64,000 nucleotides of DNA from Phorcus lineatus (lineage: Eukaryota; Mollusca; Gastropoda; Trochida; Trochidae): contig OV121081.1 in the NCBI GenBank assembly GCA_921293015.1, positions 44,045,877 through 44,109,876 on the forward strand. Reading direction: 5' to 3'. The stretch's first letter is position 1; every line of letters starts with the position of its first letter. Positions 1 to 64,000 of the stretch are shown one piece after another. The notes beneath the pieces were generated by a model. It saw only the letters and a program-made list of their open reading frames with translations. It had not been told where the DNA came from and did no database searches. A program made the position numbers and the translations under genes.

Positions 1-3000
1 TCCTTATGTTTTTGTTAATTTTGTGAATATTTTCATACTTGATATACATATTTAGGGGCAGAATTAACCCATGGCGTTATAGTACTTTTTGAGTGCTTTT
101 TGGCCAAAGGGTATAGCTGTACTGATAGTTTCGGCTGTCCAGCTGGCACTTAGTTGCTTCATGTAATGTCTTCAAAAACGTATTTCGGACATGTCCGACG
201 TTTAACCTACGTTGCAATTGTATGTTAATGGGATGTAGCCATGTGGGGTATGTGTTAAACGTTGAGGCAAAAAAAATGAATAAGTTCCTTCAGTGCTGTA
301 CACGACATTACGAGTAGTTAGGGTCGCTACTTTTAGGTGTTCTTAGGGAATTTTGTGGCCTAAACATTTGCTAAAAGTGTGTAGATGTATATTCAAAGTA
401 GTGGCGGCGGAATTTGGTCGCAACACACTGTATCCAAGTACAAATACACGTACTCTGGAGTTTACTCATCTGTTCACATTACACCCTTTTTGCGGCCCCT
501 TCCCGTTCAAACTACGGCTCAAATCCGCCGTCATGGCAATCGGAAAAGATGCGCCGTGAAATTATCTTTCGTTTGATACCATTTTCACATCGCTAACCCC
601 TCTAGTTAGCGTTCTAGCTAAATTTTGGTGACCAAAGTCGGAACCGTGACCATTCATTGTTTCAAGGGTCAAGTCGTGACGTAACAGACGTGTGCCATAG
701 TAACGTCATAGACAGAAGAGAGCTCTGACGCGCTTTGCGTTACCTCCCAGAAAATGGCGATTTCGGCGGATTAAAGCGCTGCCGGCCCGTAAAAACGATT
801 GAAAAGGTTAGTTGACAACTTTATCTAACTGCTACATAGCTTTTTATGTGGAATTTTCTTTTGAAAATTTATTTAATGAGCGTTTGAAATTGCTTCTTGG
901 TCTTAACCATTGCTGCAATAGGGAAATTACCGACTTTGCATTTCTTTAATTCAACGATGTATGTAGGCATTTTCTGACATGGCCATGTGTTTTTCAAGTC
1001 TTCTAACACAGTATTCCTTATGTTTTTGTTAATTTTGTGAATATTTTCATACTTGATATACATATTTAGGGGCAGAATTAACCCATGGCGTTATAGTACT
1101 TTTTGAGTGCTTTTTGGCCAAAGGGTATAGCTGTACTGATAGTTTCGGCTGTCCAGCTGGCACTTAGTTGCTTCATGTAATGTCTTCAAAAACGTATTTC
1201 GGACATGTCCGACGTTTAACCTACGTTGCAATTGTATGTTAATGGGATGTAGCCATGTGGGGTATGTGTTAAACGTTGAGGCAAAAAAAATGAATAAGTT
1301 CCTTCAGTGCTGTACACGACATTACGAGTAGTTAGGGTCGCTACTTTTAGGTGTTCTTAGGGAATTTTGTGGCCTAAACATTTGCTAAAAGTGTGTAGAT
1401 GTATATTCAAAGTAGTGGCGGCCGAATTTGGTCGCAACACACTGTATCCAAGTACAAGTACACGTACTCTGGAGTTTACTCATCTGTTCACATTACACCC
1501 TTTTTGCGGCCCCTTCCCGTTCGAACTACGGCTCAAATCCGCCGTCATGGCAATCGGAAAACATGCGCCGTGAAATTAGCTTTTGTTTGATACCATTTTC
1601 ACATCGCTAACCCCTCTAGTTAGCGTTCTAGCTAAATTTTGGTGACCAAAGTCGGAACCGTGACCTTTCATTGTTTCAAGGGTCAAGTCGTGACGTAACA
1701 GACGTGTGCCATAGTAACGTCATAGACAGAAGAGAGCTCTGACGCGCTTTGCATTAGCTCCCAGAAAACGGCGATTTCGGCGGATTAAAGCGCTGCCGGC
1801 CCGTAAAAACGATTGAAAAGGTTAGTTGACAACTTTATCTAACTGCTACATAGCTTTTTATGTGGAATTTTCTTTTGAAAATTTATTTAATGAGCGTTTG
1901 AAATTGCTACTTGGTCTTAACCATTGCTGCAATAGGGAAATTACCGACTTTGCGTTTCTTTAATTCAACGATGTATGTAGGCATTTTCTGACATGGCCAT
2001 GTGTTTTTCAAGTCTTCTAACACAGTATTCCTTATGTTTTTGTTAATTTTGTGAATATTTTCATACTTGATATACATATTTAGGGGCAGAATTAACCCAT
2101 GGCGTTATAGTACTTTTTGAGTGCTTTTTGGCCAAAGGGTATAGCTGTACTGATAGTTTCGGCTGTCCAGCTGGCACTTAGTTGCTTCATGTAATGTCTT
2201 CAAAAACGTATTTCGGACATGTCCGACGTTTAACCTACGTTGCAATTGTATGTTAATGGGATGTAGCCATGTGGGGTATGTGTTAAACGTTGAGGCAAAA
2301 AAAATGAATAAGTTCCTTCAGTGCTGTACACGACATTACGAGTAGTTAGGGTCGCTACTTTTAGGTGTTCTTAGGGAATTTTGTGGCCTAAACATTTGCT
2401 AAAAGTGTGTAGATGTATATTCAAAGTAGTGGCGGCGGAATTTGGTCGCAACACACTGTATCCAAGTACAAATACACGTACTCTGGAGTTTACTCATCTG
2501 TTCACATTACACCCTTTTTGCGGCCCCTTCCCGTTCAAACTACGGCTCAAATCCGCCGTCATGGCAATCGGAAAAGATGCGCCGTGAAATTATCTTTCGT
2601 TTGATACCATTTTCACATCGCTAACCCCTCTAGTTAGCGTTCTAGCTAAATTTTGGTGACCAAAGTCGGAACCGTGACCATTCATTGTTTCAAGGGTCAA
2701 GTCGTGACGTAACAGACGTGTGCCATAGTAACGTCATAGACAGAAGAGAGCTCTGACGCGCTTTGCGTTACCTCCCAGAAAATGGCGATTTCGGCGGATT
2801 AAAGCGCTGCCGGCCCGTAAAAACGATTGAAAAGGTTAGTTGACAACTTTATCTAACTGCTACATAGCTTTTTATGTGGAATTTTCTTTTGAAAATTTAT
2901 TTAATGAGCGTTTGAAATTGCTTCTTGGTCTTAACCATTGCTGCAATAGGGAAATTACCGACTTTGCATTTCTTTAATTCAACGATGTATGTAGGCATTT

Positions 3001-3742
3001 TCTGACATGGCCATGTGTTTTTCAAGTCTTCTAACACAGTATTCCTTATGTTTTTGTTAATTTTGTGAATATTTTCATACTTGATATACATATTTAGGGG
3101 CAGAATTAACCCATGGCGTTATAGTACTTTTTGAGTGCTTTTTGGCCAAAGGGTATAGCTGTACTGATAGTTTCGGCTGTCCAGCTGGCACTTAGTTGCT
3201 TCATGTAATGTCTTCAAAAACGTATTTCGGACATGTCCGACGTTTAACCTACGTTGCAATTGTATGTTAATGGGATGTAGCCATGTGGGGTATGTGTTAA
3301 ACGTTGAGGCAAAAAAAATGAATAAGTTCCTTCAGTGCTGTACACGACATTACGAGTAGTTAGGGTCGCTACTTTTAGGTGTTCTTAGGGAATTTTGTGG
3401 CCTAAACATTTGCTAAAAGTGTGTAGATGTATATTCAAAGTAGTGGCGGCCGAATTTGGTCGCAACACACTGTATCCAAGTACAAGTACACGTACTCTGG
3501 AGTTTACTCATCTGTTCACATTACACCCTTTTTGCGGCCCCTTCCCGTTCAAACTATGGCTCAAATCCGCCGTCATGGCAATCGGAAAAGATGCGCCGTG
3601 AAATTAGCTTTCGTTTGATACCATTTTCACATCGCTAACCCCTCTAGTTAGCGTTCTAGCTAAATTTTGGTGACCAAAGTCGGAACCGTGACCTTTCATT
3701 GTTTCAAGGGTCAAGTCGTGACGTAACAGACGTGTGCCATAG
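1..3742 (+). repeat. 1014-bp satellite array, left block (about 3.7 units)
   Basis: Head-to-tail copies of a 1014-bp unit. Identical landmarks recur at 353, 1367, 2381 and 3395, exactly 1014 bp apart. Units differ by a small number of substitutions. The first and third units share one set of variants (for example GGCGGCGG, AATTATC, GCTTCTTGG); the second and fourth mostly share another, so the block is a dimer-type higher-order repeat. The block stops within a unit at the duplicated target GCCATAG and resumes in phase at 25571. No protein-coding role is supported; frames of 60-68 codons recur only because the DNA recurs. Confidence 0.97.
3736..3742 (+). repeat. Target-site duplication, left copy (GCCATAG)
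   Basis: These seven bases are the normal satellite sequence just before the insertion. The same seven follow the insertion and lead straight into the next satellite bases (TAACGTCA). Confidence 0.85.
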
Positions 3743-3872
3743 GTCCCGATCCTCCCTGAGTTAAGGCCTAAAAGGGATATGGGATATGTTCAAGTTAACC
3801 GCTTCAAACGTCACCAGATTGTATCCCTATACGCTAGGATACGAAGTTACCCTACAATAAAGCGGTAACTTG
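3743..3872 (+). repeat. Left terminal inverted repeat of the 21.8-kb insertion
   Basis: The first 130 bp of the insertion match the reverse complement of its last 130 bp at 92 positions with no indels. The best part (30-110 bp from the end) is 63/80 identical, including TGTTCAAGTTA-type and CGTCACCAGAT segments. The arm is itself foldback-like: AAGTTAACCGCTT (about 3782-3794) pairs with AAGCGGTAACTT (about 3861-3872) with one bulge, and GTATCC pairs with GGATAC inside that loop. Most differences from the right arm are transitions. Confidence 0.85.
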
Positions 3873-5837
3873 TAATGTCATAACTGTATCTTTACGTTTA
3901 GCGTTAGTGCTTGAGGAAGCGTTAACCAACGTCGGACTCAGTATCTTTGTAGCCCATATTTGATTGAGTTCCATTCATAGTGTTGCATACAGCATGTTTG
4001 CAGCGAATAAAAAGAATAAAACTGTCACAATCCAAGAATAACTGTTGCCATTCTTGAATTAAAAAAATGTGATCGACAAGTAACATGTTAGATAATGGGT
4101 ACAATTAAGGTCAAATATGTCATCGTTATTTGCACGCACTGTAGATTAACTGTAATATAGTATCAATTTCTGATAACTCGTTAATCAATTAAACTTATTT
4201 TACGCATCCCATTTCAGAATTTTTTTAATATATTTCCATATTCGCCACTCTGAAATATGTTAGGTCAAAATGGAGTTATCGTTCTTGAATCGTACTCTTT
4301 TTTCGTGAAGATAAAAATGTGGTTATCGCGGATATTCAATCACGTTCAGTCAACGTAGACCGCGACCAAACCTTTCAAGGTCACGTCATTTCATGGCATA
4401 TAGGCTTAGATCTCGATCTAAAATCTTTATTTCTAGTAAATTAGACTTCTACTTTTCATATAGTGTCTTTTATAGTGAAAATATTACTAAATTATTTACC
4501 TTACTAAAGGTCATGCATTTTGGCGAACTCACCCTTCCATCGCTTAGATCCGCTCGACTATGGTCGACGACGGTTGGATTGAAAGGGGAATCTTGATCTA
4601 CGCAATGGTCGTTGTAACATAGAAAAAGGTCGTCTTGCAACAAGAGAGCAGTGTGGATCATAGTAATAGAGGTAAGGACATGCATCTGACTTATTAAAGT
4701 TGTAACCAGCCATTTAGCCTCAGAAGGCCAGGAATTCAGAAATATCTGCCAAAAATACGTACCCTCGTGTAACCTGTTTCCGTGGTATTAAGAAATACAC
4801 TTCCATTAGCATTATTGCGTATAGTAACAACCATCTTGAACATCACAAAGTGATAGAATACATGTTTGTCTGAGCTTAAAATTGCCTATAAATGGTCCAG
4901 TAATGAAATCATTCGTCTGCTCAGTGTATATTTGGTATCAGAAAACCTTCTAGAGTCACCAAATATCTCGCATTTCAATTACCTATATATTTAGTATGAG
5001 CAATACAAGCAATGTTTAACTGTTTAATTAATAACTTGCTTTCTTTGCACCGGAAAATCCTTAACAGCCAAAATTACATAAGAAATAAGCGTTCTATAAT
5101 TTCACATATTTCTCAATTTGACTGGGATTAAACCCTTTTGTCAGGTGATTCAGGATAACATTAATTAATGTATAGGATTAAAGGAAGACACTGTTTGAAA
5201 AAAATTTATAGAGATTATTATTATATTCTTATAAATCAAATAAAATGTTGTCCAAAAAAAGTATTAGGTGAAAAGCATAAAATTTCATTTGATTTTCATC
5301 ACTGAAGTGAATTGTTGAGTAGATTCTAGATTGATGAAATACTGACCATTTCCTGCTTGGATTCATGAGGGACAACTGATCAATAAAATAATAACTTCTA
5401 ACTGGCCATGACCAGTACATGATTAGAGAGAAATGACATCATTTGTAAATACCACGAAAACAGGTGACCCATTGAAACAGGTCTATTAAAGGGTAAAATT
5501 GTATTGCAAATTATGCATGGTTTTATTACCATAATTTGTGATTAATTGACTTCGCAATTATTTAGACAGCTGATTATTCAAGGTGGACACTAATATTTTG
5601 TTACATTTTTTTTTTATAACAGCCATTAATAAAATGTACACAAAAACACCATGCCTCACTGTTAAACATTGCTTACAATTACTTATAATCAAGATGTTTT
5701 ATACGCTCGAAGAAGATGGTTTAAAAAAAGGTAGGATATTGTTGAATAATTTACAGTAGTCTAGATCTTCATCTAAAAAGACACTATTGCTGCTACTAGA
5801 TGTCATGATATTCTGTATTGATAATTCAATTTTTCAG
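3873..5837. other. AT-rich cargo; possible 5' exon donor at 4671/4672
   Basis: No gene is recognised with confidence. The strongest single signal is a splice donor (AGAG followed by GTAAGG, cut after 4671) downstream of a GC-richer patch at about 4530-4670, which could be a 5' untranslated exon for the exon chain that begins at 5838. A short frame at about 5693 (starting MFYTLEEDGLKK) ends at a GTAGGA donor but its phase does not join the 5838 exon in the expected frame, so I do not add it to that gene. Confidence 0.3.
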
Positions 5838-8800
5838 GAACTGAGGGAATGGTTCATAATTGCAGCTGGTACTAACTTCAGTACAGACTTTGGTGTACGT
5901 ATGTAGATATTGTAATTTAATCAGGTTGTGGAAACCCACTGAACGTGACATTATATCCTGAGTGGCCTATTATATTAAATTTTCGATTATTTTTCATATC
6001 CCAATCTGTATGTAGTCATGTATTTTCTGATTTTAATTAGGTATGGTTCATTTCAGAAGGATAATTGGAAAAGAGTGTTGATATTCAATAAGATTTATTT
6101 ACGGTATTCTTAAATTTAGTCTGTTAGCTGCAAAATGTCAGTAAGATAAAAGTCATTGATATTTTTTGAAAATGCTTTGCTTTACTATTAGTTTCCAATA
6201 ATTAGAAGGAGATTGTTTCAAATACTCTAAATTCTAAAAAGGATTAAATCCTAGAAGTTTTTATGATTTTGAGTTTCATCATAAAAGTTTATTTTGTAAG
6301 CCAAATCTCTCTCTAAAAGTTTATACGGAACACTTTGGCAGAAATTTATAGTTTTGAAATATTTAGACATTATCTCAATTGGGATAGGATGCATTAATAG
6401 GCCAATCACGTTGAATTATCCTGTTCAATGGATTTACCCAACCCGATGCAGTGCTGCCTACTAGTGGTGTAACGATTCATCGATAGTATCGATGTTTGCA
6501 TCGTCTACTACGCGATACGAGTTCATCGATTCAAAACATGTTTAGGCAATATATCAGAATATTTATATCGTGAGGGTCCACAATACATCGATGTATCGCC
6601 ATAAGAGACAATATATCCTGATACTGTTAACATAATTTTTTTCAAACAAATGACTATAAAAGCTAGAAAGGTTTTTCTTCTATTTCAGAGATAACAGTGA
6701 TTAGAACAGAAACAGAAAGAGAAATTACATGATATTTCTGATATTACTAATTATTAGATATGTAATTTTACAGTCACTCTAATTTTGTGACTTCCCTTCA
6801 TGTAATATCTATGACAATTTAGTATCAAAGGATTAACATTACTGTTCTATGTCCTATCTATAGTTCTTTCATAAACTGTAGAGAATCGGGATACGTATTG
6901 TATCGCGACTACTGTATTGTGATGATAATCGTCTCACAGGTTCCTTGGCAATAATTCCATGATATATCATCGCCTAATAAAACTAGAATCGGGATATATC
7001 GTCTCGCCACCAAGGCCAGGATACACAGGTCTACTGCCTACTGGTACTCTTTTGTCGATTTTGTACACTTAACAGTGTTAAAATATAATTGTACACCAAT
7101 GTTGGAAATTGTACATCTATTCTGAAAAAAAATCTTTACTTCAAGCAATATGTTTTGAGTATCAGAGTACTAAAGTGTTACAACGTTCAATGTGAACTGT
7201 ATATTCTTAGGTAACAAAGTGATAAAAGGTTTAGAAATATCCAACCAGAACATGAATCTAACCGTAAAATACTACCTTCATTGTTTGTTTATACATAAAA
7301 ATAACAAAATACACATCCTCTATGCAAAATATGTATAAATATTACAATATGTCTAAACATTCACATAACAAAAGGTAGGCTGTATGCTGATGATATGACT
7401 TATTCAAATTATCAAATTACTTACCTTGATGCATTTTCTCTGGACTAAAATTTAGTCTTCGAAATATTTTAATAAGTCACTGTTCCTTCATCCATTTGAT
7501 TTTTTTCTTTGGGCTCTTAATATATGTATGTAGTCAAATCTAGACTTGCTGACTGAGAACTCCTATTTAATAAACAGTCATGAAGCAGGACTACATTTTC
7601 TCATTCATATGCATATAAGTGACACTTGATACTTGAAGTGTGTTTCCTTTATTGTCACCAGACCTTTGAGATGAGGTGGTACTTTCCGAGTAACATATTT
7701 GATCAAAGACTATCTCAATTAAAAATAAATTTTTTAAAAATTGATAAACTTTGACAAGTGAACAATTATTTCTCACAGTTTGCTTGTAATTCGTATGCTT
7801 ATTTCCTGTATCTAAAAGTTTGTCACAAATATTTACATGCATATATTAGAAGATGATACTTACTGTTCATGTTGCAGGAATATATCATTAACTGTCACAA
7901 ATTAGCAAAGTCAGTGAACCAATTGATGCTTGCCTATATAGTTTAATGCTGTGCATTTAGATTTTGAAGGGAATAAATGCTTCCTGAAATTGTACTATCT
8001 CTTCATATTTTAATTATCTTTTTCAGAAAAAAGATAGCTGTTGCAAATTGCCTTCTGTTAGCCTGGATGCCTTCAAAATATGGTTTGTGAAATTTTTTGT
8101 GTGTTAAAATTTACCAATTAAATATAACTTTAGCTCAAGTCAAAAAGACCAGACAATTTTCCTTTAAACCTTCTTTTGACTTGTTTTCAGAAACCAGTAA
8201 TGATTAGAATCTAAAATAGTAAGATTATCATCTTTTTAGGATGGAGATTAAGATTTGCAAATTTCCATGTCCTTCAAATATTTTGGCACGGCAGGGGGTT
8301 CAATTTATAGTGGTTCAAACTACTCAAAAACCAGATTGCATGGGAAGTCCAAATTGTAGATTAACCTATTGGTTTTTTTAGAGAGAAAAGCTTGTACAGT
8401 AGATCTTGATTCCCATCTACTGATGCGGCAGGGTGTCCATCATCAAACTTTCTTTTTCGGTAACAAGTACTGCTTCATTCTCTCCCCTCATAGGCTTAGG
8501 CACTCAAGTCATTTCTTTCCACATTAACCTTGCAACTCTTTCAAACTCCAAAAGTGGTGAAAATTTGCTAGATATGTGCTTTCCTTATTTATGTCAAATC
8601 AAATACTGTTACATCTCCGACTCACCTCTGACATCTCAGAAGAAATTGTGCTGTCAAAACAATGTTTGAAGTACAATTTAGACACTAAAAATCAAACTAA
8701 CAGTGCAGATTGCAAAAGGTTGGATTTGGTGTTTCTAACCAATAAATTGCTCTTCTTTTCACAGAGATTACTAGGGAATAAATTACAGAGTAATCTTTCA

Positions 8801-11800
8801 TATAACTAAAATCTGTATGTTTTTCCAAAAAGGTTCTCAATGAAACATAAATATATATTTGTATTATATTTATATAACTTAGGTATATATATATTGAAAT
8901 TGCATCTGTATTGGCTCATCAGACGTGAAAGGTCAGATGGGCTTATGGGACTAACCAGCAACCATAAACTTTTCACATTTTTGACCTCTCCTCCAGAACT
9001 GCTTCACCTCAAACCTGAAATGTGATAGGGTGTCTGTCCTTACATCTTCATCATCTTTTCTCATCAGGCTAGAAAGCTAAAAAAGTTATGATATTATCAA
9101 TATCTTTGTTGAATGAAGACCAAGATTAGTAGATTTAGTTCATCATTCTTTAAAGCATGGCAGGAGTGGAGTGAAACTTTAGGACTGTTAACCCTGTTTA
9201 GGACTGTTAATCCTGTTTAGGGCTATGATCACATGCTGACTGTTATCGAATAGCAATTTCTGTGGACTGTAGCACCAATCATAAGATAGATACAACACTT
9301 CTCATTGAATTATTTTATTTGTTAATCTCTGTCTCACAAAATGTAATCTCACGCTGACCTCATGTGTCAAGAGCAATGAAATAAAACGGAGTAGTTGTTT
9401 CGGGTTAACCACAAGTCTAAAAGGGTTGGTCACAGGGTAACCAATCAACATCTGACCTTTTTTTTTGCTATAGATGAGTTTTTGAAATAATGTGTTACTC
9501 ATTGGTGCTCACCAGTCATGGTTCAATATCCTTTATTTAATTCATCTGGTTCTAGATTATCGAAGTCTCTAAGCGTTAAAATCGTCGTAGGCCAATGTTA
9601 AGAAGCACTAAGAGAGCTTAAAAAATACAGGCCCTGGCAAGGTCCGATTGACTTATGGCATTGCATGTCATCCAACGTCCATCTGTTAACTTTTCATTAT
9701 GTCATCTAATCTCGAGAACCATTGACTCATGAGAACTGAAACCTTGTATAGAGACTCCTTGACAAATAGGGGGCTGGATAACAGTCACTTGCAGAGTGGT
9801 CTGCTTTGGATCATAGGTCTGTTGTTCGAATCTCGTCAGAGGCTTGGCAACTTTATCAGCAGTAAAGAACTGTTGGGGCCACAGCCTAAAAACCTATTTT
9901 CATGTTCTTTTTGTGGAGCATGAGACCTAGAAAGCTATTACCTTGTGAAAAGACTCCTTAGCTGACGGGGAGGTTTATGTTTGATTTGGTTACCCTGTGA
10001 CCCTTTATGGACCTTAAAACCTATTTAAATATTCTTCTCCAGAAGCAATGGGTCTAAAAGTGACTAGCTAATGGATATTCTAATGTAAAGATTTGTTGAC
10101 CCTGTGAGCCCTAATGAGGGCCCCACCATTAAAACTTTTTTTGTCTCCATTTCAGGAATAAGGCCTGGAAAGCTAAAATATAATGTATAGACAGCTAAGC
10201 TGATGAGGATTATAAAAAAGGGATTTGTTTATCCTTTGGCAGCTCAAATGGTGACCTTGTGACCATTCATAAAATATATAATAGATAGCCAAATGAGCTA
10301 CAGGCCAAATGCCACTATTCTTTACAAAATGCAACTTTATTCCTTTATAGTGTCTGTATGTCTCTAATAAGCATTGAAATGATACTTTTCAACAATGATA
10401 AGTTCTTCACACAATAACTATTTACAATGGTTGACATATTTCACTCCAAAAACATTCTCTGTAACAAATTCTTGAATTGTTTAATCATTTGTATTTGATG
10501 ATGGAAAATATTGCCTAAGAGAATGTATAATCTTTATGGTCGCCAGGTGACATGTGTGGGGGTGACAAGAACATGATGCAGAGTCTATGCCAGCTGGTCT
10601 CAGCTCCACACGACACTATGAAGAAACAAATCGATGATTTTCAGGCAGGTACAAAGCAGAGTGCAATTTATTTCAAATGATAACAAGCAAAAGATTTTAA
10701 TAAATGACTTTAAAGCAACAACATGATGGATATTTCCCAGGACTACCAAAGAAAAAAATCACATCATCAGACAATACCGCATCACAGTTTAACCAATGAA
10801 AAGCTACAAAATAGCATCAATCAAGCAATGATAAGCACTTTTAAACAAATGATAACGTAAAATGAAACACTTGATATGCTTGATAACAATGTTACTAGGC
10901 ATGCTCATTAAAAAAATGGAAGCTATACAAGATATTTTGCAAATGTCCTCACGGAGGGTGATTTCTTGTCAAATTCATAATCAGTTTTTTATTTTACCTG
11001 CTCATATTGAATTTTTAATTCTTTTACTCAAAATTACTTTTTAACATGCGGCTGAGTTCCATGTTAAACGAATTTTTACTGTACTTTGATTATTCCGCAT
11101 GCACAGTAACAGGATTGTGTATTCAGTGTTTCATTTTGCGGTGTTGAGTTTTTATAGTACTTATCATCACTTGATGCAATTTTGTAGCATATTGCTCTTT
11201 TTTATACAGGTTCATCTATGAATGAGTACGTTTCTGCCTTTCATTGCGATTAAAAAATTTACTTTGGAATCTCAATTTTATAAAAATTAGTGCTGTAACT
11301 AAATTTTGACTAATTGCCACACTCTTAAATATTTGCTCTCTTATGGCTTGTGAAAATACTTTTTGTAAGTAATAAAAGCATTTAAAACATGCTTAAAATC
11401 AGCAAGATATCAATTATGAACATCCTTATTCCATGTTCTGACCCCCCCCCCCCCCCCCCCCCCCCTTGGGACCACCAATCTGAAATTACACGAGCCCATT
11501 CCGACATTATCTCATCTCCACCCCCTCCCCTGAATGTGCACCATTTAAGAGAAAATACATTTATAAGAACCTAACAAAATTTCATCATGTTACTTAGTGA
11601 ATCCTTTATTTTGCGAAGTAAGAATTACCTCTTTTGGAGTGATTGATTGACATTTATCTTCACATATTTGATTTATAGTCGCTCTAAAAACCTTGCTGTA
11701 ATGATATAAGTGTTTAAGTTTTGATGTATCTAACAGTTATGAATTATAAATTGGTTAGAAGCAAAATAGCAACTGCCAAGACAATGCTTTATCGTCAGAA

Positions 11801-12012
11801 ACGTTAGTCATCAAATGCCTGATGAGCTTCAGAGCCAACAATACTATTTTCTATATAACATTTCAAATTACTTTTTAGCCCCATGAACTACAGAGGCAAA
11901 TTGTTTCATATTTCATATTTAATGATTATGCATTCCAGGGCATCTGGCATTGGACTTGGACCATGGACCGAAAAATATGACAGATGTTGAGAAAAACAAG
12001 ATTCTCCAATGA
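5838..12012 (+). CDS. Candidate split gene (five 3'-side exons), product unknown, weakly death-domain-like
   Basis: Five exon candidates with AG acceptors and GT donors join in one open frame: 5838-5894, 6057-6103, 8027-8082, 10547-10648 and 11939-12012. Junction phases are 0, 2, 1 and 1. They give about 112 residues ending in a stop at 12010-12012; AATAAA follows at 12145-12150. Readable pieces include ELREWFIIAAGTNF, ANCLLLAWMPSKYGD, MMQSLCQLVSAP and LALDLDHGPKNMTDVEKN. The spacing of LLLAW, KYGD and SLCQL resembles helices 5-6 of a death domain, but this is by eye. No start codon or 5' exons are assigned, and weak points are the T-GTACGT donor at 5894 and the poor pyrimidine tract before 10547. 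An alternative last exon (10741-10799, PKKKITSS, stop TGA) is also phase-compatible. It may be a truncated host gene copied into the element. Confidence 0.42.
6463..7033. mobile_element. hAT-like miniature transposon with 9-bp flanking duplication
   Basis: About 571 bp flanked by CTGCCTACT on both sides (6454-6462 and 7034-7042). The left end reads AGTGGTGTAACGAT. A matching inverted end (TGGTGGCGAGACGAT, 6998-7012 reversed) lies 21 bp inside the right boundary. The interior is rich in ATCGAT, TATCG and related words. TAGTGG-type ends with 8-bp duplications are typical of hAT elements, and eight of the nine flanking bases would fit. No transposase frame, so non-autonomous. Confidence 0.6.
7043..8026. 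other. AT-rich intronic-type sequence, no gene seen
   Basis: Apart from lying between the hAT-like element and the 8027 exon, this stretch has no feature I can support. Short frames such as the 83-codon minus one at 7591-7842 have no family resemblance or splice context. Confidence 0.5.
8083..8880. other. AT-rich stretch with unconvincing short frames
   Basis: Contains overlapping plus frames of 77-78 codons (8433-8669, 8576-8809) with no recognisable domain. It would be part of the intron between the 8027 and 10547 exons. Confidence 0.4.
8890..10290 (-). repeat. Dispersed repeat with internal subrepeats, inverted copy
   Basis: Degenerate copies of a module reading, in this direction, roughly CTTCTCCAGAAGCAATGG, then GGTCTAAAAG/GACCTAGAAAGCT, an ACTCCTTAGCTGA-type segment, and GTTACCCTGTGACCCT. 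The same module appears reversed at 18680-19545 (CTTCTGGAGAAG, AGGGTCACAGGGTCA). One end reads TGGCATTGCATGTCATCCAACGTCC, matching the reverse of the GGACACCATGCCATAA-type words at 18990-19015 and 19500-19535. It looks like an old dispersed element family in this genome. No coding frame. Confidence 0.55.
9769..9842 (+). repeat. Decayed tRNA-derived SINE head
   Basis: The stretch resembles a degraded tRNA: GGGGGCTGG start, AGAGTGG in the D-arm position, CTGCTTTGGATCATAG as an anticodon arm with a possible TGG anticodon, then GTTCGAATC (9824-9832), which matches the Pol III B box. Pairing is incomplete, so it is not a functional tRNA; a tRNA-derived SINE fragment inside the older dispersed repeat is the likely reading. 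Confidence 0.45.
10741..10799 (+). CDS. Alternative last-exon candidate for the 5838 gene
   Basis: After acceptor TTTCCCAG the sequence continues the frame of the exon ending at 10648 (two bases complete the split Gly codon) and reads LPKKKITSSDNTASQFNQ, then TGA. The intron would be 92 bp. No AATAAA is close; one occurs near 11370. The exon at 11939 has a better-placed poly(A) signal, so this one is either an alternative end or a chance frame. Confidence 0.22.
11443..11466 (+). repeat. Poly-C tract
   Basis: An uninterrupted run of more than 20 C, with further C-rich sequence at 11518-11530. It translates as a proline run in a short frame that I do not consider a gene. A run of this kind is length-unstable and may be mis-sized in the assembly. 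Confidence 0.9.
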
Positions 12013-12144
12013 ATGGATGATTACCCATTTCCTAGTGATGAAAATCTTGTGCTTGGAAATTGATGTTTGGACTGCAGCTACGGGATCTTGAACCGAAAGC
12101 TTAATGAAATGATGCATGTGACCTATGTAACAAATATTTTTAAA

Positions 12145-12150
12145 AATAAA
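12145..12150 (+). promoter_or_regulatory. Poly(A) signal AATAAA for the 5838-12012 gene
   Basis: Hexamer 133 bp past the stop at 12012, followed by a T-rich stretch (GGTTTTTTTG near 12164), the usual arrangement of a metazoan cleavage site. Confidence 0.4.
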
Positions 12151-12460
12151 GTATAAAACTATTTGGTTTTTTTGCTCACTCCTAAAAAATAGATTTCAGT
12201 TTCCTATATATACAGCAATTACTATCTTTCTTTCGACTAGATACTAAATTGTAATAAACTTTAACACTACATGATACATTGACTGTAAGTTTATTCAAGA
12301 TGCTATTTCTTGTAACTTTTCAGATGTTAAATGGTTATTATTGCAACTGACATTACAAGTTATGCCATAAATCTTAAGTTCGAGTGAAATGGTAACATCA
12401 CATGAATAAGAAGTCTCATTTTGAACTTCTATTTCTGAAAGGCTCAGAAATATGATCATG

Positions 12461-12641
12461 AATTCAGTAGTAATCCAAAAGGCACCCATTTTTCTTTAAG
12501 TATTGCATTAATTAATCATATTGGGCTCTTGAAATCAGAATGGTCAGTTTCAAATTCAGTATTAATCCTAAAGGCCCACATTTTCGTTTATGTATTGCAT
12601 TAATCCTAATGGGCTCTTGAAATCAGAATTGTCAGTTTCTA
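12461..12641 (+). repeat. Tandem duplication, about 92-bp period, two copies
   Basis: Copy one starts AATTCAGTAGTAATCC (12461) and copy two AATTCAGTATTAATCC (12553). Both continue through a TATTGCATTAAT segment to GGGCTCTTGAAATCAGAA. The copies are clearly diverged and contain no gene. Confidence 0.75.
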
Positions 12642-12789
12642 ATACAAAATAACAATATATCTTGTGCCAGGTAAGAACCATCTTCATACTGTTTCTAATA
12701 TAGAACCATATTCTAACGTAAAGGTGAGAGCCAGTCACATGAAAGTCAACTTTATAGTATATTGACCTCACCCCAAAATGGCTGTATTG

Positions 12790-12960
12790 ACTTGAAACAC
12801 TTTGATTAAAAAATGTGAAATCAAAGTTGACAACAGGCCCTTATCTACAAATCTACCTGATTCTCATTCTACCTGAGTCAATGGTTCTGGAAAAGAAGAC
12901 GAAATAGTGAAAACTTTGCAGACTTCAACGACGAACAGTTGATTTTCAATTTCACAGAAA
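12790..12960 (+). repeat. Fragment of the dispersed repeat family
   Basis: The segment GAGTCAATGGTTCTGGAAAAG and the following AAGACGAAATAGTGAAAACTTT (split here for length) match the 19455-19485 part of the copy at 18680-19545. This makes a third, partial copy. Confidence 0.4.
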
Positions 12961-13074
12961 TTATCAATCATTACTTTGTTAAAACACAACCTACATATAT
13001 TTTCCTTAATAATCACAGATAGTTACTGCGTACATTATTTTTCCTTCATTTGTTGCTAATCCTTTTCTTTAGAG

Positions 13075-13420
13075 TATGTTGTTGGAGTGAAATATGCCAA
13101 ACTTCGTAAATGGTGTTATTTTAACAAGAAGTGGTGGTTGTTTCAATAAATCAGCACCTCAGTGCTTTTTAGTTCACTATAGTGACAAAAAACAGGTTCA
13201 AGTCTCGATTTGTGATCGAAAACCGGACAATGACGCGCGTCAATGACTCAAACGTAATTTTGGAAACTTATTTACAGCAGTCACAAATGTAAATATGGAT
13301 TGGTAGTATTAATTATGACTTTTAACTAATATACATGTAAAATGTACGCCGAATTTCGACCTCCTGACATTAATATGGCCATTTTTCATTTCATTGAAAA
13401 CATAAAAACAGCACAATTTG
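13075..13420 (+). mobile_element. Diverged relative of the TTAA miniature transposon at 13707
   Basis: Shares blocks in order with the element at 13707-14164: GTTGTTGGAGT, AAACTT followed by AATGGTGT, GATCGAAAACCGGACA, TGACGCGC, TCAAACGTAATTTTG, and later CATGTA and ATTTCAT segments. The ends are too worn to define duplications. It lies under 300 bp from its relative. Confidence 0.6.
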
Positions 13421-13545
13421 GGAAATTTAGAGATAAAGTTGCGAGTTAGGTAGGCGATTGGAACTTAATTGAGGACAATATGGTATTTTTGCTCTTATTT
13501 AAGGAACATGAAAAATCCAAAAACATAGTCTGTGTCACTTTAAGA

Positions 13546-13702
13546 CAGTTCCAGTGTACAATCGTATCTTTGATCCTAAACCTTACTTTCATAGAATTAA
13601 CCGACAGTAACTGTGTAAAAATCATATATTTGATACTAAACCTTTCTCTCATGTATATTACAGAGAGCAACTGTGTAAAAATCATATATTTGATCCTAAT
13701 CC
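13546..13702 (+). repeat. 60-bp minisatellite, left part
   Basis: About 2.5 diverged copies of the same monomer as 14169-15566 (GTAACTGTGTAAAAATCATA, then TTTGATACTAAACC). It is separated from the main block by the TTAA element. Confidence 0.8.
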
Positions 13703-13706
13703 TTAA

Positions 13707-14164
13707 AGAGCCACTCAGCGAGTTGTTGGAGTCATATATGTCAAACTTAATCAATGGTGTCATTCGATCGCAAAGTATCGACTGTTACCAAAAAGACGCA
13801 TTTAAAAGCTTATTGGGTTTTTTACAGTGACAATATGAAGGTAGAACGTCGCAATCATGATCGAAAACCGGACAGTGACGCGCCTCAAATAGTCAAACGT
13901 AATTTTGAAGACTGAAGGAGGATAGTTAGGAGTTGATAGTGTTTGTTAGGTTTTATAACTAGTATCCATGTATATTGGACGTGACATCTACACATCTGTG
14001 CATTTATAAGGCTGTTTTTAAAATTTCATGGAAAACCAGTATTTGTCACATATATGTCTTTTGGACATGAAAAGTTAAGATGTTTTGATTTTATATCACC
14101 ACATATGACATTTAGGTTCGTATCAAAGGTAAATAATATGTTATGAAAATCACGGAGTGGCTCT
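13707..14164. mobile_element. TTAA-flanked miniature transposon (piggyBac- or Kolobok-type)
   Basis: 458 bp with inverted ends AGAGCCACTC (13707-13716) and GAGTGGCTCT (14155-14164), flanked on both sides by TTAA (13703-13706, 14165-14168). TTAA targets are used by piggyBac and Kolobok families. It has no transposase frame. It sits inside the 60-bp minisatellite and splits it, so it arrived after the minisatellite had formed. Confidence 0.75.
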
Positions 14165-14168
14165 TTAA

Positions 14169-15566
14169 CTTCATAGGTACCAACTAGCCCTGCTCTCATG
14201 CATATTACGACAGTTACTGTGTAAAAATCACATATTTGATACTTAACCCTGCTCTCATGCATATTACCGACAGTTACTGTGTAAAAACCACATATTTGAT
14301 ACTAAAATTTTCTCTAGTGCATATTACCGACAGTTACTGTGTAACAATCACATATATAGCTGATACTTAACCCTTCTCTATTGCATATTGCGGACATTTA
14401 CTGTGTAAAACTCACATATTTGATATTAAACCTTACTCCCATACATATTACCGATAGTTACTGTGTAAAAATCACATATTAAAAACTAAACCTTAATCTC
14501 ATGCATATTACCGACAGTGACTGTGTAAAAATCACATATTCGACACTAAACTTTACATTCATGCATACTACCGACAGTTACTGTATAAAATCCTATATTT
14601 GATACTAATCCTTACTCTCGTGCATATTACCGATAACTTCTTTGAGTGGCATTTTAGAAGTTGGAGGCAACTAAGTACAAATGATTTATGGATGACAACT
14701 TCTTTATTCTACCGATATATTACCGATAGTTACTGTATAAAATCACATATTTGATACTTAACCTTACTCTCATGCATATTACCGATAACTTCTTTGAGTG
14801 GCATTTTAGAAGTTGGAGGCAACTAAGTACAAATGATTTATGGATGACAACTTCTTTATTCTACCGATATATTACCGACAGTTACTGTGTAAAATTCAAA
14901 TATTTGATACTAAACCTTTCTCTCATGCATATTACCTACAGTTACTGTGTAAAAATCATATATTTGATACTAAACCTTTCTCTCATGCATATTACCGACA
15001 GTTACTGTGTAAAAATCATATATTTGATACTAAACCTTTCTCTCATGCATATTACCGACAGTTACTGTGTAAAAATCATATATTTGATACTTAACCTTAC
15101 TCTAATGCATATTACCGACATTTACTGTGTAAAAATCATATATTCTAAACTAAACTTTACATTCATGCATTTTACCTACAGTTACTGTAAAAATCACATA
15201 TTCGACACTAAACTTTACATTCATGCATATTACCGACAGTTACTGTGTAAAACTCACATATTTGATACTAATACTTACTCTCGTGCATATTACCTACAGT
15301 TACTGTAAAAATTCGTATCTTTGTTCCTTAACCCCTCTTTCATGGAAATTTACCAATAGTTACTGTTTAAAAATCATATCTTTAATCCCAAACCTCACTT
15401 CCATGAAAATTACCAATTGCTATATAGTTCCGAAAACCAAATTTCATGGCATTTACCAATAGCGACTGTCAAAAATCATAGTCTTTTCCTTAAACCCCGA
15501 TTTGTCGGCAGCTGCTGTGTAAAAATCATATTTATGAAGGCTTTCATGGAAATAACCGGCAGTCAT
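14169..15566 (+). repeat. 60-bp minisatellite, main block
   Basis: Tandem monomers of 60 bp. The copies filling 14941-15000 and 15001-15060 are identical, and outer copies grow more diverged, as expected for an array expanding from its middle. The monomer length is a multiple of three and one frame lacks stops, so a 185-codon frame (14751-15308) repeats a 20-residue peptide rich in I, L and Y. I read this frame as a by-product of the repeat. A 152-bp supermonomer is inserted twice (see 14631). Confidence 0.92.
14631..14934 (+). repeat. 152-bp supermonomer duplicated within the minisatellite
   Basis: An extra block starting CGATAACTTCTTTGAGTGGC and ending near CTACCGATATATTACCGA occurs at 14631 and again at 14783, 152 bp apart, each followed by a normal 60-bp monomer. 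The two copies are nearly identical, so the duplication is recent relative to the outer monomers. Confidence 0.85.
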
Positions 15567-16317
15567 AGAATGTATCTCGCTTTGGTGCCGTAAAAACAAT
15601 AACAAGCCTATCCTTTGTGGTGTCAATCCATTTCGTAAGTTCGTGTCGACTCTTTCTTTTTCTCATCCTTGCCAAACTCTATACGAGGTTCAATGACATG
15701 ACTTTGCGTTTGTGTTATCAAAAGGATGTTATCAAAATCGTTTTGCTTTTCAATGATATTGGTTCTATAAAAAGTATACACTTGCTTCCAAAATCTCAAA
15801 GATTGTGGCACAAAACCGATATCATAAGACTTAGAAATAAGAAAAATGCCAAACCAAGTTTTACTTTCAAGTTGAATCACAGGATCAAATTTCATTTGAG
15901 CTCATCATTCAGTGCAGTGTGCAGATTTTTAAATCTTACATTGATTTATCATGAATAGAAACACTTGTGTAATTGGACCATTAACTCACTCTCAAGTATT
16001 TGCTTATTACTTTGAATAAACAAGACAAACCTTTGCAATTCGTTAGAAAAGATGAGGATCATGTTTTGGTTGGGCATGATGTATCTTGTGTGATATCCAT
16101 ATCTTTCAGATACCTACCAAAGGTTTACACTTATTAGCAGTCGCCAGTGGATAGCGAATAACAAATTTTGTTATCCAATTTTGTATTTCTTTTAGTTATA
16201 CATGTATCATATGTGTCTATCCATAGTTTTAGGGCATTTCCTGACAGGAGCTTTATATCCCAATCATAGTGGTTGGTATCATAGTGAAGATTCTAGGTGC
16301 AGATATTCTCTATTTAG
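15567..16317. other. AT-rich stretch, no supported gene
   Basis: Contains a 113-codon plus frame (15617-15958) and an overlapping 90-codon minus frame, neither resembling a known family. A perfect donor GTAAGT occurs at 15634, but no convincing coding exon ends there. A first exon for the 16318 candidate should lie here or farther left; I could not identify it. Confidence 0.4.
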
Positions 16318-16566
16318 AAAATAGTATCCCAGGAGAATTAGATAGCCTCAATTTTCTTACTTTTACACAAGGTAAATATCATCATTGAGGCAGACATTTT
16401 GTAAAAGGTAGCGCTAACTTTAACTTACAAGAAAGTATGAGATAATGAGTTCCCTTTATTCTTGGAATCTATGAAGGAGGATACAAGTGTTGGAAGGCTA
16501 GGCACATTGATTGAATTACTCAAATCGTTATCGTTTAAGACATCTGAACACAAATCTTTAATTTGA
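16318..16566 (+). CDS. 3' exons of a death-effector-domain-like gene (partial)
   Basis: Two exons in phase: 16318-16371 (acceptor CTCTATTTAG, donor AAG/GTAAAT) and 16442-16566, stop TGA at 16564. They read NSIPGELDSLNFLTFTQ, then D, then NEFPLFLESMKED, SVGRLGTLIELLKSL and SFKTSEHKSLI. The pattern ELxxLxFL (helix 2), FxxFLESM (helix 4), LxxLIELLKSL (helix 5) resembles death-effector domains of FADD, PEA-15 and caspase-8, adaptors of apoptosis and innate immunity. Helix 3 is almost absent and helix 1 was not found. The second acceptor (AAGTATGAG) lacks a pyrimidine tract and the intron is only 70 bp, so the join is the weakest point. The frame before it contains a stop, which argues for some splice. 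AATAAA follows at 16675. Confidence 0.4.
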
Positions 16567-16674
16567 GAATGAATCCATCAATAATTAAAAGTTAGGGCAC
16601 AACTGAATGAACAGACACATCTGACACGTTACCACACAAACCCATCTAGACCGTTTCAGTCAAGATGATCTTCA

Positions 16675-16680
16675 AATAAA
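16675..16680 (+). promoter_or_regulatory. Poly(A) signal, plus-strand gene ending at 16566
   Basis: AATAAA 109 bp past the stop codon. It faces the minus-strand signal at 16705-16710, so cleavage sites 10-30 nt downstream of each would overlap. Confidence 0.45.
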
Positions 16681-16704
16681 ACATCCGAATCATTGTTATT
16701 CAGC

Positions 16705-16710
16705 TTTATT
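16705..16710 (-). promoter_or_regulatory. Poly(A) signal, minus-strand gene ending at 16758
   Basis: TTTATT on the plus strand, i.e. AATAAA on the minus strand, 48 bp past the minus stop. Confidence 0.45.
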
Positions 16711-16757
16711 AAAAATTAGTTCTACAAACACTGATGAATCCGAAGCAGCATGGAGAG

Positions 16758-16787
16758 TTATTTCTTGCTCTTAGCTGGGTCATCAAC
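16758..16787 (-). CDS. Last coding exon candidate, minus strand (basic tail)
   Basis: On the minus strand a good acceptor (TTTATTCTTCAG) is followed by codons for VDDPAKSKK and a stop, then AATAAA at 16705-16710. A short charged, lysine-rich tail is typical of many protein C-termini but does not identify the protein. I did not find the upstream exons. An alternative frame from the same acceptor is open for about 30 codons (LMTQLRARNNSPCC) and cannot be excluded. Confidence 0.35.
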   Translation of the reverse strand, partial: VDDPAKSKK

Positions 16788-17052
16788 CTGAAGAATAAAA
16801 TATAGATTTTAGTATAAGTGAAAAATATCTGCAACTTATTCATGTTCAAATTCTTAACATATTTTGACAACTGTTGAAATGAGAAGAATGTCAAACTTGT
16901 ATGTTGGATTCAATGACAATGTGTCCATTTCTAAATGAGATATATTTGATCAACCTTGTTTCCAGAAATTCCCATTTAAAAATGTAGCACTCATATCTCT
17001 GACAGGGATCTACTCCATGGCAGAGAACCTACTTCGTGGTGAGTTTGTTAGA

Positions 17053-17060
17053 TGACGTCA
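17053..17060. promoter_or_regulatory. Perfect CRE palindrome TGACGTCA
   Basis: Eight-base match to the CREB/ATF site. No promoter is otherwise defined here. A second copy lies at 21277-21284. Confidence 0.3.
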
Positions 17061-17648
17061 TTGAGCGATGACATTTTAATCGCAGTTCAATCGTAAGTCA
17101 TACTTCTGTTAACGGCAAAAAAGAGTAAATTAAGAAAGTCACAGTGAAAAATTGCAAACTGATAATGAACAGGTAAGTTAAGGCGATATTACTGATCTTG
17201 ACAGGTTGGTCTATATAACATTATTCTGTTCTAAGCTTTTATCGAGGAAAATTTACTTTCCTCTTCAAATAGCTTTGATGTTACAAAGGACAATTTTGAT
17301 ATGAAAATAGAATCTTTTACCTAATAGGTTTTCTCATAAATTAAAAAACTTACGAGGGAAAGTCAGTAACTTTATAGAAGTGAGTATTGATACACCCCCT
17401 AAAGACATCATCTTTGATGTCATCAAAAAATAGGACGTCTGTCGACAGTTTACAGACATAAACAACCCCTCCCAATCATTTATTTGAGATTACTTAGAGT
17501 CTGTTGAACGCAGGTCCCCTCACTATAATCATGAAAAGTTCTAAAACTGAAATTGTGTGGTTATCAAGCTTCTCACAATATGACCAATGTGTATTGGAAA
17601 GAAACCCCTTAATATTGTATTGTTTCAAAATGGTCAGCTGAGTTTAAG

Positions 17649-17837
17649 GGGGATTGCAGCTCCTTGGACGATAACCAAAGGTCAGGAAGCCCATTGAAGC
17701 TATTAAAGATAATATGGTTGCACATGGCCAGGGCTTAACAATTGTCAATTTTAGAATTAAGGTGGATGAGATATCTTCAGCATTTCTCATGGAAGTGTTT
17801 GCACCATAATTCATGAGGAAATCCCACTGCAATCCCC
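17649..17837. mobile_element. 189-bp inverted-repeat element (MITE-like)
   Basis: Ends GGGGATTGCAG (17649-17659) and CTGCAATCCCC (17827-17837) are perfect 11-bp inverted repeats, with looser pairing just inside. No clear target duplication is visible, so the superfamily is unassigned. A 62-codon minus frame spans it almost exactly and is probably not a gene. Confidence 0.55.
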
Positions 17838-18057
17838 AGCTTCGACAAAAACATTTATAAATTCTCTTGGTCCAAAAGTCAAGATATTTTACAAATCAGC
17901 TTCACTATGAGAAACAACTATTTTAAACTTATAACTTGTTTACAGGTGAGTAAGTTAGATTAACACCTGTATTCATTAAACTTACAACCCGATCACAAGC
18001 AAAACACAGTCATCAACTTAGTTACAGAACAATAGAGTTGAATGGTAAACTCTGTGA

Positions 18058-18135
18058 TCACTGATCGGTGTGCCTACTTGCAGTTATGACGAGCTCATCA
18101 ATTCTCTTTACGATTACAATGAAAGATGGACGTTC
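18058..18135 (-). CDS. Fragment resembling the C-terminal end of a protein kinase domain
   Basis: Minus-strand codons from 18135 read ERPSFIVIVKRIDELV, continue through ITASRHTDQ and stop at 18058-18060. RPSFxxIVxRxxEL matches kinase subdomain XI, the conserved RP[ST]F motif near the end of tyrosine and tyrosine-kinase-like domains. Just upstream is a strong T-rich tract, but it is not followed by AG where an acceptor is expected. Either the exon extends farther, the site is lost (pseudogene), or the match is chance. No other kinase motifs were found nearby. Confidence 0.28.
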   Translation of the reverse strand, partial: ERPSFIVIVKRIDELVITASRHTDQ

Positions 18136-18179
18136 AAAAATAAGAAATAAGTGATATTTAATACTCATGTTTGGAACTT

Positions 18180-18660
18180 AGAAAGGTAATTAATTTCCTA
18201 AAATTGGGTGTACATTTTTTAACGATTGATACATTATTTGGTAAATTATCAACACGAAAGTAAATTGCATCGTTCAGTGAGAAATATAGAAACAAGTGCT
18301 TGCCTGCTGGAACGAAATCCCAGTCATGCACCCTAATATTTTTTTAGAATTGGTTATTGACAATATAATCTGATTAAGAAAATTTAGTACAAAGTCTTGA
18401 CCTGTGATTTTTTTCATTTCATTCATCAACAAGTGGATATAAAGTCTACTGAAAACTATCAGAATATTGAAAAAGAAATAATGACAATATTAAGTAAGGA
18501 AAATATATCATTTGTATAAATATTTTGATTTTTGATTAAAAAAACATTACGATAAAGTAGAGAACAACTTTACATGATCAGAGGTATGCCTATGTGACAT
18601 AATTTTACAGTTTCGTCCTCTCTGAAAAAACCTGCAAACAATCCAGCAGGGAGGTTATAT
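18180..18660. other. AT-rich stretch, nothing recognised
   Basis: No repeat, exon or RNA gene that I can support on either strand. Confidence 0.5.
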
Positions 18661-18679
18661 ACACTTGCAACAGATAAAT

Positions 18680-19545
18680 GAATTGAAGCCTTGGGCTCTG
18701 TAGCTCATCATTCTTTGAATTGTTGATGTTCAAGACTAAGGTAAACACCCACCTATGGTGTCCACCTTTACCAAATTAACAACAAAACACCTGGCTTTTC
18801 AGGTTTTGTTATGCTTGTCCTGTGTTAGTTTGGCTACTTAGTGAGGTGCAGTCTTTCCAATGTCTGTCAACACCACAAAATTAAGGTTTTTGGGTGCAGA
18901 AATTGTGGAGATGTTAAAAAATGATGCAATTTCATAAGCCAATCAAGCCTTTCAGGTCTAAAAAGTTGATAAGTGAAAAGTTAACTGATATAAGGATGGA
19001 CACCATGCCATAAAAATAGACCCATTGGCTTTGTAGCTCATCAGGCCATCTAAAATGATTTTTACAAATGGTTACAGGCTCACCATTGAGGGGCTAAAGA
19101 ATAACAAAATCTACAAACCATAATCCCAAAGAGGTTAGGAGTCTCTACACAAGGTTTTAGCTATATTAGCATTTTGCTTCTGGATAAAAAGATAAAAATA
19201 GGTTTCTAGGGCTCAGAAACAGTTACATTTGAGGGTCACAGGGTCACAAATCTATAAATTAGAATCCCTATCAGCTAAGGAGTCTGTGCACAAAGTGTCA
19301 GCTTGCTAGGTCCAATGCTTCTGGAGAAGAAAATGAAAATAAGTTTTTTGGGCATAGTCCATGTGGCCCCAATTAGGGGTCACAGGGTCATCAAATCTAT
19401 GTATTAGAAAGCTCATTAGTCAAGGAGTACAAAAATTTCAGATTTCTGAGCCAATGATTCTGGAGTAGAAGACTAAATAGTGAAAAGTTTATAGACGGAC
19501 AGATGGACAGACAGAAGCTGGACGCTATGCCATAATGCGTGTGTC
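18680..19545 (+). repeat. Dispersed repeat with internal subrepeats, direct copy
   Basis: Several degenerate modules of about 120-140 bp, each with an AAGGAGTCTGTGCACAA-type word, then GCTTCTGGAGAAGAAAA, then GAGGGTCACAGGGTCA. The terminal part has GGACACCATGCCATAA and GGACAGATGGACAGACAG. The same family lies inverted at 8890-10290 and as fragments at 12790 and 20380. The two long copies form a loose inverted pair about 9 kb apart within the insertion. Confidence 0.6.
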
Positions 19546-19559
19546 ACAGTGTAACCAAA

Positions 19560-20380
19560 TACAAAAAATCATGATCTTCATCAGTTATAGCAACATAACT
19601 TCGTTGAATTTTTTATTCTGATATGTCGATTTGAAAAATTATTCGATGTTGAATGACAATGAATACCTGCAAATTAGCTAAGGTGAATCACAGCTAAGTG
19701 ATACAACATGTAAACTAGATCTGGCCTGTCTCAAGATTTAATTATCCAGTTTCTTAAAAATTCGTGCTGTACTCCAATTTGACAGTTGTCTTTGTCATTT
19801 TTTAGATTGTGTGTCTACGGATAGAAATTACAAATAAATGTTAATATCATTTATTTTTCATCAAGAATGTTAATATTTTCAACTGGCTTATTAAGTCCAA
19901 GTTTTCTGCTTTGTTTCATGCGGCTGCCTTCTTTTGAATGCCATTCCTATGGTATGAAGTCACAAAGGCCAACCGTTTTGATGTCACAATGTTTGAGTCA
20001 CTGTCACTATGGTCTTGGTCTAGTTTAATACTTTTGTGAGGCTTTTAAAATATTTCTTAATATGCTTTATTATTGTTGATTTCGGTCTCAAATTAAACAA
20101 GTATGTTGTAAGATCCCGCTGTTACAAATGTAACTGTCTGGTTTTATCAGTACAATGTTTGTAATGTAAATAATGCCAGGGATTCACATTAGGTGAGACC
20201 TCAACACACCTCTTAAAACAGTCACAAAGTCCTTTACACACAAAAATAAGTAGGCAAAACCAGAGTTCGCTCTATAACTTTAATATTAAACAGTCATATT
20301 ACAATATCTAAAACTAGTTGAGTTTGTAAAATTTCAGTGATTCATTGTTATTCTACACCAGCAAATTTAGTCTAAAACGG
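19560..20380. other. AT-rich stretch, no gene seen
   Basis: No supported coding exon. A minus-strand frame after a TTTGCAG acceptor near 19668 stays open for 17 codons, which is within chance. Confidence 0.45.
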
Positions 20381-20560
20381 CTATTTATCTTCTAAATGAC
20401 TCTTTACACACAGTTTTAGGTTTCCAGGCTTTTTGGCTCTGGTGAATAAGTAAAAATAATTTAACATTTACCGACAAACAAATGGAAGTCATCCGCCATG
20501 CAATACCATACTATACTTAGTCCATCAAGCCTTTCAGGCCAGATGAGCTAAATGCTTCTT
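20380..20560 (+). repeat. Fragment of the dispersed repeat family
   Basis: Contains the ACTCTTTACACACAGTTTTAGG-type module (read as two words, ACTCTTTACACACA and GTTTTAGGTTTCCAGG), the GGAAGTCATCCGCCATGCAA end and the GCCTTTCAGGCCAGATGAGC word found at the ends of the longer copies. Confidence 0.45.
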
Positions 20561-20680
20561 TGTGAAATTACTTTTATTAAATTTCTAGTCATATACCATG
20601 TTGACGTTAAACTAAGAAACTTGATTTTACAGTTACATTATACCTACTGTGCATAGAGTTTCTTCCCTGTTGTCACTGGT

Positions 20681-20713
20681 TCACTTCTCTGTTCCAGTAG
20701 CTTTCTCCTCCAG
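20681..20713 (-). CDS. Last coding exon candidate, minus strand
   Basis: On the minus strand TTGTTTTAG precedes codons for LEEKATGTEK and a stop at 20681-20683. AATAAA (TTTATT on plus, 20573-20578) follows about 105 bp on. An 18-bp microexon candidate (21129-21146, MIEACM, good acceptor TTTATTTTAG and donor GTGAGG) lies upstream and would join in frame, but it is too short to trust. The charged peptide matches no family I can name. It could be an alternative end of the gene whose other last exon is at 16787. Confidence 0.28.
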   Translation of the reverse strand: MEEKATGTEK

Positions 20714-20719
20714 CTAAAA

Positions 20720-22190
20720 CAACGAAGTGAACATTTTTTGTGTGAAGTCAAGTTAATTAATTCTAATAAATATCATATTGCATTTGTCAATGATTAACAA
20801 AACCAAAAACTGTGCCTGTAAGAGTCTGATTAGCTATTGAAAATTTTTATGTTGCTAAAAAGACATAGATTAACTGGTTCACATGATCAAACATTTTTTG
20901 GAAAAAGTCAATACAGATACATTATCAAAATTTGTTGAATAGGATGAGCAGCTAGAATCATATGTACTAGTATATAAGATGATTTTTTTCTTCAAGGCAA
21001 AAGAAAATCATCTATTGAAAACGCTCATTGAATATATTTTTTACCAAAGCAGTTTGAGATAATCACTGAATAGAAAACAAATTGGCATATGCAGTTAAAA
21101 TTAGGTTCTTTGCAATAAACTTCCTCACCATGCATGCCTCAATCATCTAAAATAAAATTTGTAAAAAAAAATGAAAATTGAAAAAAAGACTTTTTAAACT
21201 AAGACTAAATTGACTTATGTAGGTAGTTCGGAGTTCTAAAGCGCATATCCTACTGTCAGAGAAAACTTGATCTTGATGACGTCATCTAATGATATGCAAT
21301 ACTCTCCCACACGTGCATATGTGCTTTCTTGTGCGCTGGTCGAATATTTGTCGTATGCATTTAGGGTGAATAATGTAAATCATCTAAATGAATATCAAAA
21401 GTGTTGAAATCCACCCATCCCACATCTGTTGGTTCTGAACACAGCGATCACACAATTTTACGTGACACATTGGATTGAGGGTCAGGGTAACTTTAGGGGT
21501 ATATATTTTAGAAAAAATAGTATCACACGATCATGATGTGAGCAACACAAACTAGCGACAGCATTAATAATGTTTTGTTTTTTCTTTGAAGAAACATTAT
21601 GGGATAGGGACCAAAATTTTTTTAACAATGCACAGCGAGTCAGTTGATCAATCTTAGATCTTCCGGGAGTCGTCGTAAAATATCTCATTTCATTTATTTA
21701 AGTTTATGTATGATGGCCAAATTGGTATCGAATGTTAAATAGTCTTTAGTACTGTGCGCTAAAAAGTTGTTCTGTGGGTTCCTGCGATGTCTTTCCAATC
21801 TTAAGAGTAGCACAAGAAAGAAAGAACTTGCCATATATATCTGTGTGTGTGTGTATGTGTAATGGCATAAACACATAAAGATAGACCTTTTCTTTGTCCA
21901 GATTTTTGCAGAAATAAATCGAAAATGGAGAGTTGTGTTGTTTTAGCTACGTAATCGATATGCTGATACCACTATTGTAATTGGGCATGGTTGACTAAGA
22001 TACTTTTTTCATATGGAAGAAAGATATAAGAAATTGATACTTGTGCTTGAGTTATTTGCATACGAACTCTATTTGAAACAAAAGAACAGCTTTTAATCGT
22101 ATGCATGATAAATTTCGTAAATATTTTGTTAAAGGTGGTTATTTTACGAATGCTTCGCGTTACAACTGTTTTATGTTAAAACAGTTTAAC
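20720..22190. other. AT-rich stretch with a short GT microsatellite
   Basis: Holds a GT-rich microsatellite at about 21841-21860 and a CRE palindrome TGACGTCA at 21277-21284. No exon beyond the microexon candidate at 21129-21146 can be supported. Confidence 0.45.
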
Positions 22191-22582
22191 ACTTTAAAAT
22201 GACTGGTCCCTCTCATATTCAGGGGAGGTAAGTCCCTTCGTGTCCGACACACATATTTGAATATGCAGATAAGGGTCAACTAATATAGAGGTGGGGCTAA
22301 GCTCTTGTCTGAAGATCAAAACAACAGCTAACGGTTAAGGCGTTTTCGGCCAATAAAGTCCGTTTCCCCTACGAATTTCGAGGAAAACAGTTAGCTGTCT
22401 TCTGATGAGTAGTTTTTTGATAAGGAAAGAGTGAAAGAATTAGGTTTCTATGGTTTTCTGTTTTTGATCCGAACTGCCTAACTTATGTCTTCACAAGTAA
22501 TAATATTGGGATTTTAATAATCAAATCTATATAACTAAGCTATCCTTAATTAATTTTGTTTACATTGTTTTCATTTTTCCAG

Positions 22583-22630
22583 AACTCAGGAAAGGCCCTT
22601 GTTGAACTTGTTACTCTTGTACCAGAGTAA
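22583..22630 (+). CDS. Last coding exon candidate, plus strand
   Basis: A strong acceptor (TTTTCATTTTTCCAG) is followed by codons for NSGKALVELVTLVPE and TAA. GKAxVEL near a C-terminus recalls zinc-binding oxidoreductases such as prostaglandin reductase 3, but the match is too short to name the product. A second frame from the same acceptor, TQERPLLNLLLLYQSN then stop, would join in phase to a short ATG exon ending at donor GTAAGT at 22228, giving a tiny 26-residue product. AATAAA occurs near 23046. Confidence 0.25.
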   Translation, partial: NSGKALVELVTLVPE

Positions 22631-22639
22631 CTAATATGC

Positions 22640-25440
22640 AAAGCCATAAATCAATTCAGTGAAGGAATTATCAAGTCTACATATGATATATGAATGACAT
22701 TTCATGCTAGTTTAGTAGACAGTGAGAGAAAGAGAAAGTTTTAATGATTTTCAACCTAACAAAAAAAACAAATTATTACCCCATTATTAATCCACGTTTT
22801 GGCAGCACTGAAAAGATAAAAGATCTTAAATTATTTTTCTACCTTCAAAACTTTTTATATTGTAAAATTTATTTACAGGATATAGCCCAGCATCCAATAA
22901 GAAGCAATTCGTTTTTATTAATAAGAGGAAATTATATTATTCTTTACAAATGTATGACATTTTGTCAATTTCCTCTGAAATAAGAGGAAAATAATACAGT
23001 CAGATACAGTTATGAGAGTATTCAAAATCAAATGTCAGATGTGGACAATAAATTGTATAGTTAAAGCCATAGTCTCATTTTTGTAAGGCAACTAAACTGA
23101 ACTAATTATTCTTCACGAACAAAATCTAATCACTTACACAAATATTTCCTGTCGCATTTGTATAGATTTTCATTTTTATGCCCGTTTTACAGTTTTGGAT
23201 GAAGCATCTTATTGGCGTATGCTGTTTCAGACCGATGAGGTACCCAATCAAGTGCAATCCCATCGTGAGTACGAAACACCGGAAATCTATTCATCGCAGC
23301 ACCGATACTTATGACCGACACATTCTTCACTGAGTTTACCACCTTTTTGTTATTTCTGTATTTGAAAAAGCGTAAGCTGGGAAATTTTATGTGTTCTTCA
23401 TCACAGCCTTAGTGAAATGACGTGGTAAGGACTAACGCTCGCAAAAAACATAATATTCGGGTAGGGTAGGGTAGTTTGAAATTCATTATTGAGGGCTAGA
23501 ATGCCTGCAGAGTTCTGAAAATTGTTGCAAACGTAAGGGGAAAGATTTCTGTGAGTGGTGAACAATTTGCCTTGCAAAAATGAGACAATGACTTTAAATT
23601 GAACATAATAAAATCTGTATTCAATAATTATTTGTTTGTGCAATATTCTTCAAGTAGTTTATATTTACGAACAGGGAGACTGTTACACAAGATATGATGC
23701 AACACTCGTCTCGCAGTGACAATCAGATATACAGCAAAGTTCAGCAGCGCGTAACTTTGATCAAGGCAAGCTCGAGTAGTCCGAACTGCTTGATCTATAC
23801 CTGCTAGTCTTGTTTCTGTAAGGGACGTAACTCTACGTCTTATGGGTAGACAACTTCAATAAAAGTGCATACCGCAACAAAACAAAGCGAAGGCCATAAT
23901 TACAGTCAAAATATGATATATTACTTGCTTGTCTGTTAAACAATGAATGTTAGATAATGAATAACTACGCATTATAATAATTAAGGCCGCCCTCATTTGA
24001 AAATTGTTTATAATAACAATACTGGCACGAATTCTCTCTTTCTCTCTGATGAAACACGTGTCGATTAGAAATGTGTCATATCGACCGGCAGTGACAAAAT
24101 AGAGACAAGCATTAGCACAATTTAAAAATGGATATTGTAGACGGTTGTTCAAACAATGAAAATTTATCTCAGACATATCAAACAATTTTTAAAAAGTTAT
24201 AAATGCTACGTACTTGACCTGACTGGCTGTTCCTGCGTCGACTTCAACTCAAATAATGTCTCTCGATCGCGCATGCACTGTGTATTCTTGTGATCAAATA
24301 AATCTTTGGATCACAAGTAATACGTGAAGTTGAATAGATGATCTAACAGCAGCCATTTGGATCTTCATAAATCATTTTAAAAAACGTTTGTTTTAAACTA
24401 GAACTAGATTTACGGCTGTCACTAGGAAACGTAGTTCGTACACAAAAATATTTTCGTACCTAGATCGAACTCGTAGCTATATTCAACAAAATATTTTTCA
24501 CATAAGGGAAAAAGTTACACTTTATTGTCATACATAATTGTAGTGTTATATATAAGTATTTAAGGTGTTGTTTTTCTCAGTTTTTCAGTAATAGGCCTAT
24601 TTGAGTTTGTATTTGCTATATATATAGATAAACGGACTTTGAACAGTAATATATCGGCATATCGGGTATCTCATATCGCCTGTAAGTATATTCATATACA
24701 TGTATGTATATAAAAGTACGCCTGATCGAATCGATACAGAGCCTGGAGGGTGACACTGTATCTGGTAAATTAGATGTTTACATGTTCCTTGACCAATAGG
24801 GAACTAAAAAGTGTATAACTTAAGACGCAGCAGTAGCCAATTTTTAAGATTTGAAGCTAGAAAAATAACAATCAATCAATCTTTATAATGCATGAAGGCA
24901 AAATACCCATATACATTCTTCTGTTTTTAAATCTTGTTGTCGGAAAACTGTGTCAAAATTGTTTTCCCTCTTCCTTTTCTTTCTTAGGCCTACAGGTTCT
25001 ATATAATTCAGGCAGTGGAAAACTACAGACTAAAATCGGTCATTTAATCACATTTTTGTTTTGAAATTCACTTCATGTTATTAATTTAGTTGTGGTCGTA
25101 TTTATACGAGTTTGTTTTGGATACGAATTTACCGCACCCCAAATGCAGTTCGGTGTATTCAAACTCAAATGAGCTAAAATGAAACGAAACCTTATAGTGT
25201 TTTCAAGACTCGATTGAATTTGAATGTCTAACACATTAAAACTTTGAACTGATTGCCATTAAACTATACTTTTACTAAATTTAGTTTTACTTGAGTTGAT
25301 TTTATATCAATCCTTTACTGCAAACAGCTGAATTGTGTGATTCTTAATTTTTGGGTTTAGACGATCCGAGTCCACAATATGTTTCTTCAATACTTTTACA
25401 ATACCCGAATAACTACGTTAAGAACGGTAAACGTCTAACG
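22640..25440. other. AT-rich stretch to the right terminal repeat, no supported gene
   Basis: The longest frame is 109 codons on the minus strand (23856-24185), without a recognisable domain. A 9-bp inverted repeat (CTTGTGATC with GATCACAAG) lies at about 24289-24317. A possible minus-strand donor (CAG/GTCAAGTACG) near 24215 could mark a 5' exon. Nothing here can be assigned to a gene with confidence. Confidence 0.45.
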
Positions 25441-25570
25441 TCAGTTAAGGCCTAAGTATAACATAACTTCATATCCCAGTATGTAAGGCTACGATCTGGT
25501 GACGGTTGAAGCGCCTAACTTGAACGTATCCCATGTCTCTTCAAGGCTGTAACGTTGAGCGGATGGGCTG
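25441..25570 (-). repeat. Right terminal inverted repeat of the 21.8-kb insertion
   Basis: Reverse complement of the left arm at 71% identity over 130 bp. Read inwards it begins CAGCCCATCC, against GTCCCGATCC at the left. The inner end contains GTTAAGGCCTAA, which also occurs in the outer part of the left arm (about 3760) in direct orientation, so the two arms share more than a simple mirror relation. The foldback seen in the left arm is present but less perfect here. Confidence 0.85.
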
Positions 25571-25577
25571 GCCATAG
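25571..25577 (+). repeat. Target-site duplication, right copy (GCCATAG)
   Basis: Perfect 7-bp copy of 3736-3742. The base before it is G here and T in intact units, so seven is the longest perfect duplication. Six or fewer remains possible if the element ends share a base with the target. Confidence 0.85.
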
Positions 25578-26243
25578 TAACGTCATAGACAGAAGAGCGC
25601 TCTGACGCGCTTTGCATTAGCTCCCAGAAAACGGCGATTTCGGCGGATTAAAGCGCTGCCGGCCCGTAAAAACGATTGAAAAGGTTAGTTGACAACTTTA
25701 TCTAACTGCTACATAGCTTTTTATGTGGAATTTTCTTTTGAAAATTTATTTAATGAGCGTTTGAAATTGCTACTTGGTCTTAACCATTGCTGCAATAGGG
25801 AAATTACCGACTTTGCGTTTCTTTAATTCAACGATGTATGTAGGCATTTTCTGACATGGCCATGTGTTTTTCAAGTCTTCTAACACAGTATTCCTTATGT
25901 TTTTGTTAATTTTGTGAATATTTTCATACTTGATATACATATTTAGGGGCAGAATTAACCCATGGCGTTATAGTACTTTTTGAGTGCTTTTTGGCCAAAG
26001 GGTATAGCTGTACTGATAGTTTCGGCTGTCCAGCTGGCACTTAGTTGCTTCATGTAATGTCTTCAAAAACGTATTTCGGACATGTCCGACGTTTAACCTA
26101 CGTTGCAATTGTATGTTAATGGGATGTAGCCATGTGGGGTATGTGTTAAACGTTGAGGCAAAAAAAATGAATAAGTTCCTTCAGTGCTGTACACGACATT
26201 ACGAGTAGTTAGGGTCGCTACTTTTAGGTGTTCTTAGGGAATT

Positions 26244-27257
26244 TTGTGGCCTAAACATTTGCTAAAAGTGTGTAGATGTATATTCAAAGTAGTGGCGGCC
26301 GAATTTGGTCGCAACACACTGTATCCAAGTACAAGTACACGTACTCTGGAGTTTACTCATCTGTTCACATTACACCCTTTTTGCGGCCCTTTCCCGTTCA
26401 AACTATGGCTCAAATCCGCCGTCATGGCAATCGGAAAAGATGCGCCGTGAAATTAGCTTTCGTTTGATACCATTTTCACATCGCTAACCCCTCTAGTTAG
26501 CGTTCTAGCTAAATTTTGGTGACCAAAGTCGGAACCGTGACCTTTCATTGTTTCAAGGGTCAAGTCGTGACGTAACAGACGTGTGCCATAGTAACGTCAT
26601 AGACAGAAGAGAGCTCTGACGCGCTTTGCATTAGCTCCCAGAAAACGGCGATTTCGGCGGATTAAAGCGCTGCCGGCCCGTAAAAACGATTGAAAAGGTT
26701 AGTTGACAACTTTATCTAACTGCTACATAGCTTTTTATGTGGAATTTTCTTTTGAAAATTTATTTAATGAGCGTTTGAAATTGCTACTTGGTCTTAACCA
26801 TTGCTGCAATAGGGAAATTACCGACTTTGCGTTTCTTTAATTCAACGATGTATGTAGGCATTTTCTGACATGGCCATGTGTTTTTCAAGTCTTCTAACAC
26901 AGTATTCCTTATGTTTTTGTTAATTTTGTGAATATTTTCATACTTGATATACATATTTAGGGGCAGAATTAACCCATGGCGTTATAGTACTTTTTGAGTG
27001 CTTTTTGGCCAAAGGGTATAGCTGTACTGATAGTTTCGGCTGTCCAGCTGGCACTTAGTTGCTTCATGTAATGTCTTCAAAAACGTATTTCGGACATGTC
27101 CGACGTTTAACCTACGTTGCAATTGTATGTTAATGGGATGTAGCCATGTGGGGTATGTGTTAAACGTTGAGGCAAAAAAAATGAATAAGTTCCTTCAGTG
27201 CTGTACACGACATTACGAGTAGTTAGGGTCGCTACTTTTAGGTGTTCTTAGGGAATT
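26244..27257 (+). repeat. Representative satellite unit (arbitrary phase)
   Basis: One 1014-bp unit, used to give positions of internal landmarks: 12-bp palindrome CGGACATGTCCG in the preceding unit at 26077-26088; a hairpin with 7-bp arms at 26482-26502 followed by CTAG at 26505-26508; CRE-like octamers TGACGTAA at 26568-26575 and TAACGTCA at 26592-26599, with the target GCCATAG at 26585-26591 between them. The unit also holds an A8 run and the palindrome ATGGCCAT. I recognise no tRNA, 5S, snRNA or histone gene in it. Confidence 0.9.
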
Positions 27258-30200
27258 TTGTGGCCTAAACATTTGCTAAAAGTGTGTAGATGTATATTCA
27301 AAGTAGTGGCGGCGGAATTTGGTCGCAACACACTGTATCCAAGTACAAATACACGTACTCTGGAGTTTACTCATCTGTTCACATTACACCCTTTTTGCGG
27401 CCCCTTCCCGTTCAAACTACGGCTCAAATCCGCCGTCATGGCAATCGGAAAAGATGCGCCGTGAAATTAGCTTTCGTTTGATACCATTTTCACATCGCTA
27501 ACCCCTCTAGTTAGCGTTCTAGCTAAATTTTGGTGACTAAAGTCGAAACCGTGACCATTCATTGTTTCAAGGGTCAAGTCGTGACGTAACAGACGTGTGC
27601 CATAGTAACGTCATAGACAGAAGAGAGCTCTGACGCGCTTTGCGTTAGCTCCCAGAAAATGGCGATTTCGGCGGATTAAAGCGCTGCCGGCCCGTAAAAA
27701 CGATTGAAAAGGTTAGTTGACAACTTTATCTAACTGCTACATAGCTTTTTATGTGGAATTTTCTTTTGAAAATTTATTTAATGAGCGTTTGAAATTGCTA
27801 CTTGGTCTTAACCATTGCTGCAATAGGGAAATTACCGACTTTGCGTTTCTTTAATTCAACGATGTATGTAGGCATTTTCTGACATGGCCATGTGTTTTTC
27901 AAGTCTTCTAACACAGTATTCCTTATGTTTTTGTTAATTTTGTGAATATTTTCATACTTGATATACATATTTAGGGGCAGAATTAACCCATGGCGTTATA
28001 GTACTTTTTGAGTGCTTTTTGGCCAAAGGGTATAGCTGTACTGATAGTTTCGGCTGTCCAGCTGGCACTTAGTTGCTTCATGTAATGTCTTCAAAAACGT
28101 ATTTCGGACATGTCCGACGTTTAACCTACGTTGCAATTGTATGTTAATGGGATGTAGCCATGTGGGGTATGTGTTAAACGTTGAGGCAAAAAAAATGAAT
28201 AAGTTCCTTCAGTGCTGTACACGACATTACGAGTAGTTAGGGTCGCTACTTTTAGGTGTTCTTAGGGAATTTTGTGGCCTAAACATTTGCTAAAAGTGTG
28301 TAGATGTATATTCAAAGTAGTGGCGGCCGAATTTGGTCGCAACACACTGTATCCAAGTACAAATACACGTACTCTGGAGTTTACTCATCTGTTCACATTA
28401 CACCCTTTTTGCGGCCCCTTCCCGTTCAAACTACGGCTCAAATCCGCCGTCATGGCAATCGGAAAAGATGCGCCGTGAAATTATCTTTCGTTTGATACCA
28501 TTTTCACATCGCTAACCCCTCTAGTTAGCGTTCTAGCTAAATTTTGGTGACCAAAGTCGGAACCGTGACCTTTCATTGTTTCAAGGGTCAAGTCGTGACG
28601 TAACAGACGTGTGCCATAGTAACGTCATAGACAGAAGAGAGCTCTGACGCGCTTTGCATTAGCTCCCAGAAAACGGCGATTTCGGCGGATTAAAGCGCTG
28701 CCGGCCCGTAAAAACGATTGAAAAGGTTAGTTGACAACTTTATCTAACTGCTACATAGCTTTTTATGTGGAATTTTCTTTTGAAAATTTATTTAATGAGC
28801 GTTTGAAATTGCTACTTGGTCTTAACCATTGCTGCAATAGGGAAATTACCGACTTTGCGTTTCTTTAATTCAACGATGTATGTAGGCATTTTCTGACATG
28901 GCCATGTGTTTTTCAAGTCTTCTAACACAGTATTCCTTATGTTTTTGTTAATTTTGTGAATACTTTCATACTTGATATACATATTTAGGGGCAGAATTAA
29001 CCCATGGCGTTATAGTACTTTTTGAGTGCTTTTTGGCCAAAGGGTATAGCTGTACTGATAGTTTCGGCTGTCCAGCTGGCACTTAGTTGCTTCATGTAAT
29101 GTCTTCAAAAACGTATTTCGGACATGTCCGACGTTTAACCTACGTTGCAATTGTATGTTAATGGGATGTAGCCATGTGGGGTATGTGTTAAACGTTGAGG
29201 CAAAAAAAATGAATAAGTTCCTTCAGTGCTGTACACGACATTACGAGTAGTTAGGGTCGCTACTTTTAGGTGTTCTTAGGGAATTTTGTGGCCTAAACAT
29301 TTGCTAAAAGTGTGTAGATGTATATTCAAAGTAGTGGCGGCGGAATTTGGTCGCAACACACTGTATCCAAGTACAAATACACGTACTCTGGAGTTTACTC
29401 ATCTGTTCACATTACACCCTTTTTGCGGCCCCTTCCCGTTCAAACTACGGCTCAAATCCGCCGTCATGGCAATCGGAAAAGATGCGCCGTGAAATTAGCT
29501 TTCGTTTGATACCATTTTCACATCGCTAACCCCTCTAGTTAGCGTTCTAGCTAAATTTTGGTGACCAAAGTCGGAACCGTGACCATTCATTGTTTCAAGG
29601 GTCAAGTCGTGACGTAACAGACGTGTGCCATAGTAACGTCATAGACAGAAGAGAGCTCTGACGCGCTTTGCGTTAGCTCCCAGAAAATGGCGATTTCGGC
29701 GGATTAAAGCGCTGCCGGCCCGTAAAAACGATTGAAAAGGTTAGTTGACAACTTTATCTAACTGCTACATAGCTTTTTATGTGGAATTTTCTTTTGAAAA
29801 TTTATTTAATGAGCGTTTGAAATTGCTACTTGGTCTTAACCATTGCTGCAATAGGGAAATTACCGACTTTGCGTTTCTTTAATTCAACGATGTATGTAGG
29901 CATTTTCTGACATGGCCATGTGTTTTTCAAGTCTTCTAACACAGTATTCCTTATGTTTTTGTTAATTTTGTGAATATTTTCATACTTGATATACATATTT
30001 AGGGGCAGAATTAACCCATGGCGTTATAGTACTTTTTGAGTGCTTTTTGGCCAAAGGGTATAGCTGTACTGATAGTTTCGGCTGTCCAGCTGGCACTTAG
30101 TTGCTTCATGTAATGTCTTCAAAAACGTATTTCGGACATGTCCGATGTTTAACCTACGTTGCAATTGTATGTTAATGGGATGTAGCCATGTGGGGTATGT

Positions 30201-33200
30201 GTTAAACGTTGAGGCAAAAAAAATGAATAAGTTCCTTCAGTGCTGTACACGACATTACGAGTAGTTAGGGTCGCTACTTTTAGGTGTTCTTAGGGAATTT
30301 TGTGGCCTAAACATTTGCTAAAAGTGTGTAGATGTATATTCAAAGTAGTGGCGGCGGAATTTGGTCGCAACACACTGTATCCAAGTACAAATACACGTAC
30401 TCTGGAGTTTACTCATCTGTTCACATTACACCCTTTTTGCGGCCCCTTCCCGTTCAAACTACGGCTCAAATCCGCCGTCATGGCAATCGGAAAAGATGCG
30501 CCGTGAAATTAGCTTTCGTTTGATACCATTTTCACATCGCTAACCCCTCTAGTTAGCGTTCTAGCTAAATTTTGGTGACCAAAGTCGGAACCGTGACCAT
30601 TCATTGTTTCAAGGGTCAAGTCGTGACGTAACAGACGTGTGCCATAGTAACGTCATAGACAGAAGAGAGCTCTGACGCGCTTTGCGTTAGCTCCCAGAAA
30701 ATGGCGATTTCGGCGGATTAAAGCGCTGCCGGCCCGTAAAAACGATTGAAAAGGTTAGTTGACAACTTTATCTAACTGCTACATAGCTTTTTATGTGGAA
30801 TTTTCTTTTGAAAATTTATTTAATGAGCGTTTGAAATTGCTACTTGGTCTTAACCATTGCTGCAATAGGGAAATTACCGACTTTGCGTTTCTTTAATTCA
30901 ACGATGTATGTAGGCATTTTCTGACATGGCCATGTGTTTTTCAAGTCTTCTAACACAGTATTCCTTATGTTTTTGTTAATTTTGTGAATATTTTCATACT
31001 TGATATACATATTTAGGGGCAGAATTAACCCATGGCGTTATAGTACTTTTTGAGTGCTTTTTGGCCAAAGGGTATAGCTGTACTGATAGTTTCGGCTGTC
31101 CAGCTGGCACTTAGTTGCTTCATGTAATGTCTTCAAAAACGTATTTCGGACATGTCCGACGTTTAACCTACGTTGCAATTGTATGTTAATGGGATGTAGC
31201 CATGTGGGGTATGTGTTAAACGTTGAGGCAAAAAAAATGAATAAGTTCCTTCAGTGCTGTACACGACATTACGAGTAGTTAGGGTCGCTACTTTTAGGTG
31301 TTCTTAGGGAATTTTGTGGCCTAAACATTTGCTAAAAGTGTGTAGATGTATATTCAAAGTAGTGGCGGCCGAATTTGGTCGCAACACACTGTATCCAAGT
31401 ACAAGTACACGTACTCTGGAGTTTACTCATCTGTTCACATTACACCCTTTTTGCGGCCCCTTCCCGTTCAAACTATGGCTCAAATCCGCCGTCATGGCAA
31501 TCGGAAAAGATGCGCCGTGAAATTAGCTTTCGTTTGATACCATTTTCACATCGCTAACCCCTCTAGTTAGCGTTCTAGCTAAATTTTGGTGACCAAAGTC
31601 TGAACCGTGACCTTTCATTGTTTCAAGGGTCAAGTCGTGACGTAACAGACGTGTGCCATAGTAACGTCATAGACAGAAGAGAGCTCTGACGCGCTTTGCA
31701 TTAGCTCCCAGAAAACGGCGATTTCGGCGGATTAAAGCGCTGCCGGCCCGTAAAAACGATTGAAAAGGTTAGTTGACAACTTTATCTAACTGCTACATAG
31801 CTTTTTATGTGGAATTTTCTTTTGAAAATTTATTTAATGAGCGTTTGAAATTGCTACTTGGTCTTAACCATTGCTGCAATAGGGAAATTACCGACTTTGC
31901 GTTTCTTTAATTCAACGATGTATGTAGGCATTTTCTTACATGGCCATGTGTTTTTCAAGTCTTCTAACACAGTATTCCTTATGGTTTTGTTAATTTTGTG
32001 AATATTTTCATACTTGATATACATATTTAGGGGCAGAATTAACCCATGGCGTTATAGTACTTTTTGAGTGCTTTTTGGCCAAAGGGTATAGCTGTACTGA
32101 TAGTTTCGGCTGTCCAGCTGGCACTTAGTTGCTTCATGTAATGTCTTCATAAACGTATTTCGGACATGTCCGACGTTTAACCTACGTTGCAATTGTATGT
32201 TAATGGGATGTAGCCATGTGGGGTATGTGTTAAACGTTGAGGCAAAAAAAATGAATAAGTTCCTTCAGTGCTGTACACGACATTACGAGTAGTTAGGGTC
32301 GCTACTTTTAGGTGTTCTTAGGGAATTTTGTGGCCTAAACATTTGCTAAAAGTGTGTAGATGTATATTCAAAGTAGTGGCGGCCGAATTTGGTCGCAACA
32401 CACTGTATCCAAGTACAAATACACGTACTCTGGAGTTTACTCATCTGTTCACATTACACCCTTTTTGCGGCCCCTTCCCGTTCAAACTACGGCTCAAATC
32501 CGCCGTCATGGCAATCGGAAAAGATGCGCCGTGAAATTATCTTTCGTTTGATACCATTTTCACATCGCTAACCCCTCTAGTTAGCGTTCTAGCTAAATTT
32601 TGGTGACCAAAGTCGGAACCGTGACCATTCATTGTTTCAAGGGTCAAGTCGTGACGTAACAGACGTGTGCCATAGTAACGTCATAGACAGAAGAGAGCTC
32701 TGACGCGCTTTGCGTTAGCTCCCAGAAAACGGCGATTTCGGCGGATTAAAGCGCTGCCGGCCCGTAAAAACGATTGAAAAGGTTAGTTGACAACTTTATC
32801 TAACTGCTACATAGCTTTTTATGTGGAATTTTCTTTTGAAAATTTATTTAATGAGCGTTTGAAATTGCTACTTGGTCTTAACCATTGCTGCAATAGGGAA
32901 ATTACCGACTTTGCGTTTCTTTAATTCAACGATGTATGTAGGCATTTTCTGACATGGCCATGTGTTTTTCAAGTCTTCTAACACAGTATTCCTTATGTTT
33001 TTGTTAATTTTGTGAATATTTTCATACTTGATATACATATTTAGGGGCAGAATTAACCCATGGCGTTATAGTACTTTTTGAGTGCTTTTTGGCCAAAGGG
33101 TATAGCTGTACTGATAGTTTCGGCTGTCCAGCTGGCACTTAGTTGCTTCATGTAATGTCTTCAAAAACGTATTTCGGACATGTCCGACGTTTAACCTACG

Positions 33201-36200
33201 TTGCAATTGTATGTTAATGGGATGTAGCCATGTGGGGTATGTGTTAAACGTTGAGGCAAAAAAAATGAATAAGTTCCTTCAGTGCTGTACACGACATTAC
33301 GAGTAGTTAGGGTCGCTACTTTTAGGTGTTCTTAGGGAATTTTGTGGCCTAAACATTTGCTAAAAGTGTGTAGATGTATATTCAAAGTAGTGGCGGCGGA
33401 ATTTGGTCGCAACACACTGTATCCAAGTACAAATACACGTACTCTGGAGTTTACTCATCTGTTCACATTACACCCTTTTTGCGGCCCCTTCCCGTTCAAA
33501 CTACTGCTCAAATCCGCCGTCATGGCAATCGGAAAAGATGCGCCGTGAAATTAGCTTTCGTTTGATACCATTTTCACATCGCTAACCCCTCTAGTTAGCG
33601 TTCTAGCTAAATTTTGGTGACCAAAGTCGGAACCGTGACCTTTCATTGTTTCAAGGGTCAAGTCGTGACGTAACAGACGTGTGCCATAGTAACGTCATAG
33701 ACAGAAGAGAGCTCTGACGCGCTTTGCGTTAGCTCCCAGAAAACGGCGATTTCGGCGGATTAAAGCGCTGCCGGCCCGTAAAAACGATTGAAAAGGTTAG
33801 TTGACAACTTTATCTAACTGCTACATAGCTTTTTATGTGGAATTTTCTTTTGAAAATTTATTTAATGAGCGTTTGAAATTGCTACTTGGTCTTAACCATT
33901 GCTGCAATAGGGAAATTACCGACTTTGCGTTTCTTTAATTCAACGATGTATGTAGGCATTTTCTGACATGGCCATGTGTTTTTCAAGTCTTCTAACACAG
34001 TATTCCTTATGTTTTTGTTAATTTTGTGAATATTTTCATACTTGATATACATATTTAGGGGCAGAATTAACCCATGGCGTTATAGTACTTTTTGAGTGCT
34101 TTTTGGCCAGAGGGTATAGCTGTACTGATAGTTTCGGCTGTCCAGCTGGCACTTAGTTGCTTCATGTAATGTCTTCAAAAACGTATTTCGGACATGTCCG
34201 ACGTTTAACCTACGTTGCAATTGTATGTTAATGGGATGTAGCCATGTGGGGTATGTTTTAAACGTTGAGGCAAAAAAAATGAATAAGTTCCTTCAGTGCT
34301 GTACACGACATTACGAGTAGTTAGGGTCGTTTCTTTTAGGTGTTCTTAGGGAATTTTGTGGCCTAAACATTTGCTAAAAGTGTGTAGATGTATATTCAAA
34401 GTAGTGGCGGCCGAATTTGGTCGTTACACACTGTATCCAAGTACAAGTACACGTACTCTGGAGTTTACTCATCTGTTCACATTACACCCTTTTTGCGGCC
34501 CCTTCCCGTTCAAACTACGGCTCAAATCCGCCGTCATGGCAATCGGAAAAGATGCGCCGTGAAATTATCTTTCGTTTGATACCACTTTCACATCGCTAAC
34601 CCCTCTAGTTAGCGTTCTAGCTAAATTTTGGTGACCAAAGTCGGAACCGTGACCTTTCATTGTTTCAAGGGTCAAGTCGTGACGTAACAGACGTGTGCCA
34701 TAGTAACGTCATAGACAGAAGAGAGCTCTGACGCGCTTTGCGTTAGCTCCCAGAAAACGGCGATTTCGGCGGATTAAAGCGCTGCCGGCCCGTAAAAACG
34801 ATTGAAAAGGTTAGTTGACAACTTTATCTAACTGCTACATAGCTTTTTATGTGGAATTTTCTTTTGAAAATTTATTTAATGAGCGTTTGAAATTGCTACT
34901 TGGTCTTAACCATTGCTGCAATAGGGAAATTACCGACTTTGCGTTTCTTTAATTCAACGATGTATGTAGGCATTTTCTTACATGGCCATGTGTTTTTCAA
35001 GTCTTCTAACACAGTATTCCTTATGTTTTTGTTAATTTTGTGAATATTTTCATACTTGATATACATATTTAGGGGCAGAATTAACCCATGGCGTTATAGT
35101 ACTTTTTGAGTGCTTTTTGGCCAAAGGGTATAGCTGTACTGATAGTTTCGGCTGTCCAGCTGGCACTTAGTTGCTTCATGTAATGTCTTCAAAAACGTAT
35201 TTCGGACATGTCCGACGTTTAACCTACGTTGCAATTGTATGTTAATGGGATGTAGCCATGTGGGGTATGTGTTAAACGTTGAGGCAAAAAAAATGAATAA
35301 GTTCCTTCAGTGCTGTACACGACATTACGAGTAGTTAGGGTCGCTACTTTTAGGTGTTCTTAGGGAATTTTGTGGCCTAAACATTTGCTAAAAGTGTGTA
35401 GATGTATATTCAAAGTAGTGGCGGCCGAATTTGGTCGCAACACACTGTATCCAAGTACAAATACACGTACTCTGGAGTTTACTCATCTGTTCACATTACA
35501 CCCTTTTTGCGACCCCTTCCCGTTCAAACTACGGCTCAAATCCGCCGTCATGGCAATCGGAAAAGATGCGCCGTGAAATTAGCTTTCGTTTGATACCATT
35601 TTCACATCGCTAACCCCTCTAGTTAGCGTTCTAGCTAAATTTTGGTGACCAAAGTCGGAACCGTGACCTTTCATTGTTTCAAGGGTCAAGTCGTGACGTA
35701 ACAGACGTGTGCCATAGTAACGTCATAGACAGAAGAGAGCTCTGACGCGCTTTGCGTTAGCTCCCAGAAAACGGCGATTTCGGCGGATTAAAGCGCTGCC
35801 GGCCCGTAAAAACGATTGAAAAGGTTAGTTGACAACTTTATCTAACTGCTACATAGCTTTTTATGTGGAATTTTCTTTTGAAAATTTATTTAATGAGCGT
35901 TTGAAATTGCTACTTGGTCTTAACCATTGCTGCAATAGGGAAATTACCGACTTTGCGTTTCTTTAATTCAACGATGTATGTAGGCATTTTCTGACATGGC
36001 CATGTGTTTTTCAAGTCTTCTAACACAGTATTCCTTATGTTTTTGTTAATTTTGTGAATATTTTCATACTTGATATACATATTTAGGGGCAGAATTAACC
36101 CATGGCGTTATAGTACTTTTTGAGTGCTTTTTGGCCAAAGGGTATAGCTGTACTGATAGTTTCGGCTGTCCAGCTGGCACTTAGTTGCTTCATGTAATGT

Positions 36201-39200
36201 CTTCAAAAACGTATTTCGGACATGTCCGACGTTTAACCTACGTTGCAATTGTATGTTAATGGGATGTAGCCATGTGGGGTATGTGTTAAACGTTGAGGCA
36301 AAAAAAATGAATAAGTTCCTTCAGTGCTGTACACGACATTACGAGTAGTTAGGGTCGCTACTTTTAGGTGTTCTTAGGGAATTTTGTGGCCTAAACATTT
36401 GCTAAAAGTGTGTAGATGTATATTCAAAGTAGTGGCGGCCGAATTTGGTCGCAACACACTGTATCCAAGTACAAATACACGTACTCTGGAGTTTACTCAT
36501 CTGTTCACATTACACCCTTTTTGCGGCCCCTTCCCGTTCAAACTACGGCTCAAATCCGCCGTCATGGCAATCGGAAAAGATGCGCCGTGAAATTAGCTTT
36601 CGTTTGATACCATTTTCACATCGCTAACCCCTCTAGTTAGCGTTCTAGCTAAATTTTGGTGACCAAAGTCGGAACCGTGACCTTTCATTGTTTCAAGGGT
36701 CAAGTCGTGACGTAACAGACGTGTGCCATAGTAACGTCATAGACAGAAGAGAGCTCTGACGCGCTTTGCGTTAGCTCCCAGAAAACGGCGATTTCGGCGG
36801 ATTAAAGCGCTGCCGGCCCGTAAAAACGATTGAAAAGGTTAGTTGACAACTTTATCTAACTGCTACATAGCTTTTTATGTGGAATTTTCTTTTGAAAATT
36901 TATTTAATGAGCGTTTGAAATTGCTACTTGGTCTTAACCATTGCTGCAATAGGGAAATTACCGACTTTGCGTTTCTTTAATTCAACGATGTATGTAGGCA
37001 TTTTCTTACATGGCCATGTGTTTTTCAAGTCTTCTAACACAGTATTCCTTATGTTTTTGTTAATTTTGTGAATATTTTCATACTTGATATACATATTTAG
37101 GGGCAGAATTAACCCATGGCGTTATAGTACTTTTTGAGTGCTTTTTGGCCAAAGGGTATAGCTGTACTGATAGTTTCGGCTGTCCAGCTGGCACTTAGTT
37201 GCTTCATGTAATGTCTTCAAAAACGTATTTCGGACATGTCCGACGTTTAACCTACGTTGCAATTGTATGTTAATGGGATGTAGCCATGTGGGGTATGTGT
37301 TAAACGTTGAGGCAAAAAAAATGAATAAGTTCCTTCAGTGCTGTACACGACATTACGAGTAGTTAGGGTCGCTACTTTTAGGTGTTCTTAGGGAATTTTG
37401 TGGCCTAAACATTTGCTAAAAGTGTGTAGATGTATATTCAAAGTAGTGGCGGCCGAATTTGGTCGCAACACACTGTATCCAAGTACAAATACACGTACTC
37501 TGGAGTTTACTCATCTGTTCACATTACACCCTTTTTGCGACCCCTTCCCGTTCAAACTACGGCTCAAATCCGCCGTCATGGCAATCGGAAAAGATGCGCC
37601 GTGAAATTAGCTTTCGTTTGATACCATTTTCACATCGCTAACCCCTCTAGTTAGCGTTCTAGCTAAATTTTGGTGACCAAAGTCGGAACCGTGACCTTTC
37701 ATTGTTTCAAGGGTCAAGTCGTGACGTAACAGACGTGTGCCATAGTAACGTCATAGACAGAAGAGAGCTCTGACGCGCTTTGCGTTAGCTCCCAGAAAAC
37801 GGCGATTTCGGCGGATTAAAGCGCTGCCGGCCCGTAAAAACGATTGAAAAGGCTAGTTGACAACTTTATCTAACTGCTACATAGCTTTTTATGTGGAATT
37901 TTCTTTTGAAAATTTATTTAATGAGCGTTTGAAATTGCTACTTGGTCTTAACCATTGCTGCAATAGGGAAATTACCGACTTTGCGTTTCTTTAATTCAAC
38001 GATGTATGTAGGCATTTTCTGACATGGCCATGTGTTTTTCAAGTCTTCTAACACAGTATTCCTTATGTTTTTGTTAATTTTGTGAATATTTTCATACTTG
38101 ATATACATATTTGAGGGCAGAATTAACCCATGGCGTTATAGTACTTTTTGAGTGCTTTTTGGCCAAAGGGTATAGCTGTACTGATAGTTTCGGCTGTCCA
38201 GCTGGCACTTAGTTGCTTCATGTAATGTCTTCAAAAACGTATTTCGGACATGTCCGACGTTTAACCTACGTTGCAATTGTATGTTAATGGGATGTAGCCA
38301 TGTGGGGTATGTGTTAAACGTTGAGGCAAAAAAAATGAATAAGTTCCTTCAGTGCTGTACACGACATTACGAGTAGTTAGGGTCGCTACTTTTAGGTGTT
38401 CTTAGGGAATTTTGTGGCCTAAACATTTGCTAAAAGTGTGTAGATGTATATTCAAAGTAGTGGCGGCCGAATTTGGTCGCAACACACTGTATCCAAGTAC
38501 AAATACACGTACTCTGGAGTTTACTCATCTGTTCACATTACACCCTTTTTGCGGCCCCTTCCCGTTCAAACTACGGCTCAAATCCGCCGTCATGGCAATC
38601 GGAAAAGATGCGCCGTGAAATTAGCTTTCGTTTGATACCATTTTCACATCGCTAACCCCTCTAGTTAGCGTTCTAGCTAAATTTTGGTGACCAAAGTCGG
38701 AACCGTGACCTTTCATTGTTTCAAGGGTCAAGTCGAGACGTAACAGACGTGTGCCATAGTAACGTCATAGACAGAAGAGAGCTCTGACGCGCTTTGCGTT
38801 AGCTCCCAGAAAACGGCGATTTCGGCGGATTAAAGCGCTGCCGGCCCGTAAAAACGATTGAAAAGGTTAGTTGACAACTTTATCTAACTGCTACATAGCT
38901 TTTTATGTGGAATTTTCTTTTGAAAATTTATTTAATGAGCGTTTGAAATTGCTACTTGGTCTTAACCATTGCTGCAATAGGGAAATTACCGACTTTGCGT
39001 TTCTTTAATTCAACGATGTATGTAGGCATTTTCTGACATGGCCATGTGTTTTTCAAGTCTTCTAACACAGTATTCCTTATGTTTTTGTTAATTTTGTGAA
39101 TATTTTCATACTTGATATACATATTTAGGGGCAGAATTAACCCATGGCGTTATAGTACTTTTTGAGTGCTTTTTGGCCAAAGGGTATAGCTGTACTGATA

Positions 39201-42200
39201 GTTTCGGCTGTCCAGCTGGCACTTAGTTGCTTCATGTAATGTCTTTAAAAACGTATTTCGGACATGTCCGACGTTTAACCTACGTTGCAATTGTATGTTA
39301 ATGGGATGTAGCCATGTGGGGTATGTGTTAAACGTTGAGGCAAAAAAAATGAATAAGTTCCTTCAGTGCTGTACACGACATTACGAGTAGTTAGGGTCGC
39401 TACTTTTAGGTGTTCTTAGGGAATTTTGTGGCCTAAACATTTGCTAAAAGTGTGTAGATGTATATTCAAAGTAGTGGCGGCCGAATTTGGTCGCAACACA
39501 CTGTATCCAAGTACAAATACACGTACTCTGGAGTTTACTCATCTGTTCACATTACACCCTTTTTGCGGCCCCTTCCCGTTCAAACTACGGCTCAAATCCG
39601 CCGTCATGGCAATCGGAAAAGATGCGCCGTGAAATTAGCTTTCGTTTGATACCATTTTCACATCGCTAACCCCTCTAGTTAGCGTTCTAGCTAAATTTTG
39701 GTGACCAAAGTCGGAACCGTGACCTTTCATTGTTTCAAGGGTCAAGTCGTGACGTAACAGACGTGTGCCATAGTAACGTCATAGACAGAAGAGAGCTCTG
39801 ACGCGCTTTGCGTTAGCTCCCAGAAAACGGCGATTTCGGCGGATTAAAGCGCTGCCGGCCCGTAAAAACGATTGAAAAGGTTAGTTGACAACTTTATCTA
39901 ACTGCTACATAGCTTTTTATGTGGAATTTTCTTTTGAAAATTTATTTAATGAGCGTTTGAAATTGCTACTTGGTCTTAACCATTGCTGCAATAGGGAAAT
40001 TACCGACTTTGCGTTTCTTTAATTCAACGATGTATGTAGGCATTTTCTGACATGGCCATGTGTTTTTCAAGTCTTCTAACACAGTATTCCTTATGTTTTT
40101 GTTAATTTTGTGAATATTTTCATACTTGATATACATATTTAGGGGCAGAATTAACCCATGGCGTTATAGTACTTTTTGAGTGCTTTTTGGCCAAAGGGTA
40201 TAGCTGTACTGATAGTTTCGGCTGTCCAGCTGGCACTTAGTTGCTTCATGTAATGTCTTCAAAAACGTATTTCGGACATGTCCGACGTTTAACCTACGTT
40301 GCAATTGTATGTTAATGGGATGTAGCCATGTGGGGTATGTGTTAAACGTTGAGGCAAAAAAAATGAATAAGTTCCTTCAGTGCTGTACACGACATTACGA
40401 GTAGTTAGGGTCGCTACTTTTAGGTGTTCTTAGGGAATTTTGTGGCCTAAACATTTGCTAAAAGTGTGTAGATGTATATTCAAAGTAGTGGCGGCCGAAT
40501 TTGGTCGCAACACACTGTATCCAAGTACAAATACACGTACTCTGGAGTTTACTCATCTGTTCACATTACACCCTTTTTGCGGCCCCTTCCCGTTCAAACT
40601 ATGGCTCAAATCCGCCGTCATGGCAATCGGAAAAGATGCGCCGTGAAATTAGCTTTCGTTTGATACCATTTTCACATCGCTAACCCCTCTAGTTAGCGTT
40701 CTAGCTAAATTTTGGTGACCAAAGTCGGAACCGTGACCTTTCATTGTTTCAAGGGTCAAGTCGTGACGTAACAGACGTGTGCCATAGTAACGTCATAGAC
40801 AGAAGAGAGCTCTGACGCGCTTTGCATTAGCTCCCAGAAAACGGCGATTTCGGCGGATTAAAGCGCTGCCGGCCCGTAAAAACGATTGAAAAGGTTAGTT
40901 GACAACTTTATCTAACTGCTACATAGCTTTTTATGTGGAATTTTCTTTTGAAAATTTATTTAATGAGCGTTTGAAATTGCTACTTGGTCTTAACCATTGC
41001 TGCAATAGGGAAATTACCGACTTTGCGTTTCTTTAATTCAACGATGTATGTAGGCATTTTCTGACATGGCCATGTGTTTTTCAAGTCTTCTAACACAGTA
41101 TTCCTTATGTTTTTGTTAATTTTGTGAATATTTTCATACTTGATATACATATTTAGGGGCAGAATTAACCCATGGCGTTATAGTACTTTTTGAGTGCTTT
41201 TTGGCCAAAGGGTATAGCTGTACTGATAGTTTCGGCTGTCCAGCTGGCACTTAGTTGCTTCATGTAATGTCTTCAAAAACGTATTTCGGACATGTCCGAC
41301 GTTTAACCTACGTTGCAATTGTATGTTAATGGGATGTAGCCATGTGGGGTATGTGTTAAACGTTGAGGCAAAAAAAATGAATAAGTTCCTTCAGTGCTGT
41401 ACACGACATTACGAGTAGTTAGGGTCGCTACTTTTAGGTGTTCTTAGGGAATTTTGTGGCCTAAACATTTGCTAAAAGTGTGTAGATGTATATTCAAAGT
41501 AGTGGCGGCCGAATTTGGTCGCAACACACTGTATCCAAGTACAAATACACGTACTCTGGAGTTTACTCATCTGTTCACATTACACCCTTTTTGCGGCCCC
41601 TTCCCGTTCAAACTACGGCTCAAATCCGCCGTCATGGCAATCGGAAAAGATGCGCCGTGAAATTATCTTTCGTTTGATACCAGTTTCACATCGCTAACCC
41701 CTCTAGTTAGCGTTCTAGCTAAATTTTGGTGACCAAAGTCGGAACCGTGACCATTCATTGTTTCAAGGGTCAAGTCGTGACGTAACAGACGTGTGCCATA
41801 GTAACGTCATAGACAGAAGAGAGCTCTGACGCGCTTTGCGTTAGCTCTTAGAAAATGGCGATTTCGGCGGATTAAAGCGCTGCCGGCCCGTAAAAACGAT
41901 TGAAAAGGTTAGTTGACAACTTTATCTAACTGCTACATAGCTTTTTATGTGGAATTTTCTTTTGAAAATTTATTTAATGAGCGTTTGAAATTGCTACTTG
42001 GTCTTAACCATTGCTGCAATAGGGAAATTACCGACTTTGCGTTTCTTTAATTCAACGATGTATGTAGGCATTTTCTTACATGGCCATGTGTTTTTCAAGT
42101 CTTCTAACACAGTATTCCTTATGTTTTTGTTAATTTTGTGAATATTTTCATACTTGATATACATATTTAGGGGCAGAATTAACCCATGGCGTTATAGTAC

Positions 42201-45200
42201 TTTTTGAGTGCTTTTTGGCCAAAGGGTATAGCTGTACTGATAGTTTCGGCTGTCCAGCTGGCACTTAGTTGCTTCATGTAATGTCTTCAAAAACGTATTT
42301 CGGACATGTCCGACGTTTAACCTACGTTGCAATTGTATGTTAATGGGATGTAGCCATGTGGGGTATGTGTTAAACGTGGAGGCAAAAAAAATGAATAAGT
42401 TCCTTCAGTGCTGTACACGACATTACGAGTAGTTAGGGTCGCTACTTTTAGGTGTTCTTAGGGAATTTTGTGGCCTAAACATTTGCTAAAAGTGTGTAGA
42501 TGTATATTCAAAGTAGTGGCGGCCGAATTTGGTCGCAACACACTGTATCCAAGTACAAATACACGTACTCTGGAGTTTACTCATCTGTTCACATTACACC
42601 CTTTTTGCGGCCCCTTCCCGTTCAAACTACGGCTCAAATCCGCCGTCATGGCAATCGGAAAAGATGCGCCGTGAAATTAGCTTTCGTTTGATACCATTTT
42701 CACATCGCTAACCCCTCTAGTTAGCGTTCTAGCTAAATTTTGGTGACCAAAGTCGGAACCGTGACCTTTCATTGTTTCAAGGGTCAAGTCGTGACGTAAC
42801 AGACGTGTGCCATAGTAACGTCATAGACAGAAGAGAGCTCTGACGCGCTTTGCATTAGCTCCCAGAAAACGGCGATTTCGGCGGATTAAAGCGCTGCCGG
42901 CCCGTAAAAACGATTGAAAAGGTTAGTTGACAACTTTATCTAACTGCTACATAGCTTTTTATGTGGAATTTTCTTTTGAAAATTTATTTAATGAGCGTTT
43001 GAAATTGCTACTTGGTCTTAACCTTTGCTGCAATAGGGAAATTACCGACTTTGCGTTTCTTTAATTCAACGATGTATGTAGGCATTTTCTGACATGGCCA
43101 TGTGTTTTTCAAGTCTTCTAACACAGTATTCCTTATGTTTTTGTTAATTTTGTGAATATTTTCATACTTGATATACATATTTAGGGGCAGAATTAACCCA
43201 TGGCGATATAGTACTTTTTGAGTGCTTTTTGGCCAAAGGGTATAGCTGTACTGATAGTTTCGGCTGTCCAGCTGGCACTTAGTTGCTTCATGTAATGTCT
43301 TCAAAAACGTATTTCGGACATGTCCGACGTTTAACCTACGTTGCAATTGTATGTTAATGGGATGTAGCCATGTGGGGTATGTGTTAAACGTTGAGGCAAA
43401 AAAAATGAATAAGTTCCTTCAGTGCTGTACACGACATTACGAGTAGTTAGGGTCGCTACTTTTAGGTGTTCTTAGGGAATTTTGTGGCCTAAACATTTGC
43501 TAAAAGTGTGTAGATGTATATTCAAAGTAGTGGCGGCCGAATTTGGTCGCAACACACTGTATCCAAGTACAAATACACGTACTCTGGAGTTTACTCATCT
43601 GTTCACATTACACCTTTTTGCGGCCCCTTCCCGTTCAAACTACGGCTCAAATCCGCCGTCATGGCAATCGGAAAAGATGCGCCGTGAAATTAGCTTTCGT
43701 TTGATACCATTTTCACATCGCTAACCCCTCTAGTTAGCGTTCTAGCTAAATTTTGGTGACCAAAGTCGGAACCGTGACCTTTCATTGTTTCAAGGGTCAA
43801 GTCGTGACGTAACAGACGTGTGCCATAGTAACGTCATAGACAGAAGAGAGCTCTGACGCGCTTTGCGTTAGCTCTTAGAAAATGGCGATTTCGGCGGATT
43901 AAAGCGCTGCCGGCCCGTAAAAACGATTGAAAAGGTTAGTTGACAACTTTATCTAACTGCTACATAGCTTTTTATGTGGAATTTTCTTTTGAAAATTTAT
44001 TTAATGAGCGTTTGAAATTGCTACTTGGTCTTAACCATTGCTGCAATAGGGAAATTACCGACTTTGCATTTCTTTAATTCAACGATGTATGTAGGCATTT
44101 TCTTACATGGCCATGTGTTTTTCAAGTCTTCTAACACAGTATTCCTTATGTTTTTGTTAATTTTGTGAATATTTTCATACTTGATATACATATTTAGGGG
44201 CAGAATTAACCCATGGCGTTATAGTACTTTTTGAGTGCTTTTTGGCCAAAGGGTATAGCTGTACTGATAGTTTCGGCTGTCCAGCTGGCACTTAGTTGCT
44301 TCATGTAATGTCTTCAAAAACGTATTTCGGACATGTCCGACGTTTAACCTACGTTGCAATTGTATGTTAATGGGATGTAGCCATGTGGGGTATGTGTTAA
44401 ACGTTGAGGCAAAAAAAATGAATAAGTTCCTTCAGTGCTGTACACGACATTACGAGTAGTTAGGGTCGCTACTTTTAGGTGTTCTTAGGGAATTTTGTGG
44501 CCTAAACATTTGCTAAAAGTGTGTAGATGTATATTCAAAGTAGTGGCGGCCGAATTTGGTCGCAACACACTGTATCCAAGTACAAGTACACGTACTCTGG
44601 AGTTTACTCATCTGTTCACATTACACCCTTTTTGCGGCCCCTTCCCGTTCAAACTATGGCTCAAATCCGCCGTCATGGCAATCGGAAAAGATGCGCCGTG
44701 AAATTAGCTTTCGTTTGATACCATTTTCACATCGCTAACCCCTCTAGTTAGCGTTCTAGCTAAATTTTGGTGACCAAAGTCGGAACCGTGACCTTTCATT
44801 GTTTCAAGGGTCAAGTCGTGACGTAACAGACGTGTGCCATAGTAACGTCATAGACAGAAGAGAGCTCTGACGCGCTTTGCGTTAGCTCCCAGAAAACGGC
44901 GATTTCGGCGGATTAAAGCGCTGCCGGCCCGTAAAAAACGATTGAAAAGGTTAGTTGACAACTTTATCTAACTGCTACATAGCTTTTTATGTGGAATTTT
45001 CTTTTGAAAATTTATTTAATGAGCGTTTGAAATTGCTACTTGGTCTTAACCATTGCTGCAATAGGGAAATTACCGACTTTGCGTTTCTTTAATTCAACGA
45101 TGTATGTAGGCATTTTCTTACATGGCCATGTGTTTTTCAAGTCTTCTAACACAGTATTCCTTATGTTTTTGTTAATTTTGTGAATATTTTCATACTTGAT

Positions 45201-48200
45201 ATACATATTTAGGGGCAGAATTAACCCATGGCGTTATAGTACTTTTTGAGTGCTTTTTGGCCAAAGGGTATAGCTGTACTGATAGTTTCGGCTGTCCAGC
45301 TGGCACTTAGTTGCTTCATGTTATGTCTTCAAAAACGTATTTCGGACATGTCCGACGTTTAACCTACGTTGCAATTGTATGTTAATGGGATGTAGCCATG
45401 TGGGGTATGTGTTAAACGTTGAGGCAAAAAAAATGAATAAGTTCCTTCAGTGCTGTACACGACATTACGAGTAGTTAGGGTCGCTACTTTTAGGTGTTCT
45501 TAGGGAATTTTGTGGCCTAAACATTTGCTAAAAGTGTGTAGATGTATATTCAAAGTAGTGGCGGCCGAATTTGGTCGCAACACACTGTATCCAAGTACAA
45601 ATACACGTACTCTGGAGTTTACTCATCTGTTCACATTACACCCTTTTTGCGGCCCCTTCCCGTTCAAACTACGGCTCAAATCCGCCGTCATGGCAATCGG
45701 AAAAGATGCGCCGTGAAATTAGCTTTCGTTTGATACCATTTTCACATCGCTAACCCCTCTAGTTAGCGTTCTAGCTAAATTTTGGTGACCAAAGTCGGAA
45801 CCGTGACCTTTCATTGTTTCCAGGGTCAAGTCGTGACGTAACAGACGTGTGCCATAGTAACGTCATAGACAGAAGAGAGCTCTGACGCGCTTTGCGTTAG
45901 CTCCCAGAAAACGGCGATTTCGGCGGATTAAAACGCTGCCGGCCCGTAAAAACGATTGAAAAGGTTAGTTGACAACTTTATCTAACTGCTACATAGCTTT
46001 TTATGTGGAATTTTCTTTTGAAAATTTATTTAATGAGCGTTTGAAATTGCTACTTGGTCTTAACCATTGATGCAATAGGGAAATTACCGACTTTGCGTTT
46101 CTTTAATTCAACGATGTATGTAGGCATTTTCTTACATGGCCATGTGTTTTTCAAGTCTTCTAACACAGTATTCCTTATGTTTTTGTTAATTTTGTGAATA
46201 TTTTCATACTTGATATACATATTTAGGGGCAGAATTAACCCATGGCGTTATAGTACTTTTTGAGTGCTTTTTGGCCAAAGGGTATAGCTGTACTGATAGT
46301 TTCGGCTGTCCAGCTGGCACTTAGTTGCTTCATGTAATGTCTTCAAAAACGTATTTCGGACATGTCCGACGTTTAACCTACGTTGCAATTGTATGTTAAT
46401 GGGATGTAGCCATGTGGGGTATGTGTTAAACGTTGAGGCAAAAAAAATGAATAAGTTCCTTCAGTGCTGTACACGACATTACGAGTAGTTAGGGTCGCTA
46501 CTTTTAGGTGTTCTTAGGGAATTTTGTGGCCTAAACATTTTCTAAAAGTGTGTAGATGTATATTCAAAGTAGTGGCGGCAGAATTTGGTCGCAACACACT
46601 GTATCCAAGTACAAATACACGTACTCTGGAGTTTACTCATCTGTTCACATTACACCCTTTTTGCGGCCCCTTCCCGTTCAAACTATGGCTCAAATCCGCC
46701 GTCATGGCAATCGGAAAAGATGCGCCGTGAAATTAGCTTTCGTTTGATACCATTTTCACATCGCTAACCCCTCTAGTTAGCGTTCTAGCTAAATTTTGGT
46801 GACCAAAGTCGGAACCGTGACCTTTCATTGTTTCAAGGGTCAAGTCGTGACGTAACAGACGTGTGCCATAGTAACGTCATAGACAGAAGAGAGCTCTGAC
46901 GCGCTTTGCATTAGCTCCCAGAAAACGGCGATTTCGGCGGATTAAAGCGCTGCCGGCCCGTAAAAACGATTGAAAAGGTTAGTTGACAACTTTATCTAAC
47001 TGCTACATAGCTTTTTATGTGGAATTTTCTTTTGAAAATTTATTTAATGAGCGTTTGAAATTGCTACTTGGTCTTAACCATTGCTGCAATAGGGAAATTA
47101 CCGACTTTGCATTTCTTTAATTCAACGATGTATGTAGGCATTTTCTTACATGGCCATGTGTTTTTCAAGTCTTCTAACACAGTATTTCTTATGTTTTTGT
47201 TAATTTTGTGAATATTTTCATACTTGATATACATATTTAGGGGCAGAATTAACCCATGGCGTTATAGTACTTTTTGAGTGCTTTTTGGCCAAAGGGTATA
47301 GCTGTACTGATAGTTTCGGCTGTCCAGCTGGCACTTAGTTGCTTCATGTAATGTCTTCAAAAACGTATTTCGGACATGTCCGACGTTTAACCTACGTTGC
47401 AATTGTATGTTAATGGGATGTAGCCATGTGGGGTATGTGTTAAACGTTGAGGCAAAAAAAATGAATAAGTTCCTTCAGTGCTGTACACGACATTAGGAGT
47501 AGTTAGGGTCGCTACTTTTAGGTGTTCTTAGGGAATTTTGTGGCCTAAACATTTGCTAAAAGTGTGTAGATGTATATTCAAAGTAGTGGCGGCGGAATTT
47601 GGTCGCAACACACTGTATCCAAGTACAAATACACGTACTCTGGAGTTTACTCATCTGTTCACATTACACCCTTTTTGCGGCCCCTTCCCGTTCAAACTAT
47701 GGCTCAAATCCGCCGTCATGGCAATCGGAAAAGATGCGCCGTGAAATTAGCTTTCGTTTGATACCATTTTCACATCGCTAACCCCTCTAGTTAGCGTTCT
47801 AGCTAAATTTTGGTGACCAAAGTCGGAACCGTGACCTTTCATTGTTTCAAGGGTCAAGTCGTGACGTAACAGACGTGTGCCATAGTAACGTCATAGACAG
47901 AAGAGAGCTCTGACGCGCTTTGCATTAGCTCCCAGAAAACGGCGATTTCGGCGGATTAAAGCGCTGCCGGCCCGTAAAAACGATTGAAAAGGTTAGTTGA
48001 CAACTTTATCTAACTGCTACATAGCTTTTTATGTGGAATTTTCTTTTGAAAATTTATTTAATGAGCGTTTGAAATTGCTACTTGGTCTTAACCATTGCTG
48101 CAATAGGGAAATTACCGACTTTGCATTTCTTTAATTCAACGATGTATGTAGGCATTTTCTTACATGGCCATGTGTTTTTCAAGTCTTCTAACACAGTATT

Positions 48201-48551
48201 CCTTATGTTTTTGTTAATTTTGTGAATATTTTCATACTTGATATACATATTTAGGGGCAGAATTAACCCATGGCGTTATAGTACTTTTTGAGTGCTTTTT
48301 GGCCAAAGGGTATAGCTGTACTGATAGTTTCGGCTGTCCAGCTGGCACTTAGTTGCTTCATGTAATGTCTTCAAAAACGTATTTCGGACATGTCCGACGT
48401 TTAACCTACGTTGCAATTGTATGTTAATGGGATGTAGCCATGTGGGGTATGTGTTAAACGTTGAGGCAAAAAAAATGAATAAGTTCCTTCAGTGCTGTAC
48501 ACGACATTACGAGTAGTTAGGGTCGCTACTTTTAGGTGTTCTTAGGGAATT

Positions 48552-51500
48552 TTGTGGCCTAAACATTTGCTAAAAGTGTGTAGATGTATATTCAAAGTAG
48601 TGGCGGCCGAATTTGGTCGCAACACACTGTATCCAAGTACAAATACACGTACTCTGGAGTTTACTCATCTGTTCACATTACACCCTTTTTGCGGCCCCTT
48701 CCCGTTCAAACTATGGCTCAAATCCGCCGTCATGGCAATCGGAAAAGATGCGCCGTGAAATTAGCTTTCGTTTGATACCATTTTCACATCGCTAACCCCT
48801 CTAGTTAGCGTTCTAGCTAAATTTTGGTGACCAAAGTCGGAACCGTGACCTTTCATTGTTTCCAGGGTCAAGTCGTGACGTAACAGACGTGTGCCATAGT
48901 AACGTCATAGACAGAAGAGAGCTCTGACGCGCTTTGCGTTAGCTCCCAGAAAACGGCGATTTCGGCGGATTAAAGCGCTGCCGGCCCGTAAAAACGATTG
49001 AAAAGGTTAGTTGACAACTTTATCTAACTGCTACATAGCTTTTTATGTGGAATTTTCTTTTGAAAATTTATTTAATGAGCGTTTGAAATTGCTACTTGGT
49101 CTTAACCATTGCTGCAATAGGGAAATTACCGACTTTGCGTTTCTTTAATTCAACGATGTATGTAGGCATTTTCTTACATGGCCATGTGTTTTTCAAGTCT
49201 TCTAACACAGTATTCCTTATGTTTTTGTTAATTTTGTGAATATTTTCATACTTGATATACATATTTAGGGGCAGAATTAACCCATGGCGTTATAGTACTT
49301 TTTGAGTGCTTTTTGGCCAAAGGGTATAGCTGTACTGATAGTTTCGGCTGTCCAGCTGGCACTTAGTTGCTTCATGTAATGTCTTCAAAAACGTATTTCG
49401 GACATGTCCGACGTTTAACCTACGTTGCAATTGTATGTTAATGGGATGTAGCCATGTGGGGTATGTGTTAAACGTTGAGGCAAAAAAAATGAATAAGTTC
49501 CTTCAGTGCTGTACACGACATTACGAGTAGTTAGGGTCGCTACTTTTAGGTGTTCTTAGGGAATTTTGTGGCCTAAACATTTGCTAAAAGTGTGTAGATG
49601 TATATTCAAAGTAGTGGCGGCCGAATTTGGTCGCAACACACTGTATCCAAGTACAAATACACGTACTCTGGAGTTTACTCATCTGTTCACATTACACCCT
49701 TTTTGCGGCCCCTTCCCGTTCAAACTATGGCTCAAATCCGCCGTCATGGCAATCGGAAAAGATGCGCCGTGAAATTAGCTTTCGTTTGATACCATTTTCA
49801 CATCGCTAACCCCTCTAGTTAGCGTTCTAGCTAAATTTTGGTGACCAAAGTCGGAACCGTGACCTTTCATTGTTTCAAGGGTCAAGTCGTGACGTAACAG
49901 ACGTGTGCCATAGTAACGTCATAGACAGAAGAGAGGTCTGACGCGCTTTGCGTTAGCTCCCAGAAAACGGCGATTTCGGCGGATTAAAGCGCTGCAGGCC
50001 CGTAAAAACGATTGAAAAGGTTAGTTGACAACTTTATCTAACTGCTACATAGCTTTTTATGTGGAATTTTCTTTTGAAAATTTATTTAATGAGCGTTTGA
50101 AATTGCTACTTGGTCTTAACCATTGCTGCAATAGGGAAATTACCGACTTTGCGTTTCTTTAATTCAACGATGTATGTAGGCATTTTCTTACATGGCCATG
50201 TGTTTTTCAAGTCTTCTAACACAGTATTCCTTATGTTTTTGTTAATTTTGTGAATATTTCCATACTTGATATACATATTTAGGGGCAGAATTAACCCATG
50301 GCGTTATAGTACTTTTTGAGTGCTTTTTGGCCAAAGGGTATAGCTGTACTGATAGTTTCGGCTGTCCAGCTGGCACTTAGTTGCTTCATGTAATGTCTTC
50401 AAAAACGTATTTCGGACATGTCCGACGTTTAACCTACGTTGCAATTGTATGTTAATGGGATGTAGCCATGTGGGGTATGTGTTAAACGTTGAGGCAAAAA
50501 AAATGAATAAGTTCCTTCAGTGCTGTACACGACATTACGAGTAGTTAGGGTCGCTACTTTTAGGTGTTCTTAGGGAATTTTGTGGCCTAAACATTTGCTA
50601 AAAGTGTGTAGATGTATATTCAAAGTAGTGGCGGCCGAATTTGGTCGCAACACACTGTATCCAAGTACAAATACACGTACTCTGGAGTTTACTCATCTGT
50701 TCACATTACACCCTTTTTGCGGCCCCTTCCCGTTCAAACTATGGCTCAAATCCGCCGTCATGGCAATCGGAAAAGATGCGCCGTGAAATTAGCTTTCGTT
50801 TGATACCATTTTCACATCGCTAACCCCTCTAGTTAGCGTTCTAGCTAAATTTTGGTGACCAAAGTCGGAACCGTGACCTTTCATTGTTTCAAGGGTCAAG
50901 TCGTGACGTAACAGACGTGTGCCATAGTAACGTCATAGACAGAAGAGAGGTCTGACGCGCTTTGCGTTAGCTCCCAGAAAACGGCGATTTCGGCGGATTA
51001 AAGCGCTGCCGGCCCGTAAAAACGATTGAAAAGGTTAGTTGACAACTTTATCTAACTGCTACATAGCTTTTTATGTGGAATTTTCTTTTGAAAATTTATT
51101 TAATGAGCGTTTGAAATTGCTACTTGGTCTTAACCATTGCTGCAATAGGGAAATTACCGACTTTGCGTTTCTTTAATTCAACGATGTATGTAGGCATTTT
51201 CTGACATGGCCATGTGTTTTTCAAGTCTTCTAACACAGTATTCCTTATGTTTTTGTTAATTTTGTGAATATTTTCATACTTGATATACATATTTAGGGGC
51301 AGAATTAACCCATGGCGTTATAGTACTTTTTGAGTGCTTTTTGGCCAAAGGGTATAGCTGTACTGATAGTTTCGGCTGTCCAGCTGGCACTTAGTTGCTT
51401 CATGTAATGTCTTCAAAAACGTATTTCGGACATGGCCGACGTTTAACCTACGTTGCAATTGTATGTTAATGGGATGTAGCCATGTGGGGTATGTGTTAAA

Positions 51501-54500
51501 CGTTGAGGCAAAAAAAATGAATAAGTTCCTTCAGTGCTGTACACGACATTACGAGTAGTTAGGGTCGCTACTTTTAGGTGTTCTTAGGGAATTTTGTGGC
51601 CTAAACATTTGCTAAAAGTGTGTAGATGTATATTCAAAGTAGTGGCGGCCGAATTTGGTCGCAACACACTGTATCCAAGTACAAATACACGTACTCTGGA
51701 GTTTACTCATCTGTTCACATTACACCCTTTTTGCGGCCCCTTCCCGTTCAAACTACGGCTCAAATCCGCCGCCATGGCAATCGGAAAAGATGCGCCGTGA
51801 AATTAGCTTTCGTTTGATACCATTTTCACATCGCTAACCCCTCTAGTTAGCGTTCTAGCTAAATTTTGGTGACCAAAGTCGGAACCGTGACCTTTCATTG
51901 TTTCAAGGGTCAAGTCGTGACGTAACAGACGTGTGCCATAGTAACGTCATAGACAGAAGAGAGCTCTGACGCGCTTTGCGTTAGCTCCCAGAAAACGGCG
52001 ATTTCGGCGGATTAAAGCGCTGCCGGCCCGTAAAAACGATTGAAAAGGTTAGTTGACAACTTTATCTAACTGCTACATAGCTTTTTATGTGGAATTTTCT
52101 TTTGAAAATTTATTTAATGAGCGTTTGAAATTGCTACTTGGTCTTAACCATTGCTGCAATAGGGAAATTACCGACTTTGCGTTTCTTTAATTCAACGATG
52201 TATGTAGGCATTTTTTGACATGGCCATGTGTTTTTCAAGTCTTCTAACACAGTATTCCTTATGTTTTTGTTAATTTTGTGAATATTTTCATACTTGATAT
52301 ACATATTTAGGGGCAGAATTAACCCATGGCGTTATAGTACTTTTTGAGTGCTTTTTGGCCAAAGGGTATAGCTGTACTGATAGTTTCGGCTGTCCAGCTG
52401 GCACTTAGTTGCTTCATGTAATGTCTTCAAAAACGTATTTCGGACATGTCCGACGTTTAACCTACGTTGCAATTGTATGTTAATGGGATGTAGCCATGTG
52501 GGGTATGTGTTAAACGTTGAGGCAAAAAAAATGAATAAGTTCCTTCAGTGCTGTACACGACATTACGAGTAGTTAGGGTCGCTACTTTTAGGTGTTCTTA
52601 GGGAATTTTGTGGCCTAAACATTTGCTAAAAGTGTGTAGATGTATATTCAAAGTAGTGGCGGCCGAATTTGGTCGCAACACACTGTATCCAAGTACAAAT
52701 ACACGTACTCTGGAGTTTACTCATCTGTTCACATTACACCCTTTTTGCGGCCCCTTCCCGTTCAAACTATGGCTCAAATCCGCCGTCATGGCAATCGGAA
52801 AAGATGCGCCGTGAAATTAGCTTTCGTTTGATACCATTTTCACATCGCTAACCCCTCTAGTTAGCGTTCTAGCTAAATTTTGGTGACCAAAGTCGGAACC
52901 GTGACCTTTCATTGTTTCAAGGGTCAAGTCGTGACGTAACAGACGTGTGCCATAGTAACGTCATAGACAGAAGAGAGGTCTGACGCGCTTTGCGTTAGCT
53001 CCCAGAAAACGGCGATTTCGGCGGATTAAAGCGCTGCAGGCCCGTAAAAACGATTGAAAAGGTTAGTTGACAACTTTATCTAACTGCTACATAGCTTTTT
53101 ATGTGGAATTTTCTTTTGAAAATTTATTTAATGAGCGTTTGAAATTGCTACTTGGTCTTAACCATTGCTGCAATAGGGAAATTACCGACTTTGCGTTTCT
53201 TTAATTCAACGATGTATGTAGGCATTTTCTTACATGGCCATGTGTTTTTCAAGTCTTCTAACACAGTATTCCTTATGTTTTTGTTAATTTTGTGAATATT
53301 TCCATACTTGATATACATATTTAGGGGCAGAATTAACCCATGGCGTTATAGTACTTTTTGAGTGCTTTTTGGCCAAAGGGTATAGCTGTACTGATAGTTT
53401 CGGCTGTCCAGCTGGCACTTAGTTGCTTCATGTAATGTCTTCAAAAACGTATTTCGGACATGTCCGACGTTTAACCTACGTTGCAATTGTATGTTAATGG
53501 GATGTAGCCATGTGGGGTATGTGTTAAACGTTGAGGCAAAAAAAATGAATAAGTTCCTTCAGTGCTGTACACGACATTACGAGTAGTTAGGGTCGCTACT
53601 TTTAGGTGTTCTTAGGGAATTTTGTGGCCTAAACATTTGCTAAAAGTGTGTAGATGTATATTCAAAGTAGTGGCGGCCGAATTTGGTCGCAACACACTGT
53701 ATCCAAGTACAAATACACGTACTCTGGAGTTTACTCATCTGTTCACATTACACCCTTTTTGCGGCCCCTTCCCGTTCAAACTATGGCTCAAATCCGCCGT
53801 CATGGCAATCGGAAAAGATGCGCCGTGAAATTAGCTTTCGTTTGATACCATTTTCACATCGCTAACCCCTCTAGTTAGCGTTCTAGCTAAATTTTGGTGA
53901 CCAAAGTCGGAACCGTGACCTTTCATTGTTTCAAGGGTCAAGTCGTGACGTAACAGACGTGTGCCATAGTAACGTCATAGACAGAAGAGAGGTCTGACGC
54001 GCTTTGCGTTAGCTCCCAGAAAACGGCGATTTCGGCGGATTAAAGCGCTGCCGGCCCGTAAAAACGATTGAAAAGGTTAGTTGACAACTTTATCTAACTG
54101 CTACATAGCTTTTTATGTGGAATTTTCTTTTGAAAATTTATTTAATGAGCGTTTGAAATTGCTACTTGGTCTTAACCATTGCTGCAATAGGGAAATTACC
54201 GACTTTGCGTTTCTTTAATTCAACGATGTATGTAGGCATTTTCTGACATGGCCATGTGTTTTTCAAGTCTTCTAACACAGTATTCCTTATGTTTTTGTTA
54301 ATTTTGTGAATATTTTCATACTTGATATACATATTTAGGGGCAGAATTAACCCATGGCGTTATAGTACTTTTTGAGTGCTTTTTGGCCAAAGGGTATAGC
54401 TGTACTGATAGTTTCGGCTGTCCAGCTGGCACTTAGTTGCTTCATGTAATGTCTTCAAAAACGTATTTCGGACATGGCCGACGTTTAACCTACGTTGCAA

Positions 54501-57500
54501 TTGTATGTTAATGGGATGTAGCCATGTGGGGTATGTGTTAAACGTTGAGGCAAAAAAAATGAATAAGTTCCTTCAGTGCTGTACACGACATTACGAGTAG
54601 TTAGGGTCGCTACTTTTAGGTGTTCTTAGGGAATTTTGTGGCCTAAACATTTGCTAAAAGTGTGTAGATGTATATTCAAAGTAGTGGCGGCCGAATTTGG
54701 TCGCAACACACTGTATCCAAGTACAAATACACGTACTCTGGAGTTTACTCATCTGTTCACATTACACCCTTTTTGCGGCCCCTTCCCGTTCAAACTACGG
54801 CTCAAATCCGCCGCCATGGCAATCGGAAAAGATGCGCCGTGAAATTAGCTTTCGTTTGATACCATTTTCACATCGCTAACCCCTCTAGTTAGCGTTCTAG
54901 CTAAATTTTGGTGACCAAAGTCGGAACCGTGACCTTTCATTGTTTCAAGGGTCAAGTCGTGACGTAACAGACGTGTGCCATAGTAACGTCATAGACAGAA
55001 GAGAGCTCTGACGCGCTTTGCGTTAGCTCCCAGAAAACGGCGATTTCGGCGGATTAAAGCGCTGCCGGCCCGTAAAAACGATTGAAAAGGTTAGTTGACA
55101 ACTTTATCTAACTGCTACATAGCTTTTTATGTGGAATTTTCTTTTGAAAATTTATTTAATGAGCGTTTGAAATTGCTACTTGGTCTTAACCATTGCTGCA
55201 ATAGGGAAATTACCGACTTTGCGTTTCTTTAATTCAACGATGTATGTAGGCATTTTTTGACATGGCCATGTGTTTTTCAAGTCTTCTAACACAGTATTCC
55301 TTATGTTTTTGTTAATTTTGTGAATATTTTCATACTTGATATACATATTTAGGGGCAGAATTAACCCATGGCGTTATAGTACTTTTTGAGTGCTTTTTGG
55401 CCAAAGGGTATAGCTGTACTGATAGTTTCGGCTGTCCAGCTGGCACTTAGTTGCTTCATGTAATGTCTTCAAAAACGTATTTCGGACATGTCCGACGTTT
55501 AACCTACGTTGCAATTGTATGTTAATGGGATGTAGCCATGTGGGGTATGTGTTAAACGTTGAGGCAAAAAAAATGAATAAGTTCCTTCAGTGCTGTACAC
55601 GACATTACGAGTAGTTAGGGTCGCTACTTTTAGGTGTTCTTAGGGAATTTTGTGGCCTAAACATTTGCTAAAAGTGTGTAGATGTATATTCAAAGTAGTG
55701 GCGGCCGAATTTGGTCGCAACACACTGTATCCAAGTACAAATACACGTACTCTGGAGTTTACTCATCTGTTCACATTACACCCTTTTTGCGGCCCCTTCC
55801 CGTTCAAACTATGGCTCAAATCCGCCGTCATGGCAATCGGAAAAGATGCGCCGTGAAATTAGCTTTCGTTTGATACCATTTTCACATCGCTAACCCCTCT
55901 AGTTAGCGTTCTAGCTAAATTTTGGTGACCAAAGTCGGAACCGTGACCTTTCATTGTTTCCAGGGTCAAGTCGTGACGTAACAGACGTGTGCCATAGTAA
56001 CGTCATAGACAGAAGAGAGCTCTGACGCGCTTTGCGTTAGCTCCCAGAAAACGGCGATTTCGGCGGATTAAAGCGCTGCCGGCCCGTAAAAACGATTGAA
56101 AAGGTTAGTTGACAACTTTATCTAACTGCTACATAGCTTTTTATGTGGAATTTTCTTTTGAAAATTTATTTAATGAGCGTTTGAAATTGCTACTTGGTCT
56201 TAACCATTGCTGCAATAGGGAAATTACCGACTTTGCGTTTCTTTAATTCAACGATGTATGTAGGCATTTTCTTACATGGCCATGTGTTTTTCAAGTCTTC
56301 TAACACAGTATTCCTTATGTTTTTGTTAATTTTGTGAATATTTTCATACTTGATATACATATTTAGGGGCAGAATTAACCCATGGCGTTATAGTACTTTT
56401 TGAGTGCTTTTTGGCCAAAGGGTATAGCTGTACTGATAGTTTCGGCTGTCCAGCTGGCACTTAGTTGCTTCATGTAATGTCTTCAAAAACGTATTTCGGA
56501 CATGTCCGACGTTTAACCTACGTTGCAATTGTATGTTAATGGGATGTAGCCATGTGGGGTATGTGTTAAACGTTGAGGCAAAAAAAATGAATAAGTTCCT
56601 TCAGTGCTGTACACGACATTACGAGTAGTTAGGGTCGCTACTTTTAGGTGTTCTTAGGGAATTTTGTGGCCTAAACATTTGCTAAAAGTGTGTAGATGTA
56701 TATTCAAAGTAGTGGCGGCCGAATTTGGTCGCAACACACTGTATCCAAGTACAAATACACGTACTCTGGAGTTTACTCATCTGTTCACATTACACCCTTT
56801 TTGCGGCCCCTTCCCGTTCAAACTATGGCTCAAATCCGCCGTCATGGCAATCGGAAAAGATGCGCCGTGAAATTAGCTTTCGTTTGATACCATTTTCACA
56901 TCGCTAACCCCTCTAGTTAGCGTTCTAGCTAAATTTTGGTGACCAAAGTCGGAACCGTGACCTTTCATTGTTTCAAGGGTCAAGTCGTGACGTAACAGAC
57001 GTGTGCCATAGTAACGTCATAGACAGAAGAGAGGTCTGACGCGCTTTGCGTTAGCTCCCAGAAAACGGCGATTTCGGCGGATTAAAGCGCTGCAGGCCCG
57101 TAAAAACGATTGAAAAGGTTAGTTGACAACTTTATCTAACTGCTACATAGCTTTTTATGTGGAATTTTCTTTTGAAAATTTATTTAATGAGCGTTTGAAA
57201 TTGCTACTTGGTCTTAACCATTGCTGCAATAGGGAAATTACCGACTTTGCGTTTCTTTAATTCAACGATGTATGTAGGCATTTTCTTACATGGCCATGTG
57301 TTTTTCAAGTCTTCTAACACAGTATTCCTTATGTTTTTGTTAATTTTGTGAATATTTTCATACTTGATATACATATTTAGGGGCAGAATTAACCCATGGC
57401 GTTATAGTACTTTTTGAGTGCTTTTTGGCCAAAGGGTATAGCTGTACTGATAGTTTCGGCTGTCCAGCTGGCACTTAGTTGCTTCATGTAATGTCTTCAA

Positions 57501-59705
57501 AAACGTATTTCGGACATGTCCGACGTTTAACCTACGTTGCAATTGTATGTTAATGGGATGTAGCCATGTGGGGTATGTGTTAAACGTTGAGGCAAAAAAA
57601 ATGAATAAGTTCCTTCAGTGCTGTACACGACATTACGAGTAGTTAGGGTCGCTACTTTTAGGTGTTCTTAGGGAATTTTGTGGCCTAAACATTTGCTAAA
57701 AGTGTGTAGATGTATATTCAAAGTAGTGGCGGCCGAATTTGGTCGCAACACACTGTATCCAAGTACAAATACACGTACTCTGGAGTTTACTCATCTGTTC
57801 ACATTACACCCTTTTTGCGGCCCCTTCCCGTTCAAACTATGGCTCAAATCCGCCGTCATGGCAATCGGAAAAGATGCGCCGTGAAATTAGCTTTCGTTTG
57901 ATACCATTTTCACATCGCTAACCCCTCTAGTTAGCGTTCTAGCTAAATTTTGGTGACCAAAGTCGGAACCGTGACCTTTCATTGTTTCAAGGGTCAAGTC
58001 GTGACGTAACAGACGTGTGCCATAGTAACGTCATAGACAGAAGAGAGGTCTGACGCGCTTTGCGTTAGCTCCCAGAAAACGGCGATTTCGGCGGATTAAA
58101 GCGCTGCCGGCCCGTAAAAACGATTGAAAAGGTTAGTTGACAACTTTATCTAACTGCTACATAGCTTTTTATGTGGAATTTTCTTTTGAAAATTTATTTA
58201 ATGAGCGTTTGAAATTGCTACTTGGTCTTAACCATTGCTGCAATAGGGAAATTACCGACTTTGCGTTTCTTTAATTCAACGATGTATGTAGGCATTTTCT
58301 GACATGGCCATGTGTTTTTCAAGTCTTCTAACACAGTATTCCTTATGTTTTTGTTAATTTTGTGAATATTTTCATACTTGATATACATATTTAGGGGCAG
58401 AATTAACCCATGGCGTTATAGTACTTTTTGAGTGCTTTTTGGCCAAAGGGTATAGCTGTACTGATAGTTTCGGCTGTCCAGCTGGCACTTAGTTGCTTCA
58501 TGTAATGTCTTCAAAAACGTATTTCGGACATGGCCGACGTTTAACCTACGTTGCAATTGTATGTTAATGGGATGTAGCCATGTGGGGTATGTGTTAAACG
58601 TTGAGGCAAAAAAAATGAATAAGTTCCTTCAGTGCTGTACACGACATTACGAGTAGTTAGGGTCGCTACTTTTAGGTGTTCTTAGGGAATTTTGTGGCCT
58701 AAACATTTGCTAAAAGTGTGTAGATGTATATTCAAAGTAGTGGCGGCCGAATTTGGTCGCAACACACTGTATCCAAGTACAAATACACGTACTCTGGAGT
58801 TTACTCATCTGTTCACATTACACCCTTTTTGCGGCCCCTTCCCGTTCAAACTACGGCTCAAATCCGCCGCCATGGCAATCGGAAAAGATGCGCCGTGAAA
58901 TTAGCTTTCGTTTGATACCATTTTCACATCGCTAACCCCTCTAGTTAGCGTTCTAGCTAAATTTTGGTGACCAAAGTCGGAACCGTGACCTTTCATTGTT
59001 TCAAGGGTCAAGTCGTGACGTAACAGACGTGTGCCATAGTAACGTCATAGACAGAAGAGAGCTCTGACGCGCTTTGCGTTAGCTCCCAGAAAACGGCGAT
59101 TTCGGCGGATTAAAGCGCTGCCGGCCCGTAAAAACGATTGAAAAGGTTAGTTGACAACTTTATCTAACTGCTACATAGCTTTTTATGTGGAATTTTCTTT
59201 TGAAAATTTATTTAATGAGCGTTTGAAATTGCTACTTGGTCTTAACCATTGCTGCAATAGGGAAATTACCGACTTTGCGTTTCTTTAATTCAACGATGTA
59301 TGTAGGCATTTTTTGACATGGCCATGTGTTTTTCAAGTCTTCTAACACAGTGTTCCTTATGTTTTTGTTAATTTTGTGAATATTTTCATACTTGATATAC
59401 ATATTTAGGGGCAGAATTAACCCATGGCGTTATAGTACTTTTTGAGTGCTTTTTGGCCAAAGGGTATAGCTGTACTGATAGTTTCGGCTGTCCAGCTGGC
59501 ACTTAGTTGCTTCATGTAATGTCTTCAAAAACGTATTTCGGACATGTCCGACGTTTAACCTACGTTGCAATTGTATGTTAATGGGATGTAGCCATGTGGG
59601 GTATGTGTTAAACGTTGAGGCAAAAAAAATGAATAAGTTCCTTCAGTGCTGTACACGACATTACGAGTAGTTAGGGTCGTTTCTTTTAGGTGTTCTTAGG
59701 GAATT
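48552..59705 (+). repeat. Higher-order repeat DABC-ABC-DABC within the satellite
   Basis: Private variants mark unit types. Type A (units at 49566, 52608, 56664) has GAGAGGTCTG and GCTGCAGG. Type B (50580, 53622, 57678) has GAGAGGTCTG and CATGGCCGAC. Type C (51594, 54636, 58692) has CCGCCGCCATGG and TTTTTTGACATGG. Type D (48552, 55650) has TTTCCAGGGTC. The order is D A B C, A B C, D A B C. Copies one and two of A also share TTTCCATAC (50259, 53301), which the third lacks, so the first two ABC blocks are the closest relatives. Confidence 0.85.
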
Positions 59706-62700
59706 TTGTGGCCTAAACATTTGCTAAAAGTGTGTAGATGTATATTCAAAGTAGTGGCGGCCGAATTTGGTCGTTACACACTGTATCCAAGTACAAATAC
59801 ACGTACTCTGGAGTTTACTCATCTGTTCACATTACACCCTTTTTGCGGCCCCTTCCCGTTTAAACTACGGCTCAAATCCGCCGTCATGGCAATCGGAAAA
59901 GATGCGCCGTGAAATTAGCTTTCGTTTGATACCATTTTCACATCGCTAACCCCTCTAGTTAGCGTTCTAGCTAAATTTTGGTGACCAAAGTCGGAACCGT
60001 GATCTTTCATTGTTTCAAGGGTCAAGTCGTGACGTAACAGACGTGTGCCATAGTAACGTCATAGACAGAAGAGAGGTCTGACGCGCTTTGCGTTAGCTCC
60101 CAGAAAACGGCGATTTCGGCGGATTAAAGCGCTGCCGGCCCGTAAAAACGATTGAAAAGGTTAGTTGACAACTTTATCTAACTGCTACATAGCTTTTTAT
60201 GTGGAATTTTCTTTTGAAAATTTATTTAATGAGCGTTTGAAATTGCTACTTGGTCTTAACCATTGCTGCAATAGGGAAATTACCGACTTTGCATTTCTTT
60301 AATTCAACGATGTATGTAGGCATTTTTTGACATGGCCATGTGTTTTTCAAGTCTTCTAACACAGTATTCCTTATGTTTTTGTTAATTTTGTGAATATTTT
60401 CATACTTGATATACATATTTAGGGGCAGAATTAACCCATGGCGTTATAGTACTTTTTGAGTGCTTTTTGGCCAAAGGGTATAGCTGTACTGATAGTTTCG
60501 GCTATCCAGCTGGCACTTAGTTGCTTCATGTAATGTCTTCAAAAACGTATTTCGGACATGTCCGACGTTTAACCTACGTTGCAATTGTATGTTAATGGGA
60601 TGTAGCCATGTGGGGTATGTGTTAAACGTTGAGGCAAAAAAAATGAATAAATTCCTTCAGTGCTGTACACGACATTACGAGTAGTTAGGGTCGCTACTTT
60701 TAGGTGTTCTTAGGGAATTTTGTAGCCTAAACATTTGCTAAAAGTGTGTAGATGTATATTCAAAGTAGTGGCGGCCGAATTTGGTCGCAACACACTGTAT
60801 CCAAGTACAAATACACGTACTCTGGAGTTTACTCATCTGTTCACATTACACCCTTTTTGCGGCCCCTTCCCGTTCAAACTACGGCTCAAATCCGCCGTCA
60901 TGGCAATCGGAAAAGATGCGCCGTGAAATTAGCTTTCGTTTGATACCATTTTCACATCGCTAACCCCTCTAGTTAGCGTTCTAGCTAAATTTTGGTGACC
61001 AAAGTCGGAACCGTGACCTTTCATTGTTTCAAGGGTCAAGTCGTGACGTAACAGACGTGTGCCATAGTAACGTCATAGACAGAAGAGAGCTCTGACGCGC
61101 TTTGCGTTAGCTCCCAGAAAACGGCGATTTCGGCGGATTAAAGCGCTGCCGGCCCGTAAAAACGATTGAAAAGGTTAGTTGACAACTTTATCTAACTGCT
61201 ACATAGCTTTTTATGTGGAATTTTCTTTTGAAAATTTATTTAATGAGCGTTTGAAATTGCTACTTGGTCTTAACCATTGCTGCAATAGGGAAATTACCGA
61301 CTTTGCGTTTCTTTAATTCAACGATGTATGTAGGCATTTTTTGACATGGCCATGTGTTTTTCAAGTCTTCTAACACAGTATTCCTTATGTTTTTGTTAAT
61401 TTTGTGAATATTTTCATACTTGATATACATATTTAGGGGCAGAATTAACCCATGGCGTTATAGTACTTTTTGAGTGCTTTTTGGCCAAAGGGTATAGCTG
61501 TACTGATAGTTTCGGCTGTCCAGCTGGCACTTAGTTGCTTCATGTAATGTCTTCAAAAACGTATTTCGGACATGTCCGACGTTTAACCTACGTTGCAATT
61601 GTATGTTAATGGGATGTAGCCATGTGGGGTATGTGTTAAACGTTGAGGCAAAAAAAATGAATAAGTTCCTTCAGTGCTGTACACGACATTACGAGTAGTT
61701 AGGGTCGTTTCTTTTAGGTGTTCTTAGGGAATTTTGTGGCCTAAACATTTGCTAAAAGTGTGTAGATGTATATTCAAAGTAGTGGCGGCCGAATTTGGTC
61801 GCAACACACTGTATCCAAGTACAAATACACGTACTCTGGAGTTTACTCATCTGTTCACATTACACCCTTTTTGCGGCCCCTTCCCGTTCAAACTACGGCT
61901 CAAATCCGCCGTCATGGCAATCGGAAAAGATGCGCCGTGAAATTAGCTTTCGTTTGATACCATTTTCACATCGCTAACCCCTCTAGTTAGCGTTCTAGCT
62001 AAATTTTGGTGACCAAAGTCGGAACCGTGACCTTTCATTGTTTCAAGGGTCAAGTCGTGACGTAACAGACGTGTGCCATAGTAACGTCATAGACAGAAGA
62101 GAGCTCTGACGCGCTTTGCATTAGCTCCCAGAAAACGGCGATTTCGGCGGATTAAAGCGCTGCCGGCCCGTAAAAACGATTGAAAAGGTTAGTTGACAAC
62201 TTTATCTAACTGCTACATAGCTTTTTATGTGGAATTTTCTTTTGAAAATTTATTTAATGAGCGTTTGAAATTGCTACTTGGTCTTAACCATTGCTGCAAT
62301 AGGGAAATTACCGACTTTGCGTTTCTTTAATTCAACGATGTATGTAGGCATTTTCTGACATGGCCATGTGTTTTTCAAGTCTTCTAACACAGTATTCCTT
62401 ATGTTTTTGTTAATTTTGTGAATATTTTCATACTTGATATACATATTTAGGGGCAGAATTAACCCATGGCGTTATAGTACTTTTTGAGTGCTTTTTGGCC
62501 AAAGGGTATAGCTGTACTGATAGTTTCGGCTGTCCAGCTGGCACTTAGTTGCTTCATGTAATGTCTTCAAAAACGTATTTCGGACATGTCCGACGTTTAA
62601 CCTACGTTGCAATTGTATGTTAATGGGATGTAGCCATGTGGGGTATGTGTTAAACGTTGAGGCAAAAAAAATGAATAAGTTCCTTCAGTGCTGTACACGA

Positions 62701-64000
62701 CATTACGAGTAGTTAGGGTCGCTACTTTTAGGTGTTCTTAGGGAATTTTGTGGCCTAAACATTTGCTAAAAGTGTGTAGATGTATATTCAAAGTAGTGGC
62801 GGCCGAATTTGGTCGCAACACACTGTATCCAAGTACAAATACACGTACTCTGGAGTTTACTCATCTGTTCACATTACACCCTTTTTGCGGCCCCTTCCCG
62901 TTCAAACTATGGCTCAAATCCGCCGTCATGGCAATCGGAAAAGATGCGCCGTGAAATTAGCTTTCGTTTGATACCATTTTCACATCGCTAACCCCTCTAG
63001 TTAGCGTTCTAGCTAAATTTTGGTGACCAAAGTCGGAACCGTGACCTTTCATTGTTTCAAGGGTCAAGTCGTGACGTAACAGACGTGTGCCATAGTAACG
63101 TCATAGACAGAAGAGAGCTCTGACGCGCTTTGCATTAGCTCCCAGAAAACGGCGATTTCGGCGGATTAAAGCGCTGCCGGCCCGTAAAAACGATTGAAAA
63201 GGTTAGTTGACAACTTTATCTAACTGCTACATAGCTTTTTACGTGGAATTTTCTTTTGAAAATTTATTTAATGAGCGTTTGAAATTGCTACTTGGTCTTA
63301 ACCATTGCTGCAATAGGGAAATTACCGACTTTGCGTTTCTTTAATTCAACGATGTATGTAGGCATTTTCTGACATGGCCATGTGTTTTTCAAGTCTTCTA
63401 ACACAGTATTCCTTATGTTTTTGTTAATTTTGTGAATATTTTCATACTTGATATACATATTTAGGGGCAGAATTAACCCATGGCGTTATAGTACTTTTTG
63501 AGTGCTTTTTGGCCAAAGGGTATAGCTGTACTGATAGTTTCGGCTGTCCAGCTGGCACTTAGTTGCTTCATGTAATGTCTTCAAAAACGTATTTCGGACA
63601 TGTCCGACGTTTAACCTACGTTGCAATTGTATGTTAATGGGATGTAGCCATGTGGGGTATGTGTTAAACGTTGAGGCAAAAAAAATGAATAAGTTCCTTC
63701 AGTGCTGTACACGACATTACGAGTAGTTAGGGTCGCTACTTTTAGGTGTTCTTAGGGAATTTTGTGGCCTAAACATTTGCTAAAAGTGTGTAGATGTATA
63801 TTCAAAGTAGTGGCGGCCGAATTTGGTCGCAACACACTGTATCCAAGTACAAATACACGTACTCTGGAGTTTACTCATCTGTTCACATTACACCCTTTTT
63901 GCGGCCCCTTCCCGTTCAAACTATGGCTCAAATCCGCCGTCATGGCAATCGGAAAAGATGCGCCGTGAAATTATCTTTCGTTTGATACCATTTTCACATC

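Follow-up and report, generated by a model that had tools for sequence, protein, structure and literature searches.

The window analyzed here, 64,000 nucleotides from chromosome 1 of Phorcus lineatus, a topshell, consists of a satellite array interrupted by a large insert bounded by terminal inverted repeats (TIR), with the following features.

1–3742, no strand: satellite array with a 1,014-bp unit, on the left side of the insert.
3736–3742, no strand: target site duplication GCCATAG, left copy.
3743–25570, no strand: C1 copy of the giant, non-autonomous TIR transposon, 21,828 bp long, recognized by paired ends, 7-bp duplication, largely colinear interiors and no Pfam matches.
3743–3862, plus strand: left end, the ~120-bp left arm of an imperfect TIR, recognized by paired arms, TIR alignment and genome-wide matches.
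6462–7033, no strand: smaller nested repeat, boundary within one base.
14193–15414, no strand: minisatellite within the element, with a 60-bp unit and a higher-order repeat of 152 bp.
25451–25570, minus strand: right end, formed by the right arm (~120 bp) of the same imperfect TIR, recognized by the same three lines of evidence as the left end.
25571–25577, no strand: target site duplication GCCATAG, right copy.
25578–64000, no strand: satellite array with a 1,014-bp unit, on the right side of the insert.

The 20 satellite units compared, taken from both sides of the insert, are 98.3–100% identical in pairs (mean 99.3%) and are spaced at 1,014 bp; the interrupted unit measures 22,849 bp, that is, 1,014 + 21,828 + 7. 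When the insert and one GCCATAG are taken out, the joined flanks match another satellite unit at 1012 of 1014 positions, and the target site is single and uninterrupted in the other 40 satellite units found in the window. The original prediction of base-exact boundaries at 3743 and 25570, with the satellite phase restored and a perfect 7-bp duplication on either side, is thus borne out by the alignment and by the spacing arithmetic.

The inverted repeats had been described as ungapped 130-bp arms that start at the insert boundaries; both properties hold, but the arms are imperfect, with an identity of 71–74% (92 of 130 matching positions, or 71%, in the window copy). By comparison, 2,000 shuffles gave a mean of 32.9 and a maximum of 51 matching positions, and the maximum among 20,000 random pairs of 130-mers within the insert was 58. 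The match is strongest 41–80 bp inside the element, not at the tips, and fades beyond ~120 bp; the left and right ends differ in sequence. Genome-wide, the left arm has 24 matches and the right arm 29, and the terminal 27-mer of the left end and the terminal 28-mer of the right end are found at 21 and 22 places, respectively, with 0 matches in the reversed-pattern control for the left end and 0 in the control for the right end.

Left and right arms do occur as paired ends elsewhere in the assembly, so that the condition set earlier for refuting the observation does not hold: they face each other at 16 loci, the window copy included, 11.5–50 kb apart (median 21.8 kb). Of these 16 two-ended giant copies, 13 are flanked by an exact duplication of 7 bp whose sequence varies from locus to locus; in the remaining three (C16, C37a and C5b), we tentatively attribute the lack of an exact duplication to later damage or recombination. 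The first 10 bases of the right end are identical in all 16 copies, and those of the left end are intact in 15, being degraded in C5b. A 143-bp relative at C32, flanked by the duplication ACATGTC, consists of the two ends alone and brings the total with a duplication to 14 of 17; it does not prove that the ends suffice for movement, because an in-place deletion would give the same appearance. At the 14 duplication sites, only 1–6 of 14 pairs are complementary at each position, indicating no palindrome in this small sample; no clear target motif is seen at these sites, and the targets of the family are dispersed. Given that 10 of the 24 left-arm matches, three of them within the C15 complex, are 100% identical over 131 bp, the family appears to have been recently active. 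Diverged kin of the family are also present in the genome, and related ends bound another giant element of ~29 kb (C13:22860952–22889957), the first 6 kb of which yielded no Pfam matches at E 0.1.

Conservation of the ends was also considered as proof of their function and rejected, there being no clear difference between the ends and the adjoining interior. Variable sites number 15 of 120 at the left end versus 56 of 380 in the adjoining interior (15 copies) and 12 of 120 versus 95 of 380 on the right (16 copies), where rows were chosen by an exact tip, which favours the tips and removed C5b from the left set, and where right-end variability beyond 500 bp is unreliable due to deletions that misalign the rows. 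Among 11 close copies, the right end has 6 of 120 variable sites versus 8 of 380 in the adjoining interior.

The 50-kb locus on C15 was rejected as one ordinary copy. Here one copy of TTTTAGA adjoins the left end, and the other copy, inverted, adjoins the right end; both come from an internal site that is equivalent to the TTTTAGA sites at 14652–14658 and 14804–14810 in the minisatellite of the window copy. These are the two junctions that self-insertion of an excised element, in inverted form, would be expected to leave. Autointegration of Sleeping Beauty and piggyBac gives an "inversion" product (PMC3952818) that, like C15, has both transposon ends and target duplications; those products are rescued laboratory circles, whereas C15 is a natural fossil within a 50-kb locus that is tandemly repeated in the assembly. 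The same locus includes two identical 3,131-bp stretches, 22,511 bp apart, a pattern that assemblers can inflate and that would favor an assembly artefact or segmental duplication instead of transposition. Such an origin of the family is highly improbable, considering that 13 of the 16 loci differ in their 30-bp flanks and each have a separate 7-bp duplication, and that the assembly is HiFi plus Hi-C (PMC10444997). In particular, a chimera at the window insert appears very unlikely because of the separate duplications at these 13 loci.

The window copy's interior can be aligned to those of 7 other fully fetched copies and 1 partly fetched copy, in the same order except for the minisatellite and the segment 13703–14174, which recurs further on in C5a and C7. 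With a 4,401-bp interior query (4200–8600), the listed matches (40 of 4,528 candidates scored) are family loci alone, the nested repeat aside. Differences among the copies stem from internal deletions and from insertions of other repeats. One of the latter is the nested repeat at 6462–7033, whose termini we take to be hAT-like; it is flanked by an 8–9 bp duplication, CTGCCTAC(T), is missing from C2 and C5b, and is matched at at least 21 places outside the family. Outside the minisatellite, over aligned spans of 13.8–20.8 kb, the window copy diverges by 0.64% and 0.99% from two close copies and by 4.0% and 4.2% from two older ones.

The earlier observation that no transposase is visible in the insert was upheld: Pfam searches in six frames of the whole window copy produced no matches, with a nested Pao element in copy C5b recognized as a positive control (PF05380, E 1.1e-40), and Rfam produced none up to E 0.1. 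In the other copies, the fetched parts were surveyed for long frames, and an additional segment from C5a and another from C11a gave no Pfam matches at E 0.1; an MPM1 match in the ordinary interior of C11a was sub-threshold (17.5 bits against a cut-off of 25) and was dismissed as chance. Substitutions are fairly evenly spread outside the minisatellite, only 17–23% of indels are multiples of three, and the insert shows no coding pattern. Against a non-coding interior, some residual probability remains for a fast-evolving gene without a Pfam model.

The size of the element is within the range of gene-rich giant elements, and Maverick/Polinton elements are marked by genes for polymerase B, integrase and capsid. 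A degenerate autonomous element, formerly a Maverick/Polinton, Dada or similar large element with genes decayed beyond recognition, is nevertheless improbable: the window copy, less than 1% diverged from two others, has no Pfam trace of any of these three proteins. Dada resembles the topshell family in its 6–7 bp duplications and internally deleted derivatives, but the Dada families described in PMC3706591 have no TIRs and target small RNA genes, whereas the topshell elements have ~120-bp TIRs and dispersed targets, and Rfam and tRNA scans (the latter with a bacterial setting) gave no matches at 20 of the end loci retrieved, which included as much as 1.5 kb of flanking sequence.

We therefore consider it highly probable (roughly 0.85) that the insert belongs to a family of giant cut-and-paste DNA transposons in P. 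lineatus that is low in copy number, recently active and non-autonomous, its members being moved in trans with an apparently non-coding interior as passenger. Under this scenario, a transposase encoded elsewhere would recognize two distinct ends of ~120 bp; the whole element of 11–25 kb, typically ~22 kb, would be excised as a linear intermediate and joined elsewhere through cuts staggered by 7 bp, which would duplicate those 7 bp, and the interior, with no recognizable protein, would travel along as passenger DNA. The original prediction of an undescribed class of very large non-autonomous element is sustained insofar as the elements are TIR-bounded and non-autonomous, with 7-bp duplications and 16 giant two-ended copies in addition to the 143-bp relative; the class as such may or may not be new: a 7-bp duplication is known from Galileo and one of 6–7 bp from Dada, and P-type genes are present in the genome. 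Of the smaller relative and the autonomous copy that had been sought, the former is represented by the 143-bp copy, and no autonomous partner was found in the transposase-family and end-motif searches.

Four transposase families (P, KDZ, MULE and hAT) were searched genome-wide, with 150 candidates scored for each of MULE and hAT. The genome has 11 matches to the P-type RNaseH domain, and because five of these have identical scores and an open frame of 872 aa, the P-type genes of the topshell suggest a young family. A non-autonomous derivative of the P superfamily, similar to Galileo/1360 and moved by a P-type transposase, is our leading, if tentative, guess for the superfamily; the 7-bp duplications of the topshell elements agree with the 7–8 bp of P-superfamily members. 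In Drosophila, Galileo/1360 is likewise TIR-bounded, with 7-bp target duplications that are typical of Galileo and many non-autonomous copies of variable structure (PMC4168063). The same source describes palindromic P and Galileo targets, and the 14 sites of the topshell family show no palindrome; furthermore, the left and right ends of this family are unlike, the ~22-kb interior has no coding signal, and no P transposase is found inside the copies or listed near them. Between the P-type matches and the listed family ends, the shortest distance is 3.85 Mb. A search for the 21-bp end motif (up to 3 mismatches) gave 250 matches versus 148 in the reversed control, so that weak matches are mostly chance, and among the matches listed none is near the P genes on C1, C2, C7 and C9; in 1 kb of P-copy sequence, no terminus was recognizable by eye.

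The matches listed in the other searches include no nearby candidate. The 18 KDZ matches lie at least 6.0 Mb from a listed family end, and the nearest listed hAT or MULE match, judged by eye, is a hAT ~91 kb away (C39:1502448), with 150 of 521 MULE and 150 of 287 hAT candidates scored. Altogether, none of the listed P, KDZ, MULE and hAT genes is near a family end, nor is one listed near the terminal patterns at their 21 and 22 places. This absence, the joint occurrence of 7-bp duplications, TIRs that are long, asymmetric and imperfect, and targets without a clear motif, with which no superfamily tried passed all tests, and the related ends of the C13 element with its equally Pfam-free first 6 kb would be in line with a cognate transposase outside all described groups. 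We regard such an undescribed superfamily as possible but unlikely, considering that the search covered four families, two of them through part of their candidates, and that a missing partner is commonplace among non-autonomous families. Rather doubtful is the broader proposal that an undescribed superfamily, with a 7-bp stagger and long asymmetric ends, would have kept moving gene-less elements of more than 20 kb, with no fewer than two giant lineages that have diverged (one the 22-kb family, the other the 29-kb C13 relative), leaving a natural inversion-type self-insertion.

The topshell family shares with ordinary non-autonomous DNA transposons and MITEs the common ends, the lack of a transposase, the internal deletions and an end-only copy, here of 143 bp. 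Those elements, however, measure a few hundred bases, and the bulk of the topshell family is 11–25 kb. Among the open-access papers listed in literature searches, none names this family or, judged from its title and the opening of its abstract, a giant gene-less mollusc transposon with 7-bp duplications. Non-autonomous copies are commonly pictured as short, and a typical moving unit of ~22 kb that is apparently non-coding runs counter to this picture. In the laboratory, transposition efficiency drops with element length, partly via self-insertion (PMC3952818). At C15, self-insertion of a eukaryotic transposon is met in a natural setting, and the family as a whole offers natural material for the questions of what keeps elements long and which transposase carries them. 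Should that transposase prove new, the described superfamilies would gain one that is capable of carrying large cargo.

The insertion of the 21,828-bp element in the window (the C1 copy; C-numbers denote chromosomes of the assembly) is precise. Outside the insert, the window (C1:44045877-44109876 in the 957.8-Mb assembly searched) is a satellite array with a 1,014-bp unit (1-3742 and 25578-64000) that is interrupted only once, at 3743-25570. The units are 98.3-100% alike (20 units compared), and the 200-bp sequence to the left of the insert occurs 41 times, itself included, with a spacing that is nearly always 1,014 bp except across the insert, where it is 22,849 bp, that is, 1,014 + 21,828 + 7. 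The sequence GCCATAG is found on each side of the insert and once per unit in 40 of the 40 other satellite units; deletion of the insert together with one duplication restores a unit identical to another at 1,012 of 1,014 positions. The satellite, with its large unit, is located near 44 Mb of the 79-Mb chromosome 1 and is possibly pericentromeric.

Genome-wide, the left and right arms of the element (its imperfect inverted ends) have at least 24 and at least 29 matches, respectively, and the arms pair, facing each other, at 16 loci across 12 chromosomes (a and b denote two copies on one chromosome):

C1 (window insert), 21,828 bp
C2, 15,938 bp
C5a, 25,245 bp
C5b, 23,587 bp, left tip degraded
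C7, 21,203 bp
C9, 22,001 bp
C11a, 24,550 bp
C11b, 17,132 bp
C15, 49,979 bp
C16, 14,510 bp
C19, 22,197 bp
C25, 21,742 bp
C37a, 11,486 bp
C37b, 21,434 bp
C39a, 20,766 bp
C39b, 22,129 bp

Exact 7-bp duplications, which differ in sequence from locus to locus, are present at the predicted tips of 13 of these copies; in C5b, with its degraded left tip, 6 of the 7 bases agree by eye, C16 has no 7-bp match and C37a has no match. A 143-bp element (C32:12855217-12855359), which consists of ~77 bp of the right end and ~66 bp of the left end, is flanked by ACATGTC twice. The following matches fall outside the two-ended count:

C9:28773023, one-ended or fragmentary
C11:11478408, one-ended or fragmentary
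C29:9280547, one-ended or fragmentary
C32:2232231, one-ended or fragmentary
C5:42331024, one-ended or fragmentary
C25:22506082, one-ended or fragmentary
C11:47477106, diverged relative
C13:35988164, diverged relative
C13:22860952-22889957, diverged giant relative, ~29 kb

The ends of this giant relative show 81-86% similarity to the ends of the other two relatives; within its first 6 kb, the only matches to the window are short and repeat-like, and a Pfam scan gave none.

The ends of the C1 copy form an imperfect inverted repeat without gaps, in which 92 of 130 positions match, compared with maxima of 51 in 2,000 shuffles and 58 in 20,000 random pairs drawn inside the insert. The similarity peaks 41-80 bp inward of the tips (17/20 and 18/20), is lower at the tips (11/20) and stops near 120 bp. 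The tip sequences are unlike each other (left, GTCCCGATCC; right, CAGCCCATCC); of the 16 two-ended copies, 15 retain the left form intact and all 16 the right form, and the two ends keep the same facing order across these loci. Searches with the left-tip pattern (27 bases, up to 3 mismatches) and the right-tip pattern (28 bases) yielded 21 and 22 genome matches, respectively, and none with the reversed controls. Conservation of the ends does not clearly exceed that of the adjoining interior, and therefore selection on the ends is not claimed.

The C15 copy carries self-insertion junctions. Its outer ends are flanked by GGTACGA on either side. Between these flanks, a left end comes first, followed by an inverted left end that abuts TTTTAGA (window 14652 onward), a right end that abuts the same site in inverted orientation (window 14658 downward), another inverted left end, again abutting window 14652 onward, and finally a right end. 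Across 3,131 bp the two loci with an inverted left end are identical, and they lie 22,511 bp apart. The two ends thus sit on separate copies of an internal 7-bp site (left end on one, right end on the other), and the half between them is inverted; this arrangement is the inversion product of autointegration known from Sleeping Beauty and piggyBac (PMC3952818). The tandem product between the outer ends could have originated from an inversion circle that recombined with a resident copy, or from re-insertion; possibly, the tandem part is an assembly error. The internal junction is expected near C15:25004860.

Seven whole copies and one partial copy align to the C1 copy with internal deletions and insertions and are largely colinear with it, the exceptions in order being the 60-bp minisatellite (14193-15414) and the segment 13703-14174, which appears again at a later point in C5a and C7. 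Stretches of 165 bp and 153 bp that are missing from the C1 copy (at 16252/16253 and 23819/23820) are present in the other covering copies, and these absences look like plain deletions. When 40 of 4,528 first-look candidates were scored, a 4,401-bp interior query gave 55 matches, all within family loci (including a C29 copy, where the left end was looked for and not found) except for those of a nested ~570-bp repeat (6462-7033), which occurs in at least 21 places outside the family among the matches listed. This repeat bears an 8-9 bp duplication and termini that we take to be hAT-like. The C1 copy also contains inverted pairs of related short repeats (9885-10125 and 19132-19419; 71-83% alike), and nested in C5b is an LTR retrotransposon of the BEL/Pao type that carries a Pao peptidase domain (PF05380; fetched-region positions 4215-5627).

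The interior of the element is most likely not protein-coding. The longest stop-free frame of the C1 copy (192 aa) lies within the minisatellite and the second longest (129 aa) just past it; a six-frame Pfam scan, with stops written as X, produced no matches at E 0.1, and the nested Pao frame of C5b, the positive control, was detected. Substitutions relative to the C1 copy amount to 0.64% in C11a, 0.99% in C9, 4.0% in C2 and 4.2% in C5b, and no conserved blocks were found in 200-bp windows of these comparisons, the exceptions being the minisatellite, where the alignment is unsure, and the window at 11943 in C9 (6.5%). Among the indels, 17-23% are multiples of three. The maxima of three-base periodicity (chi-square 10.5 and 7.5 among 150 and 107 overlapping windows) are unremarkable given the number of windows. 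A fast-evolving gene that has no Pfam model is, strictly speaking, still conceivable.

Eleven P-type transposase matches were detected in the genome, and five of these (C1:70747120, C2:65240950, C7:30291251, C9:2093092 and C37:24968504) have equal scores and an open frame of 872 aa, which suggests that Phorcus lineatus harbours a young P-element family. None lies near the family ends listed (nearest, 3.85 Mb), and neither does any of the 18 KDZ matches (nearest, 6.0 Mb). With 150 of 521 MULE and 150 of 287 hAT candidates scored, the nearest match listed is a hAT at C39:1502448, ~91 kb from a family end (by eye). At the 14 target sites (those of 13 giant copies plus that of the 143-bp element), we found no palindrome, with 1-6 of 14 sites complementary per symmetrical position against ~3.5 expected if all bases were equally frequent. 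No strong motif emerged either; T or G precedes the duplication in all 14, a weak signal given the many positions examined. Galileo (PMC4168063) shares the 7-bp duplication, but its palindromic GTATTAC-like sites have no counterpart among these 14. The 6-7 bp duplications ascribed to Dada (PMC3706591) also fit, but Dada is described there as lacking TIRs and targeting small-RNA genes, whereas this family has TIRs and no Rfam or tRNA matches were obtained in 20 of the end loci retrieved, including as much as 1.5 kb of flanking sequence. The duplication length agrees with both, the other features compared speak against each, and the family is filed in neither.

The likely route would involve a trans-acting DDE-type transposase that excises the element as a linear molecule and cuts the target with a 7-bp stagger. 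Ten of the 24 left-arm matches listed are 100% identical, three of these in the C15 complex; because of these identical arms and the divergence of less than 1% between the C1 copy and two others, the family appears to have been recently active. This family of non-autonomous DNA transposons is real and its members are unusually large; it possibly belongs to a new superfamily. The general kind of element is already known; what sets the family apart as a variant worth pursuing is its size in the absence of genes, the asymmetry of its ends and its natural product of self-insertion.
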